A stretch of DNA of 64,000 bases from Azonexus fungiphilus. Lineage in GTDB: Bacteria; Pseudomonadota; Gammaproteobacteria; Burkholderiales; Rhodocyclaceae. Every line of letters begins with the position of its first letter. Position 1 is the stretch's first letter. The stretch is taken from NCBI RefSeq assembly GCF_003634965.1, contig NZ_RBXP01000011.1, positions 62,001 through 126,000 of the forward strand. The letters are read 5' to 3'. Position numbers and translations under genes: made by a program. The notes under the pieces were generated by a model. That model was not told the DNA's origin. It made no database searches and was given only the letters and a program-made list of their open reading frames with translations. This document shows, one piece after another, positions 1 through 64,000 of the stretch.

Positions 1-257
1 TTGGCGTCACCTTGCGCGACAACACCTTGCTTTCGGCCGGGCCGAATTCGCTGATCGTCGTCGACAAGTTCGCCTTCGACAGCTCGACGCTGGCCGGCCG
101 GATGTCGGTCGGCGTACGCAAGGGCACCCTGTCGGTGGCGACCGGCAAGATCGCCAAGCAGTCGCCGGAGTCGGTCGATTTCCACACGCCGACCTCGGTC
201 CTTGGTGTGCGCGGTACCGAATTCGTCGTCGAAGTCAGCGGAGGCCGCGATGAATAA
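1..257 (+). CDS. FecR-domain protein, C-terminal fragment
   Basis: This is the end of a gene that begins before the window; the reading frame is already open at base 3 and stops with TAA at 255-257. The roughly 83 visible residues are rich in beta-strand patterns and end in LGVRGTEFVVEV, the typical close of a FecR domain (a periplasmic beta-structured domain). FecR domains of this soluble type often accompany CHASE2-containing signalling proteins, and such a gene lies just downstream on the other strand. The end overlaps the start of the next lipoprotein gene by 8 bases, so the two are probably co-translated. The N-terminal architecture cannot be seen. Confidence 0.8.
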   Translation, partial: GVTLRDNTLLSAGPNSLIVVDKFAFDSSTLAGRMSVGVRKGTLSVATGKIAKQSPESVDFHTPTSVLGVRGTEFVVEVSGGRDE

Positions 258-828
258 GCCGCTTGCCCTGCTTGCCGTCCTGCTGCTTGCCGGCTGTGCC
301 AGCGAGCGCGTCGTCCTGCTGCCCTCGGCCGATGGCCGGCCGTCCGGCGTCGTCGTGCGCGATGCCGGCGGCGAGCAGGTGCTTGACCAGCCCTATGCGG
401 CGACGGTCCGCCGGCTCGGCAGCCTTCGCGGCTACCAGTCCGACGCCGCCGAGGTCGAAGCGCGTTACGGCCAGACGCTGCGCGCGATGCCGCAGCGCCC
501 GGTCAGCTACACGCTGTATTTCGAGCCGGGCGGCGACAAGCTGACCGCTGCCTCGGCCGCCGAGTTCGCCAACATCAAGCGCGACATCGCGGCGCGTGCC
601 GCCGCCGAGATCATGGTCATCGGCCATACCGACCGCGTCGGTGCGGCGGCGGCCAACGATGCGCTGTCGGCCAAGCGCGCCCAGGCGGTACGCGAGCAAC
701 TGGCAGGCGAAGGCGTGCCGGTCGAGAAGATGGAAGTGGCCGGTCGTGGCGAGCGCGAACCGCTGGTGCCGACTGCCGACGAAGTCGACGAGCCGCGCAA
801 CCGGCGCGTCGAGATCAGCATCCGCTAG
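250..828 (+). CDS. OmpA-family lipoprotein
   Basis: The protein has 192 residues. The start at 250 gives a clean lipoprotein signal: a hydrophobic stretch followed by the lipobox LAGC, with Cys at about residue 16. The C-terminal half (about residues 85-192) is an OmpA-type peptidoglycan-binding domain, seen in YTLYFEPGGDKL, VIGHTDRVG and the closing NRRVEISIR. It is therefore probably an outer-membrane lipoprotein that grips the cell wall. It overlaps the upstream FecR gene by 8 bases. Its TAG stop shares the bases CTAG with the stop of the convergent CHASE2 gene. A structural or sensory partner role for the FecR protein is inferred from neighbourhood only. Confidence 0.85.
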   Translation: MNKPLALLAVLLLAGCASERVVLLPSADGRPSGVVVRDAGGEQVLDQPYAATVRRLGSLRGYQSDAAEVEARYGQTLRAMPQRPVSYTLYFEPGGDKLTAASAAEFANIKRDIAARAAAEIMVIGHTDRVGAAAANDALSAKRAQAVREQLAGEGVPVEKMEVAGRGEREPLVPTADEVDEPRNRRVEISIR

Positions 829-2936
829 GCGCCGTCCCAGCGCAGCAGCAGCAGCGTCAGGTCGTCGGCCGGCGCGGCGCCGGCCTCGAATTCGCGGACC
901 TTGTCGCGGATTGCCCGGCACAGGGCGTCGGGCGCGGCTTCCGGCAGCGCTGCCAGGCAGGTGGCCAGGCGCTCGCCGCCGAACAACGCGTCGCCGCTGC
1001 CGGCTTCGCTGACGCCGTCGGTGAACAGGCAGAGCAGGTCGCCGGCTTGCAGTTGCAGGCGGGCGGTGGCGTAGGGATAGTCGCCGAGCGCGCACAGTGG
1101 CGGCCCGGCCACGGCTGCGGTGTCGATCCGCGCAACCCGGCCGGCGCGGCGCAACAGCGGCGCATCGTGGCCGGCGCAGGCGTAGTCGAGCGTGCCACGG
1201 TCGACGTCGAGAATGCCGATGAAAGCGGTGACGAACAGAAAGGCCGGGTTTTCCCGGCTGAGTTCGCCCTCGATGTCGCGGACCGCCGCGGCGAGATCGC
1301 CATGGCGGCGCAGCAGCGTGCTGCCCAGGGTTTTCGAGATGGCCATGAACAGGCTGGCCGGCACGCCCTTGCCTGAAACGTCGCCGATGGCGATGCACAA
1401 GCGCTGCCGGTCGAGCATGAAGCAGTCGTAGTAGTCGCCGCCGACGGCCAGCGCCGGTTCGAGCAGGGCGCCGACGGCGAAGCGGCTTTCGCCGGCGAAG
1501 CGTTGTCCGGGGTCGGGCAGCAGTCCCATCTGGATGCGCCGGGCGGCGTCGAGTTCGCCGGCAACGCGGGCGGCCTCTTCGCGGCTCCGCTGGAGGTGGC
1601 GCTCGGCGGCACGCCGGCGGGCGTCGGCGGCGATCAGCGTGTTGCCGAGCAGGGCCATGAAGACCGGGCCGAGCAGCAGCGTCACCGAGGCGCCGTCGAA
1701 CAGCCAGCGGCCGGCGAGGAAGGCGGCGTAGCCGCCACCGACCATGAGCAGGCCGAGCAGGCTGAACGAGAACACCGCGTAGCGCGGGCGCAGCGCCGGC
1801 ACCGCGGCGATCAGCAGCAGGCCGCCGGCGAGCAGCGCCCCGGTCTCGAGCAGCGGCAGCCAGGCCGGACGGCGCAGGGCAGTGCCGGCGAGCAGGCTTT
1901 CGATCACCTGGGCATGCACGTCGACGCCGGGCAGGCTGTCGCCGAGCGGACTGACGACCCGGTCCTGGAGCCCGATGCTGTTGAAGCCGACGATGACGAA
2001 GCGGTCGGCGAAGGTGGCCGGCGGGTATTTGCCGGCCAGCACGTCGGCGGCCGACAGGTAGTAGCTCGCCGAGGCCTTGCCGAAATGCAGCAGCAACTCG
2101 CCGTTGGCCTGCGTCGGCAGCCGGTAGTCGCCGATCCGGATGGCCTGCATGCCGGCACTGCCGGGTTCGGCGACGACGGCGCCGGCGCCGAGTGCCTGGC
2201 GGACCATTTCGAGCGGCAGCGACAGGTAGGGTTGGTCGCGGATCATCGCCAGCGTCGGCACCCGGCGCAGGATGCTGCGCTCGCCATGTTCGCCCGGGGC
2301 GCCCGGGGTGGCGTTGATGAAACCCTCGCCGGCCGCCGCTGCCTGCAGCTCGGGGCGGCTGGCCAGGGCGCTGGAAAATTGCGGCAGGGCGCGGTCGACC
2401 GTCAGCGGCAGCTGCAGCGCCGGCAAGGGATGCACCGGCAGGCGGGCGCCCGGCAACTGGCGCGCCAGGCCGACCACGGCCAGCGTTGTCGGGGCGACTG
2501 CCAGTCTCGCTGCCAGCGTCGCGTCGGGGTCGGGCAGCTGGCGCAGCAGTGCGCCGGCGGCCGGTGGCAGGCGCTCGGCGATCAGTGCCGGCGCCTGCTG
2601 GTCGCGTTCGGCAAAGACGAAATCGAGGCCGACCGCCAGCGGTTGTCCGCCCTGGATGCGTTCGAGCAGCCGTGCAATCAGGTCGCGCGGCCACGGCCAC
2701 TGGCCGTGCGTTGCCAGGCTCTGGCTGTCGATGGCGACGACGATCACCGGCTCGGCGTCGCGCGGGCGCGGCGCCAGCCGCTGGTAGCGGTCGAACTGGC
2801 TGGCCTGCAGCGTCTGCAGCGGAGTCTGTTCGATGTGCTGGAGGAGCAGCGCGGCCGCAGCCAGCAGCAGGGTCGGCAGCAGCCGGCCGCGGCCGGCGCG
2901 CAGCACCGTCGCGAGCAGGGCGGTGCCGCGGTTCAC
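825..2936 (-). CDS. CHASE2-domain PP2C/SpoIIE-type serine phosphatase
   Basis: This is a membrane signal protein of 703 residues. An N-terminal membrane segment (about 19-35) is followed by a periplasmic CHASE2 sensor domain (about 43-350) and three membrane segments (about 358-437). A short coiled coil (438-465) leads to a SpoIIE/PP2C phosphatase domain (about 466-703). The metal-binding acidic motifs are intact: GGDYYD near 500, IGDVSGKG near 517, and a closing PADDLTLLLL. The GTG start at 2936 overlaps the TGA of the upstream hydrolase by two bases. It presumably senses an extracytoplasmic cue and dephosphorylates a STAS protein, most simply the one encoded two genes upstream; the target is inferred. 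Confidence 0.87.
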   Translation of the reverse strand: MNRGTALLATVLRAGRGRLLPTLLLAAAALLLQHIEQTPLQTLQASQFDRYQRLAPRPRDAEPVIVVAIDSQSLATHGQWPWPRDLIARLLERIQGGQPLAVGLDFVFAERDQQAPALIAERLPPAAGALLRQLPDPDATLAARLAVAPTTLAVVGLARQLPGARLPVHPLPALQLPLTVDRALPQFSSALASRPELQAAAAGEGFINATPGAPGEHGERSILRRVPTLAMIRDQPYLSLPLEMVRQALGAGAVVAEPGSAGMQAIRIGDYRLPTQANGELLLHFGKASASYYLSAADVLAGKYPPATFADRFVIVGFNSIGLQDRVVSPLGDSLPGVDVHAQVIESLLAGTALRRPAWLPLLETGALLAGGLLLIAAVPALRPRYAVFSFSLLGLLMVGGGYAAFLAGRWLFDGASVTLLLGPVFMALLGNTLIAADARRRAAERHLQRSREEAARVAGELDAARRIQMGLLPDPGQRFAGESRFAVGALLEPALAVGGDYYDCFMLDRQRLCIAIGDVSGKGVPASLFMAISKTLGSTLLRRHGDLAAAVRDIEGELSRENPAFLFVTAFIGILDVDRGTLDYACAGHDAPLLRRAGRVARIDTAAVAGPPLCALGDYPYATARLQLQAGDLLCLFTDGVSEAGSGDALFGGERLATCLAALPEAAPDALCRAIRDKVREFEAGAAPADDLTLLLLRWDGA

Positions 2937-3895
2937 AGGTCGAGGATCAGGCCGTCGTAGGCGGAGACGACCTCGAGCGGCGGCCGCTCGCCGCGCGTGA
3001 TCTGCTCGAGGCGGCGGGTTTCCTCGAGCAGGCGGGCGAGCTGCTTGTCGTCGTTGACCGGCTCGTGGTGGAACAGCGCCAGGCGCCTGGCGGCCGCGGC
3101 CTGGCACAGCTCGACGCCGATCACGTTGCTCGAGTGGCCCCAGTCCGACTTGACCGATGCCGCCTCGGCCAGCGAGTACATGGCGTCGAAGATGACCAGG
3201 TCGGCGCCGGCGAAGAAGCGGGCGAAGCGTTCGAAGGCCTCGATGTCCTCGAGCTTGTGCTCGCAGTCGGTGCTGTACACCAGCGTCCGGTCCACGCTTT
3301 CGAAGCGGTAGCCGTAGGAATCGCCGGCGTGCAGCTGCAGCGTCGGGATCACGTTGAGGCCGCAGATGTAGTGCGGATGGTCGGGCGTCATCAGGTCGAA
3401 CTCGATCTGGGCGCCGGCCTGCGAGTAATCGACCGGGAAGCAGGGGGCCTGCATCTGCCGGCGCACGGCTTCCTCGAGCCGCGGGTGGCAGCCGTGGATG
3501 ACGATGCGGTTGCCCGGGATATACATCGGCGCGAAGAACGGGAACCCCATCAGGTGGTCCCAGTGCAGATGCGAGATGAAGATGTGGTAGGTCTGCGGGT
3601 TGGGCACGCCGAAGCGGGCGATCTTGGCCTGGCCGAGCGGGCGGGCGCCGCTGCCCATGTCGAGGATGATGTGCTCGGGCCCGCTGGTGACGATCTCGAC
3701 GCAGGAGGAATTGCCGCCGAAAGTGCCGTTGACCGCGAACGGCAGGCCCCGGACGAATTCCTCGAGGGCGTTGCGGTTGCGGAAGCTGCGGCCGTTGGCG
3801 ACAACCAGAGCGGCGACGATCTTTTCGTGGATGTCGCGACTGGTCAGCGAGGTCGGCAGGGCACCGCGGGTGCCCCAGAAGACCACCTGCTTCAT
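2933..3895 (-). CDS. MBL-fold metallo-hydrolase
   Basis: The protein has 320 residues and the metallo-beta-lactamase fold. The zinc signature HLHWDH lies at residues 109-114, with further likely ligands in YSTDCEH, the FDAMYS region and DWGHSS. The overall pattern resembles the PhnP/RNase Z-like phosphodiesterase branch rather than true lactamases. There is no signal peptide, so it should be cytoplasmic. It is the middle gene of a three-gene operon, overlapping the STAS gene by 4 bases and the CHASE2 phosphatase gene by 3. Its substrate is unknown; a nucleotide or cyclic-nucleotide phosphodiester is possible but is only a guess from the fold. Confidence 0.8.
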   Translation of the reverse strand: MKQVVFWGTRGALPTSLTSRDIHEKIVAALVVANGRSFRNRNALEEFVRGLPFAVNGTFGGNSSCVEIVTSGPEHIILDMGSGARPLGQAKIARFGVPNPQTYHIFISHLHWDHLMGFPFFAPMYIPGNRIVIHGCHPRLEEAVRRQMQAPCFPVDYSQAGAQIEFDLMTPDHPHYICGLNVIPTLQLHAGDSYGYRFESVDRTLVYSTDCEHKLEDIEAFERFARFFAGADLVIFDAMYSLAEAASVKSDWGHSSNVIGVELCQAAAARRLALFHHEPVNDDKQLARLLEETRRLEQITRGERPPLEVVSAYDGLILDL

Positions 3896-4242
3896 CGGCC
3901 GAGGACCTTGCAGGCAGCGTCGACGCTGGTGTAGCAGGGGACGATCAGGTTGAAGCGGCTGATCGTGAACACTTCCTGGACCAGCGGCGTCAGCGCGGCG
4001 ATGGCGAAGCTGCCCTGCTGCGCCTTGGCCTGGCGCGAAGCCATCATCAGCACGCGCAGGCCGGCCGAGCTGATATAGACGACGCCGGAGAAGTCCAGCA
4101 GCAGCGCCGGCTGGCCTTGCGTGCAGCGAGCCAGCAGCGGCTCGAGCGCGCGGGTGAACTCTTCGCTGACGGCGTGGTCTATGCGCCCGTTGACGGAAAC
4201 GACCAGAACGCCGGCCTGTTCGCTGGTGGGAAGATTCATCAT
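3892..4242 (-). CDS. STAS-domain anti-sigma factor antagonist
   Basis: This is a single STAS domain of 116 residues. The conserved segment LLLDFSGVVYISSAGLRVL has a Ser pair at 58-59 where SpoIIAA/RsbV-type proteins are phosphorylated, so this is a candidate substrate for the PP2C phosphatase two genes downstream. ATG codons at 4242 and 4239 are both possible starts; no strong ribosome site separates them. It is the first gene of the operon and overlaps the hydrolase gene by ATGA. No RsbW/SpoIIAB-type kinase gene is visible in the window, so the switch partner must lie elsewhere. Confidence 0.85.
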   Translation of the reverse strand: MMNLPTSEQAGVLVVSVNGRIDHAVSEEFTRALEPLLARCTQGQPALLLDFSGVVYISSAGLRVLMMASRQAKAQQGSFAIAALTPLVQEVFTISRFNLIVPCYTSVDAACKVLGR

Positions 4243-4318
4243 CGCTTGAAAGGGTTCAGGCTGTGGGGTTGATGGGCAAGTATGCCATGGCGTTCCGCAC
4301 GATTAGGTAAAATATTGC

Positions 4319-6547
<2,229 letters not shown>

Positions 6548-6564
6548 TGGCTCAGGGAGAATCC

Positions 6565-6957
6565 ATGGAAGCACAACAAAGCACCACCTACGAGAAAATC
6601 GGCGGCGAGGCGACGGTCGGCAAGCTGGCCGACCGCTTCTACGAACTGATGGACAGCGTTCCGCAGTTTGCCGAACTGCGCGCGATGCACCCCGAGAGCC
6701 TGCAGGGCTCGCGCGACAAGCTGTACAAGTTCCTCTCCGGCTGGTTCGGCGGTCCCGACCTGTTCGTCCAGGAATACGGCCACCCGCGCCTGCGCGCCCG
6801 CCACATGCCGTTCGCCATCGGCACGCTCGAGCGTGACCAGTGGGTCGCCTGCATGGTCCTGGCGATGGAGGATGTCGGCATCGAGGAAGACGTGCGCAAG
6901 GTCTTGCTGAACAACTTCTTCAACACCGCCGACTTCATGCGCAACAAGGAAGGCTGA
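6565..6957 (+). CDS. Group II truncated haemoglobin
   Basis: The protein has 130 residues, the size of a group II (TrHbO-like) 2-on-2 globin. Recognisable parts are YEKIGGEATV at the start, LSGWFGGPDLF in the middle, the proximal-His segment HPRLRARHMPFAIG, and a following Trp in RDQWVACM. It should bind haem in the cytoplasm and handle oxygen or nitric oxide. I chose the ATG at 6565 because AGGGAG stands 6 bases before it; the alternative at 6544 overlaps the upstream stop and has no such site. It follows the YgiQ gene closely and may share its transcript. Confidence 0.9.
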   Translation: MEAQQSTTYEKIGGEATVGKLADRFYELMDSVPQFAELRAMHPESLQGSRDKLYKFLSGWFGGPDLFVQEYGHPRLRARHMPFAIGTLERDQWVACMVLAMEDVGIEEDVRKVLLNNFFNTADFMRNKEG

Positions 6958-6960
6958 GCC

Positions 6961-7905
6961 TCAGCGCCGCCCGTCGGCGACCTCGCTGAAGAAGGCCCAG
7001 ATCGTGTCGCTGGCGTCCAGCGCCTGCGACGCGCCTTCCTTGCCGCGCCGGACAGTCTCGGCCCCGGGCCAGGAATGGCCGCCGCTGCTGGTGACGCAGA
7101 GCTGGACCGTGGCCCCGTCGCGACAGGCGTTGTAGCGCTCGCACCAGGCGCCAGGGCGTTCCAGGATGCGTTCGGCTTGCGTCTGGCAGGCGTTGCGGCC
7201 TACCCAGCGGCGGACGGTTTCCGGCACCGAAACGAAGTCCATGACCTTGCTCGCGTCGCGGAATGCATCCGGGCCGGCACCGCCGTCGAAGAGCACGTGC
7301 GTGTCGTTGCGGGCGTGGATGTGCAGGACAGGAACCGGCCGTGACGGCCGGCAGTCGGCGACGGCCTCGGTGCCGGCGACGGCGGCCACCGCGCGGACCA
7401 GGTCGGCGGCTTCGCAGGCCAGCCGGTAGGCCATCATGCCCCCGTTCGACATGCCGGTGGCGAAGACACGCTGGCGGTCGATCGCCACCTGGCGACCGAT
7501 GTCGGCGACCACGGCGCGCGTAAAACCGACGTCGTCGCTGTTGCTGTCGCGGGCGTTGCCGCAGCAGCCGCCGGCGTTCCAGGTAGCCAGCCGGCCGCGC
7601 GGAAAGCGGCTGTGACCGTTGGGGAAAGCGACCACGAAACCGGCTGCGCGCGCCTTGCCGATCAATCCGTAGCGCGCGTCGTCGGCCATGAACTCGGCGT
7701 GGCCGCCGCCGCCGTGAAAGGCCAGCACCAGCGCCGCCGGCTTGCCGGGATCGAGGCCGTGCGGGATGTACAGTGCGTAGCGGCGCTTCTCGCCGCCGTG
7801 GCGCAGTTCGACGAGTTTCACCTCGTCGTTGCCATCGCGCCAGGCGGCACCGGCGGGCGCGCAGAGCAGGGCGGCGAGGCAGATGATCAGGGCGTGGTAG
7901 CGCAT
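6961..7905 (-). CDS. Secreted PHB-depolymerase/feruloyl-esterase-like hydrolase
   Basis: This is a 314-residue alpha/beta hydrolase of the LpqC/CE1 type. A signal peptide (about residues 1-20, ending AGA) directs it out of the cytoplasm. The oxyanion region is HGGGGH, the nucleophile motif GMSNGGMM, an acid candidate lies in HARNDTH, and the catalytic His is in GGHSWPG. The NAGGCCGNA segment is typical of this family. The likely substrate is an ester such as polyhydroxybutyrate oligomers or an aromatic ester; sequence alone does not decide. The ATG at 7905 has GGAG upstream. It converges on the haemoglobin gene and diverges from typA. Confidence 0.82.
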   Translation of the reverse strand: MRYHALIICLAALLCAPAGAAWRDGNDEVKLVELRHGGEKRRYALYIPHGLDPGKPAALVLAFHGGGGHAEFMADDARYGLIGKARAAGFVVAFPNGHSRFPRGRLATWNAGGCCGNARDSNSDDVGFTRAVVADIGRQVAIDRQRVFATGMSNGGMMAYRLACEAADLVRAVAAVAGTEAVADCRPSRPVPVLHIHARNDTHVLFDGGAGPDAFRDASKVMDFVSVPETVRRWVGRNACQTQAERILERPGAWCERYNACRDGATVQLCVTSSGGHSWPGAETVRRGKEGASQALDASDTIWAFFSEVADGRR

Positions 7906-8013
7906 GCTGGGAGCTCCGTCATGGGTTGCCGGGAGCATAGGCAAGGCGGCCTGGCCTGTCCAATCGGGTTTGTTACGAAATTTAAAATTATTTGTCGGGC
8001 CGCCCGGCGGGGC

Positions 8014-8030
8014 ATGCTGCGACGCAGCAT
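8014..8030. promoter_or_regulatory. Perfect inverted repeat upstream of typA
   Basis: ATGCTGC and GCAGCAT flank the three bases GAC. The repeat lies between the esterase and typA starts, just before a TACAAT (8038-8043) that may be the typA -10 box. It could be an operator or an RNA hairpin; no known regulator is recognised. Confidence 0.4.
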
Positions 8031-8077
8031 CGAGTGATACAATCACGCCCTTGATTTTTCTGACTATTCCTATATCC

Positions 8078-9919
<1,842 letters not shown>

Positions 9920-9970
9920 TTGCCATGCGCTTCTGCCAGCCCTGCCGGGAACTGGTACAGCGTCACCGAA

Positions 9971-9995
9971 AGGCGGCCCGTTGGGTCGCCTTTTT
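9971..9995 (+). terminator. Rho-independent terminator after typA
   Basis: AGGCGGCCC, loop GTT and GGGTCGCCT form a 9-pair stem with one G-U pair, followed by TTTT. Confidence 0.8.
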
Positions 9996-10101
9996 CATTG
10001 GTCTGTCGATTTTCTTCACCCTGCTCGGCCTGGTCAGCGACCCGGTCAACGGGGTCGGGTTTTGCAAGATTTATCCTTGAACCGATGGTGGTTCGGGGAA
10101 T

Positions 10102-11970
10102 TTAGCGGTCGACCAGGAATTTTTCGGCAAATTGGCCGGGCGGCAATGGTCGGCTGAGCAGGTAGCCCTGCAGGATGTCGCAGTTCAGCGCTTGCAGTGT
10201 CTGTAACTGCTGCGGCGTTTCGACGCCCTCGGCAACGACTTGCAGCGACAGGCTATGGGCCATCGCGATGATGGCCCGGACCAGCGGTTCGCTGTCGCCG
10301 TCGCTGCGGTCGGCAGCGAGCGGCCGGATGAAGGAGCGGTCGATCTTGAGCACGCTGATCGGCAGGCGCTGCAGGTAGGACAGCGATGAATAGCCGGTGC
10401 CGAAGTCGTCGAGCGCGATGCCGATGCCGGCGGCGCGCAGGCGGTTGAGCTGCTCGATGCCGTCGCCCTCCGGGTCGAGGACCACCGATTCGGTGATTTC
10501 GACTTCCAGCGCCGAAGTCGGCAGGTCGGCCGCGGCCAGCGCGTCAAGCATCCCCTGGGCCAGCGATGGCCGCCAGAACTGGCGGGGCGAGAGATTGATG
10601 GCGATCGGCGGGACTTGCGGATAGCGGTGGCGCCATTCGGCGATCTGCGAGACGGCGCGGGCGATCACCCATTCGCCGATGGGCACGATCAGCCCGCATT
10701 CCTCGGCGACCGGGATGAACTGGTCGGGCGGGATCATCGTCTCGCCATCCTGCCAGCGCAGCAGGGCTTCGGCGCCGACCAGGCGGCCATCGCCGGCTGC
10801 CACCTTGGCCTGGAAGTGCAGGCTCAGCCGGTCCTCCTGCAGGGCCTGGCGGAGGCGGTTCTCGAGCGAGACGCGCTGGCTGACGCGCTGATCCATCTGT
10901 GGCGTGTGCAGGCGGATCGCGTTGCCGCCGGCCGATTTGGCCGCGTACATCGCGGTGTCGGCGTGGCGGAGCAGGGTCTCGCCGTCGTCGGCGTCATCCG
11001 GAAAGAGGCTGACGCCGATGCTGGCGCTGGTGAAGAAATCGGTGCTGCCACCCTTGATCGGCTCGGTGATGCATTCCTTCAGCGCCAGCGCGATCGCCAG
11101 CACATCATCCTCGCCGTGCAGGGGGCTGGCGAGCACGATGAATTCGTCGCCGCCCTGGCGGTAGAGGCGGCAACCGGCCGGCAGGCTGGCGCGCAGGGTT
11201 GCCGAGACAGCCTGGAGCATCTGGTCGCCGGCGCGGTGGCCGAGGCTGTCGTTGATGTTCTTGAAGCGGTCGAGGTCGATGAACAGGACCGCCAGTCGCT
11301 GGCGATCGCGGCGTGCCCGGTCGATGGCGTCCTGCAGGTGTTCGGCGAACAGCAGGCGGTTGGGCAGGCCGGTCAGCATGTCGTGCTGGGCGAGGAACTC
11401 GAGTTCCTCCTGGTGGCGATGGCGTTCGGTGATGTCGGTGACCGAGCCGACCATCAGGTAGGCGCGTCCCTGCGCGTCGCGCACCGCCAGTCCGCGCGAG
11501 GCGATCCAGCGGTATTGCCCGTCGCTGGCGAGGACGCGGTATTCGCAGTAGAAATGACCATTCTCGCCTTTCAGGTGACGTGCCACCGCGGCATTGTAGA
11601 AAGCCCGGTCGTCGGGATGCACCAGGCGCAGCCAGGCGTTGGTGTCGGGTAGGAAGTCTTCGCGGTAACCGAGGATCTGCAGCAGGCGCGAGCCGACCTG
11701 GAGCTTCTTGGTCAGCGGGTTCCAGTTCCAGAAGCCGTCGTGGGCGGCCTGCATCGCCAGCTGATACGCTTGCGAGATCGAGCGGAAATGCTGGTATTCG
11801 GCATAGCCCAGCCACAGCGTCGCCAGGCCGGCGGTGGTGAGCAGCAGCGTTGACCAGGGGCCGGGTGCCAGGGCATTGAAGAGCAGGGCGGCGCTGGTCG
11901 CGACCAGCAGTCCGACGGCCAGGACGGGGTGCTGCAACGAGGATGACCAGGGAGCTCTGGCAACGGTCAT
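10102..11970 (-). CDS. PAS-GGDEF-EAL c-di-GMP signalling protein
   Basis: The protein has 622 residues. Two membrane segments (about 14-34 and 37-58) are followed by a PAS domain (about 65-185), a GGDEF domain (about 190-360) and an EAL domain (about 370-615). The diguanylate-cyclase signature is intact (RQGGDEF). So is the phosphodiesterase signature: EALLRW, EITE, DDFGTGYSS and AEGVE. Both activities are therefore possible, and the net effect on cyclic di-GMP cannot be predicted. It stands alone between typA (convergent) and moaA. Confidence 0.93.
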   Translation of the reverse strand: MTVARAPWSSSLQHPVLAVGLLVATSAALLFNALAPGPWSTLLLTTAGLATLWLGYAEYQHFRSISQAYQLAMQAAHDGFWNWNPLTKKLQVGSRLLQILGYREDFLPDTNAWLRLVHPDDRAFYNAAVARHLKGENGHFYCEYRVLASDGQYRWIASRGLAVRDAQGRAYLMVGSVTDITERHRHQEELEFLAQHDMLTGLPNRLLFAEHLQDAIDRARRDRQRLAVLFIDLDRFKNINDSLGHRAGDQMLQAVSATLRASLPAGCRLYRQGGDEFIVLASPLHGEDDVLAIALALKECITEPIKGGSTDFFTSASIGVSLFPDDADDGETLLRHADTAMYAAKSAGGNAIRLHTPQMDQRVSQRVSLENRLRQALQEDRLSLHFQAKVAAGDGRLVGAEALLRWQDGETMIPPDQFIPVAEECGLIVPIGEWVIARAVSQIAEWRHRYPQVPPIAINLSPRQFWRPSLAQGMLDALAAADLPTSALEVEITESVVLDPEGDGIEQLNRLRAAGIGIALDDFGTGYSSLSYLQRLPISVLKIDRSFIRPLAADRSDGDSEPLVRAIIAMAHSLSLQVVAEGVETPQQLQTLQALNCDILQGYLLSRPLPPGQFAEKFLVDR

Positions 11971-11986
11971 TCGCGCTCCCCGCTAC

Positions 11987-13051
11987 TCAGCCGCCAGTCA
12001 TCGACATGAAGCGCACGACTTGCGGGGCGTCCATCTGCTGCGTGAAGTCGTGGCCGAAAGGCTTGATTCCCATGCTGTCGGTGATGGCCTGGCGCAAGGC
12101 GTCGTCATTGCCACCGTCACGCAGGATCGGCAGCAGGTTGAGCGCATCGTTCTGGCCCAGGCAGGGGTAGAGTTCGCCCTTGGCGGTGACGCGGACACGG
12201 TTGCAGCTGTCGCAGAAATTGTGGCTGTGCGGCGAAATGAAGCCGATCCGCGATTCGCTGCCGGGGATCCGCCAGTAGCGTGCCGGGCCGCCGGAGTTCT
12301 CGGTGGACGGGATCAGCTCGAAGTGGCGGCCGAGCATTTCCCGGGTTTCTTCCGACGAGATGTAGGTCCGGCTGCGGTCGTGGATGTCGCCCAGCGGCAT
12401 TTCCTCGATGAACGAGATGTCCAGCTGCCGTTCGACGGCAAAGCGCGTCAGTGCCAGGAATTCGTCGTCGTTGGTGCCGCGCATCATCACGGTGTTGAGC
12501 TTGGTACGGGTAAAGCCGGCTGCGCTGGCGGCGTCGATGCCGCGCAGCACCTTGTCGAGATCGCCGATCCGGGTGATGCGGCGGAAGCGCTCGCGGTCGA
12601 GGGTGTCCAGGCTGATGTTCAGGCGGCGGACGCCGGCCGCCTTGAGCGGCGCGGCGAAACGGTCGAGCTGCGAGCCGTTGGTGGTGAGGACCAGGTTGTC
12701 GAGGCCGGGCAGGGCGCCGAGGCGTTCGATCAGCCACATCACGTTCTTGCGCACCAGCGGTTCGCCGCCGGTCAGTCGCAGCTTGCTGACACCGAGGCTG
12801 ACGAAAGCCCGGGCCACGCGCAGGGATTCCTCCAGGCTCATCACCTCGCTGCGTGGCAGGAAGGTCATTTCCTCGGCCATGCAGTAGGTGCAGCGGAAAT
12901 CGCAGCGGTCGGTGATCGACAGCCGGACGTAGGTGACGTGACGCCCGTACTTGTCCACCAGCGTTCCCGGGCTGTGGCTGCTGCTTGCCTGCGGCCGGAA
13001 GTCGCCAAGGCTCTCCGGCGTTGTTTCGGCATGGAGTGTTTCGTTGTGCAT
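11987..13051 (-). CDS. moaA: GTP 3',8-cyclase MoaA
   Basis: MoaA catalyses the first step of molybdenum cofactor synthesis. It is a radical SAM enzyme of 354 residues. The first cluster motif is CDFRCTYC (Cys50, Cys54, Cys57), and the second cluster is built from CDSCNRVRV and the later PCLG Cys. The chain ends in the functional di-glycine (RFMSMTGG). I chose the ATG at 13051; reading on to 13072 would need a TTG start. It is followed after 16 bases by the GGDEF-EAL gene on the same strand. The remaining moa/moe genes are not in the window. Confidence 0.96.
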   Translation of the reverse strand: MHNETLHAETTPESLGDFRPQASSSHSPGTLVDKYGRHVTYVRLSITDRCDFRCTYCMAEEMTFLPRSEVMSLEESLRVARAFVSLGVSKLRLTGGEPLVRKNVMWLIERLGALPGLDNLVLTTNGSQLDRFAAPLKAAGVRRLNISLDTLDRERFRRITRIGDLDKVLRGIDAASAAGFTRTKLNTVMMRGTNDDEFLALTRFAVERQLDISFIEEMPLGDIHDRSRTYISSEETREMLGRHFELIPSTENSGGPARYWRIPGSESRIGFISPHSHNFCDSCNRVRVTAKGELYPCLGQNDALNLLPILRDGGNDDALRQAITDSMGIKPFGHDFTQQMDAPQVVRFMSMTGG

Positions 13052-13235
13052 GGGCGGATTATCAGTGCACAAATTGCCGCCAACAAGGGGGTAGATCGAA
13101 GTTGGTAGAGTGCAGCTTTTGTTGAAATGCTTATGGAATTTTCGTTTCGCGCTGTTTTATGCTGTTATAATTTTCTGCTTTGGCGGCGCGCTGCCCTTGC
13201 GTCCTGGGCTTGCGCAAAATGGCCGGGGCGGAAAT

Positions 13236-13264
13236 GAAAAAGCCCAGCCAAAAGGCTGGGCTTT
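13236..13264 (-). terminator. Rho-independent terminator after tRNA-Asn
   Basis: On the minus strand, AGCCCAGCC, loop TTTT and GGCTGGGCT are followed by TTTTC, about 10 bases after the tRNA end. Bases 13052-13235, between this and moaA, hold no gene that I can see. Confidence 0.85.
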
Positions 13265-13272
13265 CCGAAACT

Positions 13273-13348
13273 TGGCTCCCCGACCTGGGCTCGAACCAGG
13301 GACCTACGGATTAACAGTCCGGCGCTCTACCGACTGAGCTATCGGGGA
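13273..13348 (-). tRNA. tRNA-Asn (GTT)
   Basis: The 76-base gene includes an encoded CCA. Read on the minus strand, the acceptor is TCCCCGA paired with TCGGGGA, the D-arm is AGCTCAGTCGGTAGAGC, the anticodon loop CTGTTAA gives GTT, and the T-arm is GGTTCGAGCC. Confidence 0.97.
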
Positions 13349-13361
13349 AACGAAAGCGCGC

Positions 13362-13390
13362 ATTGTAGGAGTAGAATGGCGTCGAGTCAA
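13362..13390 (-). promoter_or_regulatory. Sigma-70 promoter of tRNA-Asn
   Basis: On the minus strand there is TTGACT (13390-13385), a 17-base gap, then TACAAT (13367-13362), followed by a GC-rich GCGCGC discriminator of the kind used in stringently controlled stable-RNA promoters. Confidence 0.8.
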
Positions 13391-13424
13391 GTCGTCTCGG
13401 CGGTTTCTGAATGAAGGCAGGTCG

Positions 13425-15089
13425 ATGAACTCCGGTCAGATTTATGCAAAAACCCCGACAGGGGACGAAGCGGTACGGCAGAGCACGAGGGTGGTTCAGC
13501 GCAACCTCCGGCTGGTTCTGGTTCAGGTTGACGGCAAGCTGACTGTCGGCGAACTGGCCCAGAAGATCGGCAATGCCCGCCTCGTCGAAAATGCCATCCG
13601 CGAACTCGAAAGCGGCGGCTACATCGTTCCGCTGGCCGGTGCCGCGGCTGCCTGGGAAGTCGGTATTCCAGTCGCCCCCCGCGGCGATCAGCAGGTTTCG
13701 GCGATTTCGCAGTTTTCCACCTTCGGCGCCTCGCGGACGCCCTCGCTGGCGGGCCTTGAGGGCCGCAGCAGCAAGTTCTCGTCGTTCGGCAAGCCGATCC
13801 TGCCAGCGACGCGCGTCGATGCCGAGCCACGTCTCGAGGCATCGCCGATGCCGCATGAGGAAGTGCCCGAGCCATTGCCGGGCGCGCGCCGTTCGCCGCT
13901 GGGCATGTTGCTGGCGGGGCTGCTGATCCTCCTGCTCGGCGCCGCACTGGTTTTCTTCTTTTATCCCTATGGCGGGCACAAGGCCGATGTCGAGCGCGCG
14001 GCGACCGGGATGCTCCAGGTGCCGGTCACGGTCGACGGCGTTTCGATGCGGTTTTTGCCGGCACCGGCGCTGGTCATCGACGGCATGCGGGTCGAGGGCG
14101 GCGGAAAGATCGATCAGGTCCGCCTTGGCGCTCCCTGGAAACTGGTTTTCGGTGGCGTCGATTCGCTTGCCGCAGCGACATTGAGCGGCGTCCGTTTCAC
14201 GCCTGCGCAACTGCTCGCGTTGCCCGGTTTCGACAGCCGCAGCTTGCCGCTGGCAGCTTTGCGCCAGGTGACGGTCGAGGATTTTGGATTGCTGCTGCCC
14301 GGCGGTACCGAACTGGCCTCGCTGAACGGGCGTCTGCAATGGTCTGGCGGGCGTTTCGAGCAGGCCGTGCTGGAAACGCCGGATCGCGGCCTGCTCATCA
14401 AGGCACGTCCGCAGTCGGCGGCAATCGCCCTGGAAATCGAAGGGCGGGCGTGGAAGCCAGGTGCGCTCCCGATCAGCTTTGCTGCGCTGCAGGCGCGTGG
14501 TGTCCTGTATGCGGATCGACTGCAGGTCTCGGAAATCGATACCACCGTGCTTGGCGGCGTGCTCAAGGGAGACTGGTTGCTGACCTGGTCCGGCAGTGGC
14601 CTGGCGATGTCCGGTGCCGCCTTGCTGGCGCGGCTCGACCTGCGTCAGGTGGCGGCGGCCCTGGCGCCGGCGCTGAAGATCGAAGGTGAGCTTGCCGGCA
14701 ATCTGCGCTGGCAGGGCCAGGCGGGCGACTGGGATGGTCTGTGGCCTGCGCTGGCGGCGCAGCTGGCTGGCGAGGTGTCGCGCGGGGTCATCCATGGCGT
14801 CGATCTCGGCGAGGCGGCCAGGCGTGGTCCGGGCGCTCAGGTGCGCGGCGGAGCGACCCGCTTCGACAAGCTTGATGCTGCGCTGACGCTCGATGCCGGC
14901 GGTCTGACGATGCGCAATATCCGGCTCGATGCCGGTTTGATGACGGCGAGCGGCCAGGTTGCTGCGAACGCCGGTGGCGATATCGACGGTCGTCTGCTGC
15001 TGCTGGCGCGCTCGTCGGTCGCGACGGTGCGGGTGCCGTTGCTGCTCGGCGGGCGTCCGGGGGATATCGGGCTGACTGTCGAGCGCTGA
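13425..15089 (+). CDS. AsmA-like membrane protein with cytoplasmic N-terminal domain
   Basis: The protein has 554 residues and I cannot name it. Residues 1-80 form a soluble, helix-rich domain (QRNLRLVLVQVDGKLTVGEL...) that resembles a winged-helix fold. A low-complexity Ser/Pro linker (about 80-155) leads to a single membrane segment (about 158-182). Residues 185-554 are repetitive beta-strand material like the C-terminal part of AsmA family proteins (periplasmic lipid-transport-like proteins), including LRWQGQAGDWDG and GELAGNLRW. This suggests a cytoplasmic control domain attached to a periplasmic AsmA-like domain. It starts divergently from the tRNA-Asn promoter and ends at a bidirectional terminator. 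Confidence 0.75.
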   Translation: MNSGQIYAKTPTGDEAVRQSTRVVQRNLRLVLVQVDGKLTVGELAQKIGNARLVENAIRELESGGYIVPLAGAAAAWEVGIPVAPRGDQQVSAISQFSTFGASRTPSLAGLEGRSSKFSSFGKPILPATRVDAEPRLEASPMPHEEVPEPLPGARRSPLGMLLAGLLILLLGAALVFFFYPYGGHKADVERAATGMLQVPVTVDGVSMRFLPAPALVIDGMRVEGGGKIDQVRLGAPWKLVFGGVDSLAAATLSGVRFTPAQLLALPGFDSRSLPLAALRQVTVEDFGLLLPGGTELASLNGRLQWSGGRFEQAVLETPDRGLLIKARPQSAAIALEIEGRAWKPGALPISFAALQARGVLYADRLQVSEIDTTVLGGVLKGDWLLTWSGSGLAMSGAALLARLDLRQVAAALAPALKIEGELAGNLRWQGQAGDWDGLWPALAAQLAGEVSRGVIHGVDLGEAARRGPGAQVRGGATRFDKLDAALTLDAGGLTMRNIRLDAGLMTASGQVAANAGGDIDGRLLLLARSSVATVRVPLLLGGRPGDIGLTVER

Positions 15090-15107
15090 TGCGAATCTGA
15101 CGGTCAA

Positions 15108-15144
15108 CAAGAAAAAGGGCGGGAAAATCCCGCCCTTTTTCTTG
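15108..15144. terminator. Bidirectional terminator
   Basis: CAAGAAAAAGGGCGGGA and its complement around AAA give a 17-pair stem with T-runs on both strands. It serves the AsmA-like gene and the convergent aminotransferase. Confidence 0.88.
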
Positions 15145-15158
15145 TTCTTGAACGCGGA

Positions 15159-16364
15159 TTACTTGGTCACCGTGGCGATTGCCTTGGCGACGTAATCGAT
15201 GTTCTTGCTGTTCAGCGCAGCCAGGCAGATGCGTCCGGTGGACACGGCGTAGATGCCGAATTCTTCCTTCATCCGCTCGACCTGGGCGGCCGTGAGGCCG
15301 GTGTAGGAGAACATGCCGCGTTGCTGGACGACGAAGGAGAAGTCCTGGGCGCAGCCGGTAGCCTTGATCGCATCAACCAGGCCGGTGCGCATCGCGCGGA
15401 TGCGGTCGCGCATGCCGGCCAGCTCGGCTTCCCACTGGGCGCGCAGTTCGCTCGAGGCGAGCACGCCGGAGACCAGGGCAGCGCCATGGATCGGCGGGTT
15501 GGAGTAGTTGGTGCGGATGACGCGCTTGACCTGCGACATGACGCGGCCCGACTCTTCCTTGGAGGCGGTGACGACCGACAGGGCGCCGACGCGTTCGCCG
15601 TACAGCGAGAAGTTCTTGGAGAACGAGCTGGAGGCGAAGAACTGCAGGCCGGAAGCCGAGAAGGCGCGGATCGCGACGGCGTCGGCATCGATGCCGTCGG
15701 CGAAGCCCTGGTAGGCCATGTCGAGGAAGGGGACCAGGCCGCGTTCCTTGCAGATGCCGACGACTTCAGCCCACTGGGCGTCGCTCATGTCGGCGCCGGT
15801 CGGGTTGTGGCAGCAGGCGTGCAGCAGCACGACGGAACCCGGGGCCATCTTGTTGAGGTCGGCCTTCATGCCGGCGAAGTTCACGCCACGGGTGGCGGCG
15901 TCGTAGTAGGCGTAGTCCTCGACGACGAAGCCGGCGGCTTCGAACAGGGCGCGGTGGTTTTCCCAGGACGGGTTGGAGATGTAAACCTTGGCGTCCGGGT
16001 TCAGGCGCTTCAGGTAGTCGGCACCGATCTTCAGGGCGCCGGTGCCGCCGATGGCCTGGGCGGTGATCACGCGACCGGCGGCGAGCAGGTCGGAGTCCTT
16101 GCCGAAGAGCAGGTTCTGGACGGCGGTGGTGTAAGCGGCCGGGCCTTCGATCGGCTGGTAGCCGCGCGGCGGAGCCGCTTTCAGGCGGGTCTCTTCGGCG
16201 GCCTTGACGGCGGCCAGCAAGGGGATCTTGCCGTTGTCGTCGAAGTAGACGCCGACGCCAAGGTTGACCTTGGTGTCACGCGGATCGGCGTTGAAAGCTT
16301 CGTTCAGACCGAGGATCGGGTCGCGCGGGGCCATTTCCACCGCAGCGAAGATCGAAGAGGACAT
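15159..16364 (-). CDS. Aromatic/aspartate aminotransferase (class I, PLP)
   Basis: The protein has 401 residues and is of the AspC/TyrB type, exchanging amino groups between aspartate or aromatic amino acids and 2-oxoglutarate. PLP features are HACCHNPTG, the Asp in VPFLDMAYQGF, and the Schiff-base Lys in SSSFSKNFSLYGERVG. The ATG at 16364 is preceded by GGAG; the longer frame upstream lacks family similarity. AspC and TyrB cannot be told apart confidently by eye. It is transcribed away from uvrB. Confidence 0.93.
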   Translation of the reverse strand: MSSSIFAAVEMAPRDPILGLNEAFNADPRDTKVNLGVGVYFDDNGKIPLLAAVKAAEETRLKAAPPRGYQPIEGPAAYTTAVQNLLFGKDSDLLAAGRVITAQAIGGTGALKIGADYLKRLNPDAKVYISNPSWENHRALFEAAGFVVEDYAYYDAATRGVNFAGMKADLNKMAPGSVVLLHACCHNPTGADMSDAQWAEVVGICKERGLVPFLDMAYQGFADGIDADAVAIRAFSASGLQFFASSSFSKNFSLYGERVGALSVVTASKEESGRVMSQVKRVIRTNYSNPPIHGAALVSGVLASSELRAQWEAELAGMRDRIRAMRTGLVDAIKATGCAQDFSFVVQQRGMFSYTGLTAAQVERMKEEFGIYAVSTGRICLAALNSKNIDYVAKAIATVTK

Positions 16365-16447
16365 TAGCGACTCCGTGGAATAATAGAGAAAGGGAACAAC
16401 AATAACGCGCGATGCAGCCATCGCGACGACAAGCGCAGAATTTTATC

Positions 16448-18516
<2,069 letters not shown>

Positions 18517-18520
<4 letters not shown>

Positions 18521-18999
18521 TCTACCGCGTGCTGCTCGTCTGCATGGGCAACATCTGCCGTTCGCCAACGGCAGAGGCTGTTCTAAGAAAATTCATTAGA
18601 ATCAGAAATCTGGGCGATAAAGTTGAAGTGGATTCTGCGGGAACGCATGGCTATCACGTCGGTGAGGCTCCGGATTCCCGTACCCAGCGGGCCGCTGCCG
18701 CGCGCGGCTATGACCTGTCCCAGTTGCGGGCGCGCAAGGTGGCGATGCAGGATCTCGATTACTTCGATCTGGTCCTGGCGATGGATCTGAGCAATCTCGA
18801 CAACCTGAAGCGGATGGCGTCGCCGGAACAATTGCCGAAGATCCGCCTGTTCATGGAATACGCCAGGAATTTCGACGACCGCGAGGTGCCCGATCCGTAT
18901 TACGGTCTCGGCCATGGTTTCGATCTCGTCCTCGACATGGTCGAGGATGCTGCCCAGGGCTTGCTTGACGAGGTCGCCGGGAAGGTCGGCACGGCCTGA
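18517..18999 (+). CDS. Low-molecular-weight protein-tyrosine phosphatase
   Basis: The protein has 160 residues. The P-loop is [14 protein letters not shown] with nucleophile Cys9 and Arg15, and the acid is the Asp of VPDPYYG near residue 128. It is a cytoplasmic phosphatase family often linked to exopolysaccharide kinases or arsenate reductases; nothing here indicates either. It overlaps uvrB by 4 bases and is probably translated with it. Confidence 0.93.
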
Positions 19000-19025
19000 G
19001 CACCAGCTTCGTCGCAGCAGGCATG

Positions 19026-19053
19026 AAAAAGGGCGTCCGCAGACGCCCTTTCT
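19026..19053. terminator. Bidirectional terminator between phosphatase gene and rne
   Basis: AAAGGGCGTC, loop CGCA and GACGCCCTTT, with A and T runs on the two sides, lie between two convergent genes. Confidence 0.85.
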
Positions 19054-19071
19054 TGTTGGTGGCAGAAACGC

Positions 19072-21738
19072 TTACTTCTGCGTTTCAACCATCACCATGG
19101 CTTCGTCGGCACCTGGCTCGACCGCCTTCGGCTTGCGCGGACGACCTAGCTTGACCGGCGGCTCGACCGGGGCGACGGCGATTGCCGCGGTGGTCTGCAC
19201 CATCACCAGGCCGCTGTCCTTGAGCGCCGATTCGACGTCGATGACTGCGCTGGCGGCAACCGGGGCGCTGATTTCTTCGCGGATCGGGGTGTCGACCGTG
19301 GACGTTTCGGCGATCGGCTCGACTACCGCAACCGGCGCTTCGACGGCGGCAGGTGCTTCCTCGACTGCGACCGCGATGGTTTCCACAGCCGGGGCTTCGA
19401 CCACCAGCGGTGCCGGGGCTTCTTCAACGACGACGGCTTCAGGGGCTGCGGTTTGCGGGGCGGCTTCGGTCGTTGCAACGCTTTCGATGGCAGCGACGCT
19501 GTCCGTAACCGCCGGGATCGTGACGATCAGCGGTTCCGGGTTGGCCGCTTGCGCTTCGCGGGCTTCGGCATTTTCCGCGACGGCGGTTTCGGCCGTCTGG
19601 TTTTCCTGCTCGTTGCGACGTTCGCCGCGACCACGACCACCGCGGCGACCGCGGCGACGGTTGTTGCCTTGCTCTTCACCGCCCGGCACTTCAACGTTGG
19701 CGGCGACGGCTTCCGGCAGTGCCTCGGCCGCCATCACCTGTTGCTCGATCGCCGGCTTGGCTTCGTTCTGCGGACGCTCGCGGCGTTCCTTGCGCGGGCG
19801 CCGTTCCTGGCGCTCGCCGGTGGTGGCTTCCTCGCGGGCCGGCTTCTCGGTGCGTTCGCCATTGCGGTTGCCGCGTTCGCCGTTGCGTTCGCCTTCGTCG
19901 CGACGGTTGTTGTTGCGGTTGCCGCGGCGGTTCTCGCCACCACGGTCGCGGCGACCGTCGCCATTGCGGCCTTCGCGCGGCTTGCGCGCCGGTTCTGCCT
20001 TGACTTCCGGTGCCGGCGCAGGGGCTGCGCTGCCGCCGAAGATCGACTTGATCCAGCCAAACAGGCCGCCGGATGCCGCCGGGGCTGCCGGGGCAGCGGC
20101 CTCGGATTTCTCGGCGATGACCGGTGCCGGCTGTTCCGGCGAGATGCCCTTGATCGCGGCTTCCTGGCGCGGCTTGCCGTTGTCGTGGCTGGCCGCCTGC
20201 TTGGCGGATTCCTCGACCGGCTGGTCGACCATCTTGTAGGACGGTTCGCGCAGGTCGTCGTTGTTCAGGTCGTCGTGGCGCAGGCGGGTGATCGTGTGCG
20301 CCGGCGTCTCGAGGTGAACGTTCGGGATCAGCAGGATGGTGACCTTGTGGCGCAGCTCGATCGCCTGGATGTCCGGGCGCTTCTCGTTGAGCAGGAAGGT
20401 GGCGACATCGACCGGAACCTGGACATGCACGGCGCCGGTGTTTTCCTTCATGGCTTCCTCTTCGAGGATGCGCAGGATGTGCAGCGCGGCCGATTCGGTC
20501 GAGCGGATGTGGCCGGTGCCGGAGCAGCGCGGGCAGGGGATGTAGCTGGTTTCGGCGAGGGCCGGGCGCAGGCGCTGGCGCGACAGTTCCATCAGGCCGA
20601 AGCGGCTGATCTTGCCCATCTGGACGCGGGCGCGGTCGAAACGCAGGGCGTCGCGCAGGCGGTTCTCGACTTCGCGCTGGGCCTTGCTGTTTTCCATGTC
20701 GATGAAGTCGATGACGATCAGGCCACCGAGGTCGCGCAGGCGCAGCTGGCGGGCCAGTTCGTCGGCGGCTTCGAGGTTGGTCTTGAGCGCCGTTTCCTCG
20801 ATGTCCGCACCCTTGGTGGCGCGGCCGGAGTTGACGTCGACGGCGACCAGGGCTTCGGTATGGTCGATGACGATGGCGCCGCCCGACGGCAGGTTGACCT
20901 GGCGGGCGAAGGCGGTCTCGATCTGGTGTTCGATCTGGAAGCGCGAGAACAGCGGCACGTCGTCGCTGTAGCGCTTGACGCGGTTGATGTTGCCCGGCAT
21001 CACCGTGCCCATGAAGGCCTTGGCCTGTTCATAGACTTCATCGGTATCGATCAGGATTTCGCCGATGTCCGGCTGGAAGTAGTCGCGGATGGCGCGGATG
21101 ACCAGCGAGCCTTCGAGATAGATGAGGAAGGCGCCGGATTGCTGCTGGGCGGCGCCTTCGATGGCGGACCACAGTTGCAGCAGGTAGTTGAGGTCCCACT
21201 GCAGCTCTTCGGCCTGGCGGCCGATGGCGGCGGTACGGGCGATCAGGCTCATGCCGCCGGGGACTTCCAGCTGGTCCATGATTTCGCGCAGCTCGGTGCG
21301 TTCGTCACCGTCGACGCGGCGGGAGACGCCGCCGCCACGCGGATTGTTCGGCATCAGCACGAGGTAGCGGCCGGCCAGCGAAACGTAGGTGGTCAGGGCG
21401 GCGCCCTTGTTGCCGCGCTCATCCTTGTCGACCTGGACGATCAGTTCCTGACCTTCCTTGAGGGCGTCCTGGATGCGGGCCTTGCCCGGCTCGACGCCGG
21501 ACTGGAAATAGGCGCGGGAGACTTCCTTGAACGGCAGGAAGCCGTGGCGCTCCGAACCGTAATCGACGAAGCAGGCTTCGAGCGACGGTTCGATGCGGGT
21601 GATGACACCCTTGTAGATGTTGCTTTTCCGTTGTTCCTTGGCGGCGGATTCAATGTCGAGATCAATCAGTTTCTGACCATCGACAATGGCGACACGGAGT
21701 TCTTCCGCCTGTGTCGCATTGAAGAGCATGCGTTTCAT
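19072..21738 (-). CDS. rne: Ribonuclease E
   Basis: The protein has 888 residues. RNase E is the main endonuclease for mRNA decay and rRNA/tRNA processing. The catalytic half (about 1-500) shows the N-terminal [21 protein letters not shown], the S1 domain, the DNase I-like [11 protein letters not shown], and the zinc-link CPRCSGTGH near residue 402. The remaining 390 residues are disordered: first an Arg/Asn/Gly-rich block ([15 protein letters not shown]) that would bind RNA, then an Ala/Val/Glu/Pro-rich tail that could dock partners. It is divergent from rluC across a 400-base gap, and convergent with the phosphatase gene. Confidence 0.96.
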
Positions 21739-22138
21739 TGTTTTGGGGCTCCAGCTCGCTGGTGCTCACGGCAACGAAACGCCCATGCAGGCAGCGACAG
21801 GTTCAGTTATCGGGTTGCGTCATGTGATTGGCGGCAAAGGCGATGATGAATGTGCTGATCGTTAAATGACCGCGAGTCTTTTTATGAAATGCGCGATCTT
21901 GGAATTCCTGCGACGGGCGATCCGTGCGTGCTTGTGGCGAGCTAATCCGTTAACATCACTACTTTTGGTGAGTGAACTTAACCAGTCGTTTCACGTAGGT
22001 TTGTCCCGGGCAATTGGCACGGGAGGGACTTCGTGGCCTGCCGCATGGCAGTCGCGCTTGTAGCGCGAGGGCGGACGGTCTGACGGTTCGGCATCCCTTG
22101 CAAACGAGAGACGTGAAACGCATGCAGTATATTAGAAA
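21739..22138. other. Non-coding gap between rne and rluC
   Basis: These 400 bases between two divergent starts have no convincing gene. On the rne side this would form a long 5' leader, which in other bacteria is where RNase E autoregulates; this is only an analogy, as I could not identify a defined structure or clear promoter boxes. An A/T-richer part is at about 21855-21990. Confidence 0.5.
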
Positions 22139-23143
22139 ATGAATGGCGCTGGGAACAATTCGGTCTGTCATGTCCTGATCGGCGAAGATGCCGTCGGGCA
22201 GCGCCTCGACAACTATCTGATCCGCCATTGCAAGGGCGTGCCGAAGAGCCACGTCTACCGCATTCTGCGCAGCGGCGAAGTCCGTGTTAACAGCCGCCGG
22301 GTCGATGCCACCTATCGCCTGCAGGCGGGCGACAAACTGCGCATTCCGCCGGTCCGCATCGCCGAAAGGCCGCGCGACGAAGTCGATGAAGCTGCCAAGG
22401 CGCGTGTCGATCTGCCGGTGATCTTCGAGGACGAGGCGATGCTCGTCATCGACAAGCCGGAGGGCATCGCCGTGCATGGCGGTAGCGGGGTCAGCTTTGG
22501 CGTGATCGAGGTGCTGCGCCGGCAACGGCCGCAGGCCAAGTTCCTCGAACTGGCGCACCGGCTCGACCGCGAGACATCGGGCATCCTGCTGGTCGGCAAG
22601 AAGCGGCTGGCGCTGACCGCGCTGCACGACATGTTTCGCGAGCACGGTGCCGGCGCCGACAAACGTTACCTGGTGCTGGTCAAGGGGCGCTGGATGAATG
22701 CGACGCAGCACGTCAAGGCGCCGCTGCTCAAGTACCTGACCGAAAGCGGCGAACGCCGGGTATCGGTGAATGCCGAGGGCAAGGCATCGCACACGGTGTT
22801 CCGGCTGCTCGCCCGCTGGCCGGAGATGAGTCTGCTCGAGGCCCAGTTGAAGACCGGGCGCACGCACCAGATCCGCGTGCATCTGGCGCATCTCGGTTTT
22901 CCCATCCTGGGCGACGAGAAGTACGGTGATTTCGACCTCAACAAGCGCCTGCGTCCGGGCGGTCTGAAACGGATGGCCCTGCATGCCTGGCGGATGGCTT
23001 TCCGGCATCCGCTGAGCGGGGCCCCGCTCGAGTGCGTGGCACCGTTGCCGGCGGGGATTGCCAGCTACATTGCCACGGTCGACGCGGAAAATTCGCGCGA
23101 ATTCACCGCCGACAACCTGCAACAGATTCTGGAGCGACAATGA
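22139..23143 (+). CDS. rluC: 23S rRNA pseudouridine synthase RluC
   Basis: The protein has 334 residues. An N-terminal S4 RNA-binding domain (QRLDNYLIRHCKGVPKSHVYRILRSG) precedes the RluA-family catalytic domain, with the motif HRLDRETSG holding the catalytic Asp and later TGRTHQIRVH. Position before rpmF/plsX genes and the S4 domain favour RluC, which modifies 23S uridines 955, 2504 and 2580, over other family members. The stop overlaps the next ATG by 4 bases. Confidence 0.92.
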   Translation: MNGAGNNSVCHVLIGEDAVGQRLDNYLIRHCKGVPKSHVYRILRSGEVRVNSRRVDATYRLQAGDKLRIPPVRIAERPRDEVDEAAKARVDLPVIFEDEAMLVIDKPEGIAVHGGSGVSFGVIEVLRRQRPQAKFLELAHRLDRETSGILLVGKKRLALTALHDMFREHGAGADKRYLVLVKGRWMNATQHVKAPLLKYLTESGERRVSVNAEGKASHTVFRLLARWPEMSLLEAQLKTGRTHQIRVHLAHLGFPILGDEKYGDFDLNKRLRPGGLKRMALHAWRMAFRHPLSGAPLECVAPLPAGIASYIATVDAENSREFTADNLQQILERQ

Positions 23144-23790
23144 AATACGAACTCGTGGTCTTCGACTGGGACGGTACGCTACTCGATTCGGCCGGTGCCA
23201 TCGTCCGGGCGATCCAGGCTTCCTGTCGCGACCTTGGTCTGCCGGTCCCGGACGATGCGCGGGCCAGGCATGTGATCGGTCTCGGTCTGGCCGACGCGAT
23301 GCGCCACGCGGTCCCTGACCTGACGCCGGAGCAGGTGCCGGCGATGGTCGAGCGCTATCGTTTCCATTACCTCTCCGGCGATCATGCGCTGACGCTGTTC
23401 GATGGCGTGCCGGCGATGCTGGCACGACTGCAGGCGGCCGGCCACATCCTGGCGGTGGCTACCGGCAAGAGCCGGGTCGGGCTCGAGCGTGCCTTCGATC
23501 ATTCCGGTCTGCGCCCGTTCTTTCCGGCGTCGCGCTGCGCCGACGAATGCCATTCGAAACCGCACCCGCAGATGCTCGAGGAGTTGATGGCGGAATTCGG
23601 CGTTGCGCCGGCGTCGACCGTGATGATCGGCGACACCTCGCACGACCTGCTGATGGCACGCAACGCCGGGGTCGACGGGCTGGCGGTGACCTATGGCGCG
23701 CATCCTCACGATCACCTGCTCGAGCATGCACCGCTGGCCAGCTTCGATGATGTTGCCGGGCTCGAGAGATGGCTGCTGGCCAACGGCTGA
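23140..23790 (+). CDS. HAD-family phosphatase, phosphoglycolate-phosphatase-like
   Basis: The protein has 216 residues. HAD motif I is VFDWDGTLLDS, motif II lies in VATGKS, motif III is the Lys of HSKPHP, and motif IV is MIGDTSHD. It resembles Gph/PpaX-type phosphatases. The substrate is uncertain; phosphoglycolate or a similar small phosphate is likely. The start at 23140 is set by the ATGA overlap with rluC and a GGAG just upstream. Confidence 0.9.
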   Translation: MKYELVVFDWDGTLLDSAGAIVRAIQASCRDLGLPVPDDARARHVIGLGLADAMRHAVPDLTPEQVPAMVERYRFHYLSGDHALTLFDGVPAMLARLQAAGHILAVATGKSRVGLERAFDHSGLRPFFPASRCADECHSKPHPQMLEELMAEFGVAPASTVMIGDTSHDLLMARNAGVDGLAVTYGAHPHDHLLEHAPLASFDDVAGLERWLLANG

Positions 23791-24128
23791 TCTGCGCTGC
23801 CGGCGAGCTGGCGGACGGCGGAAAAGGCGTGCGTTTCACGGTCGACCGTGAAGGGCGGGCAATTCCTGCGTTCGCCATCCGCTACCGCGGTCGGGTCTAC
23901 GCCTACATCAATGAATGCGGCCATGTGCCGGCGGAACTGGATTGGCAGCCGGGCGAGTTCTTCGATCTTTCCGGGCTATACTTGATCTGCGCCATTCATG
24001 GCGCGCTGTACGCACCGGATAGCGGGCGCTGCCTCGGCGGCCGCTGCCAGGGCAGGGGGCTGAAACCCCTGCCGGTGCAGGAAACCGACGGCAATCTTTT
24101 CTTGATGCTGGAAAACAACGATGGATAG
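23769..24128 (+). CDS. Rieske 2Fe-2S protein
   Basis: The protein has 119 residues and is a single Rieske domain, with CGHV and CAIHGALYAPDSGRC supplying the two Cys and two His cluster ligands. There is no signal or membrane segment, so it is probably a soluble ferredoxin-like electron carrier. The gene overlaps the HAD gene by 22 bases and the protease gene by 8. A perfect 18-base palindrome sits in its first third, coding FTVDREG. Confidence 0.88.
   Translation: MAAGQRLICAAGELADGGKGVRFTVDREGRAIPAFAIRYRGRVYAYINECGHVPAELDWQPGEFFDLSGLYLICAIHGALYAPDSGRCLGGRCQGRGLKPLPVQETDGNLFLMLENNDG
23835..23852. repeat. TTCACGGTCGACCGTGAA palindrome
   Basis: A perfect 18-base palindrome inside the Rieske gene, with the recurring ACGGTCGACCGT at its centre (23838-23849). 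Confidence 0.75.
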
Positions 24129-25080
24129 TTCCCAACGCCCCGACAGCGATCCCGCCTGGGAGCGCAAGACCCTTGAGAAACTTGCCTACGCAACGCTCAA
24201 CGAGCAGCGGGCGCGGCGGCGCTGGGGCATCTTCTTCAAGCTGCTCGGCTTCGCCTACGTCGGTTTCATCCTGGTCACGCTGGTCGAATGGGATAGCGCC
24301 AAGGTTGCCGACAAGCACGTGGCCATGGTCGATCTGCAAGGGGTCATTGCCGCCCAGTCGGAAGCCAGTGCGGAAGGTCTGATCTCGGCGCTGAACGCAG
24401 CTTTCGATGCGCCGAACTCGCAGGCGGTCGTGCTGCGCATCAACAGTCCCGGGGGTAGCCCGGTCCAGGCTGGCATGGTCAACGACGAAATCCGCCGTCT
24501 GCGCACCAAGTACCCGGAAAAGGCGCTTTACGCGGTGGTCGAGGACGTCTGCGCGTCGGGCGGCTATTACATTGCCGCAGCCGCCGACCGGATCTATGTC
24601 GACAAGGCCAGCGTCGTCGGTTCGATCGGCGTGCTGATGGACGGCTTCGGTTTCACCGGGACGATGGAAAAGCTCGGCGTCGAGCGGCGCCTGCTCACCG
24701 CCGGCGAGAACAAGGGCTTCCTCGATCCGTTCTCGCCGCAAGCCGAGGCGCAGAAGGCGCACGCCAGGACCCTGCTTGCCGATATCCACCAGCAGTTCAT
24801 CGACGTCGTCAAGGCCGGGCGCGGCGAGCGCCTCAAGGACAATCCGGAAATCTTCTCCGGGCTGATGTGGACCGGTGCGCAGAGCATCCAGCTCGGCCTT
24901 GCCGACGGCTACGGTACGGTCGATTCGGTGGCTCGAGATGTCGTCAAGGTCGAGGAAGTGCTCGACTACTCGGTCAAGGAGAATCTTGCCGAGCGTTTCG
25001 CCAAGCGCCTCGGCGCCGGTGCGGTCGACAGTTTCTGGCGCGGTTTTTCCAGCAGCCTGTCGGGGCCGCACCTGAACTGA
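24121..25080 (+). CDS. Membrane S49-family serine peptidase (SppA-like)
   Basis: The protein has 319 residues. One N-terminal membrane segment (about 35-55) anchors a protease domain that should face the periplasm. The catalytic Ser lies in CASGGYYIAAA and the general-base Lys in GENKGFLDPF; INSPGGSP is the usual oxyanion-region motif. It is the short SppA form, for removing signal-peptide remnants or misfolded membrane proteins. It overlaps the Rieske gene by 8 bases, so the order rluC-HAD-Rieske-SppA behaves as one operon. Confidence 0.92.
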   Translation: MDSSQRPDSDPAWERKTLEKLAYATLNEQRARRRWGIFFKLLGFAYVGFILVTLVEWDSAKVADKHVAMVDLQGVIAAQSEASAEGLISALNAAFDAPNSQAVVLRINSPGGSPVQAGMVNDEIRRLRTKYPEKALYAVVEDVCASGGYYIAAAADRIYVDKASVVGSIGVLMDGFGFTGTMEKLGVERRLLTAGENKGFLDPFSPQAEAQKAHARTLLADIHQQFIDVVKAGRGERLKDNPEIFSGLMWTGAQSIQLGLADGYGTVDSVARDVVKVEEVLDYSVKENLAERFAKRLGAGAVDSFWRGFSSSLSGPHLN

Positions 25081-25788
25081 TCAGGCGAGCAACAGGAAGA
25101 CCGTCGGACGCCGCTCGATTTCGGGCGGCGTTTGTTTTTTCCACTGGCTGATCGTCTGCGTCCTTACCATTTCGCCTGGCAGGGTCAGGTCGGTGGCGAC
25201 GCACAGGCGGGTGCCGGGCTGGCAGTGCTGGAGGATGGCGTCGAACATGGCCCGGTTGCGATAGGGGGTTTCGATGAACAGCTGGGTCTGCTGCCGTTTT
25301 CGCGATTCCGCTTCAAGGTCGCGCAACGCCTTGCTGCGCTCCGTGTCTTTCGCCGGCAGATAGCCCTGGAAGGCGAAGCGCTGGCCGTTCAGGCCGGAAG
25401 CCATCAGAGCCAGCAGCAGCGACGAGGGTCCGATCAGCGGTACGACGCGGATGCCTTCGCGTTGGGCCAGGGCGACCAGATCGGCACCCGGATCGGCGAC
25501 CGCAGGGCAGCCGGCTTCCGAAAGCAGGCCGACGTCGTGGCCGGCGCGCAGCGGTTCAAGCAGGCGGGCGAGGGCCTCGGCCCGGGTGTGCTCGTTGAGT
25601 TCCTCGAGCTCGAGTTCCTGCAGCGGTAAGTCGGTGCCGGCTGCCTTCAGGAAGGCGCGGGCGGTTTTTGCCTGCTCGACGACGAAGTGGCGCAGCGGTC
25701 GCAGTGTTGCCAGGACGCCGGGGTGCAGGCTGTCCTGCGGGGCGCTCGGGCCGAGGGGGACGGGGATCAGGTAGAGGGTGCCGGTCAT
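25081..25788 (-). CDS. SAM-dependent methyltransferase, tetrapyrrole methylase family (RsmI-like)
   Basis: The protein has 235 residues with the tetrapyrrole-methylase fold: TLYLIPVPLG at the start, GLLSEAGCPAVADPG in the middle and PLIGPSSLLLALMASG after it. These match the RsmI family, but the chain is shorter than a full RsmI, which suggests a paralogue whose RNA target is unknown. The ATG at 25788 shares one base with the TGA of maf (TGATG), so the two are translated together. Its stop adjoins that of the convergent protease gene. Confidence 0.83.
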   Translation of the reverse strand: MTGTLYLIPVPLGPSAPQDSLHPGVLATLRPLRHFVVEQAKTARAFLKAAGTDLPLQELELEELNEHTRAEALARLLEPLRAGHDVGLLSEAGCPAVADPGADLVALAQREGIRVVPLIGPSSLLLALMASGLNGQRFAFQGYLPAKDTERSKALRDLEAESRKRQQTQLFIETPYRNRAMFDAILQHCQPGTRLCVATDLTLPGEMVRTQTISQWKKQTPPEIERRPTVFLLLA

Positions 25789-26366
25789 CAGAGGATCGCC
25801 ACGCCCTGGTTGCGCAGCATGTCGCACAGGGCGATCAGTGGCAGGCCGACCAGTGCGTTCGGGTCGTCGCCCTGCATGCCGGCCAGCAGTGCGATGCCGA
25901 GGCCTTCGGATTTGGCCGAGCCGGCGCAGTTGTAGGCAGGTTCGCGGCGCAGGTAGTTTTCGATCTCCTGGTCGTCGAGCTGGCGGAAGGTGACCAGTGT
26001 CGATACTCCGCGGACCTGGCTTTCGCCGGTGGCGGCGTTGTACAGGCAGAGGCCGGTGAAGAAATTGACGGTCTTGCCTGACAGCTCGCGCAATTGCGCA
26101 ACGGCGCGCTGGTGGTCGCCGGGTTTTCCGTAAATCCGGCCGTCGACCGTCGCAACCTGGTCGCTGCCGATGATCAGTGCTGACGGATGGTCGTTGGCGA
26201 CGGCTCTGGCCTTGGCTTCCGAGAGGCGCAGCGCGAGGGCTTCGGGGGTTTCGTCGGCGAGCGGGGTTTCGTCGGTCTGCGGGTTGGCGACGGTAAAAGG
26301 CAGGCCGAGCCGGGCGAGCAGTTCGCGGCGGTACGGCGAGGTCGAGGCGAGTACGAGGTTCGGCAT
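25788..26366 (-). CDS. maf: Maf/YceF-type nucleotide pyrophosphatase
   Basis: The protein has 192 residues. The N-terminal [21 protein letters not shown] is the Maf signature and GSDQVA carries the catalytic Asp. Position next to yceD and rpmF matches the YceF branch, which hydrolyses 7-methyl-GTP; that specificity is inferred from location. The ATG at 26366 is used because the extra N-terminal residues of the longer frame are not family-like. It diverges from yceD. Confidence 0.9.
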
Positions 26367-26480
26367 CTTGAAAGTTTTTGTGCAACAAAGTCTTGCGTCG
26401 ACTACTTGAAGCAGCACTTTGTTTTGACTTGGTGAGCCAAAAATAATATCATTCCCCGTTTAAGTCGCAACAGGTTCGGT

Positions 26481-26969
26481 TTGAAAAGGATCAATGACGC
26501 CTTCGCCTTTGCCCGGGATGCGCGTGTTCTGAAAGGAACACTGGCGGTTTCAGCCTTGGAGCGCCTGCATGACCTGCTGGCCGAGGTGGCCGGGGAAGTC
26601 TCCTGGCATCTTGAAGGTTTCAAGGGTGCTCGTGGTGAACCCATGCTGCGGCTGACCGTCGGTGGAAGCATTCCGCTGGCGTGTCAGCGTTGCCTGGAGG
26701 CCATCGACTTCAAGCTGGCGGTCGACAGCGTGCTGGAGATTGTTCCGGCCGGTGCCGACCTGTCGCAGGACGAACTGGAAGACGACAGCCGGGATTACCT
26801 TCCGGTGGAAAAGGAACTGGATGTGGCGGAGTTGGTCGAGGACGAGATTCTCTTGTCCCTGCCGGTTGCGCCGCGACATGATGGATGTGGTTTGCCTGGC
26901 GCGTCCGGCGCTGGTGATCGGGTTAATCCGTTCGCCGCGCTGGCCGGGCTCAAAGGCAAGCCGAACTGA
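26481..26969 (+). CDS. yceD: YceD/DUF177 protein
   Basis: The protein has 162 residues. YceD proteins carry the CQRC motif seen here ([11 protein letters not shown]), an acidic middle, and the ending [12 protein letters not shown]; they are linked to 23S rRNA/50S assembly. No ATG is available in frame, so translation must use the TTG at 26481 ([10 protein letters not shown]), an uncommon start. It is 19 bases before rpmF, as in most proteobacteria. Confidence 0.9.
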
Positions 26970-26988
26970 TTTTTTTTGGAGTAACAAA

Positions 26989-27168
26989 ATGGCCGTTCAA
27001 CAGAACAAGAAGTCCCCGTCCAAGCGTGGCATGCACCGCGCCCACGATTTCCTGACCGCACCCCCGCTGGCTGTCGAGTCGACCACCGGTGAGACGCACC
27101 TGCGCCACCACGTTTCCCCGAGCGGTTTCTACCGTGGCAAGAAGGTTCTGAAGGCCAAGGGCGAGTAA
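26989..27168 (+). CDS. rpmF: 50S ribosomal protein L32
   Basis: This small protein of 59 residues starts [20 protein letters not shown], the invariant L32 N-terminus. The later part lacks the zinc-binding Cys pairs of some L32 proteins, so it is the Cys-minus form usual in these bacteria. TTTGGAG stands before the ATG as a good ribosome site. It is followed by a terminator and then plsX. Confidence 0.97.
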
Positions 27169-27177
27169 TCGTTCAAT

Positions 27178-27219
27178 AAAGGGCAGGTGGCTCCTTCGGG
27201 AGTGCCTGCCTTTTCTTTT
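27178..27219 (+). terminator. Terminator after rpmF
   Basis: GGCAGG/CCTGCC outer stem with an inner CTCC-TTCG-GGAG stem, then TTTTCTTTT. It lies immediately before plsX and may act as an attenuator for the fatty-acid genes. Confidence 0.7.
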
Positions 27220-27222
27220 GCC

Positions 27223-28251
<1,029 letters not shown>

Positions 28252-28252
28252 C

Positions 28253-29212
28253 ATGTATGCACGCGTGATCGGTACCGGCAGCTACCTGCCGGGAAATCCC
28301 GTCAGCAACGACGACCTCGCGGCGCGGGGTATCGATACCAACGACGAGTGGATCGTCACCCGTACCGGTATCCGTTGCCGCCACCTGGCCGAAGCCGGCA
28401 CGACCTCGAGCGAGCTCGGCCTGGTTGCTGCCCAGCGGGCGCTGGAAATGGCCGGGGTTGCTGCCGCCGATCTGGATTTGATCGTCGTTGCGACGTCGAC
28501 CCCGGACTTCATCTTCCCGAGTACCGCCTGCATCATCCAGGGCAAGCTGGGCAACAAGGGGGCCGCCGCTTTCGATGTGCAGGCCGTTTGTGCCGGTTTC
28601 ACCTACGCCCTGGGTATTGCCGAAAAATTCATCGCCTCCGGTTCGCACAAGAAGGCGCTGGTCATCGGTGCCGAGGTTTTCTCGCGCATCCTCGACTGGA
28701 ACGATCGTGGTACCTGCGTGCTGTTCGGCGACGGCGCCGGTGCGGTCGTCCTCGAAGCTTCCGAGACGCCGGGCATCATGGCGACGGCGATGCACGCCGA
28801 CGGCAGCCAGTTCGGCATCCTCAACGTGCCCGGGCAGGTTTGCGGCGGGCAGGTGACTGGTGATCCTTTCCTGCGCATGGATGGACAGGCCGTCTTCAAG
28901 TTCGCCGTCCGTGTCCTCGCCGACATCGCCGAAGAAGTCTGTGCCAAGGCCGGTATCGCCACCGCCGATCTCGACTGGCTGATCCCGCACCAGGCGAATA
29001 TCCGGATCATCGAAGCCACCGGCAAGAAGCTCGGGGTCAACCGGGAAAAGGTGATCGTTTCCGTCGATCGCCACGGCAACACCTCGGCTGCATCGGTGCC
29101 GCTGGCGCTGGACGAAGCCGTTCGCGACGGACGCATCCAGCGCGGCCAGAAGGTTCTGGTCGAGGGCGTTGGCGGCGGTTTCACCTGGGGCGCGGCCCTG
29201 CTCGAATTCTGA
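28253..29212 (+). CDS. fabH: Beta-ketoacyl-ACP synthase III
   Basis: The protein has 319 residues. FabH condenses acetyl-CoA with malonyl-ACP to start fatty-acid synthesis. The catalytic triad is visible as Cys113 in VCAGFTYAL, His in IPHQANIRI and Asn in GNTSAAS. The ATG at 28253 follows the plsX stop by one base. Confidence 0.97.
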
Positions 29213-29229
29213 TAACAGGAGACTGATCG

Positions 29230-30156
29230 ATGTCTTTTGCCTTCGTATTTCCCGGCCAGGGCTCGCAGAGTGTTGGCATGATGGCGGCCTACGGCGATGC
29301 CGCCGTGGTTCGCGCCACCTTTGACGAAGCTTCCGCCGCGCTTGGCGATGATCTGTGGGCGATGGTTGCCGACGGTCCGGCCGAAGTTCTGACCCAGACC
29401 GTCAATACCCAGCCGGTCATGCTCACTGCCGGTATCGCCGCCTGGCGCCTGTGGTGCGAGAAGGGCGGCAAGATGCCGGCCGTCGTCGCCGGTCACAGCC
29501 TGGGCGAATATTCGGCGCTGGTCGCCGCTGGTGTCATCGAGTTCAAGGACGCGGTGCCGCTGGTCCGCCTGCGCGCTGCCGCCATGCAGGAAGCGGTGCC
29601 GCTCGGCACCGGCGCGATGGCTGCCGTGCTCGGCCTGGACAACGCCGGCATCGTTGCCGCCTGTGCTGAAGCCGCGCAGGGCGAGATCGTCGAGCCGGTC
29701 AATTTCAACGCCAACGGCCAGACCGTGATTGCCGGCCACAAGGGCGCCGTCGAACGCGCCATGGACGCCTGCAAGGCGCGCGGTGCCAAGATGGCCAAGG
29801 CGCTGCCGGTGTCGGCCCCGTTCCACTCCTCGCTGATCCGCCCGGCCGCCGACAAGCTGGCGGCGCGTCTGGCCGAGCTGACGCTGCAGGCGCCGAAGAT
29901 CCCGGTGATCAACAACGTCGACGTGGCGATCGAAAACGATCCGGCCCGGATCAAGGACGCGCTGGTGCGCCAGGCCTACAACCCGGTGCGCTGGGTCGAG
30001 ACGATCCAGAAAATGGCCGCCATCGGCGTGTCGACCGTGGCAGAGTGCGGTCCGGGCAAGGTCCTGGCCGGTCTGACCAAGCGCTGTGCCGACGGTGTCG
30101 CCGGGGTCGCCCTGGCCGACGCGGCGGCCATCGAAGCCAACCTCGGCCTGGAGTAA
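29230..30156 (+). CDS. fabD: Malonyl-CoA-ACP transacylase
   Basis: The protein has 308 residues. FabD loads malonyl groups onto ACP. The active-site Ser90 is in GHSLGEYSALVAAG, FVFPGQGSQ opens the chain, and the catalytic His is in SAPFHSSL. An AGGAG site precedes the ATG. It lies between fabH and fabG. Confidence 0.97.
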   Translation: MSFAFVFPGQGSQSVGMMAAYGDAAVVRATFDEASAALGDDLWAMVADGPAEVLTQTVNTQPVMLTAGIAAWRLWCEKGGKMPAVVAGHSLGEYSALVAAGVIEFKDAVPLVRLRAAAMQEAVPLGTGAMAAVLGLDNAGIVAACAEAAQGEIVEPVNFNANGQTVIAGHKGAVERAMDACKARGAKMAKALPVSAPFHSSLIRPAADKLAARLAELTLQAPKIPVINNVDVAIENDPARIKDALVRQAYNPVRWVETIQKMAAIGVSTVAECGPGKVLAGLTKRCADGVAGVALADAAAIEANLGLE

Positions 30157-30159
30157 GCG

Positions 30160-30900
30160 ATGCTCAACGACAAGATTGCGCTGGTGACCGGCGCTACTCG
30201 CGGCATCGGTCGCGCCATCGCCCTCGAACTCGGTCGCCAGGGTGCCACCGTGATCGGTACGGCGACCAGCGAAGCCGGTGCCGGGCAGATTTCGGTCTAC
30301 CTCGCCGAAGCCGGCATCAAGGGCCGCGGCGTCGTCCTCAACGTCACCGACAACGCCCAGACCGATGCCGTGCTCGCCGATGTTGCCAAGGAATTCGGTG
30401 CCATCACCGTGCTCGTCAATAACGCCGGCATCACCCGCGACAATCTGGCGATGCGCATGGGCGACGACGAGTGGGATGCGGTTGTCGATACCAACCTGAA
30501 GGCGGTTTTCCGCCTGTCGCGCGGCGTCATGCGCGGCATGATGAAGGCGCGCTTCGGCCGCATCGTCAATATTTCGTCAGTGGTCGGCTATTCCGGCAAC
30601 GCCGGCCAGGCCAACTACTGCGCCGCCAAGGCCGGCGTCGCCGGTCTCTCCCGTTCGCTGGCGCGCGAGCTGGGCAGCCGCAACATCACGGTCAATTGCG
30701 TCGCGCCGGGCTTCATCGCCACCGACATGACGCATGCGCTGACCGAAGAACAAAAGGCCGCGATGCTGGCCTCGATTCCGCTGGCCCGTGCCGGCACGCC
30801 TGAAGACGTCGCCGGTGCGGTCGGCTTCCTGGTTTCTCCCGCTGCCTCGTATGTCACGGGTACCACCGTGCATGTGAATGGCGGCATGTTCATGGATTGA
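30160..30900 (+). CDS. fabG: 3-oxoacyl-ACP reductase
   Basis: The protein has 246 residues and is a short-chain dehydrogenase that reduces 3-oxoacyl-ACP with NADPH. The nucleotide motif is TGATRGIG, then NNAGITRDN, with the catalytic Ser in NISSVVG and YCAAKAG supplying Tyr and Lys. It is 3 bases from fabD. Confidence 0.97.
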   Translation: MLNDKIALVTGATRGIGRAIALELGRQGATVIGTATSEAGAGQISVYLAEAGIKGRGVVLNVTDNAQTDAVLADVAKEFGAITVLVNNAGITRDNLAMRMGDDEWDAVVDTNLKAVFRLSRGVMRGMMKARFGRIVNISSVVGYSGNAGQANYCAAKAGVAGLSRSLARELGSRNITVNCVAPGFIATDMTHALTEEQKAAMLASIPLARAGTPEDVAGAVGFLVSPAASYVTGTTVHVNGGMFMD

Positions 30901-30929
30901 TTTCACCAAGTCCCGGCTTTTGGTAGAAT
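30901..30929 (+). promoter_or_regulatory. Possible promoter for acpP
   Basis: TAGAAT (30924-30929) is a fair -10 box; TTTCAC, 17 bases upstream, is a poor -35. A separate promoter would suit the high ACP demand, but the assignment is weak. Confidence 0.35.
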
Positions 30930-30972
30930 CAACACGTTTTTTTTCGTACCCCGAGGGGAAGGAGTTTTTCGA

Positions 30973-31209
30973 ATGGATAACATCGTAGAGCGCGTCAAGA
31001 AGATCGTCGCCGAACAACTGGGTGTGAACGAAGCGGACATCAAGAACGAGTCCTCCTTCGTCGACGATCTGGGCGCGGATTCGCTGGACACCGTCGAGCT
31101 GGTCATGGCGCTGGAAGAGGAATTCGAGTGCGAAATTCCGGACGACCAGGCCGAGAAGATCACGACCGTCCAGCAGGCTGTCGATTACATCCTCGCCAAC
31201 AAGCAGTAA
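30973..31209 (+). CDS. acpP: Acyl carrier protein
   Basis: The protein has 78 residues and is strongly acidic. The phosphopantetheine attachment site is the Ser of [21 protein letters not shown]. It carries acyl chains for the fab enzymes around it; the AcpS that activates it is at 43466. AAGGAG occurs 8 bases before the ATG. A strong terminator-like hairpin follows. Confidence 0.98.
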
Positions 31210-31229
31210 GCCAATTCCGGTTTGAACCC

Positions 31230-31270
31230 GACAAGGCCGGCCCGCTAGGCCGGCCTTGTCACTTTTGCTT
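31230..31270 (+). terminator. Terminator or attenuator after acpP
   Basis: GACAAGGCCGGCC, loop CGCTA and the 13-base complement are followed by ACTTTTGCTTT. It probably adjusts read-through into fabF, as acpP needs more transcript. Confidence 0.8.
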
Positions 31271-31284
31271 TCGGAGTGCACATC

Positions 31285-32520
31285 TTGGCACGTCGCAGAG
31301 TCGTCATTACCGGCCTGGGTCTGATTTCCCCGGTCGGCAACAGCGTCGAAGAAGGCTGGCAGAACATCATTGCCGGCCGTACCGGTATCGCGCCGATCAC
31401 CCGTTTCGACACCTCCACCTTCCCGGTCCAGTTTGCCGGCGAAGTCAAGAATTTCGACATCACCCAGTACATCTCGGCCAAGGACGCACGCCGCATGGAT
31501 ACCTTCATCCATTACGGCCTGGCGGCGGGCATGCAGGCCGTGCGTGATGCCGGTCTCGACCAGGAGGGCGTCGCCGATCCCGAGCGCGTCGGTGTCGCCA
31601 TCGGTTCAGGTATCGGCGGCCTGCCGCTGATCGAAGCCACCAAGGACGAGTACAACGCGGCCGGCGTGCGCAAGGTCTCGCCGTTCTTCGTTCCGGGGTC
31701 GATCATCAACATGATCTCCGGCAACCTGTCGATCGAGTTCGGCTTCAAGGGGCCGAACCTGTCGATCGTCACCGCCTGCACGACCGGCACTCACTCGATC
31801 GGCGAAGCTGCGCGCATCATCGAATACGGCGATGCCGACGTGATGGTCGCCGGCGGTGCCGAATCGACGGTTTCGCCGCTCGGTCTCGGCGGCTTCTGTG
31901 CCGCCCGCGCGCTGTCCACCCGCAACGACGACCCGGCCACCGCCAGCCGTCCGTGGGACAAGGACCGCGATGGTTTCGTGCTGGGCGAGGGCGCCGGCGT
32001 CCTGGTTCTCGAGGAGTACGAGCACGCCAAGGCCCGCGGCGCCAAGATCTACGCCGAAGTGGCTGGCTACGGCATGAGTGCCGATGCCTACCACATCACC
32101 GCCCCGAACATGGACGGCCCGCGCCGCTCGATGGTCAATGCGCTGAAGAACGCCGGCGTGACGCCGGCCGACGTCCAGTACGTCAATGCGCACGGCACAT
32201 CGACCCCGCTCGGCGACAAGAACGAATCGGACGCGATCAAGGCCGCTTTCGGCGATGCCGCCTACAAGATCGTCGTCAATTCGACCAAGTCGATGACCGG
32301 TCACCTGCTTGGTGGCGCCGGCGGCGTCGAATCCTTGTTCACGGTGCTGGCGATCCATCACCAGATCTCGCCGCCGACGATCAACATCTTCAATCAGGAT
32401 CCGGAGTGCGATCTGGATTACTGCGCGAACCAGGCGCGGCCGATGAAGATCGACGTGGCGCTGAAGAACAACTTCGGCTTCGGCGGTACCAACGGCTCGC
32501 TGGTGTTCAAGCGGGTCTAG
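31285..32520 (+). CDS. fabF: Beta-ketoacyl-ACP synthase II
   Basis: The protein has 411 residues and elongates acyl-ACP. The catalytic Cys is in VTACTTGTH (about residue 163) and the two His in NAHGTSTPLGD and TGHLLGGAGG. I place the start at the TTG at 31285 because it gives MARRRVVITGLG, the normal family N-terminus, and CGGAG lies 8 bases upstream. A GTG at 31276 would sit inside that ribosome site. Confidence 0.96.
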   Translation: MARRRVVITGLGLISPVGNSVEEGWQNIIAGRTGIAPITRFDTSTFPVQFAGEVKNFDITQYISAKDARRMDTFIHYGLAAGMQAVRDAGLDQEGVADPERVGVAIGSGIGGLPLIEATKDEYNAAGVRKVSPFFVPGSIINMISGNLSIEFGFKGPNLSIVTACTTGTHSIGEAARIIEYGDADVMVAGGAESTVSPLGLGGFCAARALSTRNDDPATASRPWDKDRDGFVLGEGAGVLVLEEYEHAKARGAKIYAEVAGYGMSADAYHITAPNMDGPRRSMVNALKNAGVTPADVQYVNAHGTSTPLGDKNESDAIKAAFGDAAYKIVVNSTKSMTGHLLGGAGGVESLFTVLAIHHQISPPTINIFNQDPECDLDYCANQARPMKIDVALKNNFGFGGTNGSLVFKRV

Positions 32521-32550
32521 GTCCCCGGATTTCGTTCCGGCGTACGAACG

Positions 32551-32970
32551 ATGCAGCTTCCGATCACGATCGGGCTGCACCGTTCGCGTTTTATCGACGA
32601 TGTTCTACTCTTGGTGTTGCTGCTGGTATTGGCGGCGGGGCTGTTGCTTCCCGGGCATTCGCCGTGGTCCGCAGGGATCTTGCTGCTTGGTGGTTTAAGC
32701 GGTGCTCTGGCCTGGCGCGGGTTGCGGCCGCAGGTCGAGGCCTTGCGCCTGCTTGCCGATGGTGGGCTGGAAATCCGCCGGGTCGCCGAAACGGCTTTCG
32801 TGGCTGTCGAGACCGAGCCCGGAGCGCTGCTGCATCCTGCCTTGCTGGTGGTGCGACTGCGCGCCGCGGACGGCCGTCGGGCCCTGCTGACGCTGACGGT
32901 CGACAGTCTTTCGCGAGAAGATTTCAGGCGCCTGCGAGTTTTCCTGCGCTGGCGCGGCGGCGCTGCCTGA
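32551..32970 (+). CDS. Small membrane protein, YgfX-like
   Basis: The protein has 139 residues. Two adjacent hydrophobic segments (about 15-35 and 40-57) are followed by a soluble tail with [21 protein letters not shown] and ending RVFLRWRGG, a layout like YgfX/CptA-type inner-membrane proteins. The function is unknown; family membership is by layout only. The 3' end overlaps the convergent nadB by 47 bases. Confidence 0.6.
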
Positions 32971-34522
32971 GGACCGTGTTGCGCGGCTTTTTCGCCGTTT
33001 CCGGGTAATCGCGCGAATAGTGCAGGCCGCGGCTTTCGCGGCGGAGCATGGCGCAACGGATGATCAACTCGGCGGTCAGCACCAGGTTGCGCAGTTCGAT
33101 CAGGTCATGGCTGACGCGGAAGTTGGCGTAGAACTCGTTGATCTCGCGCTTGAGCAGGCGGACGCGGTGTTCGGCGCGCTTCAGGCGCTTGGTCGTGCGC
33201 ACGATGCCGACGTAGTCCCACATGAAGCGGCGCAGTTCGTCCCAGTTGTGCGAGATGACCACTTCCTCGTCGGCGTCGGTGACGCGGCTGTCGTCCCAGT
33301 GCGGCAGGGCCGGCGGCAGGGTGGTTTTCTGCGCCAGCATATCGCTGACCGCGGCTTCCGAGAAGACCAGGCATTCGAGCAGCGAATTCGAGGCCAGCCG
33401 GTTGGCCCCGTGCAGGCCGGTGCAAGACGCTTCACCGGCGACATAGAGGCCGGCGACGTCAGTGCGGCCGCTGAGGTCGCAGACGACGCCGCCGCAGGTG
33501 TAGTGGGCTGCCGGGACCACCGGGATCGGCTCGCGGGCGATGTCGATGCCGAGTTCCAGGCAGCGTGCGTGGATGTTCGGGAAATGCTCGCGGATGAAGG
33601 CTTCGCCCTTGTGCGAGATATCCAGATAGACGCAGTCGAGGCCGCGTTTCTTCATTTCGAAGTCGATGGCGCGGGCGACGATGTCACGCGGCGCCAGTTC
33701 CTCGCGTTCGTCGTGCTCGGGCATGAAGCGGGTGCCGTCGGGCAGCTTGAGCAGGCCGCCTTCACCGCGTACCGCTTCGGAAATCAGGAAGGACTTGGCC
33801 TTCGGGTGGTACAGGCAGGTCGGGTGGAACTGGATGAATTCCATGTTGGCGACGCGGCAGCCGGCCCGCCAGGCCATCGCGATGCCGTCGCCGGTCGAGG
33901 TGTCGGGGTTGGTCGTGAACAGATAGACCTTGCCGGCGCCGCCGGTGGCGATCAGCGTGCTGGCGGCGCCGATGGTCAGTACCTCGCCGGACTGGCTGTC
34001 GAGGACGTAGGCCCCGTGGCAGCGATTCTCGCCGGTGCCGATTTTCGTGCCGGTGATCAGGTCGACCGCGATATGGTCTTCGAAAACCCGGATGTTGGCG
34101 TGCTTGCGCACTTTCTCGGTCAGCGTCTGCTGGACCGCGGCGCCGGTCGCATCGGCGACGTGAATGACGCGGCGCGCACTGTGGCCGCCTTCGCGGGTCA
34201 GGTGGTAGCCGGACTCGTCCTTGGTGAAGGGGACCCCTTGCTCGATCAGCCATTCGATGGCGCGGCGGCCGTTCTCGACGACGAAGCGGGTGGCCTTTTC
34301 GTCGTTCAGCCAGGCGCCGGCGACGAAGGTGTCCTGGATGTGGGCCTCGATCGAGTCGCGGTTGTCGAGTACTGCGGCGATGCCGCCCTGGGCCCATCCG
34401 GAAGCCGAATCCTCGAGCTTGCGCTTGCTGATCAAGGCGACCCGGCAATGGTCCGCCAGGCGCAGCGCGGCCGACTGGCCGGCAAGTCCGCTGCCGATGA
34501 TGAGCACATCAAAGTTGAGCAC
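32924..34522 (-). CDS. nadB: L-aspartate oxidase
   Basis: The protein has 532 residues. NadB oxidises L-aspartate to iminoaspartate with FAD for NAD synthesis. The FAD motif is [15 protein letters not shown], with [10 protein letters not shown], the substrate region [14 protein letters not shown], and the Arg of [12 protein letters not shown] nearby. The GTG at 34522 places the start right before [11 protein letters not shown]. The C-terminal 22 residues are unusually basic ([16 protein letters not shown]). It diverges from rpoE, as in many gammaproteobacteria and betaproteobacteria. Confidence 0.95.
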
Positions 34523-34685
34523 GATGGTTCCCGGAGAAGATGAATCCGGGCCGCAATATAGCACGCAGGAAACGATTCAGACCGTTACAGAAAATCACAA
34601 TTAAGGATAAGTCGCAGGGGCGGACCCCAAATCGGCTGCGTTATACTGCGCCTCACAAGAACATTCCCCGGGGAAAAACAGAGTC

Positions 34686-35285
34686 ATGAGCGAGCGCGAG
34701 GTCGATCAGTTGCTGGTCGAACGGGCGCAAGGCGGCGATCAGACCGCCTTCGACCAGTTGGTTAACAAGTACCAGCGCAAGCTGGGGCGCTTGTTGTCGC
34801 GCTACATCCGCGATGCGGCAGAAGTCGAGGATGTCTCGCAGGAGGCTTTCATCAAGGCCTACCGCGCCTTGCCGTCGTTCCGCGGCGACAGCGCCTTCTA
34901 CACCTGGCTGTACCGGATCGGGATCAATACCGCCAAGAATTATCTGGTTTCCCAGGGCCGCCGGGCGCCGACCTCGACCGAGTTCGACGCCGACGAAGCC
35001 GAAGGATTCGAGGATGCCGCGTTGCTGCGCGACATCAACACGCCGGAAAGCCTGCTCATGTCGAAGCAGATCGGCCAGACCGTGAACAGCGCGATGGACG
35101 CCCTGCCCGAAGAGTTGCGCACGGCGATCGTGCTGCGCGAGATCGAGGGGCTGTCCTACGAAGAAATCGCCGGCATCATGAACTGTCCGATCGGTACCGT
35201 CCGTTCGCGCATCTTCCGGGCCCGCGAGGCAGTCGCCGGCAAGCTGCGGCCCTTGCTCGACACGGCTCCCGACCGGCGCTGGTGA
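34686..35285 (+). CDS. rpoE: Extracytoplasmic-function sigma factor RpoE
   Basis: The protein has 199 residues and is a sigma-E/AlgU-type factor for envelope stress. Region 2 contains DVSQEAFIKAYRALPSFRGDSAFYTWL and region 4 contains LREIEGLSYEEIAGIMNCPIGTVRSRIFRARE. The next gene is rseC, which starts on its stop codon. The anti-sigma gene rseA and its partner rseB, normally located between these two, are absent here. Confidence 0.95.
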   Translation: MSEREVDQLLVERAQGGDQTAFDQLVNKYQRKLGRLLSRYIRDAAEVEDVSQEAFIKAYRALPSFRGDSAFYTWLYRIGINTAKNYLVSQGRRAPTSTEFDADEAEGFEDAALLRDINTPESLLMSKQIGQTVNSAMDALPEELRTAIVLREIEGLSYEEIAGIMNCPIGTVRSRIFRAREAVAGKLRPLLDTAPDRRW

Positions 35286-35746
35286 TGCAGGGCGAAGCGA
35301 GCACGATCCGCGCCGTGGTCCGTGCGGTGGACGCCGACGGCGCCCATGTCGAGGTTGCCCAGGGCGGCTGCGGGCGTTGTCACGAAAAAGGTGGCTGCGG
35401 TGGCCAGCACCTGACCCAGGCCTTCTGCAGCGGTCCGCGCCGCTACTACGTGGCCAACGACATCGGTGTCCAGGTTGGCGACCAGGTCACTGTCGAGGTC
35501 GCGGCCGGCAGTCTGCGGCGTGGCGCCAACCTGGCCTACGGCATGCCGCTGCTCGGCCTGATCGGCGGTGCGCTGGCCGGCAAGGCGCTGGCCGGTGACG
35601 CTGGGGCGATCATCGGCGGCGGCCTCGGCCTGGTGCTGGCGTACTGGTTGCTCGCCAGAAAAACGCGAAATTCGCCCGTCGACCGTCAAACCCAGCCGCG
35701 CATCGTTGCTCGCCATGCCCCGGCCAGCGAGGCCGTGCCACGATGA
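35285..35746 (+). CDS. rseC: RseC/MucC-family membrane protein
   Basis: The protein has 153 residues. An N-terminal Cys-rich segment (GGCGRCHEKGGCGGQ) is followed by two membrane segments (about 84-98 and 104-120), the RseC/MucC layout, which in other species modulates sigma-E and redox control. Start is the ATG at 35285, one base into the rpoE TGA. A CGTCGACCG element falls in its basic tail (KTRNSPVDRQTQPR). Its stop overlaps mucD by 4 bases. Confidence 0.9.
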   Translation: MQGEASTIRAVVRAVDADGAHVEVAQGGCGRCHEKGGCGGQHLTQAFCSGPRRYYVANDIGVQVGDQVTVEVAAGSLRRGANLAYGMPLLGLIGGALAGKALAGDAGAIIGGGLGLVLAYWLLARKTRNSPVDRQTQPRIVARHAPASEAVPR

Positions 35747-37164
35747 AGCGGCTCCTCGCCGTCGTCGCCCTTTGTCTGTGCTGCGGCCTGGCCGCAGCGC
35801 AGGTGCGCGGCCTGCCCGATTTCAGCGAGCTTGCCGAACGCCAGGGGCCTGCCGTCGTCAATATCGGCACCAGCCAGTTGGCGCGGAGCCAGGCACTGCC
35901 GCTGCCCTTTGACGAGAACGACCCGGCTTTCGAGCTGTTCAAGCGCTTTTTTCCGCGCCAGCCGGGGGCCGGCGGCACGCCACGAGAATTCGAGAGCAAG
36001 TCGCTTGGCTCGGGTTTCATCATCAGTGCCGACGGCTACATCCTGACCAACGCCCACGTTGTCGATGGCGCCGACGAGGTCAGCGTTCGCCTGACCGACA
36101 AGCGCGAGTTCAAGGCCAGGCTCGTCGGTGCCGACAAGCGTACCGACGTCGCCCTGCTCAAGATCGATGCCGCCGGGCTGCCCGTCGTCAAGCTCGGCGA
36201 CCCGACGCGGCTCAAGGTTGGCGAATGGGTGGTGGCGATCGGCTCGCCTTTCGGTTTCGACAACTCGGTCACGGCCGGTATCGTTTCGGCGAAGGGCAGG
36301 GCGTTGCCGCAGGAAAATTACGTGCCTTTCATCCAGACCGATGTGGCGATCAATCCGGGCAACTCCGGCGGGCCGCTGTTCAACCTGAATGGCGAGGTGG
36401 TCGGCATCAATTCCCAGATATACAGCCGCAGCGGCGGTTACATGGGGGTTTCGTTCGCGATTCCGATCGATGTCGCGATGGAAATCCAGCAACAACTGCG
36501 GTCGACCGGGAAAGTCAGTCGCGGCCGGCTCGGCGTGGTCATCCAGGAGGTGAGCAAGGAGCTGGCCGAGTCGCTCGGTCTGGCTCGCCCGATGGGCGCC
36601 GTGGTCAATGCCATCGAGCCAGACGGGCCGGCGCAGAAAGCCGGCATTGCCGCCGGCGACGTGATTCTCCGGTTCGACGGCAAGACGGTGAACAGCTCGG
36701 CCGAGCTGCCCCGCCTGGTCGCCGCGACCCGGCCGGGGACGCGGGCGCTGGTCCAGGTCTGGCGCCAGGGCAAGTTGCGCGAGATCGCGGTGACGGTCGG
36801 CCAGATGGTCGACGAACGGGCCGAGCCTGCCCGTCCGGAACGCAAGGGGCGGGCGCAGCCGCAGGCGGCCAACCGGCTGGGGCTGGTGGTGGCCGAGTTG
36901 GCGCCGGAAAAACGGCGCGAGCTTGGTGTCGATGGCGGCCTGCTGGTCGAGGAAGTGCGCTCGGCCGGTGCCCGCGCCGAGCTGCGCCCGGGTGATGTGC
37001 TGCTTGCCCTGATCAGTCGCGGCAGTGCCACCGAACTCAAGTCGGTCGAACAGTTCAGCAGGCTGCTCGGCCAGTTCGACCGGAACGCCAACATCACCCT
37101 GCTGATCCGTCGCGGCGACCTGCAAACCTTTGTCACCATCCGGGGATCGAATGCCAACCATTGA
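35743..37164 (+). CDS. mucD: Periplasmic serine protease, DegP/MucD type
   Basis: The protein has 473 residues. A signal peptide (about 1-19) is followed by a trypsin-like domain with His in TNAHVVDG, Asp in RTDVALLK and Ser in GNSGGPLF, then two PDZ domains (about 260-360 and 380-470). It degrades misfolded periplasmic proteins. The sigma-E operon position fits MucD. The stop lies 14 bases inside the next gene. Confidence 0.94.
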   Translation: MKRLLAVVALCLCCGLAAAQVRGLPDFSELAERQGPAVVNIGTSQLARSQALPLPFDENDPAFELFKRFFPRQPGAGGTPREFESKSLGSGFIISADGYILTNAHVVDGADEVSVRLTDKREFKARLVGADKRTDVALLKIDAAGLPVVKLGDPTRLKVGEWVVAIGSPFGFDNSVTAGIVSAKGRALPQENYVPFIQTDVAINPGNSGGPLFNLNGEVVGINSQIYSRSGGYMGVSFAIPIDVAMEIQQQLRSTGKVSRGRLGVVIQEVSKELAESLGLARPMGAVVNAIEPDGPAQKAGIAAGDVILRFDGKTVNSSAELPRLVAATRPGTRALVQVWRQGKLREIAVTVGQMVDERAEPARPERKGRAQPQAANRLGLVVAELAPEKRRELGVDGGLLVEEVRSAGARAELRPGDVLLALISRGSATELKSVEQFSRLLGQFDRNANITLLIRRGDLQTFVTIRGSNANH

Positions 37165-37399
37165 ACTGACCTTGATGAGCCGCGGCTACTGTCACCTCTG
37201 CCACGACATGGAGGCGGCGCTGGCGCCGCTGGCGGCGGAATTCGGGGCGACGGTGACGGTGGTCGATGTCGATGCCGATCCGGCGCTCGAAGCCAGATAC
37301 GACGAACTGGTGCCGGTGCTGCTGCATGGCGAAACCGAGCTCTGTCACTACTTCCTGGACGAGGCCAAAACCCGTGAATATTTGGCTGGAATCCGCTAG
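37151..37399 (+). CDS. Glutaredoxin-family protein (DUF836)
   Basis: The protein has 82 residues with a thioredoxin-like fold. The redox pair is CHLC in TLMSRGYCHLCHDM, and VPVLLHG carries the cis-Pro. It is probably a small cytoplasmic thiol carrier. It overlaps mucD by 14 bases, and is often found at this place in betaproteobacteria. Confidence 0.85.
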   Translation: MPTIELTLMSRGYCHLCHDMEAALAPLAAEFGATVTVVDVDADPALEARYDELVPVLLHGETELCHYFLDEAKTREYLAGIR

Positions 37400-37420
37400 A
37401 ATTCAGGGTCTTCCGAATCG

Positions 37421-37447
37421 CTAAGGGCGCCGTTAGCGCCCTTTTTT
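37421..37447 (+). terminator. Terminator before lepA
   Basis: GGGCGC, loop CGTTA and GCGCCC are followed by TTTTTT. It separates the rpoE operon from lepA. Confidence 0.85.
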
Positions 37448-37457
37448 ACTGCCTGCA

Positions 37458-39248
<1,791 letters not shown>

Positions 39249-39256
39249 GATACCGC

Positions 39257-40045
39257 ATGAACTTCGCCCTGATCCTCCTCGTCCTGACCGTCATCACCGG
39301 CATCCTGTATGCGGTGGACATTCTCAAGTTCCGGAAATTGCGCGCCGCCAGCGACAAGCAGCCCCCGTGGGTGGAGTGGGGCGCCGATTTCTTCCCGGTG
39401 ATCCTGATCGTCTTCGTGCTCCGCTCCTTCCTTTTCGAGCCGTTCAAGATCCCCTCGGGGTCGATGATCCCGACCTTGCTGGTCGGCGACTTCATTCTTG
39501 TCAACAAGTACACCTACGGCATCCGCCTGCCGGTGATCAACACCAAGATCATCGACATCAACCAGCCGCAGCGCGGCGACGTGATGGTCTTCCGCTACCC
39601 CGAAGATCCTTCGCTCGACTACATCAAGCGCGTCGTCGGCCTGCCCGGCGATACCGTTGCCTACCAGAACAAGCAACTGTCGATCAACGGCAAGCCGGTC
39701 GAGATGAAGCGTATCGGCGATTACCTGCATTCGGAGCGTCTCTACTATTCCGAGCAGTACACCGAGATGCTCGGCGAGGTCGAGCATCGCATCCTCAACG
39801 ACACCGATGCACCGGATTTCGTGCCTGGCGTATCCGCCTTTCCCTACCGGGAAAATTGCACTTACAATGCCAGCGGCGTGATTTGCAAGGTGCCGGACGG
39901 TCATTACTTCATGATGGGCGACAATCGCGACAACAGTCGCGACAGCCGGGCCTGGGGCTTCGTGCCGGAGGCCAACATCGTCGGCAAGGCCTTCTTCATC
40001 TGGCTGAACTTCAGCGACTTCAGCCGCATCGGTGCATTCAGATAA
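39257..40045 (+). CDS. lepB: Signal peptidase I
   Basis: The protein has 262 residues. Two N-terminal membrane segments (about 3-20 and 46-62) are followed by the catalytic domain; the catalytic Ser is in IPSGSMIPTL and the Lys in DYIKRVVGLPGD, with GDNRDNSRDSR near the end. It cleaves signal peptides of exported proteins. It lies in the conserved lepA-lepB-rnc-era order. Confidence 0.97.
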   Translation: MNFALILLVLTVITGILYAVDILKFRKLRAASDKQPPWVEWGADFFPVILIVFVLRSFLFEPFKIPSGSMIPTLLVGDFILVNKYTYGIRLPVINTKIIDINQPQRGDVMVFRYPEDPSLDYIKRVVGLPGDTVAYQNKQLSINGKPVEMKRIGDYLHSERLYYSEQYTEMLGEVEHRILNDTDAPDFVPGVSAFPYRENCTYNASGVICKVPDGHYFMMGDNRDNSRDSRAWGFVPEANIVGKAFFIWLNFSDFSRIGAFR

Positions 40046-40055
40046 GGTGGAAACC

Positions 40056-40406
40056 ATGAAACAGCAACGTGGCGTAGCGCTTTCCGGTCTGCTCTTCTGG
40101 AGCCTCGTCTTGGTCCTCGTGGCAGTGCTCGGCCTGAAGGTGACGCCGAGCGTCATCGAGTACTACAAGATTCTCAAGGACACCAAGGCGGTAGTCGCCA
40201 AGGCGACGCCGGACGCAACCGTGGCCGAGCTGCGCCGCTCCTTCGAGAAATTCGCCGAGGTCGATCACCTGGATTTCTCCTCGAAGAACCTCGAGATCTT
40301 CAAGGATCGCGGCCAGGTGGTCATCGAATTCGCCTACGAAAAGCGCATCCCGTTGTTCGCCAACGTCAGCCTGGTGATCGACTACAAGGGGACGACCGCG
40401 GAATAG
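40056..40406 (+). CDS. DUF4845 membrane protein
   Basis: The protein has 116 residues. It has one N-terminal membrane segment (about 8-28, like a pilin-type leader region: GVALSGLLFWSLVLVLV) and a soluble remainder with YYKILKDTKAVVAKA. It is the usual small gene between lepB and rnc in betaproteobacteria and gammaproteobacteria. The function is unknown. AAGGTGG before the ATG at 40056 decides the start. Confidence 0.85.
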   Translation: MKQQRGVALSGLLFWSLVLVLVAVLGLKVTPSVIEYYKILKDTKAVVAKATPDATVAELRRSFEKFAEVDHLDFSSKNLEIFKDRGQVVIEFAYEKRIPLFANVSLVIDYKGTTAE

Positions 40407-40408
40407 GC

Positions 40409-41077
40409 ATGACCGCGAAGATTCCTCCGCTGGAGATCGGCCACGTATTTTCCGATCCGGTGCTGCTGCGCACCGCGCTCACCCATCGCAGCTTCGGCAC
40501 GCCCAACAACGAGCGCCTGGAGTTCCTCGGCGACGGCATCCTCGATTGCGTGATCGCCGACCTCCTGTACCGCCGTTTTCCCGAGTTGCCCGAGGGCGAC
40601 CTGTCACGGCTGCGCGCCAACCTGGTCCGCCAGGAAACGCTGCACGGCCTGGCCCAGCAGCTGCGCATCGGCACGCTGTTGCGCCTCGGCGAGGGCGAAC
40701 TGAAAAGCGGCGGGGCGGCCCGTCCGTCGATCCTCGCCGATGCCCTCGAAGCCGTCTTCGGCGCCGTCTATCTCGATGCCGGCTTTGGTGCTGCCAGCGA
40801 AGTCATCGCCCGGCTCTACGCGCCGCTGCTCGCCGGCCTCAAGCCCGGCCAGTTCCAGAAGGACGCCAAGACCCGCCTGCAGGAATGGCTGCAGGGCCGG
40901 AAGAAGCCGCTGCCGCGCTATGTCCTGCTGGAAACCAGCGGCGCCGCCCATGAACAATCCTTCGTCGTTGCCTGCGAGATCGATCAGCCGGCGCTGCGCT
41001 CCCAAGGTGTTGGCAGCAGTCGCCGCATCGCCGAACAGAATGCCGCCGAAGCGGCCTTGAAAGCCCTCAATCCATGA
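40409..41077 (+). CDS. rnc: Ribonuclease III
   Basis: The protein has 222 residues. RNase III cleaves double-stranded RNA. The signature ERLEFLGDG (Glu38, Asp42) and the metal ligands Asp111 and Glu114 in DALEAVFGA are present, followed by a dsRNA-binding domain (about 150-220). Its stop overlaps era by ATGA, so rnc and era are coupled as in E. coli. Confidence 0.97.
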
Positions 41078-41958
41078 CCGAAATCCGCTCCGGCTACATC
41101 GCCATCGTCGGCCGCCCCAACGTCGGCAAGTCGACGCTGCTCAACCACCTGATCGGCGAGAAGATCAGCATCGTCTCGCGCAAGGCGCAGACCACCCGGC
41201 ACCGCATCACCGGCATCCTGACCGAAGCCGACGCCCAGTTCGTCTTCGTCGATACGCCGGGCTTCCAGACCAAGTTCTCGAACGCGCTGAACCGGGCGAT
41301 GAACCGTGGCGTGACGCAGACCTTGAACGACGTCGATCTCGTCCTATTCGTCATCGAGGCCGGCCGCTACGACGCCAAGGACAAGGCGGTCGTCCGCTTG
41401 TTGCCGAAGGACCGGCCGGTGATCCTGGTCATCAACAAGACCGACCTGCTGAAGAGCCGGGAAGCCTTGCTGCCTTTCCTCGCCGAAGTCTCGGCCGATT
41501 TCGACTACACCGCCGTGGTTCCGGTCAGCGCTGCCAAGGGCCGGCAGACGCAGGACCTGCTCAAGGAGGCGCGCAAGCACCTGCCGAACGAGGGCCTGAT
41601 GTTCCCCGAGGACGACCTGACCGACAAGTCGGAACGCTTCCTCGCCGCCGAATACATCCGCGAGAAGGTCTTCCGCCTGCTCGGCGACGAACTGCCGTAC
41701 GCCACCGCCGTCGAGATCGAGAAGTTCGAGGTCGAGGGCAACCTGCGCCGAATTTACGCTGCCATCGTCGTCGACCGTGAGAATCACAAGGCGATCGTCA
41801 TCGGCAAGGGCGGCGAATCGCTCAAGCGCATCGCCAGCGAGGCGCGCCAGGACATGGAGCGGCTGTTCGACGGCAAGGTCTATCTCGAAGTCTGGGTCAA
41901 GGTGAAGTCGGGCTGGAACGACGACGAACGCCTGCTCAAGAGCCTCGGCTACGAGTAA
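41074..41958 (+). CDS. era: GTPase Era
   Basis: The protein has 294 residues. The G1 motif [13 protein letters not shown]3 DTPGFQ and G4 NKTDLL, then a C-terminal KH domain with [12 protein letters not shown] that binds 16S rRNA. Era assists small-subunit assembly. Confidence 0.97.
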
Positions 41959-41982
41959 TCCCCTTACCTGGGCCATCTCGCC

Positions 41983-42711
41983 ATGAGTCTGCGCAGCAAG
42001 GTCGACGGCCAGCCCGCCTACGTGCTGCACAGCATGCCGTTTCGCGAGACCAGCCTGATCGTCGAAGTCTTCAGCCGCGATTTCGGCCGCATGGCGCTTC
42101 TGGCGCGCGGCGCCCGCCGGCCGCGGGCGGCGATCCGCGGCCTGCTGATGGGTTTCCAGCCGCTGGAAATCGGCTGGGCCGGCAAGGGCGAGGTGCTGAC
42201 GCTGATGAAGGCCGAATGGGTCGGCGGCCAGCCGCTGCTCGGCGGCGAGGCGCTGTTCTGCGGCTACTACCTGAACGAGTTGCTGATGCATTTGCTGCCG
42301 CGCGAGGACGCGCACCAGACGCTGTTCGCCCGCTACGCCGAAACCCTGCAGCGCCTGGCCGCGCACAGCGACGCGGCGACCCGCGAGGGCGATCTGCGCA
42401 GCTTCGAGAAGGCGCTGTTGCAGGAACTCGGTTATGGCCTGATGCTCGACCACGATGCAGCCGGCGAGCCGATTGTCGCCGAGGCGTTCTACACTTACCG
42501 GATGGAGCAGGGGCCGGTGCGTCTGGCGCATGCCGAAGCCGATGCCCAGGTGGTGCGCGGCAGCAGCTTGCTCGATCTTGGCGCCGGCGATTTCTCCAAC
42601 CCGCGTTCGCGTGGCGAGGCCAAGACGCTGATGCGCACGCTGCTGAGCTATTACCTGGGCGGCCAGGAACTGGAAACCCGCAAGATTTTCAAGGAGTTGC
42701 AGGAACTATGA
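41983..42711 (+). CDS. recO: DNA repair protein RecO
   Basis: The protein has 242 residues. It shows the RecO N-terminal OB fold ([24 protein letters not shown]) and a helical C-terminal half; RecO helps RecR load RecA onto SSB-covered DNA. The sequence [12 protein letters not shown] is typical. Its stop overlaps pdxJ by ATGA. Confidence 0.95.
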
Positions 42712-43469
42712 TCGAACTCGGCGTCAACATCGACCACATCGCCACCGTCCGCCAGGCCCGGCGCACCTACGAACCCGATCCCGTCTGGGGCGCTGTCGAG
42801 GCGCATCTGGGTGGTGCCGATGGCATCACCGTCCATCTGCGCGAGGATCGCCGGCACATCCAGGATGCCGACGTCCGCCGGCTCAAGGAAACGACGCAGA
42901 TCAAGCTCAACCTGGAAATGGCGGCGACTGACGAGATGGTCGGCATCGCCTGCGCGACCCGGCCGGAAATGGCCATGCTGGTGCCGGAAGGGCGGCACGA
43001 GGTGACCACCGAGGGCGGCCTCGACATCGTCGGCCAGGAGGCTCGCCTCAAGGACGTGATCGCCCGCCTGCGCGACGCCGGCATCACCACCAGCGTCTTC
43101 ATCGACGCCGAAATCCCGCAGATCGAGGCGGCGGCGCGGATCGGTGCCAGCGTCTGCGAGATCCACACCGGCCCCTACGCCCATGCCTTCTACGAGAAAG
43201 GCCGCGATGCCGAGGCGCCGGCGGTGCTCGCCGAACTGCAGAAAATCCGCGTCGCCGGCCGTGCTATCCGCCAGCTCGGCATGCGCTTCAACGCCGGCCA
43301 TGCGCTCAACTACTACAACGTCCAGCCGGTCGCCCGACTGGCCGGCATCCGCGAACTGCACATCGGCCACGCCATCGTCAGCCGCGCCGTCTTTGTCGGC
43401 TTGCGCGAGGCGGTGCGCGAGATGAAGGCTTTGATGGTCGCTGCCGCGGCGAATCCGGAAGCGGAATGA
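42708..43469 (+). CDS. pdxJ: Pyridoxine 5'-phosphate synthase
   Basis: The protein has 253 residues. PdxJ forms pyridoxine phosphate from deoxyxylulose phosphate and aminoacetone phosphate. N-terminal [28 protein letters not shown], and the C-terminal [15 protein letters not shown] are family marks. It overlaps both recO and acpS by ATGA. Confidence 0.97.
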
Positions 43470-43843
43470 TCGTCGGCATCGGCACCGACATCGTCGCTGT
43501 CGCCCGGCTGCGCGGCATGTGGGAACGGCACGGCGACAAGGCGCTGGACAAGCTGCTGGCGCCGGATGAGCTGGACGATTTCGCGCGTGCCGCCGACAAG
43601 GGCCGCTTCCTGGCCAAGCGCTTCGCCGCCAAGGAGGCCTTTGCCAAGGCTTTCGGCACTGGCGTGCGGCCGCCGGTGCTGCTGCCGGCGATTGCCGTCG
43701 GCCACGACGCACTGGGCAAGCCGGTGTTTCACTTTCACGGTCAACTGGCGGAAATTGTCGAAAACCGGCGGTTGACCGTTCACCTTTCGATCAGCGACGA
43801 AGCCGAATACGCCGTCGCCTACGTTTTGCTGGAGCAAGCATGA
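43466..43843 (+). CDS. acpS: Holo-ACP synthase
   Basis: The protein has 125 residues. AcpS attaches phosphopantetheine to ACP. Asp8 in GIGTDIV and the Glu of [13 protein letters not shown] bind magnesium. It overlaps nagZ by ATGA. The substrate acpP is at 30973 in this window. Confidence 0.96.
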
Positions 43844-44844
43844 GCGCCAAGCTGCCCGGTCCGCTGATGATCGACATCGCCGGCACCGAACTCACCGACC
43901 TCGACCGTGAACGCCTGTGCCACCCACTGGTCGGCGGCATCATCCTGTTCACCCGCAATTACCGCGACCGCGCTCAGCTCACAGCGCTGTGCGATGAAAT
44001 CCACGCGCTGCGCGAGCCGCGCCTGCTGATCGCCGTCGATCACGAAGGGGGCAGGGTGCAGCGCTTCCGCGAGGGCTTCACCCGGCTGCCGCCGATGCGC
44101 GCCCTCGGCCAGCTGCACGACAGCGATCCGGCTGCCGCGCTGACAGCCGCCCGCGCCGCCGGTTTCGTGCTCGCCGCCGAACTGCGCGCCTGCGGCGTCG
44201 ATTACTCGTTCACGCCGGTGCTCGACCTCGACTACGGCCCGTCGCGCGTCATCGGCGACCGCGCCTTCCACCGCGACCCGGCGGTCGTCGTTGCACTCGC
44301 CGGTGCCCTCGGCGAGGGGCTGAAAGCCGGCGGTACGGGCACCTGCGGCAAGCATTTCCCCGGCCACGGCTACGTCATTCCCGACTCGCATGTCGAGCTG
44401 CCGATCGACGACCGGCCGCTCGCGGCGATGGCCGACGACCTGCGCCCCTACCGCGAACTGGTACTCGACGCGGTGATGGCGGCGCATGTCATCTACGAAT
44501 GTTTCGACTGCAATACTGCTGTATTTTCAAATAAATGGATAGGTTATTTGAGAAACGACTTGAAGTTTGACGGGGTTGTTTTCACCGACGATCTGTCGAT
44601 GGCCGGTGCCGGCGTCGTCGGCGACATGCTGGCGCGCGTGCAGACCGCCTGGGCCGCTGGCTGCGACATGCTGCTCGTCTGCAACGCACCGGACGCCGTC
44701 GCCCAGGTACTCGCCGGCTGGCAACCGGAAATCGATGCGCGCCGCGGCGAGCGCGTCGCCCGGCTGCTGCCGGCGGATACCCGGTGCTATGCCGACCCGC
44801 ATCTCTATCGCGAAGCGCTGCAGGCGCTGGCGCGGCTTGCCTGA
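43840..44844 (+). CDS. nagZ: Beta-N-acetylhexosaminidase NagZ (GH3)
   Basis: The protein has 334 residues. NagZ removes GlcNAc from recycled muropeptides in the cytoplasm. The motifs AVDHEGGRVQRF, CGKHFPGHGYV and the nucleophile Asp in FTDDLSMAGA are intact. A 70-base stretch at 44511-44580 is only 34% GC in a gene otherwise very GC-rich, and codes a segment (SNKWIGYLRNDLKF) with codons rarely used by its neighbours; the frame stays open. It closes the rnc-era-recO-pdxJ-acpS-nagZ run. Confidence 0.94.
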   Translation: MSAKLPGPLMIDIAGTELTDLDRERLCHPLVGGIILFTRNYRDRAQLTALCDEIHALREPRLLIAVDHEGGRVQRFREGFTRLPPMRALGQLHDSDPAAALTAARAAGFVLAAELRACGVDYSFTPVLDLDYGPSRVIGDRAFHRDPAVVVALAGALGEGLKAGGTGTCGKHFPGHGYVIPDSHVELPIDDRPLAAMADDLRPYRELVLDAVMAAHVIYECFDCNTAVFSNKWIGYLRNDLKFDGVVFTDDLSMAGAGVVGDMLARVQTAWAAGCDMLLVCNAPDAVAQVLAGWQPEIDARRGERVARLLPADTRCYADPHLYREALQALARLA

Positions 44845-44845
44845 G

Positions 44846-45247
44846 TCAGTCGTCGCCGCCGCGACGCGCTGCCTTCAGCGCCGAATGCCGGCGCTTGGCT
44901 TCCTGACGGCGGCGGACGGCGCCACGGCTCGGTTGGGTCGGCCGGCGCGCCTTGGCCTCGACGCAGGCGGCGGCGACCAGCATTTCCAGCCGGCGCAGCG
45001 CCTCGGCGCGGTTTTTTTCGAGGCTGCGGAATTCCTGCGCCTTGATCACCAGCACGCCGTCCTTGCTGATGCGCCGGTCGTCGAGCGCCAGCAGGCGGGC
45101 ACGCACGGCTTCCGGCAGCGACGAGGCGGTGATGTCGAAGCGCAGGTGGGCGGCGCTCGACACCTTGTTGACGTTCTGCCCGCCGGCGCCCTGAGCGCGA
45201 ATGGCAGTGAATTCAATTTCGTCGGGCGGAATCGCGGGAATCTTCAT
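44846..45247 (-). CDS. arfB: Alternative ribosome-rescue factor ArfB
   Basis: The protein has 133 residues. The GGQ motif (RAQGAGGQNVNKVSSA) is that of release-factor-like peptidyl-tRNA hydrolases, and the basic C-terminal tail (RRRQEAKRRHSALKAARR) is the part that reads the empty mRNA channel. It frees stalled ribosomes. The ATG at 45247 starts MKIPAIPPDEIEF; upstream residues are not family-like. It converges on nagZ. Confidence 0.93.
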   Translation of the reverse strand: MKIPAIPPDEIEFTAIRAQGAGGQNVNKVSSAAHLRFDITASSLPEAVRARLLALDDRRISKDGVLVIKAQEFRSLEKNRAEALRRLEMLVAAACVEAKARRPTQPSRGAVRRRQEAKRRHSALKAARRGGDD

Positions 45248-45333
45248 GCCCGCCAGTGTAGCGCGGCGACGTGCCGGGAACGCAGCGGCCATTCGCGGAC
45301 TCCAAGCGGCGTCCGCCAACCCAGGAGAAAACA

Positions 45334-45879
45334 ATGAACGACAGCCTCTACGACATTCCGCTAAACAGCCTCGACGGCCGCCCGGCCAGCCTGCGCGACC
45401 ACGCCGGCGAAGTGCTGCTGGTGGTCAACGTCGCCTCGCGCTGTGGCCTGACGCCGCAGTACGAGGGCCTGGAAAAGCTGCACCGGGAACTGGCGGTGCG
45501 CGGTTTCCAGGTGCTCGGCTTCCCATGCAACGATTTCGCCGGCCAGGAACCGGGCACACCCGAGGAGATCGGCGCCTTCTGCAGCAGCAATTACGGCGTC
45601 AGCTTTCCGCTGTTCGCCAAGCTGCAGATCAACAGTGCGCCGCGCCATCCGCTCTACGCGGCGCTGATCGCCGCGGCGCCGGCAACCGTCTTCCCGGCCG
45701 GCAGCGATTTCCGCGCCAAGCTCGCCGGCTACAACATGCTGCCGGCCAACGCCAGCGACGTGCTGTGGAATTTCGAAAAATTCCTGGTCGACCGTGAGGG
45801 GCGCGTCGTCGGCCGCTTCTCGCCCGATACCGCGCCCGACGACGCGGCGCTGCGGGCGGCGATCGAGACGCTGCTCTGA
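45334..45879 (+). CDS. Glutathione peroxidase family protein
   Basis: The protein has 181 residues. The peroxidatic Cys is in VNVASRCGLTPQY, with Gln in CNDFAGQEPG and Trp in LWNFEKFLVDREG. There is no signal peptide, so it is a cytoplasmic, probably thioredoxin-dependent, peroxidase. The ribosome site CAGGAG lies 9 bases upstream of the ATG. Its TGA overlaps the next ATG by one base (TGATG). Confidence 0.93.
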   Translation: MNDSLYDIPLNSLDGRPASLRDHAGEVLLVVNVASRCGLTPQYEGLEKLHRELAVRGFQVLGFPCNDFAGQEPGTPEEIGAFCSSNYGVSFPLFAKLQINSAPRHPLYAALIAAAPATVFPAGSDFRAKLAGYNMLPANASDVLWNFEKFLVDREGRVVGRFSPDTAPDDAALRAAIETLL

Positions 45880-46895
45880 TGTCGGCCAAGCCCGACGTCT
45901 GCCTGCCAAGCGGTGACGCCGAGCTGGCGATGCTCGACGTCTATATGCCGATGATGAAATCGGCGGCCATCGTCTCGGCCGGCCAGCTCGGCCTGTTCGA
46001 AGCGCTCGCCGCCGGGCCGCTGGCCGCCGGCGAACTGGCCGGGCAGCTGCAGGCGTCGGCGCGCGGCATCGCGACGCTGGCCGATTTCCTGGTCGCCATC
46101 GGCTATCTCGAACGCCAGGGCGAGGCCTACGCCAACACGGCGTTGACCCAGCGCTGGTTCACCTCACGCGGCGCCGTCGATTACACGCCGGGCCTGCTGT
46201 GGACCGCCGAAGCCTGGCCGATGCTGGGTGAGCTGGCCGGTGCGGTGCGCCGCGGCGGGCCGCAGACCACGCTGTGGCAGGCGATGCAGGCGCGGCCGCA
46301 GCTCGGCGAGCGGTTTTCCGCCTACATGGGCGCGTTCGCCCGCGACCTCGGCCCCGACTTGCTGGCGCGTGTGCCGGTAGGCGACGAGCAGCGCCGCCTG
46401 CTCGATCTCGGCGGCTCGCACGGCCTGCATTCGATCCGCTTCTGCGAGCGCTATCCGCAACTCAGCGCGCAGATCGTCGACCTGCCCAGCGCGCTGAGCG
46501 AGACGCCGGCGACCATCGCCGCCCACGGCCTAGCCGAACGCATCGCGCTGACCCCGGGCGACGTTCTCGAGTTCGACTGGGGCCAGGGCTTCGACCTCGT
46601 CTTCTACCTCTCGGTCGCGCACAACCAGGGCGCCGACGACAACCGCCACGTCATCCGGCGCATCCGCGACAGCCTCAAGCCCGGCGGCCTGCTGGTGATC
46701 CACGAATACCTCGACGACCAGCCGCCCGGCGCCTACCATGCCGCCTTCAAGCTGACGCTGCTCTACGAGACCGGCACGCAGATCCACCGCGAAGCCGACT
46801 ACCGCGACTGGCTGGGCGAAGCGGGTTTTGCCGCTATCGAACGCATCGACCTCGATCCGCGCGAGAAGGGCTCGCTGCTGCTGGCCCGCTGCTGA
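45879..46895 (+). CDS. SAM-dependent O-methyltransferase-like protein
   Basis: The protein has 338 residues. An N-terminal helical dimerisation region (about 15-95) precedes a Rossmann methyltransferase domain with LLDLGGSHGLHS and LKPGGLLVIHEYLDD, in the Methyltransf_2 style of small-molecule O-methyltransferases. The substrate is unknown. It is translationally coupled to the peroxidase gene, and a large stem-loop follows its stop. Confidence 0.82.
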   Translation: MSAKPDVCLPSGDAELAMLDVYMPMMKSAAIVSAGQLGLFEALAAGPLAAGELAGQLQASARGIATLADFLVAIGYLERQGEAYANTALTQRWFTSRGAVDYTPGLLWTAEAWPMLGELAGAVRRGGPQTTLWQAMQARPQLGERFSAYMGAFARDLGPDLLARVPVGDEQRRLLDLGGSHGLHSIRFCERYPQLSAQIVDLPSALSETPATIAAHGLAERIALTPGDVLEFDWGQGFDLVFYLSVAHNQGADDNRHVIRRIRDSLKPGGLLVIHEYLDDQPPGAYHAAFKLTLLYETGTQIHREADYRDWLGEAGFAAIERIDLDPREKGSLLLARC

Positions 46896-46903
46896 ACCGG
46901 TTT

Positions 46904-46941
46904 TTGCCCGGATCTGACCGTCGACCGTCAGATCCGGGCAA
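46904..46941. terminator. Long hairpin after the methyltransferase gene, containing the GTCGACC element
   Basis: TTGCCCGGATCTGAC and its exact complement GTCAGATCCGGGCAA flank the loop CGTCGACC, a perfect 15-pair stem. There is no long T-run, but it starts 9 bases after the stop and would block or stabilise the transcript end. Confidence 0.6.
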
Positions 46942-46942
46942 G

Positions 46943-46956
46943 TTGACCTGGATCAA
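46943..46956. promoter_or_regulatory. FNR/CRP-type binding site
   Basis: TTGACCTGGATCAA differs from the FNR consensus TTGATnnnnATCAA at one base. It lies about 100 bases upstream of the membrane redox module (47057), which suggests oxygen- or NO-responsive control. No clear promoter boxes can be assigned. Confidence 0.5.
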
Positions 46957-46981
46957 TTAAATCAAATAATCATGCACTTAG

Positions 46982-46998
46982 TGCGACAACTTGTCGCA
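46982..46998. promoter_or_regulatory. Palindromic operator candidate
   Basis: TGCGACAA and TTGTCGCA around a central C form a perfect 17-base site, 26 bases after the FNR-like site and 58 bases before the start codon. The regulator is unknown. Confidence 0.45.
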
Positions 46999-47056
46999 TT
47001 CCCAGCGATGTAACGCTGTGTAACCATTGCGCGCCTTCTGACTTTCGGCGTATGCA

Positions 47057-47890
47057 ATGCCCAGATTCCGTTTCTCCTTCATCCCGCTGCTGGCGCTTCT
47101 GTTGAGTGCCGGCGGCGCTGCCGCGCAGGCTCATGGCGAGCATGGCGATCACCTCGAACCGGCGGCGTGGACCCGTCATCCGCAGCTGCTGGTCACGATG
47201 ACGCGCGGTGCGGCCCCGGGCCTGCGGGTTAGCGCGGTCGGTGGCGCCTTCGAGCACGTCGTCCTGCAGACGCCGGAAGCGCCGGCTGCCGTCGTCCTCG
47301 ACGCGGCGGCCGGTGGCTGGACGGTGAGCAAGGCGCAGATGGGGAGCGGCGGCCACCTGTGGTTGATGGCGACCCGCGAGAACGCAAGCGAAGTCGTGCG
47401 CGCCGCCACCCATTACTTTTTCCCGGCCCGGCACCGGGTGCCGACCGAGATGCTGCGCGCTCCGCGCGGCGGCCTCGAGATCGTTCCCCTGCGCCTGCAG
47501 GAGCATGGCGGCACGCGCGAAGGCAGCCGCTGGCGCTTCCTGCTGCGTCACGACAACCAGGCCTTGCCCGGCAAGCCGCTGACGCTGGAAACCGAAGGCG
47601 GCAGCCGGCGGCAGTTCGAAGCCGACGCGGACGGCATCGCCGAGGTGGTCTTCCCGCACGATTTCCGGCCCGAACGATTGACCGCGAAGGAGGGCATCAA
47701 CGCCCGCCAGGCCTTCGTCCTCGCCGTCGAGCACGAAGCCGGCGGCAAGCGCCATCTGACCACCTACAACCACGTCTACAACCCCGACCGGATGCGCGAA
47801 CGCAGCCTGGCCCTGGGCGCTGGCGTCTTCGCGCTGGGCATGCTCCTGGCCGTGCCGCTGCTGCGCCGCAAGGAGAAGAAAGATGCGTGA
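47057..47890 (+). CDS. Exported, C-terminally anchored protein of unknown function
   Basis: The protein has 277 residues and I do not recognise its family. A signal peptide (about 1-24) is followed by a His-rich start (HGEHGDH), a beta-rich periplasmic domain (about 40-240) and a C-terminal membrane anchor (about 250-270) with a basic cytoplasmic tail (RRKEKKDA). The His-rich N-terminus might bind a metal. It is the first gene of a four-gene run whose second gene encodes a polyferredoxin; their overlap is 8 bases. No clear ribosome site precedes the ATG. Confidence 0.65.
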   Translation: MPRFRFSFIPLLALLLSAGGAAAQAHGEHGDHLEPAAWTRHPQLLVTMTRGAAPGLRVSAVGGAFEHVVLQTPEAPAAVVLDAAAGGWTVSKAQMGSGGHLWLMATRENASEVVRAATHYFFPARHRVPTEMLRAPRGGLEIVPLRLQEHGGTREGSRWRFLLRHDNQALPGKPLTLETEGGSRRQFEADADGIAEVVFPHDFRPERLTAKEGINARQAFVLAVEHEAGGKRHLTTYNHVYNPDRMRERSLALGAGVFALGMLLAVPLLRRKEKKDA

Positions 47891-48947
47891 CTTGCTCAAG
47901 CAGGCGGCGCCGACGCTGTCGCGGCTGCGCTTCCTGGTGCAGTTGCTGACTTTTGCCCTCAGCGTCTATGGCGGCCTGCTCGTCGGCAGCTACGCGGCGC
48001 AGAAGATTTCCACCGCACTGCCGGCGCTGTCCTGCGCCTACGACAGCGTCAATGGCGGCTACTGCGTGCTGGTGCCGCTGCAGCACCAGATGGACCACCG
48101 CGTCGGCGCGGTGATGGCGCGGGCGCAGCAGGTCACAGTGCAGGTGCTGATCCCGGTGTTCGTCACCTTCAGCACCTTCCTGCTGTTCTTCTTCGTTCTC
48201 GGCAAGGCCTTCTGCGCCTGGGTCTGCCCGCTGGGGACGGTGCAGGAATGGCTGTTCCGTCTTGGCCGCCGCCTCGGTTTCGCCATGACGCCGGTGCCGG
48301 CCGGCAAGCTGCGCTGGCTGCGCCCGGTGAAATGGCTGGTCTTGCTCGCCCTGGTCTTCGTCGTTCCCTTGCTTGCCGGCCTCGGCTACGCGCCGCATTC
48401 GGCCGGCAACCCGTATTGCGACATCTGCCCGTCGCGCATCGTCACCACCTTGCTCACCGCCAATACCGAGGAACTGGCGATCCGTACCGGTGCCGACGGC
48501 TTCAGTCTCGGTCTCGGCATTGTCGGCAACCTGCTCGCCGGCTTCGTCGTCGCCGCCGCGCTGGCGGTGCGTCAGCCGTTCTGCCGCATCTGCCCGATGC
48601 TGGCGCTCAACGCCGTCGCCCGGCACGCCGCGCTGCTGCGCCTGAGCAAGGTCGAACACGGCAAATGCGACAAGTGCGGCATCTGCACCAGGGCCTGTCC
48701 GATGGACATCCCGGAAATCCACCACGCGCACGGCCGACGGGCCTTCAACGAAGATTGCACGCTGTGCGGACGCTGCGCCGAGTTCTGTCCCGACGATGGC
48801 GTCATCGGCATCAAGTTCGGGCCGCTGGCGCTCTTCTCCTCGGCCCGCGACTACTACAAGAAACGGGTCCGCGGCGAAACGCCGGAAGGCGAGGTCAAGC
48901 CGATACGCATCGTGCGCAAACCAGCGCGGGAAACCCATGCCGGCTGA
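47883..48947 (+). CDS. Membrane polyferredoxin (NapH/CcoG/FtrD-like)
   Basis: The protein has 354 residues. About four membrane segments alternate with the Cys-Pro motifs FCAWVCP, CDICP and FCRICP, then a C-terminal cytoplasmic di-cluster ferredoxin segment (CDKCGICTRACPMD and CTLCGRCAEFCPDD). This is the NapH/NosR/CcoG layout, which passes electrons from the quinone pool to periplasmic or metal partners. AAGGAG precedes the ATG. It overlaps both neighbours (8 and 11 bases), so it belongs to one operon. Confidence 0.87.
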   Translation: MRDLLKQAAPTLSRLRFLVQLLTFALSVYGGLLVGSYAAQKISTALPALSCAYDSVNGGYCVLVPLQHQMDHRVGAVMARAQQVTVQVLIPVFVTFSTFLLFFFVLGKAFCAWVCPLGTVQEWLFRLGRRLGFAMTPVPAGKLRWLRPVKWLVLLALVFVVPLLAGLGYAPHSAGNPYCDICPSRIVTTLLTANTEELAIRTGADGFSLGLGIVGNLLAGFVVAAALAVRQPFCRICPMLALNAVARHAALLRLSKVEHGKCDKCGICTRACPMDIPEIHHAHGRRAFNEDCTLCGRCAEFCPDDGVIGIKFGPLALFSSARDYYKKRVRGETPEGEVKPIRIVRKPARETHAG

Positions 48948-49698
48948 AACCCCGACCTCGCTGCTGACCGTCTTCCTGCTCGGCGTCTCGCTCGGGCTGA
49001 CCGCCTGCGCCGCGACCTGCCTGCCGTTCATCGGCACGCTGGCCTTCGGCAAGGCCGGCGGCCGGCGCGCCGGGCTGGTCGATACCGGGCTTTTCCTCGG
49101 CGGTCGCCTGCTCGCCTATGCGATGCTCGGCGGGCTGGCCGGGCTGGTCGGCGCCGGTTTCGTCAAATGGCTGGCCGGCGGCCTCGGCAACCTGGTCATC
49201 GGCGGCGTCGCCTGCCTGACTGCCTTGCTGCTGGCGGCGCCGCCGCAGAAACACCACGCCGTTTGCGGTCGACCGCAAAAACTGGCCAGTTTTCCGCCTT
49301 TCCTGCTCGGCGTCGCCCTGACGCTGATTCCCTGCGCGCCGCTGGCCACGCTGCTGGCGACCGCGGCGGCCGGACCGTCGGCCGGGCAGGGCGCGCTGCT
49401 CGGCCTGGTCTTCGGTCTCGGGGCGCTGCTCACCCCGATGCTCGTCCTGATTCCCGCCTGCGCCAGCCTCGGCGGCCATCTGCGCGGCGACCAGCCGTGG
49501 CTGGCCGGGCTGCTCCGCCAGGGGGCCGCCGTCGTGCTGCTGCTCATCGGCTGCCGGCGGATCGCCACTCTGTCGCCGCTGGCCGCGCTGCTGGTGCTGC
49601 TCTGCGTCCTGCTCGCGGCGCTGCTCATGCATTGGCGGCGGTGGCGGACGCCCCGGGCGCCGGTCTTTCCCCTTGTCTTCCGCGCCGGTGCGGACTGA
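48937..49698 (+). CDS. DsbD/SafE-like membrane protein
   Basis: The protein has 253 residues with about six membrane segments. The halves carry TACAATCLPF and TLIPCAPLA, like the Cys-Pro motifs of CcdA/DsbD and SafE-type (sulfite exporter-like) proteins, which move reducing power or metal across the membrane. Such a protein next to a CcoG-like polyferredoxin is a pairing known from cbb3 oxidase maturation. A palindrome pair at 49262-49293 codes the loop residues CGRPQKLAS. The exact role is not determined. Confidence 0.72.
   Translation: MPAETPTSLLTVFLLGVSLGLTACAATCLPFIGTLAFGKAGGRRAGLVDTGLFLGGRLLAYAMLGGLAGLVGAGFVKWLAGGLGNLVIGGVACLTALLLAAPPQKHHAVCGRPQKLASFPPFLLGVALTLIPCAPLATLLATAAAGPSAGQGALLGLVFGLGALLTPMLVLIPACASLGGHLRGDQPWLAGLLRQGAAVVLLLIGCRRIATLSPLAALLVLLCVLLAALLMHWRRWRTPRAPVFPLVFRAGAD
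49262..49293. repeat. Two adjacent palindromes in a loop of the DsbD/SafE-like gene
   Basis: TTTGCGGTCGACCGCAAA (49262-49279) is followed directly by AAACTGGCCAGTTT (49278-49293 with flanking bases). The first has the GGTCGACC core of the recurring element. Confidence 0.7.
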
Positions 49699-49725
49699 CT
49701 GTTTTCACTGCAACCTGCTGATTCC

Positions 49726-51654
49726 ATGAAAAACCAAGATCCATCCGTTCTGCCGCGCCTGCATCCGCTCAGCGCCGCCATCCTGCTCGCGCTTGCCGCG
49801 CCTTTGGCCGCCGAGGAGGCGGGCATCCTGTCCACCGTCGTCGTCACCGCCGCCAGCTACGCCCAGGACATCCGCGATGTCCAGGCCAGCGTCCAGGTCG
49901 TCGGCCGCCGCGAAATCGAGGCGACGCCCGGGGTTTCGCTGCTCGATTCGCTCGACCAGGCGGTCGGCGTGGACACCCGCGGCAGCTCGCTGAACAGCTC
50001 GGTGAGCATGCGCGGCATGACCGGCAGCGGCACGCTGATCCTCTTCGACGGCATGCGGCGTACCCAGAAATACGGCTCGCGCGACATCAACCTCTACGGC
50101 ACCGAGGATGTCGAGCAGATCGAGATCGTCCGCGGCCCGATGTCCGCACTCTACGGCGCCGACGCCTCCGGCGGCGTGATCAACGTCATCACCCGCCAGC
50201 CCCGGCTGGGCAGCGGCTTGCACGGCGGCGTCTCGGTCACCTACGGCCAGTCGCAGGGGCGCCAGCGCGAGACCGATCTGTGGAAGGGCCATCTCGAGTA
50301 CGGTGGCGAAGTGCTGACCCACCGGCTCAGCGTCGAGCAGCGCAATCGCGACGAGTACCGGGTGAACCGCGACAGCTACGCGGCCGATCTCAAGGGCGTC
50401 GATGAAACCTACGTCAACTACCAGGGATCGGCGCAGCTGGCGCCCGGGCAGAAGCTGCGGCTGACCCTCGAGCACACCCGCCAGGACGACGAAAGCCCGG
50501 GACAGCTGAGCAGCGCGCCGTTCACCCGCTTCAACGCCTACGAGCGCGAGGATCGCGACTACGGCAGCCTCGGCTACAGCGGCGAAGTCGGCCCCGGCAT
50601 TCTCAGCCTGGACGCGTCGCTCGGCCGCAGCGAGGCGAAGACGACCCGCGCCTATCCCCTGATCGAGGCCACCGACTACACCCAGACTCAGTACGCCGCC
50701 CGCTATGTCCTGCCGTTTGGCGAACATACGCTGACCGTCGGCGCCGGCGAGCAGCATGACCGGCTGAGCATCGCCAACAACACCAGCCAGACGGGCGACC
50801 GCAGCAATCGTTACCTGCTCGCCCAGGCCGACATCCGCCTCAATCCTGCCTGGAGCGTGCTGGCCGGCATCCGCCACGACCGCTTCAACGAATTCGGCGA
50901 CGCCACGACGCCGCGGCTGTCGCTGCAGTACGCCCCGGGCAACTGGCGCCTGCGCGCCAGCTACGGCGAATCCTTCCGGGCGCCGACCGTGCTCGAGCAG
51001 TACGCGACCTTCGTCCGCGGGCGCTTCCTGATCGTCGGCGATGCCAGCCTGGTGCCCGAGGAGAGCCGCAGCTACGAACTTGCTGCCGGTTATGGCGGCG
51101 AGCGCTTCAAGGTCGATCTGGCGGTGTACCGGACGCGCAGCAAGAACCTGATCACCACCATCTCGGCGCCGCGCCAGGCTGGCGATCCGGCCGGCGTCAC
51201 CTCGCGCTCGGTGTATACCAATCTCGGCCAGGTGACGATCGAGGGCGTCGAACTCAGCGGCGCCTGGCAGATCGGCGAGGCGTGGACGCTGCGCGGCGCC
51301 TACGAGCATCTCGAGGCGCGCAACGACCTCAGCGGTGCCCGCCTGACCGGCCGCCCCGGCAGCATCGCCCGGGCCAGCGTGCATTACGCCCGCGGCGACT
51401 GGAGCGCCGACCTGCAGGGGCGCTATTACTTCAACTACTACAACAGCCACAACACCGTCCGCGGCCTCAACGTCTCCAGCGACTACGGCACCACCGACCT
51501 CAAGGTCGGCTATCGCATCGACAAGCGCTTTTCGCTGGCTGCCGGCGTCACCAACCTGTTCGATCAGCGCGCCCCCGACAACTGGGGCGCGATGTATTCG
51601 CTGGAAGATCCGCCGACCCGCTTCTTCTACCTGAGCGGCAACTACCGGTTCTGA
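49726..51654 (+). CDS. TonB-dependent outer-membrane receptor
   Basis: The protein has 642 residues. A signal peptide (about 1-28) is followed by a TonB-box-like ILSTVVVTAA, a plug domain (about 45-160, with GSGTLILFDGMRRTQKYG and the VEIVRGPMSALYG type motif) and a beta-barrel that ends with the terminal Phe of SGNYRF. It is similar in length to vitamin-B12, copper or small-siderophore receptors. The ligand is unknown. It is 27 bases after the DsbD/SafE-like gene on the same strand and is probably the outer-membrane part of the same module. Confidence 0.88.
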   Translation: MKNQDPSVLPRLHPLSAAILLALAAPLAAEEAGILSTVVVTAASYAQDIRDVQASVQVVGRREIEATPGVSLLDSLDQAVGVDTRGSSLNSSVSMRGMTGSGTLILFDGMRRTQKYGSRDINLYGTEDVEQIEIVRGPMSALYGADASGGVINVITRQPRLGSGLHGGVSVTYGQSQGRQRETDLWKGHLEYGGEVLTHRLSVEQRNRDEYRVNRDSYAADLKGVDETYVNYQGSAQLAPGQKLRLTLEHTRQDDESPGQLSSAPFTRFNAYEREDRDYGSLGYSGEVGPGILSLDASLGRSEAKTTRAYPLIEATDYTQTQYAARYVLPFGEHTLTVGAGEQHDRLSIANNTSQTGDRSNRYLLAQADIRLNPAWSVLAGIRHDRFNEFGDATTPRLSLQYAPGNWRLRASYGESFRAPTVLEQYATFVRGRFLIVGDASLVPEESRSYELAAGYGGERFKVDLAVYRTRSKNLITTISAPRQAGDPAGVTSRSVYTNLGQVTIEGVELSGAWQIGEAWTLRGAYEHLEARNDLSGARLTGRPGSIARASVHYARGDWSADLQGRYYFNYYNSHNTVRGLNVSSDYGTTDLKVGYRIDKRFSLAAGVTNLFDQRAPDNWGAMYSLEDPPTRFFYLSGNYRF

Positions 51655-51677
51655 GACGCAGCCGACCGGCGACGTTG

Positions 51678-51687
51678 ACGGTCGACC
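51678..51687. repeat. ACGGTCGACC element in the TonB receptor/rlmA gap
   Basis: ACGGTCGACC is in the 35-base gap between two convergent stops; a second, partial copy ACGTCGACCGTCA is at 51718-51730 inside the 3' end of rlmA. Confidence 0.65.
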
Positions 51688-51689
51688 GC

Positions 51690-52532
51690 CTAGATCCGCA
51701 GAAAACGGCTCAGGCGGACGTCGACCGTCAGCGTCAGCGTTTGCAGCGCGGCGGCGCGGGCGCGCCCCTCGGGCGTCGCCCGGTAGAGATGCGGGGTCAT
51801 CGCCAGGAGGTCGGCGATGCTGGCCGCATCGTTGAGCGTCAGTGTCTGGCACAGGCTATCGCCGGGAGCGGCGGCAAACCCCTCGGGTAGCGGCGCTTCG
51901 CCGCTGCGCGGCGGCTTCAGCGTCGGGTAGATGATCTCGCGCAGTTCGCGCAGGTGGTCCGGGCCGGCGTCGATCATGATCAATTGGCCGCCCGGCTTGA
52001 GCGCGCGGGCGAATTCCGGATAGACCGGAAAGCCGAACAGGCAGAGCACGCGGTCGAGCGTTGCCGGCAGCACCGGCAGGCGGGCGTTGCTGCCGACGAC
52101 CCAGGTCGCCGTCCCGCGCTGCGCTTTGGCCGCTGCCTGGACGGCCCATTTCGAGATGTCGAGGCCGAGCAGCGCCGGGGATTTTCCGGTGGCGCCGGCT
52201 GCCGCGGCGAGCTGGCGCAGGTAGTAGCCTTCGCCGCAGCCGGCGTCGAGGCAGGCGGCATCAGGCGGCAGCTCGGTCAGGGCGGCGCGCGCCGCCAGTT
52301 CGGCGATCGGCCGGTAGTGGCCGGCTTCCAGGAAGCGGCGGCGGGCGGCGACCATTTCCTTGCTGTCGCCGGGATCGCGTGAACGCTTGTGCTGTACCGG
52401 CAGCAGGTTGACGTAGCCTTGCGCAGCCTGGTCGTAGCGGTGGCCGGCCGGGCAGGTCCAGCCGCCATCGACCGGCGCCAGCGGCGCGCCGTCGAGCGGG
52501 CAGGCGAGGGCGGTGAACGCTGTCGTCGCCAT
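51690..52532 (-). CDS. rlmA: 23S rRNA (guanine-N1) methyltransferase RlmA
   Basis: The protein has 280 residues. An N-terminal zinc finger (CPLDGAPL and CPAGHRYD), the RlmA-like QGYVNLLPVQHKRS, and a Rossmann domain with LDAGCGEGYYL and LLGLDISKWAV match RlmA, which methylates G745 of 23S rRNA. The ATG at 52532 lies right after the ABC-F stop on the same strand. The 3' end, coding LTLTVDVRLS, contains a partial GTCGACC element. Confidence 0.88.
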   Translation of the reverse strand: MATTAFTALACPLDGAPLAPVDGGWTCPAGHRYDQAAQGYVNLLPVQHKRSRDPGDSKEMVAARRRFLEAGHYRPIAELAARAALTELPPDAACLDAGCGEGYYLRQLAAAAGATGKSPALLGLDISKWAVQAAAKAQRGTATWVVGSNARLPVLPATLDRVLCLFGFPVYPEFARALKPGGQLIMIDAGPDHLRELREIIYPTLKPPRSGEAPLPEGFAAAPGDSLCQTLTLNDAASIADLLAMTPHLYRATPEGRARAAALQTLTLTVDVRLSRFLRI

Positions 52533-52540
52533 CGCCGGCT

Positions 52541-54214
52541 TCAGGCCGCCTTGAGCAGTGCCGCGGCTTCCTCGCGAGCGCGCTTGGCTTCGTCGAGCAG
52601 GTAGCGCTGGTAGTCGTCGAGGTCGCCGTCGAAGGGGCCGACGCCCCCGCGCGAGACCAGCCAGAACTCGTCGCAGACCGAGCGCAGCATGGCGCGGTCG
52701 TGGCTGACCAGCATCACCGTGCCTTCGAACTCGTTGAGCGCAACGCACAGCGCTTCGCGCGTGTTGAGGTCGAGGTGGTTGGTCGGTTCGTCGAGGAGCA
52801 GCAGGTTGGGGCGCTGCCAGACCAGCATGCACAGCACCAGGCGCGCCTTTTCGCCGCCGCTCATGGTGCCGACCGCCTGCTTGACCATCTCGCCGCCGAA
52901 GTTGAAGTTGCCGAGGAAGTTGCGCAACTCCTGCTCGCGGCCCGGCACGTTGCTGCGGCCGGCGGCGATGGCTTCCTTGGCCAGCCGGATCATGTGTTCG
53001 AGCGGCGTGTCCTGCGGCCGCAGCACGTCGAGTTCCTGCTGCGCGAAGTAGCCGATGTTCAGGCCCTTGCCTTCGGTGACCTGGCCGCTGATGGCACCGA
53101 GGTCGCGGGCGATGGTCTTGACCAGCGTCGATTTGCCCTGGCCGTTGGCGCCGAGGATGCCGATGCGCTGACCGGCCATCACCGAACGGTTGATGTTGCG
53201 CACGATGGTCGTTGGCGGCGTACCGGCCGGCGCATCGGCGGGCGGCGGGTAGCCGATGGCGACATCGACCATCGACAGCATCGGGTTGGGCAGGTTCTGC
53301 GGTTCCTGGAATTCGAAGCTGAAGTCGGCGTCAGCGAGCACCGGCGCGATCTTTTCCATGCGTTCCAGCGCCTTGACCCGGCTCTGCGCCTGTTTGGCCT
53401 TGCTGGCCTTGGCCTTGAAGCGGTTGATGAAGGACTGCAGGTGGGCGATCTTGTCCGCCTGGCGGGCCATCGTCGCTTGCTGCAGCGCCATCTGCTCGGC
53501 GCGCATGTCCTCGAACTTGCTGTAGTTGCCGCCGTAGCGGACGAGCTTGGCGTTGTCGATGTGCAACGTGACCTGGGTGATCGCGTCGAGGAACTCGCGG
53601 TCGTGGCTGATCATCACCAGCGTGCCCTGGTAGCGCTTGAGCCAGGCTTCGAGCCAGACCATGGCGTCGAGGTCGAGGTGGTTGGTCGGTTCGTCGAGGA
53701 GCAGGATGTCCGACGGGCACATCAGCGCGCGCGCCAGTTGCAGGCGCATGCGCCAGCCGCCGGAGAAGCTGTTGACCGGCTGGTAAAGCTCGGAGACCTT
53801 GAAGCCGAGGCCGAGGATCAGCGCCTGGGCGCGCGCCTCGGCGTCGTGTTCGCCGGCGTCGTGCAGCGCCATGTAGGCTTCGGCCATGCGCATGCCGTCG
53901 TCGCTCGCCTCGGCGGCGGCGACTTCGTTGCGGGCGGCGAGCAGCGGCGTGTCGCCGTCGATGACGAAATCGGTCGCCGACTGGTCGGTTTCCGGCATCT
54001 CCTGGGCGACCTGGCCCATGCGCCACTGGCTGGGCATCGAGAAATCGCCGCCGTCTTCGTGCAGCTTGCCGCTGAGGAGCGCGAACAAGGTCGACTTGCC
54101 GGCGCCGTTACGCCCGACCAGGCCGACCTTCTCGCCCGGATTGATGGTGACCGTGGTCTTGTCGAGCAGCACTTTCGTGCCGCGGCGCAGGGTGACTTTG
54201 CTGAGGACGATCAA
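52541..54214 (-). CDS. ABC-F family ATPase
   Basis: The protein has 557 residues with two nucleotide-binding domains. Walker A motifs are GRNGAGKS and GANGQGKS; signatures are SGGWRMRL and SGGEKARL; Walker B with [13 protein letters not shown]. There are no membrane segments. The ABC-F family acts on the ribosome. The layout is closest to YheS, although the C-terminal part is shorter. It overlaps argC by ATGA. Confidence 0.92.
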
Positions 54215-55161
54215 AGCAGGCCAGCGCTTTCCTCGACGCCGAGATGCACGTTCATCGCCTGCACGGCGGCGCCGGAAGCGCCCTTGCCCAGGTTGTCGAG
54301 ACGGGCGATCACCAGCATGCGCTCGGCGTTGCCGAAGACCGCGATGTCGACGCGGTTGCTGCCGTTGTTGGCTTCAACATTGAAGAAACCGCCGTCGGTG
54401 GTGGCGTCGAGATCGACCGGCAGGACATTGATGAAGCGCTCGCCGGCGTAGTAGTCGGCGATGATCTTCTGGACGTCGGCCGGCGTTGCGGCGCGAGTGA
54501 ATTGCGCCGGGTGCAGGTAGGCGGTGACGGCCAGGCCTTTATAGAACGGGCCGACGATGGGCTGGAAGATCGGCGCTACGCTCAGGCCGGTGTAGGCCTG
54601 CATTTCCGGCAGGTGCTTGTGCGCCAGGGCGAGCGCGTAGGCGCGCGGCGCCTTCAATTGCGTCGGGCTGGCGGCAGCGGCCTCGTAGTCGGCGATCATC
54701 GACTTGCCGCCACCCGAGTAACCGGTGATGGAATTGGCGGCGATCTGGGTGGCAGCCGGCAGCAGCCCGGCAGCGACCAGCGGGCGCAGCGCCAGGATGA
54801 AGGCGGTGGCGTGGCAGCCGGGGTTGGCGATGCGCTTGCTGGCGCGGATCTTCGCCCGCTGTTCCGGGCACAGTTCGGGCAGGCCGAAGACCCAGTCGGG
54901 ATCGACGCGGTGCGCGGTCGAGGCGTCGATGACGCAGGTGTTCGGGTTGTCCACCAGGCTGGCCGATTCCTTGGCCGCCGCGTCGGGCAGGCAGAGGAAG
55001 GTGATGTCGGAGGCGTTGATCAGGCGCTTGCGCTCGGCGAGATCCTTGCGCTTGTCGGCGTCGATCTTGAGGATCTCGATGTCGGTGCGCTGCGCGAGGT
55101 ATTCGTTGATCTGCAGGCCGGTGGTGCCTTCCTGGCCGTCGACAAAGACTTTGTAGCTCAT
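54211..55161 (-). CDS. argC: N-acetyl-gamma-glutamyl-phosphate reductase, type 2
   Basis: The protein has 316 residues. ArgC makes N-acetylglutamate semialdehyde for arginine synthesis. The short type-2 form starts [15 protein letters not shown], and the catalytic Cys is in NPGCHATAF. The ATG at 55161 is chosen for this N-terminus. Coupling to an ABC-F gene is unusual, and no other arg gene is nearby. Confidence 0.95.
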
Positions 55162-55240
55162 GGTGGGTCCGCGGTTCGGGTTGGTTGAACGGGAATTCTG
55201 GCAGAAAAGCGTGTCGCTTTGGCGACAGCCCGGAAAAGCC

Positions 55241-55262
55241 AAGGGCAGCCGAAGCTGCCCTT
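55241..55262 (-). terminator. Terminator after efp
   Basis: On the minus strand AAGGGCAGC, loop TTCG and GCTGCCCTT form a 9-pair stem with a UUCG tetraloop, followed by GGCTTTT. Confidence 0.65.
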
Positions 55263-55285
55263 GCGCGATCCGGCAGTTTCCGGAA

Positions 55286-55846
55286 TTACTTGGTACGGCT
55301 GCGGTACTCGTCGGTACGCGTATCGATTTCGATCTTGTCGCCGATTTCGACGAAGGCCGGGACCGGCAGTTCGAAACCGGTCGGCTTGATGCGGGCCGGC
55401 TTCATGACCTTGCCCGAGGTGTCGCCCTTGACGGCCGGCTCGGTATACTCGACTTCGCGCACGAGCATGGTCGGCAGTTCGACCGAGATCGCCTTGCCGT
55501 CGTAGAAGACGACTTCGCAGGGCATGCCGTCGTCGAGGTACTTGAGCGCGTCGACCATGTTCTCGGCTTCGACTTCGAACTGGTTGTAATCGGCGTCCAT
55601 GAAAACGTACATCGGGTCGGCGAAGTAGGAGTAGGTGACTTCCTTCTTGTCGAGGACGACGACCTCGAACTTGTCGTCAGCCTTGTAGACCGCTTCCGAC
55701 GGGTTGCCGGTGAGCAGGTTCTTCAGCTTCATCTTGACGACGGCGGCGTTGCGGCCGGACTTGTTGTATTCGGTCTTCTGGACGACGAGCGGGTCGCTGC
55801 CGACCATGATCACGTTGCCAGAGCGGAGTTCCTGAGCGGTCTTCAT
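55286..55846 (-). CDS. efp: Elongation factor P, Arg32 type
   Basis: The protein has 186 residues. EF-P relieves ribosome stalling at polyproline. The loop residue that is modified is Arg32 ([10 protein letters not shown]), not Lys, which is the form that is rhamnosylated by EarP. The earP gene lies 36 bases upstream on the same strand, so modification and substrate are encoded together. A TTCG hairpin follows. Confidence 0.97.
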
Positions 55847-55882
55847 GTGGGATGTCCCAAAGCGGAAAAATAAAACGCGAGA

Positions 55883-56974
55883 TTATACCCGTGCGGCGCA
55901 GAATTTGACGAGATTCGTCGCCAGATCCGGCTGTGTGCGCAACGCGGCGTTCCACGCCGCCGCGTGTTGTGCGATTTCATCGTGATGACCGAGAAAGTCG
56001 GCCCAGGCGGCGGCGCAGTCGGCGCCGGTGTTCCAGGCCTGGAACATGGTGAGCAGCGCCGCAGCGGCTGGTTCGGCGAGGCCGGCGCAATAGCGGTCGA
56101 GGAAGGCGTCGAGCTTGACCCGATGGGCGTCGTCGTCCTGCCGGTAGATCTGCCAGACGAAAGGCCGGCCGGCCCACTGGGCGCGGACGAAGGAATCCTC
56201 GCCGCGCACGAAGTTGATCGCGCAACGGCGCAGCAGCGCGTCGTAGTCGTCCTGGGCGAGGAAGGGAATCGGCTCGATGCGCGCCAGGCTGAGCTGCCAC
56301 GGCCCGTCGCCGCCCAGGCGGGCGCGCACCGCAGCCAGCGGCTGGCCGGGCGGCACCAGGCAGCGCAGCGGTCGGGGCGAGGCGGCAAAAGCCTCGAGCA
56401 AGCTGGCGACCGGCGCCGTCGCGTAGCAGAACAGGCTGATTTCCGGCGTCGCCGGCAGCGCGGCGAGTGGCGCCGACGGCAGTCCGGCTTCGCGCAACAG
56501 CCCTGCGGTCGACGACGAAAACCCGGGAAAAACGAAATGCTTGGTCAGCGGCAGCGAGGGGTGCGGCGAGGCCATGCCGTGGCAGGAGTCGACCCAGGAC
56601 TCGGCGCTCAGGTACTCGAGATTGAGCCAGACCGGCGGTGTCGGTCGCTGCGCCATGCCCGCAATGTAGCCGGGCGGCAACTCGCAGGCGAAGGCTTCGA
56701 CGACGACATCGGCGGTTTTTGCCTCGGCAAACCAGTCGACCGTCACAGTGTCTGTCCAGTGGCGGACCTCGACGCCGGCCAGCGCCTGCGCTGGCAACGC
56801 CGGGTCGCAGATCGGGCAGAGCGGCTGCAGGCTGGCCAGGTCGTCCACCCACAGGCGCACGCGCTTGCTGTGCTCGGCCGCCAGTTGCCGGGCGAGTCGC
56901 CAGCAGACGCCGATGTCGCCGTAGTTGTCGACGACGCGGCAGAAAATGTCCCAATGTGGCTGCATGGGCGGCAT
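55883..56974 (-). CDS. earP: EF-P arginine rhamnosyltransferase EarP
   Basis: The protein has 363 residues. EarP transfers rhamnose from dTDP-rhamnose to EF-P Arg32. The N-terminal WDIFCRVVDNYGDIGVCWRLARQL and the C-terminal RGEDSFVRAQWAGRPFVWQIY are family signatures; the Asp of NYGDIG is catalytic in characterised members. ATG at 56974 or 56965 is possible; no ribosome site decides. It lies just upstream of efp and diverges from uvrC by 57 bases. Confidence 0.95.
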   Translation of the reverse strand: MPPMQPHWDIFCRVVDNYGDIGVCWRLARQLAAEHSKRVRLWVDDLASLQPLCPICDPALPAQALAGVEVRHWTDTVTVDWFAEAKTADVVVEAFACELPPGYIAGMAQRPTPPVWLNLEYLSAESWVDSCHGMASPHPSLPLTKHFVFPGFSSSTAGLLREAGLPSAPLAALPATPEISLFCYATAPVASLLEAFAASPRPLRCLVPPGQPLAAVRARLGGDGPWQLSLARIEPIPFLAQDDYDALLRRCAINFVRGEDSFVRAQWAGRPFVWQIYRQDDDAHRVKLDAFLDRYCAGLAEPAAAALLTMFQAWNTGADCAAAWADFLGHHDEIAQHAAAWNAALRTQPDLATNLVKFCAARV

Positions 56975-57021
56975 GTTAACATCGCGGCCCGTGCCTTCTT
57001 CCCCGTTTTTTGCCCATTCCG

Positions 57022-57033
57022 ACGGTCGACCGT
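57022..57033. repeat. ACGGTCGACCGT palindrome spanning the uvrC start
   Basis: A perfect 12-base palindrome whose last two bases begin the GTG start codon of uvrC (57032). This is a third exact copy of the element. Confidence 0.75.
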
Positions 57034-58849
57034 GGCTTTTGATTCAAAATCCTTTCTCGCATCGCTGACCGAACTCCCCGGTGTTTACCGCATGATCGGC
57101 GCCGACGGCGCCGTGCTTTACGTCGGCAAGGCCAAGAACCTGAAGAAACGGGTGTCGTCGTACTTCCGCGACAACCTGTCGAGCCCGCGCATCGCCCATA
57201 TGGTCAGCCAGATCGACCACGTCGAGACGACGGCGACGCGCACCGAAGCCGAAGCGCTGCTCCTTGAAAACAACCTGATCAAGTCGCTGGCGCCGCGTTA
57301 CAACATCCTGTTTCGCGACGACAAGTCCTATCCCTACATCGTGCTGACGCGCGACAAGTTCCCGCGCCTCGGCTTCTACCGCGGCAACCCCGACCGCAAG
57401 GCCGACTACTACGGGCCTTATCCGTCGTCGTGGGCGGTGCGCGACAGCATCCACCTGCTGCAGAAGATGTTCCGCCTGCGCACCTGCGAGGACAGCGTCT
57501 TCGCCAACCGCTCGCGGCCCTGCCTGCTGTACCAGATCAAGCGCTGCAGCGGGCCTTGCGTCGGCTACATCGCCCCCGACGACTACGCCGCCGACGTTCA
57601 ATATGCGGCGATGTTCCTCGCCGGCAAGCAGCAGGAAGTGATCAAGCGCCTCAACACGGCGATGGAGAAGGCCGCCGAGAAGCTCGCCTTCGAGCTGGCG
57701 GCGATCTACCGCGACCAGATCCAGTCGCTGCACCAGGTCCAGGAAAAGCAGTTCGTCTCGAGCAGCAAGGGCGAGGACGTCGATATCGTCGTCGCCGTGC
57801 GCGAAGCCGGACAACTCTGCGTCAACCTGGCGATGGTGCGCGGCGGCCGCCACCTCGGCGACCGGCCGCTGTTCCCGAGCAATGCCGGCGACTCGACCGC
57901 CGCCGACGCGCTGACCGCCTTCCTGCGCCAGCATTACGAATTGCACCCGGCGCCCGGTCGGCTGCTAGTCTCGCCGCTGCCGGAAAGCGAAGAGGTCGAG
58001 GAAACCGCCGCCAGCCTGGCTGAACTCGCCGGCCGCCCGGTGCCCATCGCCGAAGCGCGCACGCTGACGCAGAAGGCCTGGGTCGAGATGGCGCTGCAGA
58101 ATGCCCGTCTGGCCATCCTGGCGCGCAACCAGGCGAGTGCGCAGCAGGAACAGCGCCTGGCCGCGCTGCAGGAGGTGCTGCAACTCGCCGAGCCGATCGC
58201 CCGCATCGAATGCTTCGACATCAGCCACACCATGGGCGAAAGCGCCGTTGCCTCGTGCGTGGTCTACGACGGCAACAAGATGAGCAAGCGCGACTACCGC
58301 CGCTTCAACATCCGCGACATCACGCCCGGCGATGACTACGCGGCCATGCGCCAGGCGGTGACGCGGCGCTACGACGGCGTCGCCAGCGGCGAGGGCAGGG
58401 CGCCCGACCTGATCCTGATCGACGGCGGCAAGGGCCAGGTCGCCTCGGCCTGGGCGGCGCTCGCCGAGCTTGGCCTGACCCATCTCAACATGATCGGCGT
58501 CGCCAAGGGCGAGGAACGCAAGCCCGGCCTGGAAAGCCTGATCTTCCCGGAAGCTGACGGTCGACCGCCGCTCAACCTGAAAAATGACCACCCGGCGCTG
58601 CACCTGATCCAGGAAGTGCGCGACGAGGCGCACCGCTTCGCCATCACCGGCCATCGCGGGCAACGCGCCAAGAGCCGCAAGACGTCCACGCTGGAGAGCC
58701 TGCCCGGCGTCGGCCCGGCCCGGCGCAAGGCGCTGATCGCCCGTTTCGGCGGTCTCGCCGGCGTGCGCGAGGCGAGCATCGACCAGCTCGCCGAGATTCC
58801 CGGCATCGGTCGCGAACTCGCCGAAAAGATTCATTCCGCCTTACACTGA
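57032..58849 (+). CDS. uvrC: Excinuclease ABC subunit C
   Basis: The protein has 605 residues. UvrC makes both incisions in excision repair. N-terminal GIY-YIG nuclease (GVYRMIG and VLYVGKAKNLKKRV), UVR motif near residue 200, an RNase H-like nuclease domain with ECFDISH, and a C-terminal helix-hairpin-helix (LPGVGPARRKALI and IPGIGRELAEKI). The only usable start is GTG at 57032, part of a palindrome. An ACGGTCGACC element (58557-58566) codes EADGRPP. Confidence 0.95.
   Translation: MAFDSKSFLASLTELPGVYRMIGADGAVLYVGKAKNLKKRVSSYFRDNLSSPRIAHMVSQIDHVETTATRTEAEALLLENNLIKSLAPRYNILFRDDKSYPYIVLTRDKFPRLGFYRGNPDRKADYYGPYPSSWAVRDSIHLLQKMFRLRTCEDSVFANRSRPCLLYQIKRCSGPCVGYIAPDDYAADVQYAAMFLAGKQQEVIKRLNTAMEKAAEKLAFELAAIYRDQIQSLHQVQEKQFVSSSKGEDVDIVVAVREAGQLCVNLAMVRGGRHLGDRPLFPSNAGDSTAADALTAFLRQHYELHPAPGRLLVSPLPESEEVEETAASLAELAGRPVPIAEARTLTQKAWVEMALQNARLAILARNQASAQQEQRLAALQEVLQLAEPIARIECFDISHTMGESAVASCVVYDGNKMSKRDYRRFNIRDITPGDDYAAMRQAVTRRYDGVASGEGRAPDLILIDGGKGQVASAWAALAELGLTHLNMIGVAKGEERKPGLESLIFPEADGRPPLNLKNDHPALHLIQEVRDEAHRFAITGHRGQRAKSRKTSTLESLPGVGPARRKALIARFGGLAGVREASIDQLAEIPGIGRELAEKIHSALH
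58557..58566. repeat. ACGGTCGACC element in uvrC
   Basis: ACGGTCGACC followed by GCCG, an imperfect copy of the recurring palindrome inside the 3' third of uvrC. Confidence 0.6.
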
Positions 58850-58855
58850 CGGCCT

Positions 58856-59434
58856 ATGCCCCTCAATCTTCCCATCCTGCTCACCTGGCTGCGTATCGTT
58901 GCCATCCCGCTGCTGATCGCCATCTATTACCTGCCGGCCGACTGGGCGACAGCACAGGAGCGCAACCTGCTGGCGACGCTGATCTTCATTGCCGCCGCGC
59001 TGACCGATTGGGCCGACGGCTATCTGGCACGCAAGCTCAACCAGACCTCGGCCTTCGGCGCCTTCCTCGATCCGGTCGCCGACAAGCTGATGGTCGCCGC
59101 GGCGCTGATCGTGCTGGTCCAGCTCGGGCGGGCCGATGCCATCGTTGCCACGATCATCATCGGGCGCGAGATCACCATTTCGGCGCTGCGCGAATGGATG
59201 GCCAAGATCGGCGCGGCGAAGAGCGTTGCCGTCTCGATGCTGGGCAAGATCAAGACCACGGCGCAGATGGCGGCGATCCCGCTGCTCCTCTACCAGGCCC
59301 CGCTGGCCGGCCATGACACGATGCTTGCCGGGGAGTGCCTGATCTGGGTGGCGGCGCTGCTGACGCTGTGGTCGATGGGCTACTACCTGCGCATGGCCTG
59401 GCCGGAAATTGCCCGGCGCAGTGCGGAAAAATAA
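58856..59434 (+). CDS. pgsA: CDP-diacylglycerol-glycerol-3-phosphate 3-phosphatidyltransferase
   Basis: The protein has 192 residues with several membrane segments. PgsA makes phosphatidylglycerol phosphate. The CDP-alcohol transferase motif DWADGYLAR...GAFLDPVADK is complete. It is 6 bases after uvrC and just before a tRNA group, an arrangement common in this group. Confidence 0.95.
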   Translation: MPLNLPILLTWLRIVAIPLLIAIYYLPADWATAQERNLLATLIFIAAALTDWADGYLARKLNQTSAFGAFLDPVADKLMVAAALIVLVQLGRADAIVATIIIGREITISALREWMAKIGAAKSVAVSMLGKIKTTAQMAAIPLLLYQAPLAGHDTMLAGECLIWVAALLTLWSMGYYLRMAWPEIARRSAEK

Positions 59435-59443
59435 CGGAGAGTG

Positions 59444-59471
59444 TTGACAAGATCCTTGGGGCGTCTATAAT
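59444..59471 (+). promoter_or_regulatory. Sigma-70 promoter of the tRNA cluster
   Basis: TTGACA (59444-59449), a 16-base gap and TATAAT (59466-59471), then GCGCGC, which resembles a stringent discriminator and matches the one at the tRNA-Asn promoter. Confidence 0.9.
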
Positions 59472-59487
59472 GCGCGCTCTGTTTGAC

Positions 59488-59563
59488 GCGGCAGTAGCTC
59501 AGTTGGTAGAGCGATACCTTGCCAAGGTATAGGTCGAGAGTTCGAGACTCTTCTGCCGCTCCA
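59488..59563 (+). tRNA. tRNA-Gly (GCC), copy 1
   Basis: The 76-base gene has acceptor GCGGCAG and CTGCCGC, anticodon loop TTGCCAA (GCC), and encoded CCA. It is the first of the tRNA group. Confidence 0.97.
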
Positions 59564-59616
59564 GATTTTCCGGGGAAAGCCGATGGCTTTTTCCATGCAG
59601 TAAAGTTTGAAGGCGG

Positions 59617-59690
59617 GGCGCGGTAGCAAAGCGGTTATGCACCGGATTGCAAATCCGTGTAGGTCGGTTCGACTCCGGCCCGCGCCTCCA
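59617..59690 (+). tRNA. tRNA-Cys (GCA)
   Basis: The 74-base gene has acceptor GGCGCGG with CCGCGCC, anticodon loop TTGCAAA (GCA), and encoded CCA. It lies between the two tRNA-Gly copies. Confidence 0.95.
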
Positions 59691-59699
59691 GTGGTTTTT

Positions 59700-59775
59700 G
59701 CGGCAGTAGCTCAGTTGGTAGAGCGATACCTTGCCAAGGTATAGGTCGAGAGTTCGAGACTCTTCTGCCGCTCCA
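59700..59775 (+). tRNA. tRNA-Gly (GCC), copy 2
   Basis: It is identical over 76 bases to the first tRNA-Gly. A local duplication is the simplest explanation. Confidence 0.97.
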
Positions 59776-59781
59776 GTCAGA

Positions 59782-59814
59782 AAAAAGGGAAAGCGCAACG
59801 CGCTTTCCCTTTTT
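59782..59814 (+). terminator. Terminator after the second tRNA-Gly
   Basis: GGGAAAGCGC, loop AAC and GCGCTTTCCC with A-run before and TTTTT after. Confidence 0.9.
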
Positions 59815-59846
59815 CGTATCGGGCTCCCCGATATAATCGAAAACCC

Positions 59847-59931
59847 GCCCGGGTGGTGAAATCGGTAGACACAGGAGACTTAAAATCTCTCGCCGAAAGG
59901 TGTACGGGTTCGAGTCCCGTCCCGGGCACCA
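59847..59931 (+). tRNA. tRNA-Leu (TAA)
   Basis: The 85-base gene has a long variable arm, acceptor GCCCGGG with CCCGGGC, anticodon loop CTTAAAA (TAA), and encoded CCA. It lies after the terminator, with TATAAT at 59832-59837 as a possible own promoter. Confidence 0.95.
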
Positions 59932-59940
59932 AGGCCTGTG

Positions 59941-60399
59941 ATGATCATCTACGACCTGAGTTGCGACAACGACCACCGCTTTGAAGGCTGGTTCCGCAGC
60001 GCCGACGATTTCGAGGCGCAGCTCGCAAGGCGCATCGTTCGCTGCCCGCAGTGCGACAGCGCCGAAGTCCGCCGTGTTCCTTCGGCCGTCGCCATCGGCG
60101 GCGCCCAGCCGGTACCGGCCGCCACCCGCCAGCGGGCTGCCACGACCAGCGCCGCGACTGCGCTGATGCCGGCCGGCGAGCAGGTTGCCGCCGCCTACCG
60201 GCAGCTGCTCCGGGCGATCATGGAAAACAGCGAGGATGTCGGCAGCGCCTTCGCCGACGAAGCGCGCAAGATCCACTACAACGAAGCGCCGGAGCGCTCG
60301 ATCCGCGGCCAGGCGACACCCGACGAATGCGAAGCCCTGCGCGACGAGGGCATCGAGATCATGAACCTGCCAGCGCTCGGCGACGACGACCTGCAGTGA
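59941..60399 (+). CDS. DUF1178 protein
   Basis: The protein has 152 residues. The first part (IYDLSCDNDHRFEGWFRS) and a CPQC zinc-like pair are typical for DUF1178; the middle is low-complexity and the end (FADEARKIHYNEAPERSIRGQAT) is conserved. The function is unknown. It starts 9 bases after the tRNA-Leu, so it may be co-transcribed. GTG at 59938 is an alternative. Confidence 0.87.
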   Translation: MIIYDLSCDNDHRFEGWFRSADDFEAQLARRIVRCPQCDSAEVRRVPSAVAIGGAQPVPAATRQRAATTSAATALMPAGEQVAAAYRQLLRAIMENSEDVGSAFADEARKIHYNEAPERSIRGQATPDECEALRDEGIEIMNLPALGDDDLQ

Positions 60400-60404
60400 C
60401 CCGG

Positions 60405-60980
60405 TCAGCGCCGGCCTGTCCGGCGCAGTTTTTCGAATAACGCCAGTCCATCCGGCCATGGTCCGTGCCCGGAGTCGACGTTGATGTGCCCGGCATCGCC
60501 GATGCTGAGGAAATCGCTGCCCCAGGCGTCGGCCCAGCGACGGGCAACCTCGTTCCTGACCCAGGGGTCGGTGGTGCTGGCGACGACCAGGCTGGGGAAG
60601 GCCAGGCGTTCTTCGAGCAAGGCCGTCGGCTCGCCGAAACGATGCGGGTCGGCAGGCGCCACCAGCAGCGCGCCACGAATGTCCTGGGGCCGGTTGAAGG
60701 CGGCGGTGACGCTGGCCAGGCAGCCGAAGCTGTGGGCGACGATCCAGACCGGCGCGGCGGCCGCATCGATGGCCTGGCGAACCCGGGCGGCCCAGTCCGA
60801 GAGGCAGGTTGTCTCCCAGTCGGCCTGCTCGACACGCCGGGTGGCGGGCAGTTGTTTCTCGAACCAGCTTTGCCAGTGACCCGGGCCGCTGTTGCGCAGA
60901 CCGGGGACGATCAGGATTTCCGCAATGTCCTGCGCTGCGGATGTCTTGTGGTCGGCCGCGAGATCGGGGAATTGGCTCAT
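60405..60980 (-). CDS. RBBP9/YdeN-type serine hydrolase
   Basis: The protein has 191 residues and an alpha/beta-hydrolase fold. The nucleophile motif is VAHSFGC, an acid candidate lies in TTDPWV, and the His is in GHINVDSGHGPWPDG, the RBBP9/YdeN pattern. The substrate is unknown. It converges on the DUF1178 gene. Confidence 0.87.
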   Translation of the reverse strand: MSQFPDLAADHKTSAAQDIAEILIVPGLRNSGPGHWQSWFEKQLPATRRVEQADWETTCLSDWAARVRQAIDAAAAPVWIVAHSFGCLASVTAAFNRPQDIRGALLVAPADPHRFGEPTALLEERLAFPSLVVASTTDPWVRNEVARRWADAWGSDFLSIGDAGHINVDSGHGPWPDGLALFEKLRRTGRR

Positions 60981-61196
60981 CTAGTGTCGTCCTTGCGTTG
61001 TTTTCGGCAATTCTGGCGACCCGGGAGCGGGCCCGGCAACGACCTGTTTGTTATGTGCTTATGAATGGCCGGCGCGACGCCGGGGCGGAAAAGCTATTTC
61101 ACGCAGCGCATATAAGCAAAGCAGTTTTTAATCGTTTTTCCGCCAAGGACCGGCCGATACAGTGCGTCTCACCCCATTTCAACCGAGGAAGGCACC

Positions 61197-62207
61197 ATGA
61201 ACCACCCCGTCATCCGCCGCGCCCTGCTGGCCGTTGCCCTGTCCGCCGGCCTTGCCGGCAATGCCCTGGCCCAGACCACGCTGCTCAATGTTTCCTATGA
61301 TCCGACCCGCGAGTTGTATCAGGACTTCAACCCGCTGTTCTCGAAATACTGGAAGGAAAAGACCGGTGAGGATGTGGTCGTCAAGCAATCGCACGGCGGC
61401 GCCGGCAAGCAGGCGCGTGCGGTCATCGACGGCCTCGAGGCCGATGTGGTGACGCTGGCGCTGGCCTACGACATCGACGAGATCGGCGAGCGTACCGGCA
61501 AGCTGCCCAAGGACTGGCAGAAGCGGTTGCCGCACAACAGTTCGCCCTATACCTCGACGATCGTCTTCCTGGTCAAGAAAGGCAATCCGAAGAACATCAA
61601 GGACTGGGACGACCTGGTCAAGCCTGGCGTCGGCGTCATCACGCCGAACCCGAAGACCTCTGGCGGTGCGCGCTGGAACTACCTGGCCGCCTGGGGCTAC
61701 GCGCTGAAGAAATACGGCAACAGCGATGCCAAGGCGCACGAATTCGTCAGCAAGCTGATCAAGAATGTTCCGGTGCTCGATTCCGGTGCCCGCGGTGCGA
61801 CCAACACCTTCGTCCAGCGCGGCATCGGCGATGTCCTGCTGGCCTGGGAAAACGAGGCCTTCCTGTCGATCAACGAGCTCGGCCCGGACAAGTTCGAGAT
61901 CGTCGTTCCGTCGATCTCCATCCTGGCCGAGCCGCCGGTGACCGTGGTCGACGGCAATGCGAAGAAGCGGGGTACCGAGAGGGTCGCCCGGGCTTACCTC
62001 GAGTACCTCTATTCGCCGCTCGGCCAGAAGGTTGCCGCGCGCCACTATTACCGTCCGATCAAGCCGGAGCTGGCGGATGCCAAGGACGTCGCGCGTTTTC
62101 CCAAGGTCAACCTGATCAAGATCGACGACCTTGGTGGCTGGCAGGCCGCGCAGAAGAAGCATTTTGCCGACGGCGGCAGCTTCGACCAGATCTACGGGAA
62201 GAAATAA
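61197..62207 (+). CDS. Sulfate/thiosulfate-binding protein 1
   Basis: The protein has 336 residues. A signal peptide (about 1-25) precedes a sulfate-binding fold with [31 protein letters not shown] and [21 protein letters not shown]. It captures sulfate or thiosulfate for an ABC importer whose permease starts at 63371. A second, similar gene follows, suggesting duplication (roughly half of residues identical by eye). Confidence 0.93.
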
Positions 62208-62258
62208 GCCGGCAGCTACGATGCCGATCCTGGCCGGTTGCGTTGCCGATGCGTAACC

Positions 62259-62320
62259 GGTTTTATATTTTTTGGTTATTTAAAAATAAATATTCATTCT
62301 TTTTGGAAATATTTTGTCGA
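62259..62320. promoter_or_regulatory. AT-rich tract upstream of the second sulfate-binding gene
   Basis: These bases are far AT-richer than the surroundings (long runs such as TTTATATTTTTTGG). This is a candidate promoter and regulator region, for example for CysB, but no clear boxes are seen. Confidence 0.4.
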
Positions 62321-62360
62321 CGTAGACTTGCCCCTACACAACCAGAATCCGGAGCTTTCC

Positions 62361-63371
62361 ATGACCCCCAAACTGAAACAAAGCCTGCGCCGTTCGGTCG
62401 TCGTCCTCAGCCTTTTCGCCGCCGGCTCGGCCTTCGCCCAGAGCACCATCCTCAACGTTTCCTACGACGTCTCGCGCGAACTGTACAAGGAAATCAACCC
62501 GGCCTTCAGCGCCGCCTGGAAGAAGCAGGGTGGGGCAGACATCACCGTCAACCAGTCGCATGGCGGTTCCTCGAAGCAGGCCGGGGCGGTGATCGGCGGC
62601 CTGGAAGCCGACGTCATCACGATGAACCAGTCGCCGGACATCGACATCCTGGTCGAGCGTGGCGGCCTCGTCGCTGCCGACTGGCGCAAGCAGTTCCCGC
62701 ACGATGCGACGCCGTACACGACGACCTCGGTCTTCCTGGTACGCAAGGGCAACCCGAAGAACATCAAGGACTGGAACGACCTGACCCGCGCCGGACTGCA
62801 GGTCATCGTGCCGAACCCGAAGACCTCCGGCAACGGCCGCTACACCTATCTTGCCGCCTGGGGCTATGCCCTTGAGAAGACCGGCTCCGAAGCTGGGGCC
62901 AAGGACTTCGTCAGCAAGCTGTTCGCCAACGTGCCGGTGCTCGACGGCGGCGGCCGCGGGGCGACCACCACCTTCACCCAGCGCGACGTCGGCGACGTAC
63001 TGGTGACTTTCGAGAACGAAGCCATCCTGATCGCCCAGGAACTCGGTTCGAGCAAGTTCGACATCGTCTATCCGTCGCTGTCGATCGATGCCGCCGCCCC
63101 GGTCGCCGTGGTCCAGAAGGTCGCTGCCAAGCGTGGCAGCCAGAAGGTGGCCAAGGCTTATCTTGACTTCCTGTACACGCCGGTGGCCCAGGAAATCATC
63201 GCCAGGCACGACTTCCGTCCGCGCGACCCGGCGGTGCTCAAGAAGCACGCCGCCAAGTATCCGGCGATCCGTACCTTCACCGTCGAGCAGAAGCTGGGCG
63301 GCTGGGCTGCCGTGCAGAAGGCGCATTTCGCCGACGGCGCGCTGTACGACCAGATTCTTGCGAAAAAGTGA
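62361..63371 (+). CDS. Sulfate/thiosulfate-binding protein 2
   Basis: The protein has 336 residues, the same length as its neighbour. It has a signal peptide (about 1-26), ILNVSYDVSRELYKEI, NQSHGGSSKQAGAVIGGL and [27 protein letters not shown] precedes the ATG at 62361. The final TGA overlaps the cysT ATG by one base, so this copy, not the first, is coupled to the permease. Confidence 0.94.
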   Translation: MTPKLKQSLRRSVVVLSLFAAGSAFAQSTILNVSYDVSRELYKEINPAFSAAWKKQGGADITVNQSHGGSSKQAGAVIGGLEADVITMNQSPDIDILVERGGLVAADWRKQFPHDATPYTTTSVFLVRKGNPKNIKDWNDLTRAGLQVIVPNPKTSGNGRYTYLAAWGYALEKTGSEAGAKDFVSKLFANVPVLDGGGRGATTTFTQRDVGDVLVTFENEAILIAQELGSSKFDIVYPSLSIDAAAPVAVVQKVAAKRGSQKVAKAYLDFLYTPVAQEIIARHDFRPRDPAVLKKHAAKYPAIRTFTVEQKLGGWAAVQKAHFADGALYDQILAKK

Positions 63372-64000
63372 TGTCGACCGTCAAATCCTTCCGCGTGCTG
63401 CCGGGGTTCAACCTGACCCTCGGCTACACGCTCGGTTACCTGTCCTTGCTGATCCTGATCCCGCTGTCGGCGGTCTTCCTGAAGACCGCCGAACTCGGCT
63501 GGGACGAGTTCGTCGCCGTGGTGACGGCGCCGCAGGTGGTTGCCACCTACAAGCTGTCGTTCGGCGCCTCGCTGCTGGCGGCGGCGATCAATGCGGTGTT
63601 CGGCCTGATGCTGGCGTGGGCGCTGGTGCGCTACAGCTTTCCCGGCAAGAAGATCGTCGATGCGCTGGTTGACCTGCCGTTCGCGTTGCCGACCGCGGTC
63701 GCCGGCATCGCGCTGACCGCGTTGTACGCGAAGAACGGCTGGCTCGGCCAGTACCTCGAACCGCTCGGCATCAAGGTCGCGTTCACGCCGCTCGGGGTGC
63801 TGGTGGCGCTGGTCTTCATCGGGCTGCCTTTCGTCGTGCGGACCGTACAGCCGATCCTCGAGGATCTCGATACCGAACTCGAGGAAGCTGCCGCCAGCCT
63901 CGGCGCCCAGCGCTGGCAGACCTTCCGTCACGTGATCCTGCCGATCCTGCTGCCGGCGCTGCTGACCGGCTTCGCGCTGGCCTTCGCCCGCGCCGTCGGC
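63371..64000 (+). CDS. cysT: Sulfate ABC transporter permease CysT, partial
   Basis: The first 210 residues are visible; the rest is beyond the window. Several membrane segments are seen (starting SLLILIPLSAVFLK), and EEAAASLGAQRWQTFRHVILP is the EAA loop that meets the ATPase. It is the inner-membrane channel for the upstream binding proteins. The first codons (ATGTCGACCGTCAAA) contain a partial GTCGACC element. Confidence 0.95.
   Translation, partial: MSTVKSFRVLPGFNLTLGYTLGYLSLLILIPLSAVFLKTAELGWDEFVAVVTAPQVVATYKLSFGASLLAAAINAVFGLMLAWALVRYSFPGKKIVDALVDLPFALPTAVAGIALTALYAKNGWLGQYLEPLGIKVAFTPLGVLVALVFIGLPFVVRTVQPILEDLDTELEEAAASLGAQRWQTFRHVILPILLPALLTGFALAFARAVG

What the first reader, a model, noticed from the sequence alone, without database searches (positions are those of the whole stretch)
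2393..58566. A recurring GGTCGACC-centred palindrome, like a highly iterated palindrome, spread through the window
ACGGTCGACCGT occurs exactly at 6463-6474, 23838-23849 and 57022-57033. GGTCGACCGT or its reverse complement (10 of the 12 bases) also occurs at 2393-2402, 45786-45795, 51678-51687 and 58557-58566. Related copies are at 26141-26150, 35677-35685, 41770-41778, 46916-46929, 49262-49279, 51718-51730 and 63373-63385. For a GC of about 65%, I expect well under one such 10-mer in 64 kb (about 0.26, my own estimate), against seven seen. Copies tend to be in protein tails, loops, start regions and hairpins, as for the cyanobacterial HIP1 element. The extended symmetry (18 bases at two sites) suggests selection on the DNA or a methylase/repair bias rather than on codons.
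Basis: partly seen in the sequence, partly recalled or inferred. Interest (0 to 1): 0.75.

Follow-up and report, generated by a model that had tools for sequence, protein, structure and literature searches.

The report
Candidate DNA-uptake signal in Azonexus
The repeated palindrome is two overlapping copies of a directional DNA tag, scattered about a thousand times through this water bacterium's genome, that looks like the self-recognition tags some other bacteria use to take up their own kind's DNA.

Summary
The repeats are real: 120 exact ACGGTCGACCGT genome-wide against 1-2 expected. But the palindrome is not the unit. It is the overlap of two copies of a directional, gapped motif, RCGGTCRAC-N15-[A/T]4: a GC-rich core, a weak A/T step at +10/11 and a strong A/T tract at +19 to +22. 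The window holds 24 (shuffles 0.07, mirrored 0); the genome 1345 (mirrored 2). It marks one genus, Azonexus/Dechloromonas: 392 sampled other genomes of the order have at most 21. Genus members range from 2 to 1265 copies, in A- and G-type dialects. Sites change by substitution, not insertion; they are kept in a copy-rich relative and mostly missing in a copy-poor one. They are absent from a prophage, favour intergenic DNA and almost never carry a core mismatch. These are marks of Haemophilus-type uptake signals, known only from Pasteurellaceae and (as DUS) Neisseriaceae. Best reading: an independent uptake-signal system in a third family. Uptake and receptor are untested; broken comEC did not correlate significantly with copy number. 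HIP1/methylase is not supported.

The parts
2375..2402 (-). directional element, A-type core
3709..3736 (-). directional element, G-type core (CAAC form)
5115..5142 (-). directional element, G-type core
6447..6474 (-). directional element, left arm of the 6463-6474 palindrome
6463..6490 (+). directional element, right arm of the 6463-6474 palindrome; near the 3' end of a radical-SAM gene (4319-6547)
10105..10132 (+). directional element, G-type core
14028..14055 (+). directional element, A-type core
15100..15127 (+). directional element, A-type core (CAAC form)
23594..23621 (-). directional element, A-type core
23822..23849 (-). directional element, left arm of the 23838-23849 palindrome (right arm has its A/T tract one base off register, read)
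25021..25048 (+). directional element, G-type core
30011..30038 (-). directional element, A-type core
34042..34069 (-). directional element, G-type core
35659..35686 (-). directional element, A-type core, intergenic by my gene calls
41751..41778 (-). directional element, A-type core
43737..43764 (+). directional element, A-type core (CAAC form)
43752..43779 (-). directional element, A-type core (CAAC form), opposed to the previous one with overlapping tracts
45786..45795 (-). core with A/T tract one base off register (not counted among the 24)
46901..46928 (-). directional element in an intergenic near-perfect inverted repeat
49262..49279 (.). 18-base G-type palindrome, A/T tract of the right arm one base off register (not counted among the 24)
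51678..51705 (+). directional element, A-type core, intergenic by my gene calls
56505..56532 (+). directional element, G-type core
56716..56743 (-). directional element, A-type core
57006..57033 (-). directional element, left arm of the 57022-57033 palindrome just upstream of the uvrC region (GIY-YIG domain from about 57080)
57022..57049 (+). directional element, right arm of the 57022-57033 palindrome; identical in G151, core gapped in G158 and G161
58557..58584 (+). directional element inside uvrC; in G151, G158 and G161 the core is changed and the tract position reads CCGTCC

Best explanation
The repeat is an uptake-signal-like sequence: a directional motif, RCGGTC[G/a]AC followed 15 bases on by an A/T tract. 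Inferred mechanism: in species of the Azonexus/Dechloromonas group a surface receptor of the type IV pilus/competence machinery binds the core, and the A/T tracts, about one and two helical turns from the core centre, let the DNA bend as it is pulled in. Fragments with the motif are taken up preferentially and recombined, so the motif accumulates by molecular drive in kin genomes and decays once the preference is lost. The palindrome is two such signals overlapping through the shared GTCGAC. Shown here: motif, direction, spacing, abundance, dialects, difference between species by substitution, absence from a prophage, near-absence of core mismatches, presence of comEC and comEA homologues. Inferred: receptor, uptake preference, drive, order of gains and losses.
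For: Directionality. An unbiased 7-mer by offset scan returns this motif first in 8 of 9 genome samples: 5 of 5, 3 of 4 (the miss, G150, has 7 A+G copies in all). 1345 copies against mirrored 2 in the genome; at most 21 in 392 sampled genomes of the order outside the genus and at most 4 of the A-type in the family outside the genus, except 9 in G031. Core almost never mismatched when the tract is present: 204 perfect (chance 4.3) against 24 one-mismatch (chance 16.8) in G000; 149 (5.6) against 21 (17.0) in G147; 168 (6.3) against 31 (20.7) in G198. Core kept at 38 of 46 orthologous sites in copy-rich G198, against 63 of 149 for control words and 8 of 19 for cores without the tract; kept at 21 of 104 in copy-poor G158, controls 208 of 433. 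Substitution rather than insertion: 34 of 40 one-sided A-type cores ungapped in G158. Dialects. A prophage and an integrase-bearing island free of elements. Intergenic and convergent-gene enrichment. comEC and comEA homologues in 75 of 76 genomes each. Layout resembles the published USS: 9-base core and two downstream AT-rich segments (passages).
Against: No uptake data. No paper on transformation or uptake sequences in this group was seen (one search listed 10 of 1,480). Broken comEC does not go significantly with low copy number (medians 21.5 of 14 genomes against 222 of 55, p=0.064; more complete genomes 53 of 11 against 258 of 42, p=0.16), and G157, G159 and G205 have split comEC matches with 616-826 copies. 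Copy-poor G151 and G158 have an apparently whole comEC. The comEC and comEA models also ring in E. coli and other control genomes, so presence proves little. No pilin gene was seen to track the motif. The nearer A/T segment is weak and lies farther from the core than in the USS. Spacing along the chromosome is random, not even. The A-type dialect does not follow the one-gene tree. Retention tests use three genome pairs without correction for the tree; G151 alone gives 6 of 19, p=0.07.
Confidence: 0.72

Rival explanations
1. Binding site of a chromosome-organising or regulatory protein (nucleoid-associated, nucleoid-occlusion or global regulator) that has spread in this genus; A/T tracts help DNA bend around the protein.
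For: Symmetric pairs, A/T tracts about one and two helical turns away and intergenic enrichment fit a bent protein-DNA complex.
Against: Mismatch-free cores are unlike regulatory sites, which have a more relaxed consensus (argument made in PMC1626085, passages). Most copies lie inside genes by my gene calls (152 of 183 merged sites in G000, 112 of 145 in G198). Copy number varies from 2 to 1265 within one genus.
Confidence: 0.13
2. HIP1-like palindrome kept by a DNA methylase or mismatch-repair bias.
For: Palindromic core GTCGAC; strong over-representation; HIP1 too is low in some genomes whose relatives have it high (PMC4390886, passages).
Against: One-sided tract at a fixed distance; cores without the tract are not specially kept (8 of 19); the CAAC forms, not palindromic, make up about a quarter of elements. 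Methylase genes were not searched.
Confidence: 0.05
3. Strand-oriented recombination or segregation signal (Chi- or KOPS-like).
For: Short, directional, very abundant.
Against: No strand bias in two contiguous stretches: 102 plus and 102 minus over 464 kb of G000, 88 and 80 over 400 kb of G198. This would mislead only if both stretches straddled the origin or terminus, which was not checked.
Confidence: 0.04
4. Mobile palindromic repeat (REP- or MITE-like) copied into new places.
For: Some copies sit in long inverted repeats (for example L012 and L015) and some lie at alignment gaps (6 of 40 cores gapped).
Against: Orthologous sites mostly align without gaps and differ by substitutions at motif positions (34 of 40); most bases between core and tract are not shared between copies.
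Confidence: 0.04

Closest known systems
Uptake signal sequence (USS) of Pasteurellaceae, Hin and Apl types
   Same: Directional 9-base core; two AT-rich segments 3' of the core; very strong consensus; arises by mutation; non-coding preference; opposed pairs; more than one dialect; the G-type dialect shares GCGGT with ANNNGCGGT.
   Different: Different family; core RCGGTCRAC lacks the leading A (position -10 is mostly T or G); the nearer AT segment is weak and farther from the core (the USS one starts just 3' of it); opposed pairs share the whole GTCGAC (overlap of USS pairs was not checked); 0.2-0.4 per kb in the copy-rich genomes against about one per kb for USS.
DNA uptake sequence (DUS) of Neisseriaceae
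   Same: Abundant short directional motif with several dialects; inverted pairs linked to gene ends (passages).
   Different: DUS is continuous with an invariant CTG; here the motif is gapped with an A/T tract and has no CTG. DUS in inverted pairs are said not to overlap, apart from a simDUS/kingDUS arrangement in Simonsiella; here they do.
HIP1 of cyanobacteria
   Same: Over-represented palindrome, uneven between related genomes.
   Different: HIP1 is the 8-mer GCGATCGC linked to methyltransferases (start of abstract; passages); here the unit is directional with a distant tract.

Membership tests
USS (general kind) | highly over-represented directional core | tested here: met
   1345 against mirrored 2 in the genome; 84 of 110 one-sided cores have the tract on one side, 0 only on the other
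USS (general kind) | two AT-rich segments 3' of the core, about one and two helical turns away | tested here: met
   strong at +18 to +23, weak at +10/+11 in G000, G147, G198; the weak one is farther from the core than in the USS
USS (general kind) | perfect cores outnumber one-mismatch cores | tested here: met
   with the tract: 204 against 24, 149 against 21, 168 against 31 in copy-rich G000, G147, G198; 17 against 20 and 29 against 15 in copy-poor G158 and G151
USS (general kind) | arises by mutation, not insertion | tested here: met
   34 of 40 cores ungapped in G158, identity lower at motif positions than in flanks
USS (general kind) | preference for non-coding DNA and for opposed pairs | tested here: met
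   26 of 112 intergenic against 8.1 expected in G000; 0.33 (G000) and 0.32 (G198) of RCGGTCGAC sites are in full palindromes, about 0.05 expected; 0.52 in the biased G147 sample
USS (general kind) | dialects that follow the species tree | tested here: inconclusive
   A-type G147 and G201 form a 100/100 clade, but A-type G000 lies among G-type species; one gene, 22 genomes
USS (general kind) | competence machinery present | tested here: met
   comEC matches in 75 of 76 (68 over the cut-off), comEA in 75 of 76 (67 over the cut-off); not discriminating, and broken comEC not significantly tied to copy number
USS (general kind) | preferential uptake of DNA that carries it | not testable with these tools
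   needs an uptake assay
USS (general kind) | a surface receptor | tested here: inconclusive
   PF16732 pilins in 70 of 76 and GspH pilins in 69 of 76 genomes; no tie to the motif seen by eye, no formal test
Pasteurellaceae USS (sequence family ANNNGCGGT) | core ANNNGCGGT | tested here: not met
   position -10 is T 57%, G 25% in the G-type dialect of G198
Neisseriaceae DUS | continuous motif up to about 13 bases with invariant CTG | tested here: not met
   gapped motif without CTG
HIP1-type palindrome | symmetric unit | tested here: not met
   tract on one side only at one-sided cores
HIP1-type palindrome | cognate methyltransferase | not tested
   methylase genes were not searched

The most novel reading that the evidence does not exclude
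A third, independently evolved self-DNA recognition system for natural transformation, in Azonexus/Dechloromonas (Azonexaceae). Its signal has a Haemophilus-like layout, can overlap fully with an opposed copy as a palindrome, has changed dialect more than once within one genus (by single-base substitution at shared sites where this could be seen), and has collapsed in some species, so that birth, switching and death of an uptake language can be watched between sister species.
Probability: 0.65. Interest if true: 0.9.

Novelty: new variant of a known kind. Interest (0 to 1): 0.83.

Why it matters
[quoted passage not shown] A third family with a core-plus-AT-tract signal would show that the design evolves repeatedly, would point to a shared physical need (bending during uptake), and would give dozens of related species with anything from a few to over a thousand signals. 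That makes the old question of how uptake signals arise and vanish directly testable in environmental bacteria.

Tried and rejected
HIP1/methylase, mobile repeat and Chi/KOPS readings were held against the sequence and disfavoured (see rivals). Broken comEC against motif count: first on A-type counts (p=0.075), then on A+G totals (p=0.064); neither significant. The 14 'broken' genomes were picked by my reading: pieces 2-64 kb apart, pieces on two contigs (G159, G161, G205, which may be assembly breaks), or one piece only (G221); 7 further genomes with partial, closely split or missing matches were dropped from the test. Even spacing, reported for USS (recalled), was not found: CV 0.99 in G000, and 1.34 in G198 where the prophage makes a gap. 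ComP-family and GspH pilins were looked at as receptors; no link seen. A first uvrC tree used unoriented loci and was discarded; one search replaces it. The pooled controls counted one word set twice; one search gives the corrected figures for G198 and G158. The G147 sample was picked partly where the 12-mer was listed, so its density, palindrome share and intergenic count are biased; its motif shape is used. One search used one-sided A-type sites only. Element-free islands were picked as the longest gaps, so their Poisson figures are post hoc. The home-made gene caller picks shadow ORFs in places (for example opposite uvrB), so coding and intergenic counts are approximate. Strand balance over the whole G147 contig was dropped as evidence, because it cannot show a skew that changes sign between replichores.
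Full report
Observation. All stated coordinates hold. In the window the 10-mer CGGTCGACCG occurs 8 times against 1.55 expected by a third-order Markov model and the 12-mer 3 times against 0.02. The window is bases 62001-126000 of contig 1 of a 3.55-Mb genome in 20 contigs. There the 12-mer occurs 120 times, its mirror 1 time, with 1.0-2.3 expected from Markov models trained on a 464-kb sample.

Where it is. A scan with the window's uvrC protein returned 41 loci, 25 of them titled Azonexus, Dechloromonas, Azonexaceae, Rhodocyclaceae or Rhodocyclales, the rest under broader or other labels; NCBI places Azonexus in Azonexaceae, Rhodocyclales, Betaproteobacteria. Matching coordinates tie several unnamed handles to names (my inference): G158 = A. 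hydrophilus DSM 23864, G159 = A. hydrophilus ZS02, G198 = Azonexus sp. R2A61, G151 = MAG HJP_bin19, G161 = MAG UBA5582, G201 = MAG.149, G205 = MAG STC_125, G150 = D. agitata is5, G062 = D. denitrificans ATCC BAA-841.

The real unit. Reading beyond the palindrome in sites of the window's genome and of G201 and G147 showed A/T runs at fixed distances on both sides. At ACGGTCGAC cores with only one intact arm the run lies on one fixed side: 84 of 110 sites in the 464-kb sample of the window's genome (4 of these on both sides, none only on the wrong side), 50 of 76 in G147 (1 only on the wrong side), 6 of 14 in copy-poor G158 (0); GTCGAC sites neither preceded by G nor followed by C have it on either side at 1 of 142, 2 of 53 and 5 of 101. 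The motif is therefore directional: T at -8, then R-CGGTC-[G/a]-AC, weak A/T at +10/11, G/C at +15/16, A/T at +18 to +22, then C/T and C. The palindrome is two of these sharing GTCGAC. About a third of RCGGTCGAC sites in G000 and G198 are in such pairs against about 5% expected. A scan that assumed only a 7-mer followed by four A/T at any offset from 8 to 29 put this motif first in all five large samples and in three of four 100-kb samples; the fourth, G150, has almost no copies.

Counts. RCGGTCRAC-N15-WWWW: window 24, shuffles 0.07, mirrored pattern 0; own genome 1345, mirrored 2. Among 399 genomes drawn from the order, the 7 genus members have 1345, 1148, 973, 909, 909, 744 and 83, and the other 392 at most 21, with mirrored controls up to 39. 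Within 346 genomes of the family, A-type counts outside the genus are at most 4 except 9 in G031. Over 76 genus genomes A+G totals (GAC form) run from 2 to 1265: 39 have 128 or more, 26 have fewer than 30. The A share runs from 0.07 to 0.93 among those 39: G147 and G201 are A-type, most others G-type, and G000 is A-type among G-type relatives in a 22-genome uvrC tree.

Evolution of sites. In G158 (86% identical over the aligned part), motif positions are less conserved (core 0.73, tract 0.70) than flanks (0.84-0.85), and 34 of 40 one-sided A-type cores align without gaps. In copy-rich G198 (85% identical) the core is intact at 38 of 46 sites, against 63 of 149 for control words (Fisher p=1e-6) and 8 of 19 for cores without the tract (p=0.002); in G158 only 21 of 104 are intact, against 208 of 433 for controls (p=1e-7). 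In G151, 6 of 19 against 49 of 93 (p=0.07, controls there with one word set counted twice). At the 38 sites shared by G000 and G198 with the rest of the core intact, the base at -6 in G000/G198 is A/G at 8, G/A at 1, A/A at 12, G/G at 16 and A/C at 1; 8 further sites have lost the core. So dialect can change by one substitution. Most G000 sites that align in G198 are shared with it, from which I infer that they predate the split from the copy-poor sisters, which then lost theirs.

Genomic context. By my gene calls elements favour intergenic DNA (26 of 112 against 8.1 expected in G000; 56 of 103 against 10.4 in the biased G147 sample), most of all between convergent genes (1.42 and 3.95 per kb against 0.35 and 0.30 in genes, in G000 and G198), and between tandem genes 11 of 16 and 8 of 14 lie within 50 bases after a stop codon. 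No strand bias: 102/102 in G000, 88/80 in G198. Spacing is random in G000. The longest empty gap in G198 (31.3 kb) is a prophage with terminase, tail sheath and tape-measure genes. The longest in G000 (20.6 kb) has GC 0.57 against 0.66 and a phage-type integrase, but also ordinary genes at its edges.

Consensus strength. With the tract present, perfect cores are 204 (chance 4.3) and one-mismatch cores 24 (chance 16.8) in G000; 149 and 21 in G147; 168 and 31 in G198; in copy-poor G158 17 and 20, in G151 29 and 15. PMC1626085 (passages read) names this as a puzzling mark of uptake signals and unlike regulatory sites.

Function. The layout resembles the USS: 9-base core and two AT-rich segments downstream (PMC12616744 and PMC1626085, passages). 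ComEC matches are present in 75 of 76 genus genomes (68 over the family cut-off) and ComEA matches in 75 of 76 (67 over), a ComP-type pilin in 70 of 76, a GspH-type pilin in 69 of 76. These are expected but not discriminating; the ComEC and ComEA models also ring in E. coli and other controls. comEC is split or partial in 14 genomes by my reading; their median copy number is 21.5 against 222 in 55 intact ones, but this is not significant (p=0.064) and has clear exceptions (G157, G159, G205). The receptor is unknown; ComP-type pilins here are very variable.

Comparison and novelty. It fails the sequence tests of Pasteurellaceae USS (ANNNGCGGT) and Neisseriaceae DUS (continuous, CTG), so it is not filed as a member of either; it works like a USS on the sequence-level features tested, except even spacing, with agreement of dialect and tree left open. 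No paper on uptake sequences or transformation in this group was seen in the library of open PMC papers (listings; one search listed 10 of 1,480 papers and 15 of 17). One listed paper that holds both Azonexus and competence terms (PMC9045156, passages) does not report competence in Azonexus. The step from signal to uptake is inference.

Noticed in passing
genus genomes, (G150, G195, G156, G202, G181, G157, G193, G220): comEC is split into pieces 20-64 kb apart near a few recurring positions of the protein model (about 143-166, 349-420, 590), as if large elements insert into this competence gene.
   Followed up: partly
G198:C7 about 533975-565270: A prophage with terminase, tail sheath and tape-measure genes, free of the motif.
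   Followed up: yes
G000:C1 about 378700-399300: Low-GC stretch with a phage-type integrase and a T5orf172 protein, free of the motif.
   Followed up: partly
L182-L211, L234-L244: PF16732 (ComP-type) minor pilins are very variable between species of one genus.
   Followed up: partly
window, whole: GGATCC (2 against 18) and CGATCG (38 against 88) are under-represented and GAATTC (30 against 13) over-represented against a third-order model.
   Followed up: no
L028: A record titled Desulfobulbus sp. carries an Azonexus-like uvrC (85% identical), perhaps misbinned.
   Followed up: no
G147 and G201 uvrC (L078, L077): The UvrC match is in two pieces 30 bases apart in G147 and 1875 instead of 1806 bases long in G201, so both seem to carry a short insertion.
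   Followed up: no
G031 (genus g32): The only genome outside the genus with a slight excess of the A-type motif (9 against 0).
   Followed up: no
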